Assembly: GCA_001910725.1 (NCBI GenBank)
Contig: MJGA01000054.1
Coordinates: forward strand, 1-64,000
Length of the DNA: 64,000 nt
Origin: Phanerodontia chrysosporium
Taxonomy: Eukaryota > Basidiomycota > Agaricomycetes > Polyporales > Phanerochaetaceae
Direction: 5' to 3'
Positions 1-64,000 of the stretch are shown here, in pieces (position 1 is the first letter of the stretch; every line of letters starts with the position of its first letter). The notes under the pieces were generated by a model. It ran no database searches and was not told the DNA's origin. It saw nothing but the letters and a program-made list of their open reading frames with translations. Made by a program: the position numbers and the translations under genes.

Positions 1-2
1 TC

Positions 3-945
3 AAGACGGTCGCGTCTACTTCCAACCCTGATGGTGATGCGTATTGCCACACCTCGGCACACCAAAATTTTATTTGCCTTGGGTACACCCCTACCACGCG
101 TGTCCTTGTCTATGTACATACTCGGTGGCGGGCGGCCAGTCCACGCCTGCGGCTCTCGGCGGTTAGCCATGACAACGTCCTGTGTGTCACCATGGGTGTC
201 GGCAGGAGGGACCTGTCCTTCCTCAATGTCTATAACGACTCGAAGACGTTTGCGGCGGTACATCACCTTCTGGACTGGGTGGAGCTGTTGCCACCCATCT
301 CCTTCATGGCGGGGGACTTCAACTTGCGCGACCTGCAATGGGATCCGGGTCAGCAACGAGTAGGGGCCACTTCGAGACATCTCGCGGAGCGAGAGCAGCT
401 GCAGGAGCTTGCCCAGGAGCAGCTGGGGCTAGCCCTTGTTAATGACCCTGATGGGCCGCCCACCTGGCTCACCAAGAAGGCCTCTGAGAGTGATGGCGTT
501 CTGGACCTTGTGTGGGTGGACCCGCGGCTCGGTGCACTGGCGGGGCTGCAGGTCGATGACCTTGCCCGGGAAGCGAGCGATCACGCCGTCTTACGGTGGG
601 AACTGCCGTGCGATAGTGAGCCGGTGCTCACTCCGAACGTCAAACGCAGCTCGGAGGAAGGGCTCGCCTATGTGTAGCGGTGCCGGGCACTGTTTAACGC
701 CCTGCCCCACGACTATGCCACCCGGGAGCACGTCGAGCATGCAGGGGCGTGGCTGGAGTGAAAACTTGAGGAGGCGTGGGCAGAGTTCGCTACGGTGCCC
801 AACGTGACGCGGCGGTCCAAGTTCTGGTGGAGCGCTGAGTGCAGTGCCCTCGTGAAGGAAGTGCGGGAGCTGCGTGCTCACCAGAAGGACCTGCTACGGC
901 AGCAGAAGTTGTGGCAGGCGCGCGTTTCCGGGCAGGGCCTGCCTT
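3..945 (+). pseudogene. LINE ORF2, endonuclease part (5' end outside window)
   Basis: The frame is open from the window edge. It shows apurinic/apyrimidinic-endonuclease-like landmarks: MAGDFNLRD near 307, DLVWV near 509 and SDHAVLRWE near 571, that is the catalytic Asp/Asn of the GDFN motif and the terminal SDH motif. This domain nicks the target to prime reverse transcription. In-frame stops sit at 675 (TAG) and 759 (TGA). The reading then moves to another frame somewhere between about 930 and 990, where the linker to the RT continues. All breaks look like point decay. Confidence 0.85.
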
Positions 946-3052
946 CGATGCTAGCTGGTGTGCTGAGGTGGTCCGCCTCACGCGCGAGGCGGCCGCAGTC
1001 ATGCTGCGGATCGACAGGGTGACGCGGCGCATGAAGGGCGCGGTGCGTCGTGCGAAGCATGCGCACTTTGACGGTCTGATTGCTAAGGTCCACCCGTCTC
1101 GGGTCTGGGACCTGGTGGAATGGACGAAGCCGCAGCGGCTCATCAGCACCACTGGGCTGGTGGACGCCACCGGTGCGCCTGTGGATGCGCCCGATCGATT
1201 GGCGGGGGTCTTTCAGGAGCAATTCACCCTGGCGGCGGCGCGGGCTGTTGACCCCACCATCCTGGATGAAATGCCGCAGCATGCTGAGTGGTCCTTCCCA
1301 CCGTTCGCAGGGGCGGAGCTGCGCGAAGTGCTGCGCGATACGAGCAACTTCTCGGCAGCAGGCCCTGACAATGTGAGCTGGTTTTGGCTCAAGCGCATTG
1401 TCAAAGACCAGTCGGGGTGCACCTGCGGGGAGGTGTCAGCGGGCCACGATCATTATGACACGGAGACAGGGGCTCTTGCCTTCTACAATGCGTGCATTGC
1501 ACACGGGGTGCACCCGACTCTGTTCAAGCGGTCCCGGACCGTGGTCATTCCTAAGCCTGGGAAGCCGGATTACACGCGGGCGAAGGCTTACCGGCCTATT
1601 GTCCTGCTCAACTGCTTCAGGAAGCTGTTGAAAAAGGTGATTGCACGCCGGATGCAATTCGACGTGCAGCGGTTCGGGATCATGCACCTGTGTCAGTTTG
1701 GGGGTGCCCTGCAGCACAGCACGCAGGATGCGGGCGTGCACCTGGTTCACAACATCCAGCAGGCGTGGAAGCAGGGCGTGGATTCCACGGCTCTCCTGCT
1801 GGATGTGTCGCAGTTTTTTCCCTCCATGAACCACGAGCTGATGGTGGCCGTACTGCGGCGGCAGGGCTTCCATGATAGCCTCTGCTCATACTTTGAGGAT
1901 TACCTTGTTGGTCGCCAGACCATGTTCGTGTTCAACGGTCACCAGTCGGATCCGACGGACTTCTCTACTGGGGTGGGACAGGGGTCGGCACTGTCTCCGA
2001 TCCTCACGGGGCTGTATGTGGCACCGGTTCTGCATATCGTTGCCCCCCTAGGCTCCACCCTGGAGGGAAACGCCTCCATTGCCTTTTATGTGGATGACGG
2101 GCTCATCCATGTGGCAGGCAAGCTGGCCCCGCGTCATGACCGGTATGATGGTCTCATCTATAATAACTGGGTGGTGAGCGATCTGTTCCAGCGCATCGTT
2201 ACGAACCTGGGTTGACTGGGCCTGGGTGTTGAGCTCGACAAGCTTGAGCTCATGCACTTCCGACGCGCGAGGGAGGCGGAGTGGAGCCCACACGAGCCGC
2301 TCGGTCCGAAGCTGACGGTCCATGTGGATGGCCGCCGGCATGTGGTTGCCCCCAAGGCTGTCATGCGTTACTTGGGGTTCTACCTTGACCCCAAGCTGTC
2401 GTTCCGGGAGCATGTCTGCTACTACGCCACCAAGGCGTCGAGCACTGTTAGTGCACTGCAGATGCTGGGCAACTTGAATCGGGGCCTTGCATCGAAGGAT
2501 AAGAGGCAGCTGTACATCTCCAATGTCCTGCCCATTCTCACGTACGGGGCGCAGCTGTGGTGGCACCCGCTGTGAAAGGGCAAGAAGTGGGTACGGGCTG
2601 CGCTGCAGCGTGCGCAGAACCGGGCGGCGCGTTGGATTACAGGCGCGTTCCGCACGACGCCAACGGGTGCTCTCGAGATGGCAGCCGGGTTGCTCCCACT
2701 GAGGCACCAGATTGATCGCCTCATGAAGAAGGCTTGCCTGCACGTAGCGACGCTGCATGGCGGCCACCCTACGAGGGCTCAGCTTCTTCACCCTTCCTGG
2801 CACACGGGTCCTGCCATGTTCGTGCCTCCGATGCCGCTGAGTGGGTTTAAGAACCGGGATGGGGTCACTCCACTGTCGCATGTTGACGTCCTTGGGCGTG
2901 CGTGCACCGAGTCCTTCAATGTTCTCGATGAGGAGTGTCGACCGGGGAACCGGGTCAAGGATGCGTTCGGCGACCAGGTCGTCGTGCATGACCGGGTTAT
3001 TGACGGGGAGGCTGCCCCCACTAAGGCGCAGACGGAGGCCCTGGAATAGTAG
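946..3052 (+). pseudogene. LINE ORF2, reverse transcriptase part
   Basis: After the frameshift the protein continues in one frame through the RT domain. Recognisable blocks are the RTVVIPKPGKPDY and YRPIVLLNCFRK finger motifs (1531-1620), LLLDVSQFFPSM (about 1795), a GVGQGSALSPIL block (about 1970) and the catalytic FYVDDGL (2084-2104). Stops interrupt the same frame at 2213 (TGA), 2573 (TGA) and 3047/3050 (TAG TAG). Each can be explained by one C-to-T change from CGA or CAG. The thumb and connection region (2252-3046) stays in frame between the stops, so this is a formerly complete polypeptide. Confidence 0.85.
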
Positions 3053-4390
3053 ATTGCAGCCCGGCTCAAGCCGCTCATCGCGCGTGTCGAGCAGGACCCG
3101 ACGTGTGCGATGGTCTTCACGGACGGCTCCCAGCGGAAGGGTGACGGGGTCCCGAGTGGTCTCTCCGCGGGGGCGGCGTGGCTTGTTAAATGTCAGGGTA
3201 CGGTGTGGCGCGGTCGCTTTGGTTGCGGCAAGGCCACGCCGTACGATGCGGAAATGGCGGCGTTGGCAAGGGGGCTGTGTGTGGCTGTTGATGGCCTCCC
3301 GGAGGGGGTGCTCGACATCCACGTCTTCGTGGACAACCGCGCCGCGCTCACATCGGTCCTGGCAGCTGGAGTCGGGCCGTCGCAGATGCTGTCTGTGGCG
3401 GCCTGCAAGTCTGTTCGGCCGTGGCTTGCGGGCTCCCCCGACCGACGCATCCACTTGTGGTGGTGCCCCGGACACCGCGGGGTGTACTGGAATACTGTGG
3501 TGGATCGTGCTGCTGGGGAGGGGGCATTGGAGCCCTCAGAGGAGGTCTTCTTCGCGTACGCGAGGCAGTGCATTAGTGCTGCAGCGTCTTCAGCGTGGGT
3601 GCAGGACATGCAGTCCCCGACGTACCGGGGTCGCAGCTCTTTGGTGCAGCCAGCGGACTTCGGACGGTGCAAGTCTTCTGCAGCCAACTGGTTCCTGCGG
3701 ACTGCGGGGCATAGCGCCCCGTACATGGCCCGGTTGGTGCGCTTTGTGAGCGGCCACTTCCCACATGGCGCGTTCCGGGAACGGTTCGGCTTCGAGGGAA
3801 ACCGCAGGTGCTGGTGCGGGGCTGCCGATGTTGAAACGCGGGACCACATCTGGTTCGATTGTGATCTCTGGATCAAGCGGCACAAGCCGCCAGACGAGGA
3901 AATTGAGAGGCAGAGGGCTAGAGAGCGTTCTGTCCCGGGGGCTCTCGACCTCTTCTCTCCAGTGCCGGAGGGCGTGGACTCGCTTGAGCACCTGTTGCAG
4001 GAGTGGCGCGCCACGCCCGTTGAGCTAGACGATGTAGCTGAGTTCCTCCAACTGAACCCAATTGTGGGGACCTTCGTGTGGATCGAACTCGTCGATAGGG
4101 CACTCGCTGACCTGGATGCGGGGGATGACCGGTCTTACCATGTCCTGCGAGCTGAGCTACACACTGTGAGGCGGTGGTCTGCGTACGAGAAGTGGGTCCG
4201 GGCGCACCCTGGGGTCTCGCTGTCTGTGTTCACGGAACGGTATGCCGTGCGCGCTGTCCAGGCTCTGGACTGCCTGTTTGAACTGGATGACGCAATGCGT
4301 GCTGCGTTACTGGTAGAGTATGGCGTACCGGCGGGCAAAGCGCGCGGCGGCTCTTTGCGCGACTTGGAAACGGGCGGTGGTGGTGAGTGA
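3053..4390 (+). pseudogene. LINE ORF2, RNase H and C-terminal Cys/His knuckle
   Basis: The segment is open from 3053 to 4390 in the same frame as the RT. RNase H motifs are visible: VFTDGSQRKGDG (3110 on, first catalytic Asp), YDAEMAALARGL (Glu), VFVDNRAAL (Asp) and WWCPGHRGVYWN with a terminal Asp. Downstream lies RCWCGAADVETRDHIWFDC (about 3809-3865), a Cys-Cys-His-Cys knuckle typical of zf-RVT tails. The domain itself has no stop, but it is downstream of four stops and is presumably not expressed. Length and order match an intact LINE C-terminus. Confidence 0.85.
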
Positions 4391-4582
4391 TGGCTTCACC
4401 CCGGCGCTTGGGGCGTGGCTTTTCCGGCCCCTCCTTTGTCTCTCTTCTTTTGTGTCCTCTTCTCTCTCCCCCACTCTTCTCTCCCCTGATGGTTTCGTGT
4501 CGTGGTAGGTACGGTACAGTGCACATGTATTTCTTAGTACGCACTCTAACTACGTAGATTTAAAAAAAAAAAAAAACAAAAA
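4391..4582 (+). other. LINE 3' UTR and A-rich tail
   Basis: About 170 nt of pyrimidine-rich untranslated sequence is followed by a run of about 15 A, one C and five A. Coding homology to a gypsy integrase on the other strand resumes directly after the tail, which fixes the 3' insertion junction at about 4582. Confidence 0.75.
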
Positions 4583-6118
4583 GACGTGTTCCCAAGGTCC
4601 TGAAGGGACATTGTGGGGCTGTAGGGTGGCTTTCGGGTGCGGGGCGGACTTGTACCATTGGCATTAATCGCAGCCAAGCACGTAGCGGCTAACGTCAGCG
4701 GAGATGCGCGGCCACCAATAGTACCAAGAGACCAGTTCGAGGGTGGTGTGCTTTCCGGGGTGTCCGGCAGTCAGCATGTCGTGGCAAGACTTGATGACGT
4801 CGTTGCGCATCGGTCCAGATCTCAAAAGGCTCCGGGAGGCCTTCGAGGAACTGGCGCCAGTCCTTGAGAGCTTCGATGATTACAAGCATCTCGCAATCCC
4901 AGATCTCGTAGTTCCGCTCGGCGGGGCTCATGGTCTGTGAGCGATACGCGATTGGATGCCAGAGACCATCTTCAGGGTTGCGTTGCACTATCACTCCACC
5001 GGTGGCGTAGCCAGAAGCATCGGTCTCAACACGAGTTGTCCGATCAATACTCCACATGGCGAGCACCGGCTGAGTCATGAAGGCACGCTTGAGTGTCTCC
5101 AAGGCTTCTGCCTGCGCAGGACCCCAATTAAACGGAGTGTCCTTCTTTGTCAGATCGTGCAGCGGGCGGCAGATCTTTGAGAAGTCCTTGATGAAGTGGC
5201 GATAGAAGTTGGCGAACCCGACAAAGCCTCGTACGTCTTTGAGGTTCTTCGGGGTCGGCCACTCAGCTACAGCCTTAACCTTGCCGGGGTCCATGCCGAC
5301 TTGTCCTTCGCTGATGAGGAGCCCGAGGTACTCGATCTCTGAGCACTCGAACTTGCACTTTTCGGGCCAAAGGTACAGATCGTACTTGGTGAGGCATGCC
5401 AGGACCTCGTGGATGATCTTCCAATGCGAAGCGAGATTGTTTGACCAGATGAGGATGTCGTCGAGGTAGACTGCGACCTTGCTTTCGGCGATGAGGTCAG
5501 CGAAGATGTGGTTCATAAGGGCCTGGAACGTGGCGGGGCTCTTGCACAGACCGAAGTACATGACTCGGGGCTCGAAGAAACCGCGGTTGGTGACGAAGGC
5601 GGTTTTCCACTCGTCACCTTCCTTAATCCGGACGTTGTTGTAGCCCCAACGGACGTCGAACTTGGTGAAGATCTTAGTGCCCTGGAGCTTCCTGATGATA
5701 TCAGAGGCGAGCGGAAGGGGATAGCGATTCTTCACAGTGATGTCATTGAGCTTGCGATAGTTCTGAATGAACTGAAGCTTGCCGTCCTTTTTCTTGATGA
5801 AGAAGGCAGGGGAAGCGATCAAAAACTTGCTGGGGACGATGTAGCCCTTGGCGAGTGCATCGTCAATGAACCGTTGTAGTTCTTTATTCTTGATTGGGGA
5901 CATGGGATAAACCTTTGATTTGATCGATGCTGGGGCGTCCGGAACGAGATCTATCATGTGGTCCCAGGGCTGATGCTTCTGGAGACGGTGCAATTCTTCT
6001 TCGGAGAACACCTTCTTGTGTCGGTGGTACTTCTTGGGGACCAGCTCCTCAAACGTCTTAGCGTACTCCTCACGATTTGCTTCAACGGCGATCGCTTGCG
6101 AGTAAGTGTAGCTAGTGA
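4583..6118 (-). pseudogene. Ty3/gypsy pol relic F2 (RT, RNase H, start of integrase), internally deleted
   Basis: On the minus strand the RT shows KKKDGKLQFIQNYRKLND, TKFDVRWGYNNVRI and the intact catalytic VYLDDILIW, then a gypsy RNase H (RVETDASGYATGG). After EIWTDAQ the frame jumps straight into the integrase zinc-binding region: in the neighbouring frame I read GHPGKHTTLELVSWYYWWP, followed by a TAA stop and the CQ...LQP..VPSGPWEHV tail. Part of RNase H and the linker are therefore deleted. The LINE tail interrupts the integrase right after that. The protein resembles gypsy F at 39840-40420, so it is a second copy of that family, cut on its 5' side near 6118. Confidence 0.85.
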
Positions 6119-6713
6119 TGCGCCCCCGCGCCGCTGCATCCGCTGACGCATCTGAACTCGTGTCTCCCGCACTTCGCATCGTCAGCCGATAAAGCCGAAG
6201 CTGAAACAGTCACACCATGTGCTCGCCCGAGTCCTCCTGAACGTGTCGCAACCAACACGTCAGCGCCCCAAGTCACGAACCTGATGCCGAACCTCTGCCG
6301 AGCACCTTGCCACATGGGTCCCACGCCGCGTCCGAGCAGCACCTGCTCGGCCCAAGTATTTGCCTGCGCACCAGACCTCGCTGCCCGTTGCGACCCTCCC
6401 GCAGTCCTCGCGGTACCATTGCCGACGCCTCGCAGGTTTCGTTAAGCAGTTTCACCATTGTCGGAGGGTGTAGGAACATGGTCCTGTACAGTTCTAACAT
6501 AGGGTGGCTGAGTAGAGTAGTATAAAATACCTTTCATGTCGTAGGTAGCATCGAACAAGTGCCCCCTCTCACCATAAGCCTTACACGTGTATCTGCGAAC
6601 TTTGTCCAGCGACTCCTCTGCGCCTCGCGACCTCGCCTGCAAACTCGTCCCTACGACCCTTGACTTCACCTGAGCACCCGGGCTGAGCAAGTGACCTCGC
6701 GAGCCTCGGCCTC
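6119..6713. other. No recognisable gene
   Basis: About 600 bp between the F2 relic and the 5' LTR of gypsy C. I see a TATA-like GTATAAAATACC near 6520 but no convincing coding frame. It could be remnant LTR or host spacer; I cannot assign it. Confidence 0.4.
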
Positions 6714-7245
6714 TGTCACAGTTTTCAACTTCCCTACGGTTTTATTCTCGTAAGCGCCCAGTAGGCGCTAGGGGTTAGGGTTATGGACTAGGGTTAGGAC
6801 AGGTACGCGTCAGAACGCGGTCACGTGTTGGTCACGTGCTGGGAATGGACTCAGAGTCATGTGAGGATCTTATCTTTATCCTATCTATGATGTAGACGCT
6901 CTGGTACAAGGGTATAGTAGGTAGCCGGACCCAGGGTCCGGATAGTGTATTCTAGAATAGCGTAGAAGGTTCCGGATACATCCGGTACTCAGCTTTAGAC
7001 TTCGCCGAGCCCGGAGTGTCTTGGCAAGTATCGCACCATCATCACGCCATCGTGCATGTGATGGGCAGTATCAGGGGTCTCAGGTAGTACCAGGGGTCTT
7101 CCCCTTCATGTATATATACCGGGCTCTGCTGGGCTTAAGTCCCCAGCATCATCTACCTCGTCTTTCACTCACTTCACTCGCACACTCGCAGTCAAGTCCA
7201 ACCCCACTCAAGCTACTAAGGTAAGTAGCGGGGTTTACTTTGACA
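6714..7245 (+). repeat. Gypsy C 5' LTR (532 bp)
   Basis: Begins TGTCACAG and ends TTTGACA. The same ends and the same 532-bp length recur at 44405-44936 on the minus strand. U3 carries TTAGGG-like units (about 6772-6800) and two GTCACGTG E-boxes (6821-6838). A TATA box (TATATATA, about 7111-7118) predicts transcription start near 7145. The sequence there, AGCATCATCTA (7145-7155), is complementary to the stretch just inside the LTR. A consensus donor AAG|GTAAGTAG lies at about 7220. Confidence 0.85.
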
Positions 7246-7247
7246 TT

Positions 7248-7258
7248 TAGATGATGCT
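7248..7258 (+). promoter_or_regulatory. Self-primer binding site of gypsy C
   Basis: TAGATGATGCT starts 2 nt after the LTR and is the exact complement of AGCATCATCTA at 7145-7155, about 34 nt downstream of the TATA box and thus at the predicted 5' end of the RNA. Tf1/sushi-type elements prime reverse transcription this way. There is no TGG-starting tRNA-type site here. Confidence 0.75.
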
Positions 7259-8095
7259 ATACTCCTTCGCGTCGACATCGGCCTTAAGGGCTTGATTGTC
7301 GTGCGCAGCGTGCTCGACGTCATTGCCGGCGACGTCGGCACCTTTTACCACTTATAATCTTGCGTTCGCAGGTTCGCTTCTTCAATGCGCGGTTACCACC
7401 TGTAATAGGGGTAGTTCTTCATTCGTGGGGCTGGCGGCTGAGGTCCACCTGTAAAAGGGGGCTGTACGCCGTCGGCCATGGGGTCGCATGGGCATTACTC
7501 GACGAATTATCGCGAGTGATGTTTGTGTAGGCGGGTTCGAAGCGCACATCGACCTGTAATAGGCGATGCTGTGCTCGGCCTGTCTGGAGACCTAAACGAC
7601 TTGGGATCTGGGGGATATGTTGGGCCACCTGACAAGGGGCTTGACACGTTGAGACCCACCGTTGGACACGTGGCGCCAGGAGTGCGACCACGTGGGTGGG
7701 CTGTGCAATACAGCATGGGAATCTTCTTGCCGATCCACAGGCGTAAGTGGCCACGCGACGCGTGGGGTGTTGAGTCCACCGCAAGGTGAGCGCATCCCCG
7801 GTACTGGGTGATAAGTGGTAAGACGCTAGCATCCAGGAAGTCCGTGGAGATCGTAGCCGTAAGGCACGACAAACCATTTGCAGCGGGTGTGGAAACCTGA
7901 CTGAGATCTGAAACTCCCCCATCGCGCATGTGCAGAGAGATAATGGCATGCCGTAAACGACTCTACCCACGAATGCACGCGCATCAAGATTCGAACCGCA
8001 GCAAGAGAGGACTGGTAACCCTCATTTTCTGAACACTTTTTCTTTCCATAAGCCGTACCTGTAAAAGAACGCTGGTTAATTATGTTATCACACAG
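7259..8095 (+). promoter_or_regulatory. Gypsy C leader with iterated motif and splice-like signals
   Basis: Non-coding leader of about 840 nt. A motif of the form ACCTGTAA(A/T)AG recurs at 7398, 7447, 7552 and 8057, with variants at 8886 and 8963 beyond the pre-gag ORF. The block CGATCCACAGGCGTAAGTGG (7731-7750) is identical to one in the leader of gypsy H. The leader ends with an acceptor-like TTATCACACAG directly before the pre-gag ATG. Splicing from GTAAGT at about 7221 or 7743 to 8095 is my inference; it would remove several leader ATGs. Confidence 0.5.
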
Positions 8096-8881
8096 ATGAA
8101 GTTCTACAACAAGATCATCATTGCCCGCAACGCCGCCGCCCCCTACCCCTCCCTCGCTGAACGCATCTCGCTTCGCAAGGAGACCCAGGAAAAGGTCTAC
8201 GAGGAGGTCAAGGAGAAGCTGGCAGAGATCGAGCGCCCCAAACAGCGCGAGAAGTATCTCCTCCAGCGCGAGCGTAACCGTCGCACTATCACCTGCCCCG
8301 TCCTGAAGGCCGAGCAGGATCGCATCAATGAGGAGTTCGAGGAACGCCTCTGGGCGCTCGAACAGGCCTCCAGGCTCATCATGGAGATGAAGGCGCGCAA
8401 GCGTCTCGAGGACCGGATTTCGAATCCGGCTCCCTCACTCCTGAGTCGCCTGGGCCCCCCTCAGCATCTGTCTCAAGAAGAGGTCGAGGAGACATGCGGG
8501 AACAACGGCGACATGCAAGGCAAGGTCCCGAAAGAAGCAGGTCGTATACAGAAGTCGCACATCATCGATCGAACAAAAGAGATGATGAACTTGTTCAACG
8601 CGGTAAACCTTCGTTTGGTACTGCTCAGCGACCACCTCGTTGACATCGACAAGGTCGACAAGGAGCTAGGCGACGAGGTCTCGAAGTTGCTCGTCGAGTT
8701 TGAAGACTTATACGACCACTTCGACGAGAATAAGGGGAGAAAGAAGTTGAAGGGAAAGCATTACAGGTGGATTACGAGGGATTTAAAGAAAATAAAATAT
8801 GTATCCTTCGAAAATTTTAGTACTCGATATGTAGAGATCGCAAGGGAGCTCGTTGCTCTCAATATCTCATTCAAATACTAA
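8096..8881 (+). CDS. Pre-gag ORF of gypsy C, uncharacterised helical protein
   Basis: This 261-codon ORF starts at ATG 8096 and is open throughout, which is notable in an element whose gag, PR and RT are broken. It is charged and helix-rich: the N-terminal third is rich in Glu/Lys/Arg, the middle has DRISNPAPSLLSRLGPP, and the C-terminus has WITRDLKKIKYVSFENFSTR followed by ARELV. The C-terminal block matches the pre-gag ORF of gypsy H (RDLKK, SF, RF, REL in the same order), so this is a conserved element protein and not a chance frame. I recognise no enzymatic domain. Its place between leader and gag hints at a role in RNA handling, packaging or translation, but that is speculation. Confidence 0.7.
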   Translation: MKFYNKIIIARNAAAPYPSLAERISLRKETQEKVYEEVKEKLAEIERPKQREKYLLQRERNRRTITCPVLKAEQDRINEEFEERLWALEQASRLIMEMKARKRLEDRISNPAPSLLSRLGPPQHLSQEEVEETCGNNGDMQGKVPKEAGRIQKSHIIDRTKEMMNLFNAVNLRLVLLSDHLVDIDKVDKELGDEVSKLLVEFEDLYDHFDENKGRKKLKGKHYRWITRDLKKIKYVSFENFSTRYVEIARELVALNISFKY

Positions 8882-9014
8882 ATCCACCTGTAACCCGATG
8901 TAATAAAAACTCCACCTGACACTGAACTTCTGTGTGATACATAAGAGTTTTCCTTACTTTCCAACTGTAAAAGTGGAAAGAATTTGTACTAACATACCTT
9001 TTGACTAAGAAATA

Positions 9015-10578
9015 ATGGCTGACGCTGATCAAATCGCTGCCATCAACTGGACCGACATCAACTTGTCCTCGGACAATATCCAACTCTCTCACGAGACCAC
9101 GGTTCAAGCCATCTCCTCGGTCGCAGCACCAGAGGAAATATCGCAGAACCGAAGGATCTTCATCCAAGAATCAATCTATGTGGGGGTCGTTGAAGCCTCC
9201 CGTCAGAACGAGGCCCACGTGAGGCACCTATTCAATGGGTTCCTCAACATTTTTAACGAGGCTATGACATCGATTCTGGAGAGGGTGGACGAAGTCCGCC
9301 ATGAGCTGGTCGAAACCCAGAAAATCACCTATGTCCAGGAAGCCTCGCTGGAAGGCGTCAGGGGGCTCGCAGAAAATGCGATCAAACAGTTGAACGCTCT
9401 CCCAGCCAGTATCGGTTCAGGAGGTGGTGCACCTGCTCGCCCCAAGTTCGCCCAACCACCGCTCTTCTCAGGCGAGAAGAATACAATGAAGTTTGAGGAA
9501 TGGAAAAACCTGGTCGAACTTTGGAACAGCACCCAGGGCATCACGACGGACAGACAGCGCATCGTCAATGCGTTGTCCCTGTTGCGTGAACCGGCCCTGA
9601 AGCTGATGCAACCACTGTTGGACAAGAACGCCAGGGGCGAGGACATGGGCTCGGTCGACAGCTTCTGGGCTAGTCTCCAGACGGTATACGGTCAAAAGGA
9701 TGTTACGCACACGGCAACGAAGGACCTCGAGAAGCTACTCAACGACAAGTCGGCTCTCCAGAAGGACATCATCGACTACTCAGTTCGCTTCAAGGTACTC
9801 CTCGACAACAGCAGCAAGCCGTTCACGGATGCGCATATGATTAACAAGCTGTACGACAACGTCGAGGAGAAGCTGGGCATCTTCATGCTGGGTCGCGGTC
9901 GCTCGGGTTGGCCTACAACCGCGTCGGAATTTATGACGTATCTCGTTGAGGCATACAAGGAACTCTACCCCGACCGCGCAGCGATGCACATCTTCAGCAA
10001 GGGAAACTCGCACGGCTCGGGTTCTACACCGGACCCGAATGCTATGGTCTCAGCGCTGCTCAGATGGGCAAGGGCAAAGGCAAGGGGAAACAACAGGCGA
10101 ATTCACAAGAAGCCAAGAAGGTTTCAACTCCCTGCACCATTTGCACCGAGCTGAAGAAGTTCGCGCGTGCTAAAACGCACGTCACTTCGGACTGCTTCTC
10201 GCTCAAGGACCAGAAGCCGCAACAATCCTCTGGTAACAACAACAACGGCAAGGCCTCCTCCTCGAGCGGGGGAGTAACAATCAAGGAAAAGGCAAGAACG
10301 CAGCGGCAATCGCCGCCAAGAAAAACTCCTTCGATCAAGCGAAGGCCAGGATGGCCGAATTGGAGAAGGAGATCGCGGGACTCGAGGCCGACGACGAAGT
10401 TGTCATCAATGCGGCCCATATCCACGAATGGACGGAGGAGAACGAGAAGGAGTTGAAACAGACTCCCCCCCAGGAACCCGTTGATGAGCGGGAAGCTAGG
10501 CGTGCACGTATGAGGGCCCGAGCTGCTAAATACGCGAAATCGTCTGACCGGAAAGTGGATTTTCTCAATAACCTGTAG
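9015..10578 (+). pseudogene. Gypsy C gag, two frameshifts
   Basis: From ATG 9015 the first about 345 codons encode a Gag capsid region (PPLFSGEKNTMKFEEWKNLV near 9460, then the helical region up to DPNAM). Near 10045-10064 the reading must shift to another frame for a Lys/Gly-rich segment and a variant zinc finger (CTICTELKKFARAKTHVTSDC). It shifts again near 10270 for the acidic coiled C-terminus ending ...DRKVDFLNNL, stop at 10576. Two one-base frameshifts thus break the gene. Gag coats and packages the element RNA. The last codons overlap the pol frame by one base at TAGTG. Confidence 0.8.
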
Positions 10579-11454
10579 TGGATCCCTGCGTCCTACAGGT
10601 TAATAACGCTGATCATGTAACCACGGCCGAGTCTACACTGGATGTAGATAGAGTAATTGATATCGATGTATTGAACGTCTCGCGTAATAAATCATTATCG
10701 TTCAAACTTCCTATTACTCTGTGGGTATATGGTAAAAAAGCGCAGGCAGAAGCCCTGGTTGATTTAGGCGCCACGACAAGTTTCATCAATCATAGCTTCG
10801 TTGAAAAGAACAATCTGGTAACTATTAAGTTGGCAAATCCGTATGAAGTAAAAAATGCGGATGGAACGATCAATAAAGCAGGACGAATCACTCACGCCCT
10901 GCGAGCCTACTTGGAAATTGGAACGCACAAACATACCCAGTACTTGCTCGTGACGGATTTGCACGACAAAGACATGTATATAGGGTACAAGTTCCTACAC
11001 CGGCATAACCCAGAAATCGACTGGGCAAAAGGCAATTGGGAGTTCACCAGATGTCCTGAATCATGCAAAGTCTCCAGCATGGCACAGAAAGTCCAAGCCC
11101 TCGACATCGAAATCGGCAATGACGAGGAGCTGGCAGAGCTCGAACCAGAGCAACCTTGGAAATCCTCACTGGACGATATTGGAGAAGAGGATATTCCCCA
11201 CCACATCAACTGGGTTGATTTCAGTAACCCAGAGGAACGAACGCAAGCCGAGGCTGTCGCTGACATCCTGGAAAAGGATGACGACGATACAGTTGACACC
11301 TCGCAATGGAAATCACAGGTACCGAGTTGGGTCCACAAATTCGAAAGCGTATTCAGTAAGACCAAGTCTGAACGCATGCCCACCCACAAACCATGGGATC
11401 ATGCTATCGAATTTGAGAAAGGAGCTAAGTTGCCCCCAATCGGAAAGGTGTACC
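10578..11454 (+). pseudogene. Gypsy C protease and RT N-terminal linker
   Basis: The frame opens at the gag stop. The retropepsin motif reads ALVDLGATTSFI (about 10755-10790) where the family has D-S/T-G. The TTA codon for Leu is one C-to-T change from TCA (Ser), so the protease active site is mutated. Downstream comes the KDMYIGYKFLHRHNPEIDW block that ends gypsy proteases, then a linker to THKPWDHAIEFEKGAKLPP of the RT start. A solo LTR A then splits the frame at 11455, with coding sequence resuming at 12152. Confidence 0.8.
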
Positions 11455-12146
11455 TGTCACGGGTGTGACGGTGCTGCCCTATTTTTCGCCGATTTCTGGC
11501 TATTTTCCTCGATTAATCCAACGGGCGAGCAGCCCTCGCGCCGTCTGGAGTCCTAGCCGCCCACACTCAGCGCCTGGCCACTCAGTGCCAGCGCCCTGAC
11601 GGCGCATCACCCCTAGACGCCAGCGCATCCCGCTGCGCGCTCAGACACTGCCCGGATCACCGGTCTGCCCTGCAACCGGTTCCCCGGATCGCCGAGGAGG
11701 CACTGTCATTCCTGATGACTCCCCTCGCCGAGACACGCCGAGCCGATCAGCCTGATGACACAGCCTCGGCCCGCCACAGCCCCGAACACTGCCAGCTGAC
11801 ACAGCCTCGTGACATAGCCCCCGCACAGCCTCGCCGCGCAGCCCGCGTCGCAGCCTCGCTGGCTATGCTGAGCACTGCCCATCAGCTTAGGTAATCGTAC
11901 AGCCTGCCCTAAAGACTCTGTAGTATATAAGGGTAGCACTCCTCGCTCCTGTCCGTCATCTCGACCTCTTGGTCAATACGGACAGGTAAGCCGTCGTATG
12001 TATTAGTTACTATTTCAATGTTAACTTGGTCAATACGGACAGCTGAACAAGTGTGTTCGTCGCCGCGTGACTCGCTCCGCCGCGCCTCGTCGTCGACCTC
12101 CCCATCTGTCCTCCCTTGTGAAGCGTTGAGCCTTCGCTCCGCGACA
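11455..12146 (+). repeat. Solo LTR of family A (copy 1, 692 bp)
   Basis: Starts TGTCACGG and ends GCTCCGCGACA. The 5-bp TSD is GTACC at 11450-11454 and 12147-12151. It lies inside the RT start of gypsy C. No internal A-element sequence is present, so this is a solo LTR left by LTR-LTR recombination. Confidence 0.9.
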
Positions 12147-12151
12147 GTACC

Positions 12152-13536
12152 CACTAGACCAGAGACAACACTCGTCTTTCGACGAGTGGATTTGTGAGGA
12201 ACGCCGAAAAGGCTACATTGAAGAGTCGAAGTCACCCATCGCTGCATCATTCTTTTTCGTAAAGAAAGCCGATGGCAGTTTGCGACCTTGCATGGATTAC
12301 CGCCCCTTGAACGGAATTACAAAGAAGAACCGTTATCCTATCCCTCGCATTGCCGATTTAATCGACGCACTATCTCAGGCGTCGATATTCACAAAAATCG
12401 ACCTTCGATGGGGATATAACAATGTCCGCATCAAAGAAGGTGACGAGTGGAAAACGGCTTTCGTAACCAAGGACGGTTTATTCCAGGCCAAAGTTATGTA
12501 CTTTGGATTTGCAAACGCACTGGCAACATTCCAGAATATGATGAACAACATTTTCGAAGACCTTATCCGTCAAGAAAAGGTTATGGTCTACCTCAACGAT
12601 ATCCTCATCTTCGGCAACGACTGCAAGGAACATCGAAAGATCGTACACGAAGTGTTGCAGCGACTGGAAGACAATGACCTCTTCGCAAAGGCAGAAAAGT
12701 GTCTATTCGAGAAGGACAAGCTCGCCTATCTCGGCATGATTATATCCAAAAATCATGTGGAAATGGACCCTGCTAAAGTCACAGGCGTAACAGAGTGGCC
12801 CGTACCGACCAAGGTCAAGCACGTTCAAGCATTCCTTGGATTCGCGAATTTCTATTGCAGGTTTATTAAAGACTTTGCAAAGATCACGAAGCCACTCACA
12901 GTACTCACCAAGAAGGATCAACCATGGGAATGGGGTTCTGAACAGCAGAAGGCGTTTGACGACCTGAAGAAGGCGTTCACTTCTGCACCAATTCTACGAA
13001 TTCCGGACGACGTTAATCCGTTCAGGCTCTCTACCGACGTGAGTGACTTCGCGATCGGCTCGGTTTTGTCACAACTCGACCCAAACGATAAGCTTTACCA
13101 TCCGGTAGCCTTCCACTCCAAATCGCTCAATGTTCACGAAAGGAACTATGAGATATACGACAAGGAAATGTTGGCCATAATCCGCGGGTTAGAAGAGTAT
13201 AGGCACTATCTAGAGGGACATCCGGAGAAATTCGAGATATGGTCAGACCACCAAAACCTGACTTATTTCAAGCAGGCCCAGAAATTGTCTCGCTGTCAAG
13301 CTCGTTGGGCATTATACCTAACAAGATTCCATTTCACACTACACCACAAGCCGGGTAAAACAATGGAGGCTGAAGACCCTCTGTCCAGGAGACCAGATCA
13401 TGAAGAGGGGGTAGAACTCGATAATCGCGACCACATTCTTCTGAAGCCAGAATTTTTCGCCAATCTGCTCGAAGTCTGCGCGATCGACGCCTCCCATGAC
13501 GCTCCAGTAAACTACGATTTACTGCTCCAAGAGGTC
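12152..13536 (+). pseudogene. Gypsy C reverse transcriptase and RNase H, catalytic Asp lost
   Basis: After the LTR insertion the RT continues (EWICEERRKGYIEESKSP, KKADGSLRPCMDYRPLN, TKIDLRWGYNNVRI). The catalytic block reads VYLNDILIF (about 12589-12612). The first Asp of the expected YxDD is Asn, one G-to-A change, which should kill polymerase activity. RNase H follows (FRLSTDVSDFAIGSVLS, KFEIWSDHQNLTYF). The frame is otherwise open to the repeat border at 13537, where about 30 residues before the integrase zinc domain are missing on both sides of the 7.15-kb unit. Confidence 0.85.
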
Positions 13537-13551
13537 ACTAGGTCAGTGTAG

Positions 13552-14521
13552 GCCGTGAGTCGGCGAGTACGATTTCTTCATGCTTGAGTACTAAAATAAA
13601 TAGTATATTTGAAATACAGTGGCTTTTATAAAGAATGTAATAGAATTAGCACTGAAATTTTTTGCGGTGCTGTTTGTTGCACTGAGCAGAATGGGTGATG
13701 TATATTCAAAGGATTAAATTGGTTACTTGTTTTGCAGAGTCATATTTGCCATAGTAAGCCTTTCATTAATTACAATTTTGGATATGCACACTTTATATTA
13801 TATATGAATATTACATGCATTTAATTAATGTTATACATATATCTACAGATATTCAGGGGCTGATGCATGCCAAGAGGCCTAGTTTCATTGTGTTATTTTT
13901 AGCAATCACTATAAATGCTCACTTCTTTCTTGACATTCAATATGAAAAGTCAAATGCCTCAACTCTTGATCCTGACCCTAGCTCTGTACTCTTTAATTGT
14001 AGTATATAATCTTTCATCGACTTTAAATTGCTTGTATCCATCGTGCATCACACTATAGCAAACTAATTGCTCAGTTTACCAGGATTTATAAAGAATAACA
14101 GAACAAATATTGCATAAAAGACTACAAGCCTGCTATATTGTTTAGTCAAGTTCTATTGAGCATTCAGGTATATGATATCTTCTTTGATCCAGATTTGTAT
14201 ATGAGTTCTGCCTTGATTTACCAGCACTTTGGCCAAAACATTTTTTTTCTATAATAATCTTCACTTTCACTTCATTTTCAGATGTGCACCTATTTTAGGC
14301 TCATTTGCATGAAACAAAATGCATCTGACATTTACTAACCTTGTCCGTAAAGTATGTATATATATTAGAGCCACATGAGACCTTGTATAAGAACAAAAAC
14401 TCAGTTACTTTTGAAAGAGAATATATGACATTATAAACTTTAATCCTTGAGATAAAGTCTTATAAAACCAGTGCATTATCTCTATGCCATACAGGCATCT
14501 AGCACATGTCCCAGTTGGAAG
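13552..14521. other. AT-rich non-coding block
   Basis: About 970 bp without a convincing ORF, rich in TATATA and ATTAAT. It is repeated inverted at 58187-59156. I see no gene in it. Confidence 0.6.
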
Positions 14522-15120
14522 TATCATAAAAATGCGCTGCTCTAGCACCTATATACCAAACCAACCAGCAATACTTACTGGCAAAGGTTTACTTGGATTA
14601 CAAAGGGTGTAGCCAAGCTTGAAGACGAAGTATAGAGACTAGAGAGGTGAGATGCAATGAGATTGAAGCTGGGGAGACATCCCAGCCCTCAGAATTTATA
14701 TACATGTGCACCAGGTCCCCGGGGACCGGTGTTCAGGGTTCTAGCTATCTAATATCTACTATGCTATTGGCTAGTGCCCTATAGACATTTCTACATTCTC
14801 CTACACGTTCCTAAATGTTCCTACAATGTCCCAGAAACCTCCAGAACGTTCCAGCACTGTCCAGACCTGTTCAGAGACCTCCAGAACTTTCCAGTCCATT
14901 CTGGAGTGTCTCGGCGCTTTCAGACCCTTGTCTACTTCTAGACCTTCGACTATGTGACTCTGGAACACTGCACGTGTGCGCCTCACGTGACTGCCATATC
15001 ATGTGACCAGCTCCGAGCCTAGGGCTATCACTCCAGTGCTTCTGCATGTTACAGTTCGGAGTAATCGCTTCTGTCACCTGCTGCCCCTAACCCTAAGGGT
15101 TGAGATGCAAAACTGTGACA
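14522..15120 (-). repeat. Diverged LTR of family B (B', 599 bp)
   Basis: Ends TATCATAAAAATGCG and AACTGTGACA, that is a B LTR on the minus strand, with many substitutions relative to the 600-bp B LTRs. The flanking pentamers (GGAAG and CCCAC) differ, so it is not a clean solo insertion. It cuts the copia relic on its right and may be the remnant of a larger, partly deleted element. Confidence 0.75.
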
Positions 15121-16162
15121 CCCACCCATCTGGCTCTCAGCCTTCCCTAGCAGAGTCTCACCCCAGATGCACCATCAAGCCTCCTAGTGAATGGTGGAAG
15201 GTCAAGCCAGCTTCGTCTGGCCAATCTGCCCAGCCTGCTCAATCAGAGCCCACTGCTGAGAAACCTCGTTAATAGAATGATGTTCCACTATCAGACACCT
15301 CCACAAACGAGCTTTGTCTTAAGACTGAGGCTGCAGGGGATACTTGGCCGAATAGCTGGAGTGCTGTGATGAAGCAATCTGATGCAGAGGAATGGAAGAA
15401 GGCAGCCCACGCTGTGATTGAGGTCCTATTTGCCAATGAGATTTGGGAGCCCTGTGCTCTTTCTCCAGGCAAGGGGGCCATCACTAATCGCTAGGTCTTT
15501 GTGCAGAAATTCTTTCCTGACGGTAAGCTGAAACACTACAAGGCCCATCTTGTAGTCAAAGGCTATGCTCAATGACCTGGCTTCGACTATGTGGAGACTT
15601 TTACCCCTACAGCATGCATGGCCTCCATTCAGATTGTCCTTGCACTGTCCACACTCGAGGACCTGGACTTGCACTCTATTGACATCTCAAACACCTACAC
15701 TAATGGCATACTAAAAGAGGAGGTCTACATGCAGCAACCTGAGGACTTCCACTTTGGCCAACCTGGCAATATCCTGCAACTCAGAAAAGCACTGTACAGT
15801 CTCAAACAAGCTGGACATGTCTGGAACAAGACTCTACACGCTACACTGCACGATCTAGGTTTTACCTGGTTCAAATCTGATGCCTCGCTCCACCTTTACC
15901 ACAGGGATGCCGCCGGGATTATCATGCCTGTCTTTATTGATGACATCACCATTGCCTCCACCAGTGCTGCTGAGACTGACCACATAGTGCAATAGCTCTC
16001 TGACTACTACAAGCTTCGCGACCTGGATCCCACATCCTTCCTGCTAGGTATTTAGATTATGTGGAATCGTCCCAACCACTGCATCTCCATCTCACAGCGT
16101 CAGTACATTCTCGATATGCTAGAGTATTCTGCTCCTCTGTGCAGACATCCATGAATCCTGGT

Positions 16163-16762
16163 TGTCACAGTTTTTCGTCTCAACTCTTAGGGTTAGGGGC
16201 AGCAGGTGACAGAAGCGACTACTCCGAACTGTGACATGCAGAAGCGCTGGAGTGACAGCCCTAGGCTCGGGGCTGGTCACGTGATACGGCGGTCACGTGA
16301 TGCGCACACGTGCGGTATCCCAGGGTCACATGGTCAAAGGTCTAGAAGCAGGCAAGGGTCTGGAAGCGCCGAGACACTCCGGAATGGACTAGAAAGTCCT
16401 GGAGGTCTCTGGACAGGTCCGGACAGTGCTGGAACGTTCTGGAGGTTTCTGGGACATCGTAGGAACATTTAAGAACGTGTAGGAGAATGTAGGAATGCCT
16501 GTAGGGCACTAGCCAATAGCGTAGTAGGTATTAGATAGCTAGGACCCTGAACACCGGTCCCTGGGGACCTGGTGCACATGTATATAAACCCTGAGGGCTG
16601 GGGGTGCCTCCCCAGCTTCAATCTCATCGCATCTCACCTCTCTAGTCTCTATACCTCGTCTTCAAGCTTGGCTACACCCTTTGTAGTCCAAGTAAACCTT
16701 TGCCAGTGAGTATTGCTGGTTGCTTTGGTGTATAGGCGCTAGGGCAGCGCATTTTTGTGATA
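16163..16762 (+). repeat. Solo LTR of family B (600 bp) in the left repeat
   Basis: Starts TGTCACAGTTTTTCG and ends TTTTTGTGATA. The 5-bp TSD is CTGGT at 16158-16162 and 16763-16767. It has the same length and ends as the LTRs of gypsy H, so H-family elements inserted here before the 7.15-kb unit was copied; its partner is at 55946-56545. Confidence 0.9.
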
Positions 16763-17106
16763 CTGGTAAGCGGTTGTCTACAGCAGACTGTTTCTCCACT
16801 CGAGAAGAGCACGCTGCCATGCAAAATCTTCCCTATATCAGTGCTGTTGGCTTCCTCATGTGCCTTGCCACCTGCACTCATCCTGACATTGTCTATGCAG
16901 TCCTTGTGCTAGCTCACTTTAATGTGAACCCTGGCCAGACCCATTGACAGGCAATCAATCACTCTTCTAATACCTCAAGGGCTCTCTGAACTTGCAGCTC
17001 ACCTATGGGCCTGCTGCAATGAAGGAGCTCTTTGTGACCTACTCGAATGCTGACTATGCCGGAAACTCTGACACATATCAGAAGTGCACGGGAGGTGGCG
17101 CTTCTG

Positions 17107-17500
17107 GTAAGGGGCGACCGAGAGGCTCAGTCGGGTGCGCAGGACCTGTAGGCGAATGCTCAGTCCAGTAAACTCAGAGTAATCAAGTCTCTATCATGTA
17201 TTTGTAGGGGGACGCTCAGTCCAGTAACTAATACATGCATTAGTACATTACTGGAGTTCGCAGGTATGAAGGAAAATGCACACTTAGAGTAATCAAGTCT
17301 CTAAGTGTCAAGAGGGGGCTGTGGAATGTATATAAAGGAGCGGGGACGATTATCAAAGCTATAACTATACAGAAATTACCATGAAAGGGAGGCTGTGGTA
17401 TTAGCCTTGATCACCCAAAGGTGTTTTGCTTCCGCGCCACACGGCAGACGGTTGTCGGCACTTGCGTGAACCCACTGCAAGTCCGGCGCAAGTTTGCACA
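17107..17500 (+). other. Unassigned insertion-like segment in the copia RNase H
   Basis: Coding similarity to copia RNase H is lost here. The segment has a repeated phrase AGAGTAATCAAGTCTCT (about 17178 and 17287), a purine tract GAGGGGG followed by TGTGGAATG, and a TATA box (TATATAAAGG, about 17330). This looks like the end of another LTR element, but I cannot define its borders. Confidence 0.4.
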
Positions 17501-17935
17501 TCACTTTGACAACACACTGTGCTCAACTGGTGCTTACATTGTCATAATGGGCACTGGTGCTATGAACTGGAGCAGCAAGCTGCAGACTGTGGTGGCACAG
17601 ACTACCACAAAGGCGGAGTACATAACTGCCAATCAGACTGGCTGGGACATTGCCTGGATGTGCAACCTACTTATAGCTTGGTTACAATCTCTCTCACTCC
17701 CCGTTGACGCTCTACATGGATAACAACTCTGCTATTGCAGTGGTCAAGAATTCTGAGCATTTTGGGTGATTGAAGCGCATTCAGCTGCACCTCTACTGAC
17801 TGCACGATGTGATAGAGAATGGCCAGATCTCTCCGGAGTATGTCTAGACTGACCTGATGGTTGCAGACATCCTGACCAAGGCTCTGTCTGTGGCCAAGGT
17901 TGCTGCACTCTGTCGCCTTATGGGCTTGCAGTAGA

Positions 17936-18300
17936 TGTGCTCAATGTGGGGGGGGGGGGGGGGGGGGCCTGTGCAGAGACATCCTGTATCAGGGGGAGCA
18001 TTAGTTGTGTCCTTTGTGATGCAACCGCCCCTCTGCACTCAGCGGCTCTCAGTGGCCCAGTGGATTGACCAGGTGCAGTGGCCCTCATGGGCCACTGACA
18101 AAGAAGTCCCTTTGTACTCTTTTCCTTTGTCCCTTTCACTTTCATTTCTTTGTTCTTAGTTCGCTTTGATCCCCTCTGTAGGATAGTATATAAATCGTGG
18201 GGGTAGTGCCCTGAGCTCTTCAGTTGCTCACCTACTATCACCAGATCAGTAGTTCACCCTTTGCTCCAATACATTTGGTTGCTTGCTCACTACCACCAGT
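17936..18300 (+). repeat. Copia 3' end: poly-G, polypurine tract and LTR start
   Basis: Directly after the copia stop there is a 20-G run, then TCAGGGGGAGCA, which resembles a copia polypurine tract, then an LTR-like segment with a TATA-like box (GTATATAAATC, about 18185). LTR borders are uncertain because the 5' LTR is missing. Confidence 0.5.
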
Positions 18301-20685
18301 GTGATGCAGAGCACTCCTGTAGTCGAGTTCACCTCCTACAATGAACATCTACAGTATATTGCATGTCCATATATCCACTGCACTCTAACACCCCCTATAA
18401 AATATGATATCATGTACAAGTACTATAATTATCTGTTAAAAGCTTCTCTGATGGAAGATGTAGCTAGCTCACCCTTGCAAGGCTATGTATATTGTCAGGT
18501 ATAATATAGCGCGCATGCATGGATGGCTGCTATCATAAACAATTGTATCCTGAAAGGGCCCCTCCTTGGTGAGGCTATACAAATATATTTATTGAAAACT
18601 GCGAAATAAACAGATTAAGCTTCATCCACAGGCTCTATTCTGCCGGGATTGCTGGAGTCAGTGTGATAATACAGCAGCCATATATACGTACTATGCAGAT
18701 GCCAGCCATACTCTGTATATACAGGTCTAGACCTATATATACAAAGAATAGAATAAATATCCAATTTCACAAGATATTGAGCATTATAGAGCCTTTCCTG
18801 CCATCAAAGTTTGCTTCACAGTTTATACAAAGTTTGGCACTATATCAGACATTCCTTTCCATATATGTACACTATCCAGAAGCCACTGGTAGAGTTGAGG
18901 ATGCTACTTAATTTATTTCGATTTTAGAAGTAGAAATCGAGCCATCGCGCTGTGTTGCCTTTCTGGGCAGGTGCGATCAAACTGTATCCCAATGTAATAC
19001 ATGGCCGCGGATTATTTGCGCATTTTACCGGGATTTATAGCGCACCCCGGAGTGTACTAAGGCGCAAATACTCCAGAAAAGACCCCAACTAATGGCAGTG
19101 CTTAGTCATATCGTTTCACGTACGTAAAGACGCATCCTTGATGTCCTAGGTGTTTTTACGTACGTAAAACGATTTTACACACCAGCGCTTAGGTGGTTTT
19201 TCGGCCGAAACAATATTTTCTAGCTCAATCTTCACCACCTCCTCTATTTTCGCTTTTCCCCACCTTGGAAGCTCATCCAAGGTGCACAGCATGCATCCAG
19301 TGTATACACATGCTCTACATAGTGTGTATATACATGTTTGAGCCCTGTGCAGGCTCTGTACCATGAAGGGACACCAAGTTAGGTCTGAAAATAAATATAT
19401 TTCGTTATTTTCCTCTATTTTCAGGAATGGGGCCCTTTAGACCCACAGCGCACTTCATCCATGTGGCCTGGAAAGCCACGTGGGCAGCCCACATATCTGT
19501 CGGCCGAAGGCCAAGGCTAGCACACACAACACTGATGACTCAGCAGGTATCCTGGCTCAAAGTAGAGCTATCACTGTAAGCTCTTTGGAGTGTGGTATAT
19601 AGCCCTATAAATCGACATAAAATGCGCATATAATTGTCATCGTATACTTATAGTGTCATGCACTCGCTATTAACCCCTGTAAACTGATGGCCCTTCCCAA
19701 TATGGCAATCTTCACCTTGATCTGCTTCTAAAGGTAATATATCTATATCTTCATTGTTTCACATGATATATTGCTACATATATTCCAGTGAACTTCACCA
19801 TGATGTGGCTGCAGACATATATATATATACATACATGTCATGTATGTCAGGTAAGGCCTACAGTGAATATTCTTTGATAAGTCGATGTTATATTTGTAGG
19901 TCTCTTTACAATGCATGACAATTGCTCATTATATTCATGTATACTCACGTGGTATGTGTGCTATATATCCAGTATTCGCTCAGATCAAATATACCCTCTA
20001 TATAGTAGAACGGGCTAATTCGCGGGAAAATACCATAAATAATCATATTTGCAGAGAATAGTAGCTTTACATTATATGTACAGCTCTATACATGCTTCAT
20101 GAACTGCAAATAGATGTATACATAATATACATGTGTGTGTATTTGGCCTAGAACACCTAGAGCAAGACGATCACTGCAGTTCACCTAAGTGAGCGCTTAA
20201 TATAGGTACATCTGCTGCTTTGATCCCTTGCCATCCACCTCAATACACCTAAGAACCCTCAACATATATACATATTCTGAATACCCTCATCAAGCTCTGT
20301 CCATTGATATACTATACATGCTATTGTGGCTACATTTGAGATTGGGCCTATATAAAGCCTGATGTAAGCGCTCAACATTGAGCACACTGGTGAACAGTGA
20401 GCTTAAGGCATAGCATGTTTTCATGGATACCAATAGGTAGCCCAAGGTCTATAGTCATGGTATATACAAGGGCATGTTCTGAAACACAGTATAAAAGGCT
20501 ATAAAAATCGAGAAAGATTTACTTCAAAGTTTGTAATGAACCCTAACCTCAGATTGATGGCCAAATCTATTGGGACTACAATAAAAGTTCCCACACCTTC
20601 GGCCAAAGTTCGTAACGGTGTACAAAAGCTCCAAAGTGCCCAGTCGCCGAAAGAACGATTCTTCATTTACATTCAGAAATCGTAA
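18301..20685. other. AT-rich part of the repeat, no gene seen
   Basis: About 2.4 kb with only short, poorly supported frames. At 19114-19172 two near-palindromic arms with a TACGTACGTA core face each other. The right-copy equivalent of 19455 is the target of the MULE; the site is empty here (CCACAGCGC, 19455-19463). No domain is recognisable. Confidence 0.6.
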
Positions 20686-20907
20686 TATCTTGCTGGCGTT
20701 CTTGGATTGCTCATTACGTTGCGCGGGGGCCGAGAGTCTGGTTCAACCGAGAGTGAGAAATCGTGTTGCAATAATGGAAAGGCCATTACCTGTCCAAATA
20801 GCAGCCCATGTTGGGGTACGCCTGCGAGGTCAGCTGGCCTTTTCTTATTTCTCCTGCTGCTCCTCTGTTAATCTCAAGTCACAGCGCATCCACTCACCTG
20901 GCCTACA

Positions 20908-23900
20908 ATGGACGAGTCAATCCGATTCAAGCACTCTCAGCGCTCTGATGAAGACACGAGTTGCGGGGATGGAAAGCAGCCAGCGGGCGCAGACCCATCC
21001 CCGAAATCGAACGACCGACGCGATGAGCCCTGGTGCGAATCCTCAGATGATGACGGTGACGATGAGTACAAGCCTAGCGATGACGTAAATGAGGGCGATA
21101 CGCGTTCTGATGGGGAAGACGGACCTGAAGGCGAGCTAGAGAACAGCAAGGAAGATGAAGAAACAGTGAGCGACAATAAGGGCAAGACAAGGCTGCACGC
21201 CGGTTAAAGTGTCACAGACGGCGTGGAGGCGAACATCAGAGAGCAGGAGCAGGAGGATGGTGGTCAGAACAGCAATGGCGAGGGCGGAGAGGGCGAGGAG
21301 GATGGCGGCGAAGAGGTGGACGGCGGCGTGCGCGTGGGCGGTGGCGCACACAAGGGCAGCAGCGGGGATGGGAGTGGGGCTGAAGTCAGCAGCTTCAGTC
21401 CTCGTCGCGCGAAGACCACTGCCGAGAGGAAGGAGGCCAAAGGTGGCAAGGCTGGCCACCCAAATCGGTTCAGAGGCGACGAAAGAGCCTTACTGGATAC
21501 GCACAGTGAGCGCTACATGGACGTCGTGAAGAAGCCATCTGGAAAGCGCAAGGGGTTAGCCAAGTTCTGGGTCAACATCGAGAACACTTACTGGGCAAAC
21601 TTCACCGTAGCCCAGGCAAGAGTGTCGATGGGCTCTAGAGGGACGAAGTTGAGCGACAAGGAGGTCGTCGCGATGACTAACAAGGTGAGTACTTACACTG
21701 CTGCACCTTGACCATGGCTGATATCTTGCAGTCCTTTCGAAATCACTATCGGTATCAGCATCAGAACGTCGCCGCGGGAATGTCGAACCCTTGGAAGTTT
21801 ATGCCAAAAGAGCTCGAGGTCACCGAGAAGAGCAGTACGAAGAAGAAAGCCGCATACTCACTTTGGCATAGCGACCATAAAGACGCCGTCAGTGATGAGA
21901 CGAAACGTCGCGGCTTGACGTCTATCGGACAACGGAACATTCTCGCCAACGCTCTCTTCAATGCACTCCCAGATGCAGAGCGCGCAGCCTACGAGCAGAA
22001 GTCGTTAGATCTGCAAAAAGCTGCCGCAGTGCAAAAGGCCGCACCTCCTTCTCAACCATCTGAAAAAGACCAAGAGACATGAATACTCACCAATCTCGAT
22101 TCCATGCAAGCAATTGCTCGCTGACGTAGATATTGGGCCAGGGCAAGGAAGCATCTTGCACGGGCGCTGTGGCCAGTTATGAAAGTCATCGCGAGGACCA
22201 CCGGCATGCCGTATGTCAGCGTGATCGCGGGAGCCCCGCGTAAGGCCGGAGAGGCCAAATGCTGTGTGGCTTGTGTTCATTTTGGGGAGACGAAGGATCG
22301 CGAGCTGAAGAACTTTGGCAAGTGGAATGCGCAAGGGTTCAGCACACATGTTCTCGGGCAATTTGGCCACTTCCTGGAGTATATGCGGGGTAAGTAATGC
22401 CATTTCTACTGGATCAATGACTCACTTCTTGATAGATCCTGATGTTGGCGGCCCTGACGCACCGGTGGAGAACCTTAACCTGACGCCCAGGCCTGGTGAG
22501 GATGCTCGCACGCAGCCACGCCCATTGTTGGAAAGTGGTAATAGCGGCGATCCCTCTGACACGACGCCCTTTGACGAAGGTCTGCAGCCTGAGCAGAACG
22601 GCAACACTCAGCAGCTCCAAGGCAGTAACGACGACGAACCTGTGCCCCTACTGCAGACAGGAGCCTCGGAGGCCTTGATCACCGAGGTCGCTGGCATCCA
22701 GCCAGTTGCTGCCCGCATTGTCCGCATCAAGGACCTGAACAGCCTGTGCGAGTCGGAGTTTGAGAGGGAAAGTCGAGTAGCGTTGAACAGGGCACTGACA
22801 TCGATGGCGGCTGTACCCAACAACGCGCTTCACCCCTCCAAGAAGGGTGAACAAAAGGCGGGTGCCACAAAGAAGACACCGAAAGCGGTTGGGAATCAAG
22901 CCCGGTGCTCGGGCCGGCTTGCCCACTTGGGCAGGACTAATCCGGGAGCCGCAGGTTCGCGGTCCCCATCTCCTCGCCCTTCGTCTCCTCGCCCTTCGTC
23001 TCCTTGCCCTTCGTCTCCTCGCCCTTCGTCTCCTCGCCCTTCGTCTCCTCGCCCTTCGTCGCCTTGCCCCTCACCGCCTTGCCCCTCGCCTCCGCACCTT
23101 TCGTCCCCTGGCCAAACCACGCTTCAAACTCGTGGGAGTCTTCTTGCTCCCTCTGTGGTTCATGGCGGCCTTCTTGCACCAGCTGCGCCCAAGGTCTCAG
23201 CGTCCTACAAATCATTAGCAACTAGCCGCAGCTCGCAGCCCCTGCCTTTGGCTCTGCTCCATCATGAAGACGTTCTTGCTAAGCGGCACATCTCTGCTCC
23301 TCCAACTGTTGATGCCACTCGGGCAGCGCGCGTCCCTACAGTCGGTGATGTGAGTAATGTACCCGTGGTAACTGACATCACTGACAGCAGCGGGGCGTCT
23401 TCACAGCACGAAGACCGACTCGATATAGCCGACACTGCTTTGTGGCCGGCGTGGATGAAACTGTTGCACAGCAAGTACGTGGACATCACGTGGATTCCTG
23501 AAGAGACCAAGGGGGTGTGGGGCGAGATGGTAGAGGACTGGGTGCACTTGGAGACATATACAGAATTTTGTTCGCTGGTACGTAGCTTGTTCTTCTTGAC
23601 TATCACGACTAACTGTGCCTTAGAAAGAAGGCTTTGCTAAGGCAGCATGTCCTAGCGAAGTCACATACTGGATTGCATGCGGCCGAAGACCGCCAGTCCG
23701 AGTTACCGCGGAGCGAAGGTATGATTATGCCGAGAAATGGCATAAGTGGTGGTGTGCAATCAACCCACCGTGGAGGAAGGCTGTCAACAATCACCTGAGC
23801 TCCGGCAAGAACGGTGATTGGTCTCCCATGTTTGCCCCAGGGCCCAATGGCTTCGCCACGGTTATTGGCGCTCTCATTGCCTTGAGGAACGCTACTCCCG

Positions 23901-24088
23901 CTGCAGACTGGTTGGCTACCGTTCAAGATGTACGCTGGACCATCGGCAGGGTTTTGCACACCCGTAGAGCTAGAGGGTGAGTTATTTGTTCTCTAATGTG
24001 ACCTAGATTGACGCAGTCATAGGTTCAAGCGTGCAGGAGACACAACAAAGACCTCCAAACGGCCCTCGAAGAAGCGACGCACTAAGTA
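20908..24088 (+). pseudogene. Spliced accessory gene of the KDZ element, Agaricomycete-type family of unknown function
   Basis: From ATG 20908: an acidic Asp/Glu-rich N-terminus, then an RFRGDERALLDTHSERY region and a helical segment (KKAAYSLWHSDHKDAVSDE; RNILANALFNALPDAERAAY) loosely like an HMG-box. Next come a block with MKVIARTTGMPYVSVIAG, a Pro/Ser repeat, and a C-terminal Trp-rich block (KWHKWWCAINPPWR, DWSPMFAPGPNGFATVIGAL) ending in a basic tail (KRPSKKRRTK). Introns fit at 21686-21730, 22391-22435, 23580-23631 and 23977-24021. A TAA at 21205 breaks exon 1, and the donor needed near 22073 reads AT instead of GT. From memory, proteins of this layout are common in mushroom genomes; I know no function. 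Confidence 0.6.
22966..23110 (+). repeat. 15-bp coding minisatellite
   Basis: About nine tandem units of TCGTCTCCTCGCCCT encode a Ser-Pro-Arg-Pro-Ser type repeat in the accessory gene. Later units are degenerate (TCACCGCCTTGCCCC). Confidence 0.85.
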
Positions 24089-24403
24089 GCTGTGGATGCT
24101 CTCGTGGATGTGTATACTACCTTCTGTAATATGTACGAACATCTTGTAACTCCGGTACAGCTAACGCTGTGCAGGTCGAATGTAATTCACAATTTCTTGA
24201 ATTTCAGCTTCGGCATGGTGAAGGTGCCAAAGTGGCTGATGTCTCCTTGTGCAGAGTCACATGCGCACAGAGGACACCTGACGTGACACTCCCATGGGCA
24301 TGCAATGCTAGAAGAGATATAGTGCACCGGAAGTGATATACACTGCTTGTATGTAGCACTGCCCAGACAACACAGAGTTTTTTGCGATTATATATATGTT
24401 CTT

Positions 24404-24851
24404 TTTATTTTTGAATTGACTCGCCACGCGTAGCAGATGAGGGGTTACCAGGATGCGCTGAGGGGAGGGGAAAATGTTATACTACTATACCGTGCATGCA
24501 GAATATATCCACATATCATAGGATTTTCTCGGATTTTCCTATTATTTTCCCGCACTTTTTCAGCATTTTTCCTCGCATTTTTCTCTCCCTTTCCCCGCAT
24601 TTTCCCGCGGACCGGTCAGCGTTTTCGAGCTTGCTCAAAGGTCTTGGATGACGTACGCATATGTTTGAGCGCTTCAGAATATTCCTATGTTTTTCCAGTC
24701 TGGCATTCTCCGGGGGTTGGGAACGCGAGGGGCGCACGTTGCGCCCGGGTGCGCCCACGTGGCCGCCACCAAGCTGCTGGGTCGCTCGATTCAGCAGTGT
24801 TTTGATGGGAGAGGGCCCAACGGTCCAAGTCCGGCATCACCTGAATATATG
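24404..24851 (+). repeat. KDZ element terminal repeat, inner part (copy 1)
   Basis: Nearly identical to 62328-62778. It contains subterminal iterations of GCATTTT and TTTTCC (about 24540-24606). Gypsy D is inserted at 24852, and the outer part of this terminal repeat continues at 37979-38230. Confidence 0.85.
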
Positions 24852-25109
24852 TGTAACCCTGGAAGGTTACGACGAACGGACGAACGACGAGACCTTCCTT
24901 ATCTGGAGGTCTCCCGACCCATTGCCTTATTTGGTTGTTAAATACCGACCGCCTTCGTCGTGCGCTCCTTAGCTTACGCTACCACGACGAAGGTATGTTT
25001 TCCGTGCTCCCACTTGTATATTAGCTTAGCTTACGCTACCACGACGAAGCCTGTTCCCTTCTCGCCTCGTGTGACGCTCGGAGTGTAGCCGACCGCCTCT
25101 CGGCTTCCA
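24852..25109 (+). repeat. Gypsy D 5' LTR (258 bp)
   Basis: Starts TGTAACCC and ends CGGCTTCCA. It contains an inverted repeat CCTTCGTCGTG / CACGACGAAGG and two copies of GCTTACGCTACCACGACG. I find neither a tRNA-type nor a self-complementary primer site after it; the next bases are a T-run. Confidence 0.9.
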
Positions 25110-25654
25110 CTTTTTTTTTGAAGCGAACATCCCGCTGCCCTCTAGCAGCCCGACTCGCTGTCAAAGAAGGGTTCCTACACACGGACAATCGGTCGTTAGC
25201 CCCCGCCCCGGGCTGCGAACTACCCACGGACACGGATCATCAACGCGGAGGCAAACTGTCGCGCCGAACGCCCTCGGTACCGCATCCTCTCACTACCCAT
25301 TCTCGCGCTCAGCGAGCCGAAGACCCATCCCACACCATAGAAGAACAAGACATCTCCACCGTCCTCGACGACCCCAACACCTCCCCCCTCTCGTCCCCGT
25401 CGACCTCGTTTTTCGACGAGACCGACGACGAACCCGAAGCGCCTGTCGAGTGCCCGCATACACCCAGCCCGTCCAGGGCACCGACTTCTTCGCCCTCGCC
25501 TCAGAAAACCCCGAGACCACCTGCAGTACGGAGGGGATCTACTTCTCTACCCTCTACCCAAGTGACAGCTTCTTCCGCTCTCTCCTCATCGAGCAATTCC
25601 TCGGATTCCGAACCCGACTCCCCTTGTCCTCCACCCAGACGCCGACACGCCGCC

Positions 25655-28600
25655 ATGAGTGGACAGAACGCCACGCTGTCTCACAAAGAACTCAAGCAGG
25701 TTCCCGTTGTAGAAGAAGGACTCCTCACGCCGGAGGTCTTCCGCGACTGGAGGACCGCCGCAGAAGATTATTTCTTCTACAAGGACGTCGCCGAGGACAA
25801 ACGAGTCCGCTCCGTCGCACCGGGATTCCGTGACCCTCGCATCCGACAATGGTACGCAGCCGACCGGGCTAGCTTCAACGCTATGACATTCGACGACTTC
25901 GCCCAAGCCGTCTCCAAACGGTGGCTCCCGCGCGATTGGGAATACGACATCCGACAGAAAATCCTGTCTATGAAGCAGCGCGATACGGACCAGTTCCGCG
26001 ACTGGATAACAAAAATCGAGTTGCTGAACACCCTTCTCGCCGGCTCCACCTACCACCTCGATGAAGCCAAGCTACGCGAGGAAGTCGAATCGCGGCTCTG
26101 CGAAGACCTGAGGGACAGTGCACGGGCGAAGGACATCAGCAAGTCCGCGGACTACAAGACCTGGTACGACGCCCTTTGCGTCCTCGACCAGGCCCGCATG
26201 CGCGAACGCCAGCGCATGCAGAACATGATCAATGCGGCGCACACGGCGCGCATCGCAGCGCGCACTGCAACCACGGCCGCCTCCTCACACTCCAGTAACA
26301 CGGCCACCACGCGTGAGCGTCCGAAGAAGCTCACCGACACGGAGAAGGACCTGCTGGCCAAGCACGGCGGCTGCTTCAAATGCCGTCGTTTCTATGCCGG
26401 CCACACCAGGGATACTTGCCCCAACGAATGGCCAGCTCCGGGTTTCCCTGCCTTAACGCAGGCCGGAGCTGACGCCGCGAAGGTCAAGTACGACGCACGC
26501 AACCCTTCTCGCGGTACCCGCACCGCGGCAGCGGTACATGTCGATGACACGTCCGCTCCGGTCGTTGTCGCGGCCGTCCGAGTGGAGTCTCCCGCGGCGA
26601 CCTCGTCATGTGTTCTAGACTACGCGTCTGGGAGTGACGAAAGCGAGTACGTGGCCAACCTTTTCATTTCGCCTCTGTCATGGTCCGCTATTATTCTCGG
26701 CGGCGATTCTTCCACGCTCCCTATTGCCCAACCCATGCTGATCGACACCGGTGCAGGGGTAGTTCTGATTAGGCGCGACGTTGTCGACCAAGCCGGTCTT
26801 CGGCGTCGTCGCCTGCACCGACCCATTCCCCTGGGTACAGCATGGGCAAATGGTAGTAGGGAGGCCACTGAGTGGGTGAAGCTCAGGCTGGCATCACCGT
26901 GCCGATCTTGGACGGCACGGACGGTCACCGCTCTTGTCGTCGATTCCTTATGTTCACCTGTGATTCTTGGCCTGCCGTTTCTCGTTCATAATTCTTTAGT
27001 CGTGGACCCCGAGGCAGGAACCGTCATTCAGAGATCCTCGGGGATAGACCTCCTGCATATTTCGCCTTCACCACCCCCAGACCCCGTTCTTCCTCCCTCT
27101 GTTCGCCGTTTGAATGAGACCATTGCACTCGAGACCCTTGAACGTTGCTTCCGTAACTTGAAACAACGTGTTATTGTCGAGCTGAAAGAATTCTTCCTTT
27201 ACAATTATACCTATTTTCAGGTCACTCAAAAGACCGTCATTCATCACGAAGTTCTCTCTCCCCTTCCCTTGGATGGAGATGTCCCCAATACCGTCGATAA
27301 AAATAAGGGGACATCTGGCGACGGGGCGCCGTCGGCGGATGGGGTGAATACCGTCAGACAAAGCACCCCGCCCTCCGATCCTGACTCGGTTTCCCGCATA
27401 CCTACCCCTTTCTTCCCTGTTCATACTCATCTTACCCATATTCGTCACCGTTTCTTTCCCATTCCCGATGATGACTTTGACCCGGACATGGACGCTGCGA
27501 TAGAAAAGAAGAAGAAGATGGTCGAAGAAGAGGAGGCCAACGAATGCTTACGGACGAACATCGCAGCCGTGCGAACGGCCGTCGAGCTGTTGGCTTGCCG
27601 AGAAACCTTAGAGGGTGAGGAAAAGGTGCTGCGCGAGGAATACCACGACATCTTCCCTTCCGACATCCCACACATCGACCACCTCCCCACCGACGTATAC
27701 CATCGATTCAAACTCAAGGACCCTGAACGTATCATCGTCCGCCGACAATACGACTGTCCCAAGCAATACCGACAAGTCTGGAAACAACTACTCGACGAAC
27801 ACCTCACGGCTGGCCGCATCCGACCTTCTGCTTCCCCCTACGCGTCACCATGCTTCCTCATTCTGAAGAGCGACCCTACCGCTAAACCCCGCTGGGTCAA
27901 TGACTACCGACAACTCAACGACAACACCGTCCCGGACAGACACCCTCTTCCGTCGATCTCGGAGATCCTGGGCGACTGCGGGAAAGGAAAGATATTCGGT
28001 AAACTGGACATGACTAACTCCTTCTTCCAGACTCGCGTACACCCGGACGACGTCGCCTGCACGGCGGTGACTACACCGTTCGGTTTATTCGAATGGACCG
28101 TTATGCCGCAGGGCTGCCGCAATGCCCCAGCGACGCACCAACGTCGCATGTTCCAGGCGTTACGCCACCTGGTCGGTGACGTTTGCCACGTCTACCTGGA
28201 TGACATTATCATCTGGTCGCAGACCGTGGACGAGCATCGCTCGAACGTACGGCGCGTGCTTGACGCGTTACGCGCGCACCACTTGTACGCGTCACCGAAG
28301 AAGACCCAGCTCTTCGCGCTGGAGCTCCTCTTTCTGGGTCATCGAGTCTCTGCTCGAGGCATCGAGGCTGATAACGCCAAGATCGAGAAGGTCACGAATT
28401 GGCCTGTTCCGCGTTCTGCTTCAGACGTTCGTGCCTTCCTTGGCCTCGTTCGTTATTTGGACAAATTCTTGCCTAACCTTGCAGACCATACCTGCGTCCT
28501 GACGCCGTTGACCTCGAAAGAGGTCGACAAGGCGTGGCCTGGCTGGACGGCGGTCCACCAGACCGCCTTCGAGGGGATCAAGGCACTTGTGCTCTCCCGC

Positions 28601-29356
28601 GAGTGCCTCACCACGATCGACCATCAGAATATGGGAGACAACCGCATTTTCATTCACAGCGATGCCAGCGATTGGCATACCGGTGCAGTGTTGTCTTACG
28701 GGCCGACCCCCGATGACGCGCGGCCGGTCGCGTACGATTCCATGCAGCTGAAGGGCGCGGAGTTGAACTACCCGGTCCACGAGAAAGAGCTCCTTGGCAT
28801 CGTACGCGCGCTGAAGAAATGGCGGACAGACTTGATTGGTGTCCATTTCGAAGTTTTCACAGACCATGAACCGCTCACTCATTTTAAAACACAGAAGAAC
28901 CTCAGCCGTCGCCAGGCGCGATGGCAGGAGTTCATGGGGCAGTATGACTTCGACATCACATACATCCCCGGCGAGGATAACTCGCCTGCAGACTCACTGT
29001 CTCGCTTGCCACCCGACGAACTCGTCGAGGAGATTGCCGTTGGCGCGGTCGGTTCCTTGCGTGTTGTGAGCGATCCTACCTGGCTCGCTCGCATCAAAGC
29101 CGGGTACCAAAAGGACTCATGGTGTCGGGGCTTGCTAGCCGACCCGAGTCTGATAGGGACGCGTACCGAGCATGGGCTCCTGTATGTCGGGGATCGGCTG
29201 GTCATTCCCCGCATAAAGGAGGTACGCGAACACCTTTTCCGTCTTGCTCATGACTGCTTGGGGCATTTCGGTGCAGACAAATCGTACGCTGCGCTTCGCA
29301 GTTGTTACTACTGGCCGAAGATGCGGACGGAACTGGAAGGGATGTACGTCCCCTCC
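25655..29356 (+). CDS. Gypsy D Gag-Pol polyprotein, first part (Gag, PR, RT, RNase H, integrase start)
   Basis: I start at ATG 25655, the first ATG after 24996 in any frame, with good context (GCCGCCATGA); the frame is open upstream from 25025. Gag ends with a variant knuckle (CFKCRRFYAGHTRDTC). The protease has MLIDTGAGVVLI (about 26738). The RT has KPRWVNDYRQLND, GKLDMTNSFFQT and the intact HVYLDDIIIW (about 28186-28215). RNase H shows FIHSDASDWHTGAVL, EVFTDHEPLTHF and SPADSLSRLP. The integrase zinc domain begins (LAHDCLGHFGADKS, CYYWP) and is cut by element H at MYVPS. There is no stop or frameshift in over 1200 codons, so this is a young copy. Confidence 0.9.
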
Positions 29357-29956
29357 TATCACAAAAATGCGCTGCCCTAGCGCCTATACACCAAACCAAC
29401 CAGCAATACTCACTGGCAAAGGTTTACTTGGACTACAAAGGGTGTAGCCAGGCTTGAAGACGAGGTATAGAGGCTAGAGAGGTGAGATGCGATGAGATTG
29501 AAGCTGGGGAGGCACCCCCAGCCCTCAGGGTTTATATACATGTGCACCAGGTCCCCAGGGACCGGTGTTCAGGGTCCTAGCTATCTAATACCTACTACGC
29601 TATTGGCTAGTGCCCTACAGGCATTCCTACATTCTCCTACACGTTCCTAAATGTTCCTACGATGTCCCAGAAACCTCCAGAACGTTCCAGCACTGTCCGG
29701 ACCTGTCCAGAGACCTCCAGGGCTTTCTAGTCCATTCCGGAGTGTCTCGGCGCTTCCAGACCCTTGCCTGCTTCTAGACCTTCGACCATGTGACCCTGGG
29801 ATACCGCACGTGTGCGCATCACGTGACCGCCGTATCACGTGACCAGCCCCGAGCCTAGGGCTGTCACTCCAGCGCTTCTGCATGTCACAGTTCGGAGTAA
29901 TCGCTTCTGTCACCTGCTGCCCCTAACCCTAAGGGTTAAGACGAAAAACTGTGACA
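29357..29956 (-). repeat. Element H 3' LTR (600 bp, family B)
   Basis: On the minus strand it starts TGTCACAG and ends GTGATA. U3 contains CCCTAA/TTAGGG-like units and three CACGTG E-boxes (29807, 29820, 29836). The copy at 35849-36448 appears identical. Confidence 0.92.
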
Positions 29957-29991
29957 TTACCCCCAATTCTAGCTGAACCTCCTGGTGAAGC

Positions 29992-31940
29992 CTAAATACC
30001 AGTGGAGCCAAAACCATCGCTGCTGCGAATGGTTGAGTCGAGGCGAGAAACCGGAGTTGGTTCGGCGTAGGAGATTCTTTCGAGCACGAGTTGAGCGACA
30101 CGATCACCCTTGTGGAATGTAAAGGTGTCGGGCGAGTTGTTGATGAGTAGAATTTTGAGCTCTCCTCGATAATCTCGGTCAATAACGCCTGCTCCTATGT
30201 CGATGCCTCTGAGGCTGAGGCCACTCCGTGGTGCGACTCGAGCGTAGGTACCTGGTGGAGTACACATTCGAAGGCCCGTTGACGCTAGCTTGCGATCATG
30301 GGGCTTGAGCGTAAGGTCTTCCGTGATGAAAAGATCCAACCCTGCGCTTTCTGGCGAGCCACGTGAGGGAAGTTTTGCATCCTTGTTCATGAGCTCGACC
30401 TCGAACTGGTCGTCTGCTCCCCAAGATTGGAGTAGCGCGAGTTCGCGCACGAAAAACTCATCCTCCTCGTCGTGGTGGCGTTGCAGAAGGGAAATTGCCT
30501 TCGGCGCATCTGGGTATTTCCTGTGGAATTGTTTGACCTTCGCCATAGCGTGCTTGAGATTGGGCAAGTATTCCCATGTGTCGCTATGCTCATCGTAGCC
30601 TCTCCACCGTACTCGGTACATAACACGGCCTTTAGAGTCTGGCTGTGCATCTACGATCTGCTCGACCTCGTACTCCTCGTCATCACCCATGCGAATGGGT
30701 GGTAGGGGTTTGCGCGTGCGATTGGCAACCTCATCCTCGACGTGCTTCGTGAGCTTGCTTGCGTGGAAGACCGGGTGAATCTTCACATGGACTGGTAACT
30801 TCAGCTTGAAGGTGACCGGTCCCAGCTGCTCTACGATCTCGTAAGGGCCTACTCGCTTTGGTGCCAGTTTCTTGGAGGGAACCCGAAGGTTCAGATCCTT
30901 TGCGTCAAGCCAAACACGGTCTCCGACCTTGAACAAGGGTTCTGATTTACCCTGGTCGTAGTACCACTTCATTCGCTCTGCAGCCAGCATGAGCGCGGCT
31001 TTCGCCTGATCTTGGGCCTCCTGTCTAAGCTTCGTCCAGTCGTCCAGTTCTGACAACCTTGTAACACGGTCCTGCTCTGGGAACATGCGTGGATGACGGC
31101 CATATTCGACGAAGAATGGCGAGTTCTTGGTGCTTTCATGCGCCTGGTTGTTGTACGCAAACTCGGCAGAGGGCAAAAGGTACGCCCAGTCGTCCTGCCT
31201 GAAGCTTGTGTAGCAGCGCAGATACTGCTCCAATGACTGATTAACTCGCTCAGTCTGACCGTCTGCCTGAGGGTGAAACGCTGTAGTCATTGCTGACTTG
31301 ATCCCCAGGAGTCTGCACCATTCCTGGAAGAGTTTCGCGGCGAACTGCGTTCCTCTATCCGAAATGATCTGTCTGGGTAGGCCGTGCAAAGGCCAAACAC
31401 GCTCATAGAGCAAATTTCCCAGATCCTTGGCTGAAAACTCCTTGGTGATGGGGAGGAAATGTGCTCGCTTGGTTAAGCGGCAAACGACTACGAAGATAGC
31501 GTTGTAACCGTCCGACTCAGGCAAGTCCGTGATCATATCGCATGAGATTATCTCCCAGGGTTCCGACGGAACCTCGTTCGGTTGTAGCAGGCCAGCAGGC
31601 TTCTGGTTGACGTTTTTATGCGACTGGCAGACTTCGCAGCCTGCGACGTACTTCTTGACGTAAACCGACATTCCTGGCCACCAGTAGTTGCGCGACAGCA
31701 ACTCCAACGTCTTCCATCGTCCAGGGTGTCCAGCCCCAGGGAAGTCGTGGTGTAACTTGAGTAGATCCGCCCTAATCTTGTCGTCCTTGGGCACATACAC
31801 CTTGCCTCAGTGCAGTAGTAGCCCATCCTCGAGGTGCCATTCCGCTAAGTCCTTCCCGAACTCTCTTGGTCCTTTCTCGTGGTCCATAACACTTGATGAC
31901 TCTGTCATCCAACTGGGCTTGTATTGATCCTCTTGCTAGC
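29992..31940 (-). CDS. Element H integrase-chromodomain-dUTPase
   Basis: Read on the minus strand from about 31940: a linker (DDRVIKCYGPRERTKREFGKD), then a TGA at 31809-31807, probably a mutated CGA. Next come the zinc-binding domain (LHHDFPGAGHPGRWKTLE, YWWP, CEVCQ), the catalytic core (SCDMITDLPES; QIISDRGTQFAAK; QTERVNQSLEQY, giving D-D-E), the GPY-like tail (KRVGPYEIVEQLGP) and a chromodomain (YRVRWRGYDEHSDTWEYLP). The last about 150 residues are a trimeric-type dUTPase with all five motifs: AGLDLF, PRSGLSLRG, GVIDRDYRG, GDRVAQLVLE, GFGSTG. Apart from one stop near its start the frame is open for 602 codons. The stop lies 36 bp from the 3' LTR. Confidence 0.9.
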
Positions 31941-32682
31941 CTCTTGCTAGTGTCCCTTATCACTGAATGGCCAGATTGCCTTGGGCTCGTATCGTGGAAG
32001 ATTCTGGCTTCTCAATGTGGTTTCCACGATTATGGCAATCTACCCCCAATTCAGGATATGGCCTCCTGGACATAGGATCCGCCCCTTCTCAGGCTAGTGC
32101 GTCCAATTCCAACGTGTGTAGGCCGACTCCAAGAGTCTATGCATAGCCAATATAGGTAAAAAGCCCTTTTGACCCAACTGCTGCAGTTGCTCTCAACACC
32201 CTGAAGTATCTGGGATTATGCCCTGAATGCTAACTTCAACTAGGTGTTGCAAACATCTTCAGGCTGAGAGACACTGCCCTGTCACTTGCTCGGCAAGCAA
32301 CCGAAAACTTCTGCTTCAGTACTTCGAAGCTAAGTTGTGGAGCCCTCCCCAAAGGTACCAGTACCTCAGTGCCTAGGGACCTGCACTATCTGACTAACTC
32401 GTTCAATAAATGGCACAACACTGGGCCTTCTGAGTAGTAATACTCGCCCTACTTTGGTTCTCAACAGTTGAGAGGCTCCAAAGTTCTGTCAGATAGCCGA
32501 AACTGAGGGGCACAACACTGGAATCTTTGATTCCTCCCTTCTGGCAACTTAACTGCCCAAAACTGTGGCCAATCTGAGGTGGTGCAAGCGACAGTTAGAG
32601 CCTAAGCTCTGCTCTTTCCTTCTCGAAGTCCTAGTTCATCAGTTCTTCGGGTTCTGCTTATGCTGCCCATGCTCATCCCAGT
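31941..32682 (-). other. Non-coding filler replacing RT-RNase H in element H
   Basis: About 740 bp with no ORF of note and no RT motif on either strand. It holds a purine block AATTGGGGGTAG (minus strand, about 32040-32052), nearly the same as the polypurine tract next to the 3' LTR, preceded in both cases by CCAGGAGG. The filler may come from the end region of a related element. Confidence 0.6.
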
Positions 32683-33045
32683 CTATTCTTTGATTAGACC
32701 TCTTTGAGCAGCTAAGGCCGAGGAAATGTCCTTTCCACCCAGATCTGTAATGAGATATGCTTGTCTGGAGACATGGTCCCCTACGGCTACGTCGAGCCAA
32801 GCGTACTCCTCAATACTGCCACACTTGTTCCTGGAGTCATCTGCGTTGTAAACGCGTATCTCCCTGGCCAGCTGGTTCGTCTTCAGCTTATGCTTCTTGA
32901 CGAAGCGATGGCTAATGAACACAGCATAGGCCCCCGAATCAACCAGCGCGGTAGTCTGCACTCTGATTTCCTTACCCTGACTCAAAGTTACTGGAACGAT
33001 AAAGCTCGATTTAGAGGGTAAACTGGAGACTTTTCTCGATTCCAA
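32683..33045 (-). CDS. Element H aspartic protease
   Basis: Retropepsin signature TTALVDSGAYAVFISHRFV with intact D-S-G (about 32935). The downstream text (VYNADDSRNKCGSI, YLITDLGGKDI) aligns with the gypsy C protease. It processes Gag-Pol. The open frame starts at a TTG; a gag-pro junction by frameshift or readthrough is likely because gag stops at 33117. The frame ends shortly after the protease, where the missing RT would have begun. D-S-G is intact here, unlike in gypsy C. Confidence 0.8.
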   Translation of the reverse strand: MESRKVSSLPSKSSFIVPVTLSQGKEIRVQTTALVDSGAYAVFISHRFVKKHKLKTNQLAREIRVYNADDSRNKCGSIEEYAWLDVAVGDHVSRQAYLITDLGGKDISSALAAQRGLIKE

Positions 33046-33116
33046 AACTGATCTAATACATTCTGCTGAGTCGGGAGGGTAAAGGAAATCTAAAAACGGA
33101 CCAGATGTCGCAGACT

Positions 33117-34697
33117 CTACATCGGTCCCTGCAGAAAATCCTCATCGTCTGAGAATACCACGCGGTTAATCTTCTGCGCCTTCTCCTTCGAAGACGACTT
33201 CTTCTTTTGCTTGGTCTTGGGGGTATCTTCTTCTTCTGAGCTATCTGAGCTCGATTCCTCGTCAGAGGCTACCTCCTGGAATCTCTCCGAGTCGCTGGCG
33301 TACACCTCGCGCACGCTGTTCTTCGTGTGGCGAGAGCCCTTATCCTTCTCCTTTCCCTTTGAAGACGAAGCCTTTGACGAACTGGCCACCGGTGCATTGG
33401 TGGTTTTACTCGACGATGTCGAAGAACCTGAGTTGTTCTTCTTCGATGGACACTCCTTGGCGATGTGGCCTTTGCCTCCACACTGAGCGCAGCAGCCTTT
33501 CTTCTTCGCCTCCTCGAACGACATGGCAACCTTCTGAACTTTGGCTGTCTTGCCTTTGCCCTGGGCTGAGCCCTTCTTCAAGGCGTCGACATCCATAGCG
33601 TCAGGGTCTTTCGACGACTGAGGCTGTCCAGAGAGTACGGTGCCTGTCAAGAGACGTTGATCCTGCAGAATCTCCTGAACATCCTTCAACCAACCATCCC
33701 AGGTCGTAGCCCACTGAGCACGACCACGGGCTGCCAGTACATCGGCGGCGGCACGAGGGGTATGGGCATAGGCTTTGACCAACAGTTCTTCATTGGAGAA
33801 GCCAGTTTGGCGAGCCAGCGAACGGAAACGAGCAGCAAACTCATTGAAAGTCTTCTCGTTCGTTCCTTTCTTGCTGACAAGCTGCTCAAACTCTGCCCTT
33901 GCCCTGTCCTTCTTGTCGGTCTGTTGGAATCCTTTCCGGAGTTCGTTCACAAAGTTGGTCCAAGTACCAAGGGGCTTTGAGTCTGCCACCTTGTCGAAGT
34001 ACTCTTGCATGACCTTCTTTGCTGAACCTCGCAGGTAAGTCATCGCCGTCTCTATCTTCTTTTCGTCGTCCATTACGCCACGGTGGCGCAACCAGAGTGC
34101 CATCGACTCGAGCCAGTCATCCAGCTTGCTAGCCTTATCACCGTTAAAGGTGTCAGGCTCCTTCATGGTAGGGAACAAAGACTGAGACAACCCAACGTTG
34201 CCTCCACTAGTGCCTTGCTGAACCAACACTTTCAAGCTCTCGTTCTCCTGCTTCAGCACCTGCATAGCGTTCTGCAAAACGCGATTTTGGTTCTGAGCCT
34301 CTGCTATCTGCGCAGACAAGTGCTGTCTAGTCTGCTCAAGAGTGTCTATCTGCTCCTGAAGTGTCTTGGCCTCAGTTTTGCGTTTGCGAAGGGCTTCCTT
34401 CAAGCGAAGGACTTCTGAACCCATTTCCGACCTTACTTGAGCTATCTCAGCCTTTACCCAGTTACCCAGGCTGTCAACGAGGGCCTTGAAGTCGCCAGGA
34501 GTCAGTCCTTCCTGAGCGGCTTGTACCCATGACTGGCTGTACTCTTCGTAAGAGGTCGAAAGCGGCGCAGCGGCCAAAACTGGGGTAGGGCCTCCCTCAG
34601 CCATAGAGCCAAGTTCTAACGCTCCCCAAGGGTCCATGCCACTTGAACTCGAAGCAGAACGCAAACCAAAGTCAACAGGATTTGAATTGAGCGACAT
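33117..34697 (-). CDS. Element H Gag
   Basis: 526 codons, open from ATG 34697, the first ATG downstream of the predicted transcription start. Residues about 85-175 form a coiled coil (KEALRKRKTEAKTLQEQIDT...). The capsid-like region follows (EPDTFNGDKASKLDDWLESM, RAEFEQLVSKKGTNEKTF), then a classical CCHC knuckle (CAQCGGKGHIAKEC) and a Ser/Lys/Glu-rich tail. Gag forms the particle and binds RNA. The intact frame suits an element that is still mobile with outside RT. The protein differs clearly from the gag of C and F. Confidence 0.88.
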   Translation of the reverse strand: MSLNSNPVDFGLRSASSSSGMDPWGALELGSMAEGGPTPVLAAAPLSTSYEEYSQSWVQAAQEGLTPGDFKALVDSLGNWVKAEIAQVRSEMGSEVLRLKEALRKRKTEAKTLQEQIDTLEQTRQHLSAQIAEAQNQNRVLQNAMQVLKQENESLKVLVQQGTSGGNVGLSQSLFPTMKEPDTFNGDKASKLDDWLESMALWLRHRGVMDDEKKIETAMTYLRGSAKKVMQEYFDKVADSKPLGTWTNFVNELRKGFQQTDKKDRARAEFEQLVSKKGTNEKTFNEFAARFRSLARQTGFSNEELLVKAYAHTPRAAADVLAARGRAQWATTWDGWLKDVQEILQDQRLLTGTVLSGQPQSSKDPDAMDVDALKKGSAQGKGKTAKVQKVAMSFEEAKKKGCCAQCGGKGHIAKECPSKKNNSGSSTSSSKTTNAPVASSSKASSSKGKEKDKGSRHTKNSVREVYASDSERFQEVASDEESSSDSSEEEDTPKTKQKKKSSSKEKAQKINRVVFSDDEDFLQGPM

Positions 34698-34726
34698 CTT
34701 GATTCAAAAACGCGCAGATACAAAAA

Positions 34727-35539
34727 CTAATCGAGGTTCTTCTCCAAAAACAACCAATCTTCACCCAACTCCTGAATCAGCTCCCTGCAATGCTCAGCGA
34801 AGCGTGGCTTAAGCTCAGCGAAGCTATGTGCGCCTGCCTTCTTCAAATCCCTCGAAATCTTCTTCCACTCCCTCGTGGTGTACTCCTTCGTCTCGACGAT
34901 GGTCTGAAGGTGTTTGCGAATGTTATCGAACCTCTCCTTGAACAAGCCCAAGATGTAGAGCTCGTGTTCAGTCAACCCAACTCGAAAACGCTGCTCGTCT
35001 AGCTTCTGAAAGAACGGACCCAAGTGGTTAAGGGCGCCGTTGAACTTTCGTCCGTAGTCGCGCAGCTGATGGACCTGAGTGTTGGTGTGAAAGCGAAGGT
35101 CTTTGGGAATGGGTTTGACTTCGATAGGGGGAGTAGGGGGAGGTTCAATACGTTCGATGAGGGGTAGAGGGGGAGGGGCGTTCGCGATGCGATCGAGTAG
35201 GCGGCGCTTGCGCTGTTCGTTGCGATAGTCTTCGAGCTGAAGCTGGTGCTTGAAGTCGTTCAAGTCTGCTTCACGAGCAAGCCTTTCACGACGACCAGGG
35301 ACAGGGGTGTAGGGTGTAGTGCGAGGTTTGTACGCAGGGCGCGGCTTCCCAACGTCTTTGAAGCGGTGAAGGTTCGAGATCTTGATGCGCTCAAGCAAGG
35401 GTTTGCCAGAGCTCTCGTCCTTAGCAAGGACAAAACGGTTCCTAGCAGCTTTAGGCACTAGTAAACACGGGTCAGCCTGTGTACACAAGCCAGAAAACTT
35501 CTCCACACAGGCAAAGCGCAAGGCTTTCCTGCCAGCCAA
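34727..35539 (-). CDS. Element H pre-gag ORF without any ATG
   Basis: 270 open codons between the leader and gag, in which no methionine codon occurs. It is bounded upstream by a TGA at about 35545. The start is therefore non-AUG or comes from another exon; the first in-frame near-cognate is TTG at 35539. The N-terminal half is basic and Pro-rich (DRIANAPPPLPLIERIEPPP). The C-terminal half is helical and ends with REWKKISRDLKKAGAHSFAE, then RFAEHCREL. This matches the C-terminal block of the gypsy C pre-gag ORF, so the frame is conserved and probably translated. Function unknown. It ends 29 nt before the gag ATG. Confidence 0.65.
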   Translation of the reverse strand: MAGRKALRFACVEKFSGLCTQADPCLLVPKAARNRFVLAKDESSGKPLLERIKISNLHRFKDVGKPRPAYKPRTTPYTPVPGRRERLAREADLNDFKHQLQLEDYRNEQRKRRLLDRIANAPPPLPLIERIEPPPTPPIEVKPIPKDLRFHTNTQVHQLRDYGRKFNGALNHLGPFFQKLDEQRFRVGLTEHELYILGLFKERFDNIRKHLQTIVETKEYTTREWKKISRDLKKAGAHSFAELKPRFAEHCRELIQELGEDWLFLEKNLD

Positions 35540-35848
35540 CCCTCAACGAAGAGAAAGGGGTATTACTGTGGGTTTCCACGCCACACAGCTAAAACTGGTT
35601 GGACAGGGTATTACACCCTTAGTCCAGCACTACAACAGGGGTTACTCGTCCGCAGGCAAAGCCCTCTGAGGTGGGTTACACCACGTTCCCCTGTCTGTAC
35701 CTAAAAAGGTACTATAGTGCCCACTTACGCCTGTGGATCGGCAGAAAACTGAACAAAGCGCAAAAGCACTTGTTCAAACAAGCCCCCAGAACCCAAAGCA
35801 ATAACCTAGGCCACCAAAGGTGGAGTAGGTTGGCTAGCTTCAATCTTC
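35540..35848 (-). promoter_or_regulatory. Element H leader with self-primer site and shared leader block
   Basis: Minus strand. AGATTGAAGCT (35846-35836) begins 2 nt after the 5' LTR and is the complement of AGCTTCAATCT at 35997-35987, about 33 nt past the TATA box: a Tf1-like self-primer. The block CGATCCACAGGCGTAAGTGG (35740-35721) is identical to one in gypsy C and contains GTAAGT. A GTACCT/AGGTAC hairpin lies at 35698-35713. GTAA(TA)CCC-like words recur four times between 35560 and 35690. No ATG occurs in any frame. Confidence 0.7.
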
Positions 35849-36448
35849 TATCACAAAAATGCGCTGCCCTAGCGCCTATACACCAAACCAACCAGCAATA
35901 CTCACTGGCAAAGGTTTACTTGGACTACAAAGGGTGTAGCCAGGCTTGAAGACGAGGTATAGAGGCTAGAGAGGTGAGATGCGATGAGATTGAAGCTGGG
36001 GAGGCACCCCCAGCCCTCAGGGTTTATATACATGTGCACCAGGTCCCCAGGGACCGGTGTTCAGGGTCCTAGCTATCTAATACCTACTACGCTATTGGCT
36101 AGTGCCCTACAGGCATTCCTACATTCTCCTACACGTTCCTAAATGTTCCTACGATGTCCCAGAAACCTCCAGAACGTTCCAGCACTGTCCGGACCTGTCC
36201 AGAGACCTCCAGGGCTTTCTAGTCCATTCCGGAGTGTCTCGGCGCTTCCAGACCCTTGCCTGCTTCTAGACCTTCGACCATGTGACCCTGGGATACCGCA
36301 CGTGTGCGCATCACGTGACCGCCGTATCACGTGACCAGCCCCGAGCCTAGGGCTGTCACTCCAGCGCTTCTGCATGTCACAGTTCGGAGTAATCGCTTCT
36401 GTCACCTGCTGCCCCTAACCCTAAGGGTTAAGACGAAAAACTGTGACA
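35849..36448 (-). repeat. Element H 5' LTR (600 bp, family B)
   Basis: Same sequence as 29357-29956. The TATA box is TATATAAA on the minus strand, about 36030-36022, which predicts an RNA start at about 35997-36003. Confidence 0.92.
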
Positions 36449-36453
36449 CCTCC

Positions 36454-37725
36454 TGTGACCTCTGCCAGCGTAACAAATCGTCCACGCGAAAACCCGTAGG
36501 GCCATTACACCCATTACCGGTCCCTGACCGGCGTGGTGCTAGTGTTGCCATCGATTTCGTAGGTCCTCTGCCGGAGGACGACGGGTTGGACTGCTTGGTC
36601 ACGATGACCAATCGCGCCGGGGCAGATTTCCGGGTGGTACCCATCCGGACTACCGTGACTGCCGAAGAGTTTGCACAGATTTTCTTCAACCACTGGTATT
36701 GCGAAAATGGCATGCCGGACGAGATCATCTCAGACCGGGATAAGCTGTGGCTGTCTCGTTTCTGGAAAGCTCTCCATGCGCTCACTGGAGTCGAACTAAA
36801 GATGTCTTCGTCCTATCACCCACAGACCGACGGCGCGAGCGAGCGATCCAACAAGACCGTCATCCAACTGCTCCGGTACCACGTCGCTCGCAACCAGCGC
36901 GGTTGGGTCCGCGCACTTCCCTGCGTGCAGTTTTGTATCATGAACACGATCAACGCTTCGACCGGTTTCACCCCATTCCAACTCCACTTAGGACGCTCAC
37001 CCCGACTCATTCCGCCATTAACTGCGGCTAGTCAAAATGACACCACCTCTGCTTTCGGCCCTCACGCGCGAACAGCAGCAGATGTCATTCGGCAACTCGA
37101 AACCGACTTCATGGAGGCGCAAGACAACCTAACGCTTGCTAAGCTCAACCAGTCGATTCATGCCAACCGACATCGTTCACCCGAGATCACCTACTCCGTC
37201 GGCGACCTCGTCTTGCTATCCACCTTGCACCGCCGACGCGACTACATGCAGCGCGGCTCTCACCGTGTCGCCAAATTCATGGTTCGATACGACGGACCTT
37301 ATCGTGTCATCAAGGCCCATCCCGACACTTCCTCCTATACTCTCGAGTTGCCGCCTCACATGTCCATCTTTCCTACGTTCCACGCCTCCTTGTTGAAGCC
37401 TTGGAAGGCGAACGATGCAACCTTGTTCCCGTCTCGAGAGCATGCGCGACCAGGACCGACCGTTGGCGACGAAGGCGAAGAAGAATGGCCCGTCGAACGG
37501 ATTTTTGATTGCAAGACCTCTCGACGTGGGCGACGGTACTTGGTTAGGTGGCGAGGATATGGAGTGGGTGACGACTCTTGGCTGGAGGAAGACGAAGCGC
37601 GGCGGCTGAACGTTTTCGGGGACTGGTTACGCGAACACGATCCTGCCGCACTCGACGCATGGAAACGCGAGATGGAGGTGGACGAGTATGATCCCGACTT
37701 ACCCCCGCCCCCCGGAGGAGTGTAA
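36454..37725 (+). CDS. Gypsy D Pol, second part (integrase core and chromodomain)
   Basis: It continues the D frame directly after the H insertion (CDLCQRNKSS). Integrase core: VAIDFVGPL (first D), EIISDRDKLW (second D), QTDGASERSNKTV (E). A GPY-like tail follows (VRYDGPYRVIKAHP, FPTFHASLLKPW) and a chromodomain (WPVERIFDCKTSRRG, YLVRWRGYGVGDDSWLEED). The stop TAA (37723-37725) lies inside the 3' LTR, and the polypurine tract GGAGGAG is part of the last codons. The frame is intact. Unlike C and H, pol ends after the chromodomain and has no dUTPase. Confidence 0.9.
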   Translation, partial: CDLCQRNKSSTRKPVGPLHPLPVPDRRGASVAIDFVGPLPEDDGLDCLVTMTNRAGADFRVVPIRTTVTAEEFAQIFFNHWYCENGMPDEIISDRDKLWLSRFWKALHALTGVELKMSSSYHPQTDGASERSNKTVIQLLRYHVARNQRGWVRALPCVQFCIMNTINASTGFTPFQLHLGRSPRLIPPLTAASQNDTTSAFGPHARTAADVIRQLETDFMEAQDNLTLAKLNQSIHANRHRSPEITYSVGDLVLLSTLHRRRDYMQRGSHRVAKFMVRYDGPYRVIKAHPDTSSYTLELPPHMSIFPTFHASLLKPWKANDATLFPSREHARPGPTVGDEGEEEWPVERIFDCKTSRRGRRYLVRWRGYGVGDDSWLEEDEARRLNVFGDWLREHDPAALDAWKREMEVDEYDPDLPPPPGGV

Positions 37726-37978
37726 CCCTGGAAGGTTACGACGAACGGACGAACGACGAGACCTTCCTTATCTGGAGGTCTCCCGACCCATTGCCTTATT
37801 TGGTTGTTAAATACCGACCGCCTTCGTCGTGCGCTCCTTAGCTTACGCTACCACGACGAAGGTATGTTTTCCGTGCTCCCACTTGTATATTAGCTTAGCT
37901 TACGCTACCATGACGAAGCCTGTTCCCTTCTCGCCTCGTGTGACGCTCGGAGTGTAGCCGACCGCCTCTCGGCTTCCA
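37721..37978 (+). repeat. Gypsy D 3' LTR (258 bp)
   Basis: One C-to-T difference seen from the 5' LTR (CTACCATGACG for CTACCACGACG). It is followed by the TSD ATATG. Confidence 0.9.
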
Positions 37979-38230
37979 ATATGGCGGGTTTTCCACAGGT
38001 TTTCCTACAGTTTCTCACCCGGGACCACCCCAAGAGACCACCGGGCCCGCTGAGCATCATCTTCCTTTGATGTATATACCTGATTGCGTCCCACTAGACG
38101 TGCCGAGACATGCTGGAGGTCTATTTAAGCCTAGGAAAGCCCAAACACATTAGTTGCCTGGTTAGTGCCAGATGATGTAATGCACATGGTACCGGTTGGT
38201 TCTATATGAAACATCAACACAGGCCCAAAG
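37979..38230 (+). repeat. KDZ element terminal repeat, outer part (copy 1)
   Basis: Continues the terminal repeat broken by gypsy D and matches 62774-63022 with a few substitutions. Similarity fades after GGCCCAA (about 38228), where the gag frame of gypsy F begins. Confidence 0.8.
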
Positions 38231-39232
38231 GGTGGTGCTGCCTATCGCATCTATGCTGACGGACAACTGGAAAAGTTCGGCAAGCACGACGTCAACGGTA
38301 ACCTTCAACGGAATGCGGACAGCGGCAAGATCTTGGTAGACGGCCAGAAGTGGATCGTCGGTGCTCTCTCCCTCATGCAGGACGAAGCAGCCGAATGGGC
38401 ACGGTAGTACATCAAGCAGACCGCGGATGGTACTCAAATATTCGATGGCTCTCGCACCACGTTTTGGGAAGCATTCAAGAACCGGTTCGAGCCTGTCGAC
38501 GAGAAGGCCTAGGCTCTCAGCAAGCTGCAGGCATGCATGCAAGGCAACCGTCGGTTCATGGAGTTCTTCGCGGAGTTTCAATCCCTTGCTGGTCACACGA
38601 AGCTCACCCCCAAGGACCTGGCAGCCTGGCTATGGACAAAGCTCAACAGGGACTACCTCAAGCGGATCTTGTACATGGTTGACCACAACACTGGCAAAGG
38701 CCCCAAGGCGTACGACGAGCTCAAGAATGCTGGTTTTGCCATCGATTGATCGAAGGACAAGCTTTTGCAGGATCTCTTGGTGCAACAGGGCAAGACATTC
38801 TCAACTCTGGCTAGCTCATTGACGCGCGCCTTCCGCGACCCGAACGCGATGGACATCGACGCCGCGAACATCGACAAGCTGTTTAAGGGTCTCACTGGCA
38901 CGGATCTCAAGTGCCAGTTCGACGCCGTCATGAAGGACCGCTGTAAGGTCTGTGGTTCAAAGTCCCACAAATCCACGGACCCCGTTCACCGTGACTCAGT
39001 CTGCAACCACTGCGGCAGGAAAGGTCATTGGTCTCGTGTCTGTCGTGCCCGCCTCGAAGGCAAGCCGAGGACCACCCCCGCTAACACTGCCGCCATCTGC
39101 GCCTCGTCTTCAGACTCCTCGTCTCAGAACTCCTCGTTTTCTGGCAGCTCGTCTGACGACCAAGCCACCACGCTCGCCGCCCTCTGTGATCAGCTGGCAC
39201 TGATACAAAAGCAGCTCGGGGGTTTTGCTTAA
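38231..39232 (+). pseudogene. Gypsy F gag, C-terminal half
   Basis: Starts abruptly at the KDZ terminal repeat (AAYRIYADGQLEKFGKHD). Capsid-like text follows (SLMQDEAAEWAR, FWEAFKNRFEPVD), then a double knuckle region with CKVCGSKSHK and CNHCGRKGHWSRVC. Stops lie at 38405 (TAG), 38510 (TAG) and 38747 (TGA). The missing N-terminal half, ending GSDTARLFHAA, lies inverted at 63023-63273 next to the other KDZ terminal repeat. The short word TGCTGC occurs at both junctions and may be what remains of the KDZ target duplication. Confidence 0.85.
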
Positions 39233-39252
39233 GGGGCCGGAGTGACGCCGCA

Positions 39253-40425
39253 TTGTCGGTCCCCGTTTTGTCAAGCCCGGATTTAACTCCAGTGCCTTCA
39301 CTAGAACCACAGGACATTTCTGATGTCATCTGCTCGTGTACGATATCAGTGTTAGACCCCTTCTCGAACCATTATCATGTACCTGTAAAGCTCACCGGAC
39401 TCAATAAAACTATTTGCACGCCTGCAATGATTGACTCTGGTGCGACTTCGCTATTCATCCACGAGGATTTCTGTAAGCAGCACAAGATCCTTACGGTACC
39501 ACTCAAGAAGGAAATCACACTGTACAACATCGACGGAACCAAGAATGAAGCAGGATCTATCACGCCTCGTGCCAGACTCCAGCTCACTGTGGGTTCTTAC
39601 ATGTTTAAGGAAGAGTTTCTTGTCATGAACATCGGTCCGGAGGATGTCATCCTCGGGCTTCCGTGGCTCAAGAAATGGAATCCAAACATTGACTGGAAAA
39701 TGGGAGATGTCCAATTTCAGCTTCGTGGCAGAGCTGAGGACACCCCGGTTTTTGGTATTCACCAGATTGACGCCAACCGCTCCGAACGCCGTGAATGGCT
39801 TCGAGCAGGTATTGTCGAGGATGCCAAGGACGAAGTCTGGATCCTCGCTGGCTACACTTACTCGCAAGCGATCGCTGTCGAAGCCAACCGCGAGAAGTAC
39901 GCCAAGACGTTTGAGGAGCTGATCCCCAAGGAGTACCACGGACACAAGAAGGTGTTCTCCGAAGAAGAATCGCACCGCCTTCCGAAGCATCAGCCCTGGG
40001 ATCACGCAATAGATCTCGTTCCAGACGCCCCGGCATCGATCAAGTCGAAGGTTTACCCCATGTCCCCTATCGAGAATGAAGAACTACAACGGTTCATTGA
40101 CGATGCACTTGCCAAGGGCTATATCGTCCCCAGCAAGTCTCCGATCGCCTCCACTGTCTTTTTCATCAAGAAAAAGGATGGCAAGCTCTGGTTCATCCAG
40201 AATTACCGTAAGCTCAACGACATCACCATGAAGAACCGCTACCCCCTTCCGCTTGCCTCCGACATCATCAGAAAGCTCCAGGGTGCTAAGATCTTCACCA
40301 AGTTCGACGTCCGTTGGGGCTATAACAACGTCCGGATTAAGGAAGGTCACGAGTGGAAAGCCGCCTTCATCACCAACCACAGTCTCTTCAAACCACGAGT
40401 CATGTATTTTGGTCTGTGCAACAGC
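39253..40425 (+). pseudogene. Gypsy F protease and RT start
   Basis: Protease PAMIDSGATSLFIHEDF with intact D-S-G, then GPEDVILGLPWLKKWNPNIDW. After a linker (YTYSQAIAVEANREKYAKTF) the RT begins (FFIKKKDGKLWFIQNYRKLN, TKFDVRWGYNNVRIKEG) and is cut at VMYFGLCNS by LTR A copy 2, before the catalytic YxDD. No stop lies within this part. F2 at 4583-6118 is a second copy of the same family and keeps the sequence that is lost here. Confidence 0.85.
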
Positions 40426-41096
40426 TGTCACGGATGTGACGGCGCAGCCCTATTCTCTGCCGATTTTTGGTTATTTTCCTCGATTAATCCAATGGGCAAG
40501 CAGTCCTTGTGCCGTCTGGAGTCCTAGCCGCCCACACTCAGCGCCGGCGCCCTGATGGCGCATCACCCCTAGATGCCAGCACATTTTGCTACATGCTCAG
40601 ACACTGCCCGGATCACCAGTCTGCCCTGCAACCGGTTCCCTGGATCGCCGAAGCGGCACTGTCATCCCTGATAACTCCCCTCGCCGAGACACGCCGAGCT
40701 GATCAGCCTGATGACACAGCCTCGGTCCGACGCAGCCCCTCAAAACACTGCCAGCTGACACAGCCTCGTGACATAGTCCCAGCACAGCCTCACCGGGCAG
40801 CCCGCGTCACAGCCTCGTCAGCTATGCTGAGCACTGCCCATCAGCTTATGTAATCGTACAGCTTGCTCTCAACTTCTGTAGTATATAAGGGTAGCACTCC
40901 TAGCTCCTGTCTGTCATCTCGACCTCTTGGTTAATACGGACAGGTAAGCCCATTGCTTGTATTGTAGTATACACCACTAATATACCTTGATCAATACGGA
41001 CAGCTGAATAAGTTGTGCGTCGCTGTGTGACTCGCTCCACTGCGCCTTGTCGTCAACAGCCTCCCTCATGAAGCATTGAGCCTTTGCTCCACGACA
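40426..41096 (+). repeat. LTR of family A (copy 2, 671 bp) joining two parts of gypsy F
   Basis: Same ends as copy 1 (TGTCACGG...CACGACA), but the flanking pentamers differ (ACAGC before, CTACC after). On the left is RT, on the right the middle of integrase. The simplest reading is recombination between two A LTRs inserted at different places in F, which deleted the RT-integrase stretch between them. Confidence 0.85.
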
Positions 41097-41820
41097 CTAC
41101 CTACGGATCTTCTGCTCCAACCACCCGCATGACTGGGCAGACTTCATAACGAATATGGAGTTCGCCTTCAACAACAGGGAACATTCGGCAACCCACCACC
41201 CTCCCTTCTTCCTTATGGATGGATATCATCCAATGGCGCTACCCACACAATTTGCCAAGTCCAAAGTCCCTTCTATTCAAGAATGGTTCAGAAGGTGACA
41301 ACGTGCACAAGAAGAAGCAGGAGCCGCGTTAGACTACGCCATGGCACAAATGGCTACTCGGGTCTGCCGGTATTTCCAACCCTTCAAAGAAGGTCAGAAA
41401 GTCTGGTTGGAAATGACTCATCACGACGACAGTTACCCCTTTAAAAAGTTAGCTCCCAAGAGGCATGGACCCTTCAGGATAGCCAAGGTCTTCTCGCGCC
41501 TCGTGTACAAATTGGTGCTTCCCAAGACCATGAAGATTCATCCCGTGGTACATGCTTTACTTCTATCTCTGTATCATGAAACACCACAGCATGGGAAGAA
41601 TTTCCTGAACCCTCCTCCTGACCTTATCGATGGACACGAGGAGTACGAAGTCAAAGCCATTCTGGCAGATCGTCCCTGGGGTAACGGAAGACGTTACCTC
41701 ATCAGGTGGAAAGACCAACCAACGGCGGAAAACTCATGGGAACCAGAGTCTCATCTCAAAAACGCCAAGGAGCTACTCGAAAAATATAAAAGCAGACACC
41801 CCAAACTTCATGGTAAGCAG
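41097..41820 (+). pseudogene. Gypsy F integrase C-terminus and chromodomain
   Basis: Begins within the integrase (YLRIFCSNHPHDWADF, EFAFNNREHSATHHPPFFL), downstream of the catalytic residues. A TGA at about 41297 interrupts it. Then come the GPY-like module (KKLAPKRHGPFRIAKVFS, HPVVHALLLSLYHE) and a chromodomain (EYEVKAILADRPWGNGRRYL, IRWKDQPTAENSWEPESH). The text fits the same basidiomycete gypsy group as the F RT, so I treat both as one element. Confidence 0.8.
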
Positions 41821-41876
41821 CGACATCGCTCTACAACATCGCCTACACGCACAACTGCCTCTACCAACCCTTCACA

Positions 41877-43235
41877 ATGTCGACCAACTTCTCCTTCACC
41901 TGTCAGCGCATTCAGGCCCTTGCTACCCTCATGGGCAGCGACACCATCCCTATCACCAATGATGACCGGCTCCTCGCCCTCCACCAACTCCTCCCAGATG
42001 ACTTCACTGACCATGTTTACACCCGCAACATCAACATTACCATCAATGACTGGCTTAACAACAATCCCACTCATAATGAGCGAAATGATCTCTGGAAGAT
42101 CATTCTCGAATAGTGCACCAAATCCCAGCTCGCCTTTGACGATGAGGTCGAACAACGGATCATTGCGTGGGAGGCCCAAGAACGTATTCGAGAACTCATC
42201 AGATCGTTCTTCCCCGAGGTCATCCGCCTGGCCGAAAAAGACAGAAGGGGAGATGTTGACGAGGAACCCATCCGAGAAGAACCACCCTCCGAGCCAAATG
42301 ACCAAGACCCTGACATCCAAGAGCTCCCAAGCGAAAACCAAGAGCCCGCAACCTCTAACTCTGATATCCTCGTCGAAGACAGACCCTGGTACGTCAAAGG
42401 AGACTGACACGAAGGGGTAACGGGACAACACGGAGAAAGGACCTGGAATGGCGTTACCGTCAGACATTTCGCCAATCACGCCTATGAAGAACAACTCACC
42501 GCAGAACGTGATTGGCCACAATTCCGAGAGTGCCTCAACAACTTCCAATATCACCCTGCCACGCGAGACGCACTCTGCTCCACAGCATTCCAAGAGGGAG
42601 CAACGACTATCTGCGCAGTATTTGCAAATTACGCTCTTGCCACCATCCACGTCCAATGCATCACCGATAACACCCGTGACACTGTCAGTGACCTCATCCA
42701 ACAGCTCCAATCCACAGCTGCCCCACGTCTCGTTCGAATGGCCTGACGAGTCCGCGACCAGCTCAACCACCTCTACGATGCTCAACGAGAGCAAGAACTT
42801 CTTGTCGCCACTCTCGCAGAGCAAGACGACCACATTGTGGAGATGGTAGACGGAGTCTGGAACACGTACTTCGATCTAAACATCGGACACGTGCAATATG
42901 GCGAACAACTCCACTTTCGCTCCCAGACAGCCCGTTGCACCGAACCCCTTTCTTGCCGCCCTCAGTACAACCGGAGGGTCTGGGCTCCTCTTTATCGGGA
43001 GACTCGCCCCACTCAGGGATGGTCGTTCAATGAGGTATCACCCAACAGCAACATAAATACCCTATCTCGTCGTCAACGCCGTTGCGGCCATCATGCTCAT
43101 ATCTCCAACGACGAATCCACCATCATTCCACCTCCGTATACACCTCGAGATACAACTCCTCACGATGCGGATACCCCCGGCAACGACTCCACTTCGACAG
43201 ACCCCGACCTGCCTCCGGAGTGTATCATGCAGTAA
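41877..43235 (+). pseudogene. Third ORF of gypsy F between pol and 3' LTR, unknown protein
   Basis: One frame runs from ATG 41877 to 43235 (about 450 codons) with three stops: TAG 42111, TGA 42405, TGA 42747. Text: MSTNFSFTCQRIQALATLM, then a long helical region (DDEVEQRIIAWEAQERIREL, an acidic Pro/Glu/Asp stretch), a second helical region (RDWPQFRECLNNFQYHP, QEGATTICAVFANYAL, LNHLYDAQREQELLVATLAE) and a Thr/Pro-rich tail. It sits where retroviruses carry env, but I see no signal peptide, transmembrane helix or glycoprotein features. Good coding texture across the stops suggests a former real gene. Confidence 0.6.
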
Positions 43236-43274
43236 GTCGGTCTCGACAGAGCTCGACCCTGGACAGGGACGTAA

Positions 43275-43447
43275 TGTTACAGTTGGGATATGACTGTGCA
43301 AGGCTATGCTGATTTATTTGATCCTCTCGTTTCTCTTACATGTTTCATCCCTTTTCTTCATCACGTTTCATTCCTTGATTCATTACGACTCACACTGACT
43401 GGTAGGCTATGCCTCGTTGTTCCCTCCTGGTAGCAGGCCTGGGTTAG
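43275..43447 (+). repeat. Gypsy F 3' LTR, first part
   Basis: Starts TGTTACAGTTGGG directly after the purine tract GGACAGGGACGTAA. It is interrupted by LTR A copy 3 (TSD GTTAG) and appears to continue at 44142. Confidence 0.65.
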
Positions 43448-44136
43448 TGTCGCGGAGCTAGGGCTCAACGCTACACGAGGGAGGGCGGATGGGGATGACG
43501 ACGACGAGGTGCAGCGGAGCGAGTCACGCGGCGACGCACAACTTATACAGCTGTCTGTATTGACCAAGTTAACATTGAAATAGTAAATACTACACATGGC
43601 GGCTTACCTGTCCGTATTGACCAAGAGGTCGAGATGACAGACAGGAGCGAGGAGTGCTACCCTTATATACTACAGAGTCTTTAGGGCAGGCTGTACGATT
43701 ACCTAAGCTGATGGGCAGCGCTTGGCATAGCCAGCGAGGCTGCGACGCGGGCTGCGCGGCGAGGCTGTGTGGGGCTATTTCACGAGGCTGTGACAGCTGG
43801 CAGTGTCCGAGGCTGTGTCGGACGAGGCTATGTCATCAGGCTGATCAGCTCGGCGTGTCTCGGCGAGGGGAGTCATCAGGGATGACAGTGCCTCCTCGGC
43901 GATCTGGGGAACCGGTTGCAGGGCAGACTGGTGATCCGGGCAGTGTCTGAGCGCGCAGTGGGATGCGCTGGCATCTAGGGGTGATGCGCCATCAGGGCGC
44001 TGGCGCTGAGTGGCCAGGCGCTGAGCGTGGGCAGCTAGAACTCCAGACGGCGCGAGGGCTGCTCGCCCGTTGGATTAATCGAGGAAAATAGCCAAAAATC
44101 GGCGAAAAATAGGGCTGCGCGGTCACATCCGTGACA
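43448..44136 (-). repeat. Solo LTR of family A (copy 3, 689 bp)
   Basis: Reverse orientation, ends TGTCGCGG and CCGTGACA. The TSD is GTTAG at 43443-43447 and 44137-44141. It is inserted in the presumed F LTR. Confidence 0.92.
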
Positions 44137-44141
44137 GTTAG

Positions 44142-44404
44142 CGTATATAAGGACTATGTTAGAATTTAGAGTTCGGGCGCACGTAACTGGCTCGACACAA
44201 CTTCGATTCTCAACGCTGCGGGCCCTCGGGCCCTCCTTATATACGTGTAAATACTACTAGAAAACTCTGAAAAAAATCCAATAAAATGCGAAGGATATTC
44301 TGCCCTTAGTCAGCAATGACATCATGGGGACGGTCTCGCCGACGGCAGCACCGTTCGACCCCTCGCGTGCTGACTCAGCGCGGGGCACATGTTGTGCGTT
44401 GCAC
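44142..44404. repeat. Probable continuation of gypsy F 3' LTR and spacer
   Basis: Begins CGTATATAAGGAC, a TATA-like box expected in an LTR; an AATAAAAT polyadenylation-like word lies near 44281. The LTR end cannot be fixed without its partner. No gene is seen. Confidence 0.45.
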
Positions 44405-44936
44405 TGTCAAAGTAAACCCCGCTACTTACCTTAGTAGCTTGAGTGGGGTTGGACTTGACTGCGAGTGTGCGAGTGAAGTGAGTGAAAGACAAGGTAGATG
44501 ATGCTGGGGACTTAAGCCCAGCAGAGCCCGGTATATATACATGAAGGGGAGGACCCCTGGTACTACCCGAGACCCCTGATACTGCCCATTACATGCACGA
44601 TGGCGTGATGATGGTGCGATACTTGCCAAGACACTCCGGGCTCGGCGAAGTCTAAAGCCGAGTACCGGATGTGTCCGGAACCTTCTACGCTATTCTAGAA
44701 TACACTACCCGGACCCTGGGTCCGGCTACCTACTATACCCTTGTACCAGAGCGTCTACATCATAGATAAGATAAAGATAAGATCCTCACATGACTCTGAG
44801 TCCATTCCCAGCACGTGACCAACACGTGACCGCGTTCTGACGCGTACCTGTCCTAACCCTAGTCCATAACCCTAACCCCTAGCGCCTATTGGGCGCTTAC
44901 GAGAATAAAACCGTAGGGAATTAGAAAACTGTGACA
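44405..44936 (-). repeat. Gypsy C 3' LTR (532 bp)
   Basis: Minus strand: TGTCACAGTTTTCTAATTCC to GTTTACTTTGACA, preceded by the purine tract GAAGAGGGGGTAC. A handful of substitutions relative to the 5' LTR. Confidence 0.85.
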
Positions 44937-44976
44937 GTACCCCCTCTTCAGATTCGAACTCCCGAGAGAAGACTTT

Positions 44977-46728
44977 TTATTTTCCAGTGCATCCAAATCC
45001 GCCTGTACCACGATCAGTTGACTGTAGCGTTTCGACAACTTCTATGTCAGCATCGGCGATTTTCTCCAGGATCAATTGAGCTGCCCTATCTCCAGTCGTG
45101 ACTGTGAAATCACTGTCGCTTGTGTTAAGGAGTAGTATTTTGACGATGCCCGTGTAGTCCCGGTCGATAACGCCTGCCCCAACATGAATGCCTTTGAGTG
45201 CAAGTCCTGATCGTGGTGCAATTCGTCCATAGGTTCCAGTTGGGACTCGGATGTGAATGCCAGTGCTGATGAGTTTGCGGTCTCCTGCCGGAATTGTCAC
45301 GTCTTCTGCTGCATACAGGTCCCAGCCTGCTGCCTCGGTGGTGCTCTTGGATGGTGTTTTTCCACCATCTAGAACGATCTGAAGGGTTTCCTCTTCGTCG
45401 AGTTCTAAACCGTCCGTTTCCATAGGTGCTTCTTCGTTCCGAACACGCCAAAATTCCGCGATCTTCTCTTTAGCACCTTCCAGATTACTCTCTGGTTCCC
45501 ATTTGTCTTCTTCTGGCCCATAACCCTTCCATCGAACCATGTACCAGTTTCGTTTCCTGACACGCCCGGTAGTCTTATGGTTGAGAATTTTCTCGACCTC
45601 GTATTCAAGCTCTCCGTCGTGAACTTCTGGCTCTGGTGGTGCGGCTCGTTGGCCGACGATGGAGGGTGTAGAATAGGGGCTTAATTTACTAGCATGGAAC
45701 ACCGGGTGATATGCCCTATATTGTGGAGGCAGTTTCACCTTGAAGGTTACTTTGGACAGTTGCTCGATGATTTCGAACGGTCCTAGGTACCTCGGTGTCA
45801 GCGTGCGTTGAGTGGTTTGATAATCCTTTGAATTCAGCAAGACTTTGTCGCCGACTTTAAATGGCACTTCTTGCTTGTTCTGGCCGTAGTACCACTTCAT
45901 ACGGTCCGTTGCTAGTTGTAGGGCTGCTTTGGGGTTGTCTTGGGCGTCTTGTCTAAGTCTGAATATCTCGTTCAAGTCTTTGCTTTTGGCTTGCTTGTCG
46001 AGAGTTGGTCCTGCCCGTGGGTGTCTACCATATTCTAGAAAGAGCGGTGTGTCCTTTGTACTTTCGTGTGCTGCATTGTTGTAGGCGAATTCTGCGGTGG
46101 GCAGATAATCGACCCAGTCTTCGTGATTGACATTATCAGCGAAGCAGCGTAGGTACTGTTCTAGAACTTGATTTACTCGTTCTGTTTGACCGTCTGTCTG
46201 AGGGTGGTATGCCGTAGACATCGCTGACTCGATACCGAGTAGCTTACACCATTCTTGAAAGAGTTCAGCCGCGAATTGAGTTCCTCTGTCTGAGATAATC
46301 TGCAAAGGTAGTCCGTGGATAGGGTAAATTCTATCCATCAGGATCTTTGCGAGATCTTTAGCAGAGAATTTGTTTGTTATTGCGAAGAAACGTGCTCTCT
46401 TGGTGAGTCAGCATACAACGACTAGAATGGCATCCTTTGCTCTTGACGGCATCAACTGAGTAATCAAGTCGATGGTAATAACTTCCCAAGGTCCATTAGG
46501 TACCTTGTTGGGCATGAGTTGTCCGTAGGTCTGCTGTGTGCGATTCTTCATTCGCTGACACGTGTCGCAACCTGTGACATATTTCTTGACGAAGACAGAC
46601 ATTCCTGACCACCAATAGTTTCGGGAGACAAGTTCGTAGGTCTTCCATCTGCCTGGATGTCCGGCTGATGGGTGGTCGTGGTGCATTTGGACTACTCGTC
46701 GTCGTAAGTCCTCATTCTCATCCTTCGG
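44977..46728 (-). pseudogene. Gypsy C integrase-chromodomain-dUTPase
   Basis: Minus strand from PKDENEDLRRRV at the repeat border. Zinc domain (MHHDHPSAGHPGRWKT, YWWS, CDTCQ), first catalytic Asp (VITIDLITQL), a TGA at 46407-46405 (probably from CGA), second Asp (QIISDRGTQFAAE), Glu region (QTERVNQVLEQY), GPF module and chromodomain (EYEVEKILNHKTTGR, WYMVRWKGYGPEEDKWEPES). The C-terminal dUTPase has all five motifs: AGWDLYAAED, PRSGLALKG, GVIDRDYTG, GDRAAQLILE, RGTGGFGCTG. dUTPase removes dUTP and so limits uracil incorporation during DNA synthesis. Only the one stop breaks it. Confidence 0.9.
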
Positions 46729-47971
46729 TTACGATTTCTGAATGTAAATGAAGAATCGTTCTTTCGGCGACTGGGCACTTTGGAGCTTTTGTACACCGTT
46801 ACGAACTTTGGCCGAAGGTGTGGGAACTTTTATTGTAGTCCCAATAGATTTGGCCATCAATCTGAGGTTAGGGTTCATTACAAACTTTGAAGTAAATCTT
46901 TCTCGATTTTTATAGCCTTTTATACTGTGTTTCAGAACATGCCCTTGTATATACCATGACTATAGACCTTGGGCTACCTATTGGTATCCATGAAAACATG
47001 CTATGCCTTAAGCTCACTGTTCACCAGTGTGCTCAATGTTGAGCGCTTACATCAGGCTTTATATAGGCCCAATCTCAAATGTAGCCACAATAGCATGTAT
47101 AGTATATCAATGGACAGAGCTTGATGAGGGTATTCAGAATATGTATATATGTTGAGGGTTCTTAGGTGTATTGAGGTGGATGGCAAGGGATCAAAGCAGC
47201 AGATGTACCTATATTAAGCGCTCACTTAGGTGAACTGCAGTGATCGTCTTGCTCTAGGTGTTCTAGGCCAAATACACACACATGTATATTATGTATACAT
47301 CTATTTGCAGTTCATGAAGCATGTATAGAGCTGTACATATAATGTAAAGCTACTATTCTCTGCAAATATGATTATTTATGGTATTTTCCCGCGAATTAGC
47401 CCGTTCTACTATATAGAGGGTATATTTGATCTGAGCGAATACTGGATATATAGCACACATACCACGTGAGTATACATGAATATAATGAGCAATTGTCATG
47501 CATTGTAAAGAGACCTACAAATATAACATCGACTTATCAAAGAATATTCACTGTAGGCCTTACCTGACATACATGACATGTATGTATATATATATATGTC
47601 TGCAGCCACATCATGGTGAAGTTCACTGGAATATATGTAGCAATATATCATGTGAAACAATGAAGATATAGATATATTACCTTTAGAAGCAGATCAAGGT
47701 GAAGATTGCCATATTGGGAAGGGCCATCAGTTTACAGGGGTTAATAGCGAGTGCATGACACTATAAGTATACGATGACAATTATATGCGCATTTTATGTC
47801 GATTTATAGGGCTATATACCACACTCCAAAGAGCTTACAGTGATAGCTCTACTTTGAGCCAGGATACCTACTGAGTCATCAGTGTTGTGTGTGCTAGCCT
47901 TGGCCTTCGGCCGACAGATATGTGGGCTGCCCACGTGGCTTTCCAGGCCACATGGATGAAGTGCGCTGTGG

Positions 47972-48076
47972 ACTTGAGCTTAATGTCCCAGCGGGTTTGT
48001 CCCACTTTCAAACTCCGTGCACGTGGGATCAGCGCTACCGTCCCTGACGCGGCGGCGCTTGTCCACTGGGTCCTTC
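47972..48076 (+). repeat. MULE left terminal inverted repeat (about 105 bp)
   Basis: Matches the reverse complement of 52436-52555, with two substitutions over the first 93 bp and a 15-bp insertion (an extra GGCGCTTGTCC-like unit) in the right arm. Confidence 0.9.
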
Positions 48077-48409
48077 AATGCGTCGCGGTCACTGTAGGCT
48101 CGGAAGTCTTTTTCTGCTCACTTCGTAGCCAAATGTGGTATTTCCTAGGGTGGGTTATTGGTCCAATAGCCCGTTTATGCCATTTTTAGATACAAGAATT
48201 CTTAGCAATTCTGATCTTTAAATGGATGTTGTCGAGCGCTTCCAATACCTCAGGCTCTGGTGTCACCTCGGGTAGCATGTTTGCTGACGCGCAGAGACAT
48301 ATGGGTTTCCTTACCGCTACAAAACGGTGAGGTATATCCTCGTAGAAGGGATAACGTTGTGTAGATAGTTGTTACATATTATAAATCCCGCACAAGCTCC
48401 TTTTTTCAA

Positions 48410-48481
48410 GGATCGGTAGCTGAGTTAGTTAATTGCTCTCATTGAGAGGTTCTCGTGCGTGTTCGAATCACGCTGGTAATT
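48410..48481 (+). other. tRNA-like sequence inside the MULE
   Basis: A-box-like TAGCTGAGTTAGTTAATTG (48417-48435) is followed by a perfect T-arm, GCGTG-TTCGAAT-CACGC (48457-48473), at tRNA spacing. The acceptor arm does not pair (GGATCGG against TGGTAAT) and the anticodon arm is CTCTC-ATT-GAGAG with too small a loop. It is more likely a tRNA pseudogene or a pol III promoter relic than a working tRNA. Confidence 0.4.
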
Positions 48482-48681
48482 TCTATTTTTATTTTTATCG
48501 CCTCTGAACCGTCAGAAGTGCTCGGTTGCTCATTATGACCCCCGTTGCTTCCTATGCAGGTCATATTTTGATTTGTGAATGGTCCTGTTTCGCTCTGGGC
48601 ACTAGCAAACCTCACCATTCATGTCAAAGAAGCTGAAGATATTATTTTTAAATATAACCGGAATTTATTATGTACAGTGTA

Positions 48682-51600
48682 TCAGCGGTGAGGAGGGGTA
48701 GAAGGACGGTAAAAATGCATGTTACTGGAGGTGTTGGTGACTGGCATAGAGCGGCGGTTCGCATGGTGTTCAATTTCTCGTGCAAAATTGGCTGCGGCCT
48801 TGGCCTTCTTCATTGCAGTTAATATCCACCGCTGGTCTGCGTCGTCTCTATGGTCGTCGATCTCCTTCGCAAGAAGACGCAGCAGCCGTGCGCACTCACC
48901 AGCCTCGGACTCAATCACATTGTCGAGCTATGCAGTCAAGCGCTCAGCTTCTCGCTCGTTATTTGATTGCTAGTGAACGCACCTCGAAGCCGGCACCTCC
49001 ACCTGCGCGTGTGCGCATTATACCATCTCGTCCCGTTGGTGGAGGCTTCGAAGGTGAGGAGTTGATCTGTATAATGCCAATAAGAGCGAGGCGGAAGCTT
49101 ATAGAGGCCTGGCAACTCACTGGACTTGACGGACATGTTTGCAGCAGCTCAGGATCACTGCTTTCAGCCTCAGCATCCTCCCCTCGTGCACTTGACCTTG
49201 CTCCATCGTCCATGCGCGAGAGCCAATCGTAATTCCGACGAGATTCAGGAGAGGGAGCAACAACACCGTTGATTGGGACGGTGTAGAAGGGCGGGATATG
49301 ATACCGGGTGACACGGATCCAGAACTCGGGGGGGGAGAGTGCCTACCGCCTGCACAAGGTGCTTGCAGAGGAGGAAGGAATGGTATTTCTGTGCCCCGCA
49401 GTCACACGTCCACTTCTGAATGGAGGTTGCATAGTTACCCTTAATAGCAGCCTTCATCAGAGCTTCTCAGGAACGTTTGAAGGCTTCCTGCATGTGCGTG
49501 ACAGATTCTGGGCGGCCGCCCTCGCGACTCGTGATCAGACTGTAGAAGGTGAGCTGATACGGGGGAAGACTCTTCGTGATGATCGAGAAGTTGGTGAGAT
49601 CAAGCGGAGGGCGGTTGTACATGTGCAAGACGAGCCTCTTGACATTGCGCCAAAGCGCCTCGACCATCATCGTGGTGCGGTGAACTGGAATGCTCTTCGG
49701 ATTGGCCGCCCGAGCCCAGAGCTTCCACTTCTTTGGCACATACCAATTATTCCAAAGGTATGCCCAGACCTCGCACAACCGATTCACCTCGCAATGCCGA
49801 TACATTTCGTAGACCGCATCACGGTAGATGTCGTCGTGCGAACGTGCACAGCCATGACGCTCAGGGAGGAATGGATGTTGATTTGCGTGCTTGGCGAAGA
49901 GGCGCAAGATCGGAATGCGATGGATGGCTGGGCAGAAGACATAGTTCTTGGGCTTCGCAGCCTTGCTGCGTCCAGGAGCGGTGTTGGGCCCCAAAGCTGG
50001 TGTAGACGTGGATGTGGCGGCGGCTGCAGTGGCGTTTGCCTCAGCAGTGACCTCCTCTCGAATCTCGCGCGCGAATTGCACCAATTCAGCGCGACAGTCT
50101 TGGGAGGCGTCGTCCATCCATTCTTCATCTTCGTCGTCCCAGTCTATCTCCCATTCTTCATCTGCCTCTACATCACCTGCCGCCTGCTTCTCGGCTAGAT
50201 CTCCCCAGCCAGTTCCATCATCACTCCGCTCATCATCAGACTTCTGACCGTTCTGACCAGGTGTCTGAGTTCTGATAGAAGAGATGACTTCGCCTGCTTT
50301 CTTTGTGACAGCGGCGGCGTCTTGCTCTAGGTCGAAGTCCTCTATAGGCTCAGCGTCGTCTAAGGGACATGCTTGGCCCATGTGGCGAGCAGGAATTCGG
50401 ATGATGAGCTTCTGCATTGGGACCACATCTTGAGATGGTGGATCAGGCAGTCGCTCTGGAGGTGAGTTCATTGGCTGCCCAGAAAGTGGTGTTAACGGCG
50501 TGAGAACAGATGGTCGACCATTGATGAGCAAGCGAAGCCGGGGGATAGGTGTCGAGGGCGGCGGCTCGATTGCCTGTCCAGGCTGTTGCTGAGCCCACGG
50601 TACGAACTTCACGTCGATGAAATCAAATAGTTCATGCGCGTACTCAGCGTCATAGTGGCCAGGCTGTTCATCATTCTTCGGAAGGGGCTGCTTGAGAGCT
50701 CGGAGAGCATGCCAGAAGCATAGCTGATGTTTAGCGTGGGGAAAGACCGCACCCATAGCGTTTATCTCTGATTGATCCTTGTCCGTGAGTACAAACTCTG
50801 GGTTGACGCCACGGGCCTTGAGGCAGCGCAGGAAGCGTTCTAAGACTTCCTGCTTTGCCCCAGACTCAGCATTCTGATCGGTCTGCACGTAACAGAACGC
50901 CAACGGTATTCCTGAGCCCTCCACCCCTGCAACCGCCGCAAACAGCTCATAGTTTGCGCCATTCGTTCCGACTTTTCAGGTAAGGATCAGTACCACATCA
51001 CACAGATAGGACGAGCTGATCTTACACGTTGAGTCCATGGCAAGCTCCTGTGTGTGCGGGGCCCACCGATCGAGAACATCGGTGACTTCAAAGGCAAGTA
51101 CATGTGTTCCAGGTGCTTCTTGGACATCGAGAAGCTTGACTTGATGCTCGTCTCCATGCTCAGCAATGAATTCAACTGCAGACTCAAGGGGGTCCTTTCG
51201 CAACTTCCAGCTGTCTTGGCTCGCTAAGTGCCAATAGTAGCGGACGGCGTGGGATCTGAAGGGAAGTGTCTCTGGGGCTTCTTCTGCAATGATGTGGCGC
51301 CATATCTGACCTATCGTCAGCTTCTACCCTCTACTGTGATATCATATCGTCACGCACCTGTCCGGAAAGCAAATCCCGTGCGTGCGTGTCGATATACTGC
51401 TTCCACTTGTCAGGGAGTGCGATATCCACATAGGGGAGGTGTGTTTCGATATGCTTGAGCTTGATATTGACATATGTTGACGTTTCTGATGCGTATATAT
51501 GCAGCCAACCGTCGCAAGCGTAGCGGGTCATTCGACGACTTGCCCGTGCCTTTCCCCTCTCCTTCTTTGGCTGCTGCCCTCGGTCTTCGGACTGTGCGCA

Positions 51601-52110
51601 GCTGAACGAGAAGACAATGTCTTTGGTGCGTGCACGGTCTCGTTTCGTCTCATAGCTATGGTTCAAATGATATATATCGGCTAGAATCGAATTTAAACGA
51701 GGTGCGCACCTCCAGTGCAGTCTCATGTACTCTCCGACATGCTGAGAGACTAGCCGTGCCCTCTCCTTCGCAGATACACCGTGGGGGGCTAGAGAGACCG
51801 TCTCTATGCGTGCTGAAGCGGTCAAGTGCGGGTTTTTGACCTCGTCTTCAAGGTAGGCCAAGAAGGAGTCGAGCGACCACTCGGGGAAGTCCTCCGCAGT
51901 GTCATCGCCATCGGATTCAATGGCGTCCTCAAGCCTGTGCTTCCGCCTTGAGGCTTGCTTACGCTCGGCAGCCTTTTTTCAGCACCCTGTGCAGTTAGGC
52001 CCCAATTGGCCCGGGTGCGTTCTGCTCTGCACAAATTCTTCGTCTGGTCTTGCTTCACCACATCCTTTGCAGGTCTTCATAAGCAAGAGCGCTTTGGGAA
52101 AGGCCCAGAG
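48682..52110 (-). CDS. MULE transposase with SWIM zinc finger (several exons)
   Basis: Minus strand. N-terminal Cys pairs (CKGCGEARPDEEF...NCTGC, about 52080-51980), then WSLDSFLAYLEDEVKNPHLTAS, a helical region, the RYACDGWLHIYASETSTYV block (about 51520) and the first catalytic Asp in ELAMDSTC (about 51040). An intron with a GTAAGA donor fits at about 51026-50971. Then GTNGANYELFAAVAG, the second Asp in EFVLTDKDQSEINAM, FPHAKHQLCFWHALRALK, an unusually long acidic linker (about 50600-49990), and WAYLWNNWYVPKKWKLWARA with HRTTMMVEALWRNVKR for the Glu. The SWIM finger is WTCDCGAQKYHSFLLCKHL (about 49410-49350). A coiled tail ends near 48682. Exact exon borders are uncertain. Confidence 0.8.
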
Positions 52111-52435
52111 GCAGGCTTTAGAGGGCTAAGGGGAGATAGTGGTGCAGGCAGCTGGTTGCAGGACTCAGCAGCGGTAAACACAGCGACATGTTTCCCTCGC
52201 AAGGAATCTACCAAGTAAGGCTCATTTCTAAGTATTCTGAATGCTGTATAATGTCAAGCCTAATGCGCAATACACTCATGCCTTTTCACTTCTGAGTGGG
52301 CGCTCATAGCCTTGTCTATTGCTGATCAGTGGGGCTTGAAAAGGGTATGAAGCACCATTTTGTAGCGGTAAGAAAACTCATATATTGCTTTTGTTACCCG
52401 CTTTGATATACTTATACAAGGGGCGGCCAGCGGGC

Positions 52436-52555
52436 GAAGGACCCAGAGGACAAGCGCCGACAGGACAAGCGCCGCCGCGTCGGGGACGGTAGCGCTGATC
52501 CCACGTGCGCGGAGTTTGAAAGTGGGACAAACCCGCTGGGACATTAAGCTCAAGT
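52436..52555 (-). repeat. MULE right terminal inverted repeat (about 120 bp)
   Basis: Partner of 47972-48076, longer by one GGCGCTTGTCC-type unit. Confidence 0.9.
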
Positions 52556-54574
52556 GCGCTGTGGGTCTAAAGGGCCCCATTCCTGAAAATAGAGGAAAAT
52601 AACGAAATATATTTATTTTCAGACCTAACTTGGTGTCCCTTCATGGTACAGAGCCTGCACAGGGCTCAAACATGTATATACACACTATGTAGAGCATGTG
52701 TATACACTGGATGCATGCTGTGCACCTTGGATGAGCTTCCAAGGTGGGGAAAAGCGAAAATAGAGGAGGTGGTGAAGATTGAGCTAGAAAATATTGTTTC
52801 GGCCGAAAAACCACCTAAGCGCTGGTGTGTAAAATCGTTTTACGTACGTAAAAACACCTAGGACATCAAGGATGCGTCTTTACGTACGTGAAACGATATG
52901 ACTAAGCACTGCCATTAGTTGGGGTCTTTTCTGGAGTATTTGCGCCTTAGTACACTCCGGGGTGCGCTATAAATCCCGGTAAAATGCGCAAATAATCCGC
53001 GGCCATGTATTACATTGGGATACAGTTTGATCGCACCTGCCCAGAAAGGCAACACAGCGCGATGGCTCGATTTCTACTTCTAAAATCGAAATAAATTAAG
53101 TAGCATCCTCAACTCTACCAGTGGCTTCTGGATAGTGTACATATATGGAAAGGAATGTCTGATATAGTGCCAAACTTTGTATAAACTGTGAAGCAAACTT
53201 TGATGGCAGGAAAGGCTCTATAATGCTCAATATCTTGTGAAATTGGATATTTATTCTATTCTTTGTATATATAGGTCTAGACCTGTATATACAGAGTATG
53301 GCTGGCATCTGCATAGTACGTATATATGGCTGCTGTATTATCACACTGACTCCAGCAATCCCGGCAGAATAGAGCCTGTGGATGAAGCTTAATCTGTTTA
53401 TTTCGCAGTTTTCAATAAATATATTTGTATAGCCTCACCAAGGAGGGGCCCTTTCAGGATACAATTGTTTATGATAGCAGCCATCCATGCATGCGCGCTA
53501 TATTATACCTGACAATATACATAGCCTTGCAAGGGTGAGCTAGCTACATCTTCCATCAGAGAAGCTTTTAACAGATAATTATAGTACTTGTACATGATAT
53601 CATATTTTATAGGGGGTGTTAGAGTGCAGTGGATATATGGACATGCAATATACTGTAGATGTTCATTGTAGGAGGTGAACTCGACTACAGGAGTGCTCTG
53701 CATCACACTGGTGGTAGTGAGCAAGCAACCAAATGTATTGGAGCAAAGGGTGAACTACTGATCTGGTGATAGTAGGTGAGCAACTGAAGAGCTCAGGGCA
53801 CTACCCCCACGATTTATATACTATCCTACAGAGGGGATCAAAGCGAACTAAGAACAAAGAAATGAAAGTGAAAGGGACAAAGGAAAAGAGTACAAAGGGA
53901 CTTCTTTGTCAGTGGCCCATGAGGGCCACTGCACCTGGTCAATCCACTGGGCCACTGAGAGCCGCTGAGTGCAGAGGGGCGGTTGCATCACAAAGGACAC
54001 AACTAATGCTCCCCCTGATACAGGATGTCTCTGCACAGGCCCCCCCCCCCCCCCCCCCCCACATTGAGCACATCTACTGCAAGCCCATAAGGCGACAGAG
54101 TGCAGCAACCTTGGCCACAGACAGAGCCTTGGTCAGGATGTCTGCAACCATCAGGTCAGTCTAGACATACTCCGGAGAGATCTGGCCATTCTCTATCACA
54201 TCGTGCAGTCAGTAGAGGTGCAGCTGAATGCGCTTCAATCACCCAAAATGCTCAGAATTCTTGACCACTGCAATAGCAGAGTTGTTATCCATGTAGAGCG
54301 TCAACGGGGAGTGAGAGAGATTGTAACCAAGCTATAAGTAGGTTGCACATCCAGGCAATGTCCCAGCCAGTCTGATTGGCAGTTATGTACTCCGCCTTTG
54401 TGGTAGTCTGTGCCACCACAGTCTGCAGCTTGCTGCTCCAGTTCATAGCACCAGTGCCCATTATGACAATGTAAGCACCAGTTGAGCACAGTGTGTTGTC
54501 AAAGTGATGTGCAAACTTGCGCCGGACTTGCAGTGGGTTCACGCAAGTGCCGACAACCGTCTGCCGTGTGGCGC

Positions 54575-55269
54575 TGTTGCGGAGCAAGGGCTCAACGCCG
54601 CACGAGGGAGGACAGATGGGGAGGACGACCGACGAGGCGCGGCGGAGCGAGTCACGCAGCGACGTACAACTTATTCAGCTGTCCGTATTGACCAAGATAT
54701 CATTAGTGTTTGTAACTACAATACAAGCGGGGGCTTACCTGTCCGTATTGACCAAGAGGTCGAGATGACGGACAGGAGCGAGAGGTGCTACCTATATATA
54801 CTACAAGAGTTCAGGGCAGGCTATACGATTACATAAGCTGATGGGCAGCGCTCAGCATAGCCAGCGAGGCTGCGACGCGGGCTGCGCGGCGAGGCTGTGC
54901 TGGGGCTATGTCACGAGGCTGTGTCAGCTGGCAGTGTCTCGAGGCTGCGTCGGGTCGAGGCTGTGTCATCAGGCTGATCAGCTCGGCGTGTCTCGGCGAG
55001 GGGAGTCATCAGGGATGACAGTGCCTCCTCGGCGATCCGGGGAACTGGTTGCAGGGCAGACCGGTGATCCGGGCAGTGTCTGAGCGCGCAGCGGGATGCG
55101 CTGGCGTCTAGGGGTGATGCGCCATCAGGGCGCTGGCGCTGCATGGCCAGGCGCTGAGTGTGGGCGGCTAGGACTCCAGACGGCGCGAGGGCTGCTCGCC
55201 CGTTGGAGTAATCGAGGAAAATAGCCAAAAATCGGCGAAAAATAGGGCAGCACCGTCACATCCGTGACA
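54575..55269 (-). repeat. Solo LTR of family A (copy 4, 695 bp)
   Basis: Ends TGTTGCGG and CCGTGACA. The TSD is GGCGC at 54570-54574 and 55270-55274. It is absent from the left repeat, which shows the empty site at about 17430-17445. Confidence 0.92.
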
Positions 55270-55945
55270 GGCGCGGAAGCAAAACACCTTTGGGTGATCA
55301 AGGCTAATACCACAGCCTCCCTTTCATGGTAATTTCTGTATAGTTATAGCTTTGATAATCGTCCCCGCTCCTTTATATACATTTCACAGCCCCCTCTTGA
55401 CACTTAGAGACTTGATTACTCTAAGTGTGCATTTTCCTTCATACCTGCGAACTCCAGTAATGTACTAATGCATGTATTAGTTACTGGACTGAGCGTCCCC
55501 CTACAAATACATGATAGAGACTTGATTACTCTGAGTTTACTGGACTGAGCATTCGCCTACAGGTCCTGCGCACCCGACTGAGCCTCTCGGTCGCCCCTTA
55601 CCAGAAGCGCCACCTCCCGTGCACTTCTGATATGTGTCAGAGTTTCCGGCATAGTCAGCATTCGAGTAGGTCACAAAGAGCTCCTTCATTGCAGCAGGCC
55701 CATAGGTGAGCTGCAAGTTCAGAGAGCCCTTGAGGTATTAGAAGAGTGATTGATTGCCTGTCAATGGGTCTGGCCAGGGTTCACATTAAAGTGAGCTAGC
55801 ACAAGGACTGCATAGACAATGTCAGGATGAGTGCAGGTGGCAAGGCACATGAGGAAGCCAACAGCACTGATATAGGGAAGATTTTGCATGGCAGCGTGCT
55901 CTTCTCGAGTGGAGAAACAGTCTGCTGTAGACAACCGCTTACCAG

Positions 55946-56545
55946 TATCACAAAAATGCGCTGCCCTAGCGCCTATACACCAAAGCAACCAGCAATACTC
56001 ACTGGCAAAGGTTTACTTGGACTACAAAGGGTGTAGCCAAGCTTGAAGACGAGGTATAGAGACTAGAGAGGTGAGATGCGATGAGATTGAAGCTGGGGAG
56101 GCACCCCCAGCCCTCAGGGTTTATATACATGTGCACCAGGTCCCCAGGGACCGGTGTTCAGGGTCCTAGCTATCTAATACCTACTACGCTATTGGCTAGT
56201 GCCCTACAGGCATTCCTACATTCTCCTACACGTTCTTAAATGTTCCTACGATGTCCCAGAAACCTCCAGAACGTTCCAGCACTGTCCGGACCTGTCCAGA
56301 GACCTCCAGGACTTTCTAGTCCATTCCGGAGTGTCTCGGCGCTTCCAGACCCTTGCCTGCTTCTAGACCTTTGACCATGTGACCCTGGGATACCGCACGT
56401 GTGCGCATCACGTGACCGCCGTATCACGTGACCAGCCCCGAGCCTAGGGCTGTCACTCCAGCGCTTCTGCATGTCACAGTTCGGAGTAGTCGCTTCTGTC
56501 ACCTGCTGCCCCTAACCCTAAGAGTTGAGACGAAAAACTGTGACA
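55946..56545 (-). repeat. Solo LTR of family B, right repeat copy (600 bp)
   Basis: TSD ACCAG at 55941-55945 and 56546-56550, the complement of CTGGT in the left repeat. It is part of the duplicated unit. Confidence 0.9.
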
Positions 56546-57587
56546 ACCAGGATTCATGGATGTCTGCACAGAGGAGCAGAATACTCTAGCATATCGAGAA
56601 TGTACTGACGCTGTGAGATGGAGATGCAGTGGTTGGGACGATTCCACATAATCTAAATACCTAGCAGGAAGGATGTGGGATCCAGGTCGCGAAGCTTGTA
56701 GTAGTCAGAGAGCTATTGCACTATGTGGTCAGTCTCAGCAGCACTGGTGGAGGCAATGGTGATGTCATCAATAAAGACAGGCATGATAATCCCGGCGGCA
56801 TCCCTGTGGTAAAGGTGGAGCGAGGCATCAGATTTGAACCAGGTAAAACCTAGATCGTGCAGTGTAGCGTGTAGAGTCTTGTTCCAGACATGTCCAGCTT
56901 GTTTGAGACTGTACAGTGCTTTTCTGAGTTGCAGGATATTGCCAGGTTGGCCAAAGTGGAAGTCCTCAGGTTGCTGCATGTAGACCTCCTCTTTTAGTAT
57001 GCCATTAGTGTAGGTGTTTGAGATGTCAATAGAGTGCAAGTCCAGGTCCTCGAGTGTGGACAGTGCAAGGACAATCTGAATGGAGGCCATGCATGCTGTA
57101 GGGGTAAAAGTCTCCACATAGTCGAAGCCAGGTCATTGAGCATAGCCTTTGACTACAAGATGGGCCTTGTAGTGTTTCAGCTTACCGTCAGGAAAGAATT
57201 TCTGCACAAAGACCTAGCGATTAGTGATGGCCCCCTTGCCTGGAGAAAGAGCACAGGGCTCCCAAATCTCATTGGCAAATAGGACCTCAATCACAGCGTG
57301 GGCTGCCTTCTTCCATTCCTCTGCATCAGATTGCTTCATCACAGCACTCCAGCTATTCGGCCAAGTATCCCCTGCAGCCTCAGTCTTAAGACAAAGCTCG
57401 TTTGTGGAGGTGTCTGATAGTGGAACATCATTCTATTAACGAGGTTTCTCAGCAGTGGGCTCTGATTGAGCAGGCTGGGCAGATTGGCCAGACGAAGCTG
57501 GCTTGACCTTCCACCATTCACTAGGAGGCTTGATGGTGCATCTGGGGTGAGACTCTGCTAGGGAAGGCTGAGAGCCAGATGGGTGGG

Positions 57588-58186
57588 TGTCACAGTTTTG
57601 CATCTCAACCCTTAGGGTTAGGGGCAGCAGGTGACAGAAGCGATTACTCCGAACTGTAACATGCAGAAGCACTGGAGTGATAGCCCTAGGCTCGGAGCTG
57701 GTCACATGATATGGCAGTCACGTGAGGCGCACACGTGCAGTGTTCCAGAGTCACATAGTCGAAGGTCTAGAAGTAGACAAGGGTCTGAAAGCGCCGAGAC
57801 ACTCCAGAATGGACTGGAAAGTTCTGGAGGTCTCTGAACAGGTCTGGACAGTGCTGGAACGTTCTGGAGGTTTCTGGGACATTGTAGGAACATTTAGGAA
57901 CGTGTAGGAGAATGTAGAAATGTCTATAGGGCACTAGCCAATAGCATAGTAGATATTAGATAGCTAGAACCCTGAACACCGGTCCCCGGGGACCTGGTGC
58001 ACATGTATATAAATTCTGAGGGCTGGGATGTCTCCCCAGCTTCAATCTCATTGCATCTCACCTCTCTAGTCTCTATACTTCGTCTTCAAGCTTGGCTACA
58101 CCCTTTGTAATCCAAGTAAACCTTTGCCAGTAAGTATTGCTGGTTGGTTTGGTATATAGGTGCTAGAGCAGCGCATTTTTATGATA
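57588..58186 (+). repeat. Diverged LTR B', right repeat copy (599 bp)
   Basis: Inverted duplicate of 14522-15120. Confidence 0.8.
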
Positions 58187-59171
58187 CTTCCAACTGGGAC
58201 ATGTGCTAGATGCCTGTATGGCATAGAGATAATGCACTGGTTTTATAAGACTTTATCTCAAGGATTAAAGTTTATAATGTCATATATTCTCTTTCAAAAG
58301 TAACTGAGTTTTTGTTCTTATACAAGGTCTCATGTGGCTCTAATATATATACATACTTTACGGACAAGGTTAGTAAATGTCAGATGCATTTTGTTTCATG
58401 CAAATGAGCCTAAAATAGGTGCACATCTGAAAATGAAGTGAAAGTGAAGATTATTATAGAAAAAAAATGTTTTGGCCAAAGTGCTGGTAAATCAAGGCAG
58501 AACTCATATACAAATCTGGATCAAAGAAGATATCATATACCTGAATGCTCAATAGAACTTGACTAAACAATATAGCAGGCTTGTAGTCTTTTATGCAATA
58601 TTTGTTCTGTTATTCTTTATAAATCCTGGTAAACTGAGCAATTAGTTTGCTATAGTGTGATGCACGATGGATACAAGCAATTTAAAGTCGATGAAAGATT
58701 ATATACTACAATTAAAGAGTACAGAGCTAGGGTCAGGATCAAGAGTTGAGGCATTTGACTTTTCATATTGAATGTCAAGAAAGAAGTGAGCATTTATAGT
58801 GATTGCTAAAAATAACACAATGAAACTAGGCCTCTTGGCATGCATCAGCCCCTGAATATCTGTAGATATATGTATAACATTAATTAAATGCATGTAATAT
58901 TCATATATAATATAAAGTGTGCATATCCAAAATTGTAATTAATGAAAGGCTTACTATGGCAAATATGACTCTGCAAAACAAGTAACCAATTTAATCCTTT
59001 GAATATACATCACCCATTCTGCTCAGTGCAACAAACAGCACCGCAAAAAATTTCAGTGCTAATTCTATTACATTCTTTATAAAAGCCACTGTATTTCAAA
59101 TATACTATTTATTTTAGTACTCAAGCATGAAGAAATCGTACTCGCCGACTCACGGCCTACACTGACCTAGT

Positions 59172-61949
59172 TCTTATACGTTGAGTAGGATCAGTTGAAG
59201 CCATTCCTGTGCGTCGTACGTGAATGGCGACATTTGAAAATGCTGAAACGTGCCAGTAAAGGTCATATCGCTGGAGGCGTGCAGGAGATAGGGCCGGGCA
59301 AGTTGTGCCTTTGGTGTCCGGCATGCTCTGATCCCGAATGAAATCTCCCGGCAAATTGGGAGCTGATATCAGACGATCTCAAGTATGTCCACCTTGCCAT
59401 CGCTCCGTGCAGCTTGACTGATCTGTTACAGGTATATCTATACGATAGCAATAGCAATCGACGCAAATTTTCGCTTGAAGCGCCAGGCAGTGTCGAACAA
59501 CGCCCGCGACCCTGCGCTGATCTCTGGTGACGGATTCTTCGTCGAGAATACGGAATACGAGCGCTTCATCCTTAAGCATGTCGACGAAGAAGATGTACGT
59601 ATTCGTTATGGTGTTAGGACCACATGGAGCCTGACCTCCGTCGCAGATGAGCACTTGTACTGGCTTTAAAGTGCTGCTATATGCAAATACCCGTTTCAAC
59701 AAGGGGTATGCCCTGACCGGTGTCACAATGGCAGTCTGTGCTCGCCACGGGTTCGTACTACCCAATGGTGTCGGTGACCTTCAGAAGGGCGAACGGTGTG
59801 TACTGTCTGCTGTGCACAACATTGTCCGAGTCTAACTCCGTTTTTAGACATTGCAATATGGACTTTGTTACCGCGGCGGTCTTTGCATTGGTCGCGCGAG
59901 GAATCCCAATCCTACTATCATACGACATCATGTGCCAGTGGGTTCGCAATCGCGAATGTCGCTGGATGTTGGAGAACTTTCCGCCCCATCTCCGGATCCA
60001 GTTACCGGAAGGGGAAATCCGGTACGCAATCCCCAAATATCACTTCAATGGCCACAGGGAAGAGGGGCACAACCAGCACTCCCTGAATCTGCGCAAGGGA
60101 TCGTGCCGAACGGATGGCGAGGAGATCGAGTGAAACTGGTTTCGCCACGAGGGCACAGCCACCAGCACGTGCGAGATGGGGCCGGGTTCGCGTCACGACA
60201 CGCTCGAAGATCATTTCCAATTCTCGAACCATCTAAAATTTGTAGACATGGGTGAGTGGATATATATGGTCAGCACCACCCAACTCATCCGCTCGCTTAG
60301 GTTCAAGTCTTCGCCGTCGCCACAAGAAAGCTCTCACGGAGAGCGCGAAGTTCCAAAAACTCTTCAACGATTTTTCAGACGGTCTTCAACCCGAGAACGT
60401 GACCGAATGGATCCAGGCTGCAGACAATCTGGGAGAAGGATCTCACACTGCCGGATCCTTATTTTATGTCGCCATCGGATATGTAGTCGAAATCAGAATT
60501 AGATGGATATGACCGCTCACGCATCTTTGGCAGGCCTCACCGAATCTGACATACGCCAGCAGCTTGCTGCAGAAGACGACAAACTTGCGTCCGAGGGAGT
60601 GTTCTCGTTGCACGAGATCTCACCGGCAAGCATGCTTTCCGAGATGTTAGATATCGAGGACTAACAGTGAGTTCATTGGCAAGCCGATGTTCCCCCTTCA
60701 TTCTCATGATTTTATGCCCAGGCGACGCTTCCGTCTGAAGTTTCCTCACACCGCCGACGGCACTCCTCAGCGCGCAATCGAAGTCCTTGAGAAGCAGGCC
60801 GCTCTACGACGATGCATGGGGACGGCTTGTGCGGTACAAGCGGTATACATGCCAGTCACTCTTCAGATGCTCACTCGGTACCAAATGCGGCTGCGAGAAG
60901 CCGCCGCTGCACGCTCGACCTCAGGAACGAGTCGTCCAACAAGTGGACGTCCCCGTCAGCAGCGCCTTCAAAACGAATTTGTTGACCTCGCCGACCCGGC
61001 TGAGGATCAGCCACTCTTTTTACCCTCCGAGTTACCAGCTGACGTGCTCCAGTCGTGCCTTGAAGGTCTTGCTGACATTGAGGCTAGGCTCCAAGAAGGT
61101 CAGCTTCGGGACTCACTCGACAAGCTGTGGGTCCAGCTACACGTCAAAGCACGGCTCGTCAACTTCAAAATGCGTAACGTACGCCATCAAGGAGCATTGA
61201 CGCGTGCTATGAAGAGGCTCGACTCGAACGAGGAGAAGATCAAGGCTCTCGCATTCAAGTACCGCGCTGTGCGCGCCGCCAAGATGTCCCTCTCGGGTTC
61301 AGGCCTCTGGGAGCGCCAGTGGCAAATCTTAAGGCCGCAAGATGTATGCTACATGCGCGAGGCAGAACCGCTTCAGGAAGGTAATAGCTCCACTCAGAGA
61401 GCGACGGAGGGCACCCGCGCGGTTTCCTGGATCTGGGTAGCCACAGACAAAGAGGGCGAGGAGGCAACTGCAGGATCAACGAGGGGCATGCAAGAAGGTG
61501 CATGCTAAACCTTGCTACCGCGACTGCCACTAATTGCTCTCAGCCCTTCCTAGTGAATACCTCCGTGCACGGGCACGTCACCTGTGCTTTGAGGAAGAGA
61601 AGACTCAGCTCGCTGAAGATAAACGGAGGGTGCTCGTCTCACTCGAACGAAACGCTCTCGACTGGGACCTGCATCGGGCTCAGGTGGCCGACGTGTACGA
61701 AGACAACGCAGTGATGGTTGGGGTAGCTGCATATGCGTCACGACAGAACGCGTACCAACGCGGTCTGAAGTAGAAGTTTCACACTATGTGGTCTCATGGA
61801 GCGGCTGAGGTGGCATGTCGGGACGTTCAACATGACGAAGCCAAGAACGGAGAGGTCGTCGTCACCTACGTCCCGAACGAGTCTGACGGAGAAGAAGGAC
61901 GAGACTCGGATAATGAGGATTCAGAGTGGTCAGATAGCGAAAGCTGATA
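59172..61949 (+). pseudogene. KDZ-family transposase, 5' end cut by the 7.15-kb repeat
   Basis: Spliced reading starts at the repeat border. GKLCLWCPACSDPE is followed by a TGA (59339), then an intron at 59383-59431 (GTATGT...TTACAG) and the KDZ hallmark AIDANFRLKRQ. Next come MSTCTGFKVLLYANTRFNKG, CARHGFVLPNGVGDLQKGER, SYDIMCQW, YAIPKYHFNGHREE, RTDGEEIE with a TGA (60130) and EMGPGSRHDTLEDH. Further introns fit at 59595-59646, 59796-59848, 60250-60298 and 60667-60721. The C-terminus shows AVYMPVTLQMLTRYQ, LRDSLDKLWVQLHVKARLV and an acidic end (DGEEGRDSDNEDSEWSDSES). Other stops are TAA 60662 and TAG 61771. The N-terminal exons are missing. It is a dead copy of a large basidiomycete DNA transposon. 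Confidence 0.85.
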
Positions 61950-62327
61950 TGCATGTAACTCATAGTCCTGAATTCATAAGTCTTCGGGGGTATCTGCACG
62001 CGTGAAGGGGTGCGGGGAGGACTTAGCCGTCTCAGCAGATGTGTGTCACGTGATCTCGGTAATAGAATACAGAGCTGTCCCGCCTACCCATCGGTTGATT
62101 TCTGGGTTACATTCACTACTATGTACACCTTCCACCATCTCTGCGCCTGGTAGCGGAGGTGTATAGATCAATACATAGGGTCTTCCCACGAGGGTACAGA
62201 ATATTTAAGCGCACAAGTACATGGACACGAGGAAAGGTGCAGAGCATGTGAAAACTAGTAAAGTGATCGATGTAATGGTTTCTCAATGCCTTTGAACGTC
62301 GCCGAGACTTCTTGCAATTATACCATA

Positions 62328-63022
62328 TTTATTTTTGAATTGACTTGCCACGCGTAGCAGATGAGGGGTTACCAGGATGCGCTGAGGGGAGGGGAAAATG
62401 TTATACTACTATACCGTGCATGCAGAATATATCCACATATCCTAGGATTTTCTCGGATTTTCCTATTATTTTCCCGCACTTTTTCAGCATTTTTCCTCGC
62501 ATTTTTCTCTCCCTTTCCCCGCATTTTCCCGCGGACCGGTCAGCGTTTTCGAGCTTGCTCAAAGGTCTTGGATGACGTACGCATATGTTTGAGCGCTCCA
62601 GAATATTCCTATGTTTTTCCAGTCTGGCATTCTCCGGGGGTTGGGAACGCGAGGGGTGCACGTCGCGCCCGGGTGCGCCCACGTGGCCGCCACCAAGCTG
62701 CTGGGTCGCTCGATTCAGCAGTGTTTTGATGGGAGAGGGCCCAACGGTCCAAGTCCGGCGTCACCTGAATATATGGCGGGTTTTCCACAGGTTTTCCTAT
62801 AGTTTCTCACCCGGGACCACCCCAAGAAACCACCGGGCCTGCTGCGCATCATCTTCCTTTGATGTATATACCTAATTGTGTCCCACTAGACGTGCCGAGA
62901 CATGCCGGAGGTCTATTTAAGCCTAGGAATGCCCAAACACATTAGTTGCCTGGTTAGTGCCAAATGATGTAACGCACATGATACCGGTTGGTCCTATATG
63001 AAACATCAAACATGGCCCAAGG
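62328..63022 (+). repeat. KDZ element terminal repeat, uninterrupted copy (about 695 bp)
   Basis: Matches 24404-24851 plus 37979-38230. It contains the empty target of gypsy D (ATATG, about 62774-62778) and subterminal GCATTTT repeats. Both copies end at gypsy F gag, on opposite gag halves and in opposite gag orientation, so they are the two inverted termini of one insertion, now displaced by inversion. Confidence 0.85.
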
Positions 63023-63273
63023 CCTCGCAGCATGGAAGAGGCGGGCCGTATCAGAGCCTTTCCCCTTGAATGGGACGGGCTTCTCGACGAAGGGCAGTTT
63101 CTTGTTCGCGTTGACCGTTGCGTTGACCGTTGTCTGATTGGTGCCAATAGTCTGGGCCAGAGTGTTAACCGTGTTTGTGAGCTGCGTCATTGCCTGGGCC
63201 ATCTGCAGGAGGGCAGCAGAAATGGGGTCGGGGGGGCCGGGCCAGGAGGCGCTCCATCGGGAGTGCTCGACAT
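63023..63273 (-). pseudogene. Gypsy F gag, N-terminal half
   Basis: Minus strand from ATG 63273 (MSSTPDGAPPGPAPP); a one-base length change in the C-run shifts to the frame of DPISAALLQMAQAMTQL, then NANKKLPFVEKPVPFKGKG, and it ends at GSDTARLFHAA against the KDZ terminal repeat. The text fits directly onto AAYRIYADGQ at 38231. The capsid start (PFKGKGSDTARLF) is typical of basidiomycete gypsy gags. Confidence 0.8.
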
Positions 63274-63691
63274 ATTGGGGGGACGGGGAGTGTTTGCTCC
63301 TGAGTGAGCGCAGGAGAGGTTAAACGGGGAAGGAGCAGGTTCGTGGTCTGAGAGAACAGAGCCGAGCGATGTCTCAGGAGATGAGTGGTGGCTGCTGTCC
63401 GGAGGGCTGCGGTCGGGGGTGTTCAGGGTGGTAGCGGAGGTGCAGGCGAATTCTAGCCTTTGCGCGAAGCGAGGGAGCTCGAATTGGACTTCTCGAGTGC
63501 TCAGTGGAAGCTGTGGGACTGATGGGGCGCTTTCTCGATATTGGCAGGGCTGTTCACTGCAGAAGACGTCTTCCCAGTTTTCACCTCTGTCGAGAAGATG
63601 GCTATCACGGACTTCACCAGTCTCATAATTTCTCGCAAAGAAATGCGGGTCGCGCGAGCAGTCGTAATCCAGAGCGACACGAGATGTATTT
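63274..63691 (-). other. Open frame upstream of gypsy F gag
   Basis: On the minus strand a frame is open from about 63668 into the gag ATG (RDYDCSRDPHFFARNYETGE ... RPPNMSSTPDG). It may be an N-terminal gag extension or the end of the pre-gag protein after a frameshift. No domain is recognised. Confidence 0.5.
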
Positions 63692-64000
63692 TATAAACTA
63701 CTCGAAATATCCAGCTCGGTACATGATATCTAGTTCTTCCACGATGCGGCGGAAGTTGCACCTTAAACCGATGAACGAAATGTCACCAATCTGAGCAAGA
63801 CCTAGCTCGTATTGGTGCCACTCCTTAAACATGGTGGTAGGGGCGAGGCGGACAAGCTCAGCACGGATCTGCTGGAGGCGCTCGATCAGCTGGCAGACGC
63901 CGCGTGCGTGGTCGCTGTTGACGAGGTGGAACAGATCGACTTCTTCGACGGCCTTGAGACGCTTGATGGTGGCGTCGAGCTTGGGCGTGAAGATGCCGAC
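63692..64000 (-). CDS. Pre-gag ORF of gypsy F (partial, runs off the window)
   Basis: Minus strand, open from the window edge to a TAG near 63693. The C-terminal text FKEWHQYELGLAQIGDISF, then FRRIVEELDIMY, has the same pattern as the pre-gag ORFs of C and H (an EW/W-I start, SF in the middle, then an F/R...EL helix). It supports a pre-gag gene in all three families, although similarity at this distance is weak. The start is not in the window. Confidence 0.5.

Follow-up and report, generated by a model that had tools for sequence, protein, structure and literature searches.

The question raised by this locus is whether a 26-kb segment, 20686–46728, has been turned relative to its surroundings. 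In the window, i.e., the whole analysed stretch of 64,000 nucleotides, the segment lies between two inverted copies of a repeat, here called X1 and X2, and a KDZ transposon, a gypsy F gag gene and a gypsy C element are each split, with one part inside the segment and the other beyond the repeats. The preliminary description of this DNA had proposed that an inversion between the two repeats, or an assembly flip, accounts for all three.

Self-BLAST of the window aligns X1 (13537–20685, + strand) with X2 (46729–59171, − strand) in inverted orientation and in three blocks, where 55270–59171 matches 17438–13537 (99.97%), 52552–54574 matches 19455–17434 (99.95%), and 46729–47971 matches 20685–19443 (99.92%). 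The arm positions and coordinates given earlier for the repeat are thus right, and the pieces of KDZ, gag and gypsy C likewise lie at the positions stated for them. The X2 copy carries two later insertions, a MULE-type transposon (47972–52555, − strand) with 93-bp terminal inverted repeats, a 9-bp target-site duplication (GCGCTGTGG) on both sides and a MULE domain (Pfam), and a solo LTR (54575–55269, − strand) with the duplication GGCGC at 54570–54574 and 55270–55274. X1 lacks both and retains the exact empty site of each. Over 7149 bp, X1 and X2 differ by two substitutions (17324 G/A and 19544 C/T) and one indel, a difference in the length of a G-run at 17947; the G-run and the two insertions had been noted before, but the substitutions had been overlooked. 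Other genomic copies of the X family are mostly 88–94% identical where the matching stretch exceeds 1 kb; the closest of these is 97.6% identical over 1.5 kb, at C58. A pair on the same contig that is 99.9% alike over 7.1 kb is far beyond chance. Such likeness would also follow if gypsy C had contained the only X and a second one had been made at the other breakpoint, as part of the inversion, by staggered breaks or break-induced copying, and inversions with duplicated breakpoints are known. However, both X copies end exactly where other copies do, as for two transposon insertions, and an origin by breakpoint copying appears very improbable.

The X repeat is a mobile element whose ends are constant among its other copies. 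All 11 end alignments from outside the window stop at the same base, some of these representing the same or near-identical places, and all 10 displayed starts, including those of X1 and X2, share a terminal base that lies outside the search pattern. By its ends, X looks like a non-autonomous element of the Helitron2/Helentron type, and its transposition would have been of the rolling-circle kind, with the sense of X1 on the − strand. The 5′ end carries TACGATTTCT and a terminal hairpin with the stem ACGATTTCT/AGAATCGT, and the other half of the asymmetric terminal inverted repeat, AGAAATCGTA, ends 31 bp before the 3′ end. A 3′ hairpin, GCCG-ACTCA-CGGC, is present in X1 and X2, and is disrupted in some other copies such as L003 and L078. 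No target duplication is seen at X1 or X2, either in the present or in the flipped order, and none was found by eye in three other X copies with both ends read (one at C113 and two at C13); a missing target duplication is a general Helitron trait. As a consequence, X itself cannot discriminate between the two orientations of the segment. A T occupies both outer positions of the displayed X ends, and uninterrupted gypsy C has TT at this site on the strand of X, but the T could be part of the element. Insertion at TT is described for Helentrons in an account of Fusarium elements (PMC5148889). As for coding capacity, X1 has no ORF of 150 amino acids wholly inside it. Among 17 Helitron_like_N matches in the genome, none is linked to X ends; the nearest candidate for a Rep-helicase gene (C113:1285466–1285981) was rejected because it falls outside the X copy at C113:1287537–1294663. 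A search of Rfam at the gathering threshold gave no match anywhere in the window.

The evidence that bears on the original order of the segment comes from the elements that X interrupts, foremost the KDZ transposon. Its arm adjoining X1 (20686–24403, − strand), earlier described as an accessory gene, occurs in a single place in the assembly, and the ORFs that could represent such a gene (21208–21708 and 22309–23637) have no Pfam match. The transposase arm adjoins X2 (59172–62327, + strand) and contains the KDZ transposase domain (Pfam PF18758, E=6e-14) in pieces within 59418–59669 and 59717–60133, of which the first has E=1e-4, under the curated cut-off; the only other matches to this arm in the assembly are pieces of 74% and 68%, at C75. 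The left terminal repeat is divided into an inner piece (24404–24851, − strand), 98.7% identical to 62328–62775, and an outer piece (37979–38234, − strand) by gypsy E (24852–37978, + strand), within which gypsy D (29357–36448) is nested. Gypsy E has the target duplication ATATG on both sides, the second copy being 37979–37983, and its empty site is found near 62771 in the right repeat (62328–63026, + strand). The whole left repeat is identical to the right in 676 of 700 columns. At present these 0.7-kb repeats are direct, and they become inverted once 20686–46728 is turned. Outside them are the heptamers GTGCTGC (38235–38241, + strand) and ATGCTGC (63027–63033, − strand), equal in 6 of 7 bases. 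An intact site is present in L070 and its flanks, and the sequence CTCTTCC-GTGCTGC-CTATCGC, read in one copy at C85, agrees with the heptamers at both KDZ ends. Target duplications of 7 or 8 bp are described for KDZ transposons (PMC12730594). The flip joins the two arms, as had been claimed, in what would be a continuous element, and in addition to inverting the terminal repeats recovers a 7-bp target duplication.

The KDZ ends abut the two halves of a gypsy F gag gene. The gypsy F 3′ part (38235–43441, + strand) comprises the 3′ half of gag, pol, a chromodomain-type ORF and the start of the 3′ LTR (about 43275), with an LTR-like insert at 40425–41104, and the 5′ half of gag with its upstream part occupies 63027–64000 on the − strand. 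The 5′ end of gypsy F extends past the window, and no gypsy F LTR was found on C96 beyond position 64000 among the best 40 of 62 candidates. The gag halves lie on opposite strands in the window, and turning the segment makes the interrupted gene continuous. In all seven other places common to two lists of the best 40 candidates each, one per gag half (C85, C36, C26, C60, C113, C55, and C69), the halves are adjacent on one strand; C79, with a single place per list and some 5 kb between the two, was taken to hold different copies and left out of this count. With the 7-bp duplication and these contiguous places, the proposed reunion of the gag halves around the KDZ element fits to the base.

The situation is less simple for gypsy C. 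The 5′ part (6714–13536, + strand), with the 5′ LTR (6714–7245), gag, protease and RT/RNase H (Pfam RVT_1 and RT_RNaseH), is cut at 13536 by X1. The 3′ part (44405–46728, − strand) contains the integrase tail, chromodomain, dUTPase and 3′ LTR (Pfam), and the LTR pair (6713–7245 and 44937–44405) is 97.9% identical. The joining of gypsy C proposed in the preliminary description is correct to the extent that the flip places the halves in the right order and on the right strand, but 138 bp are absent between them (13536/46728) that are present in all 28 other copies fetched, out of 36 listed. The 5-bp target duplications in the window also differ (GCCTC versus GTGCA), although they match in both intact copies checked (CTTTC and CGAAG), and gypsy C was for this reason rejected as a clean third reunion. 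Because of the missing 138 bp and the unequal duplications, the present halves do not represent one simple insertion, and an additional event is needed at this site. The flanks differ as well, with no match to the upstream flank (6119–6713) among the best 40 of 194 candidates, and with the other (44141–44404) belonging to a repeat family. Private changes number 20 in 1000 columns on the 5′ side and 9 in 600 on the 3′ side, where the comparison includes L021, L037, and L038, which are disturbed by insertions or breaks; 14 and 7 of these changes, respectively, are C>T or G>A. Such counts agree with a single element, but they are not diagnostic.

The mismatched duplications and flanks, together with the missing 138 bp, look as if two X-bearing gypsy C copies had exchanged through X, and could mean that the halves derive from different element copies and were assembled by several X or gypsy exchanges instead of one flip. 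This would require two unrelated X insertions in the same orientation less than 138 bp apart in an element of 8590 bp (the length at C124), for which we estimate a chance of about 2%, and it is at odds with the KDZ and gag halves, which fit to the base. We find several exchanges hardly credible as an account of the whole arrangement.

Turning 20686–46728 rejoins both the gag gene and the KDZ transposon with single-base precision, as the interpretation put forward in the preliminary description requires, and an inversion of these 26 kb between two inverted X copies is probably the best explanation of the locus. The reunions are, however, not three independent ones as had been stated, since KDZ and gag are nested and constitute one strong test in two parts, and gypsy C is partial. 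Resting on two nested reunions and a partial one, the inversion is well supported. According to the order that we propose, the KDZ transposon would first have inserted in the gag gene of gypsy F. X, as a non-autonomous Helitron2-type rolling-circle element bearing older nested insertions, would then have been present in two copies of opposite orientation, one within gypsy C and the other within the KDZ transposon. Homologous recombination between them may have turned the intervening 26 kb, and thereby left gypsy C, the gag gene and the KDZ element in their present halves. The exact breakpoint cannot be placed within the near-identical arms.

The same arrangement would result from a misjoin if the chromosome is uninverted and the assembler, for want of reads spanning X, crossed between the X copies. 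Since X1 and X2 are distinguished by only three positions and the two insertions, short reads could hardly phase them, and for neither KDZ arm was a further copy found in the assembly to display the other orientation. On the other hand, the 28 fetched gypsy C copies are kept separate in the same assembly despite being 95.2–100% alike over the 1 kb compared, and two gypsy C copies (8589 and 8590 bp) each have their own target duplication. This separation suggests, if indirectly, that reads could span the 7.15-kb X1. We regard a misjoin as unlikely, and the inversion presumably exists in the DNA and not solely in the assembly.

Unless it is an assembly error, the rearrangement is clear but of an ordinary kind. 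If real, it provides a cleanly ordered example in which target duplications and empty sites reveal how several nested insertions and a single inversion followed one another, and in which inverted copies of a gene-less rolling-circle-type element reshape a transposon-rich region, probably in a wood-decay fungus. If erroneous, it is a reminder of the caution that inverted repeats of 7 kb demand; both outcomes are useful and unsurprising. On a more speculative note, and in our view improbably, X copies might be hubs of recombination within centromere-like clusters of nested transposons; they would have flipped the 26 kb, separately joined two different X-bearing gypsy C copies, and kept the arms alike by continuing exchange, possibly with both orientations in the species. 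A joining of two such gypsy C copies would account both for the absent 138 bp and for the duplications that do not match.

Ectopic recombination between transposable-element copies in opposite orientation is known to cause inversions. As in known cases, near-identical copies of opposite orientation are found at the ends of the segment, and both host elements are split. The present case differs in that the flipped segment consists mostly of nested mobile elements, for which reason the original order can be deduced from an inner transposon's target duplication, and in that gypsy C, one of the hosts, has an additional deletion and duplications that do not match.

Similarities are also noted between X and the Helitron2 elements (FoHeli) of Fusarium oxysporum (PMC5148889). 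Both have an asymmetric terminal inverted repeat and terminal hairpins, and the distance from the 3′ repeat copy to the end, 31 bp in X, compares with about 20–40 bp in that paper. X differs in its 7.15-kb length with nested insertions and no 150-amino-acid ORF, its ends (TTACGATTTCT...CTAGT) are unlike the published FoHeli ends, and its host is probably a basidiomycete. The best protein match, of 79%, is to Phanerochaete sordida. As for the KDZ transposon, it has 0.7-kb terminal inverted repeats, whereas the two Kyakuja families of Laccaria bicolor reportedly have none; the KDZ transposase domain and the 7-bp target duplication are common to Kyakuja and the element in the window (PMC12730594).

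The evidence supports a reading in which the 26-kb segment 20686–46728, bounded by two inverted copies of a mobile element, X, has been turned round, either in the DNA or in the assembly (39.0 Mb, 145 contigs; the window is positions 1–64000 of the 113,190-bp contig C96). By sequence comparison, the two copies, X1 (13537–20685) and X2 (59171–46729), are inverted versions of one 7149-bp sequence. Their preliminary description as virtually identical inverted repeats, with a G-run length difference and two insertions in X2, needs only small corrections, as two substitutions have to be added. One insertion is a MULE-type transposon at 47972–52555, which has inverted ends of 93 bp and the duplication GCGCTGTGG; the other is a solo LTR at 54575–55269 with the duplication GGCGC. 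Since X1 has the exact empty site for both, they were inserted after X1 and X2 last shared sequence.

The regions 20686–38234, on the X1 side, and 59172–63026, on the X2 side, share a 0.7-kb terminal sequence, with 676 of 700 columns identical when the retrotransposon gypsy E, with its duplication ATATG, is left out of the comparison. Inverted terminal repeats are expected of a DNA transposon; here the repeats are direct in the present order and become inverted after the flip, and a KDZ domain is found in the transposase arm. Outside the terminal repeats, the gag gene of another retrotransposon, gypsy F, is present as two halves, one beside each repeat and on opposite strands. These halves are adjacent and on one strand in all seven other genomic places found in both candidate lists (the best 40 of 131 and the best 40 of 127), a pair about 5 kb apart on contig C79 being treated as two copies and left out of the count. 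The one intact gag site read, on contig C85, is CTCTTCC-GTGCTGC-CTATCGC, and the KDZ ends in the window are bordered by ATGCTGC and GTGCTGC, which gives a 7-bp duplication whose copies differ by a single G>A change; its length is the same as that given for the Kyakuja elements of Laccaria in PMC12730594. The gag halves belong to a single gag gene broken by a single KDZ element, and 20686 and 59172 must therefore once have bordered a single X copy. The proposed reunion of KDZ and of the gag gene is thereby borne out.

With 20686 and 59172 paired, the remaining X copy must have had 13536 and 46728 as its flanks. Both sides are gypsy C, in the expected order and strand, and to this extent the third proposed reunion has partial support; taken together, the three amount mainly to a single strong test, in which KDZ is nested in gag, with gypsy C contributing in part. 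All 28 of the other gypsy C copies that were retrieved, from 36 listed, have 138 bp between the matching points, and these are missing here. Two intact copies (8590 and 8589 bp) have matching 5-bp duplications (CTTTC and CGAAG, respectively); the halves in the window have unequal sequences, GCCTC vs GTGCA. The outer flanks also differ: a repeat of another family, present in 26 other places, directly abuts the 3′ LTR end (44141–44404), and among the best 40 of 194 candidates we found neither a match to 6119–6713 nor a continuation of this repeat beside the gypsy C 5′ LTR. The halves therefore do not represent one simple insertion plus X. Two X-bearing gypsy C copies may have exchanged through X, but this calls for two unrelated X insertions 138 bp apart in the same orientation, for which we estimate a chance of ~2%. 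For this reason we weakly prefer an X insertion, with loss of 138 bp, into a gypsy C already chimeric by exchange with another copy. In gypsy C, a dUTPase domain follows the integrase chromodomain (44977–46338, minus strand); the best match of this ORF is 79%, in Phanerochaete sordida, which makes a related wood-decay fungus the probable host, and the same domain combination occurs among proteins of other fungi, e.g., P. sordida and Volvariella volvacea.

Instead of a real inversion, a misjoin within X may have arisen in the assembly. However, the assembly resolves 28 gypsy C copies that are 95.2–100% alike over the 1 kb compared, two of them measured at 8.6 kb, each with its own target duplications, which suggests that the reads were able to span 7.15 kb. 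A search of the assembly for a further copy of either KDZ arm found none.

Judging from the nesting, gypsy F would have come first, followed by KDZ into its gag gene. Gypsy E would have entered the KDZ terminal repeat, and gypsy D would have entered gypsy E, before or after the arrival of X in KDZ and in gypsy C. Exchange between X copies would then have inverted 20686–46728, and the MULE-type transposon and solo LTR would have entered X2 once the arms had been homogenised for the last time, before or after the inverting exchange. Gypsy E (24852–37978) contains gypsy D (29357–36448), which is a recent insertion since its LTRs are 99.8% identical and CCTCC, by eye, borders both sides.

X is a repeat family whose other copies are mostly 88–94% identical across long stretches, the highest among those listed being 97.6% over 1.5 kb on contig C58. 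In the rolling-circle sense, the 5′ end falls at the same base in 11 of 11 non-window end rows, which include some identical or near-identical places, and the opposite end is likewise common to other copies. X1 is a composite in which LTRs and one other repeat are nested; many of these parts recur in the copy on contig C113, from which the second LTR is absent. No ORF of 150 aa was found wholly inside X1, and no target duplication was seen in the three other copies that were read at both ends. X starts with TTACGATTTCT, which forms a stem with AGAATCGT, and ends 3′ in GAAGAAATCGTACTC-GCCGACTCACGGC-CTACACTGACCTAGT. The inverted repeat is asymmetric, at the extreme 5′ end and 31 bp inward of the 3′ end, and both ends have a hairpin close by; in some other copies the 3′ hairpin is disrupted. 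Such a terminal repeat and hairpins are among the features that PMC5148889 reports for Helitron2 and fungal FoHeli elements. Despite 17 Helitron_like_N matches genome-wide, no Rep-helicase gene linked to X was found, so X is a putative Helitron2-type element assigned from its ends alone. One such match, with four stops (C113:1285466–1285981, minus strand), lies ~1.6 kb outside a near-complete X copy (C113:1287537–1294663).

A pattern search found X-family 3′ ends at 13 sites on seven contigs (three hits with the reversed control pattern), those in the window being 13537 and 59171. Nine are on four contigs of >0.9 Mb, in one span of 18–31 kb per contig (C58:1434–1463k, C91:1136–1167k, C113:1295–1313k and C13:738–763k), and none was found on the remaining large contigs. 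Unlike these ends, gypsy C copies are dispersed. The clusters look centromere-like, and X copies may, as a more unusual possibility, repeatedly serve as exchange sites within them; that inverted transposon copies recombine and so produce an inversion is in itself a known kind of event.
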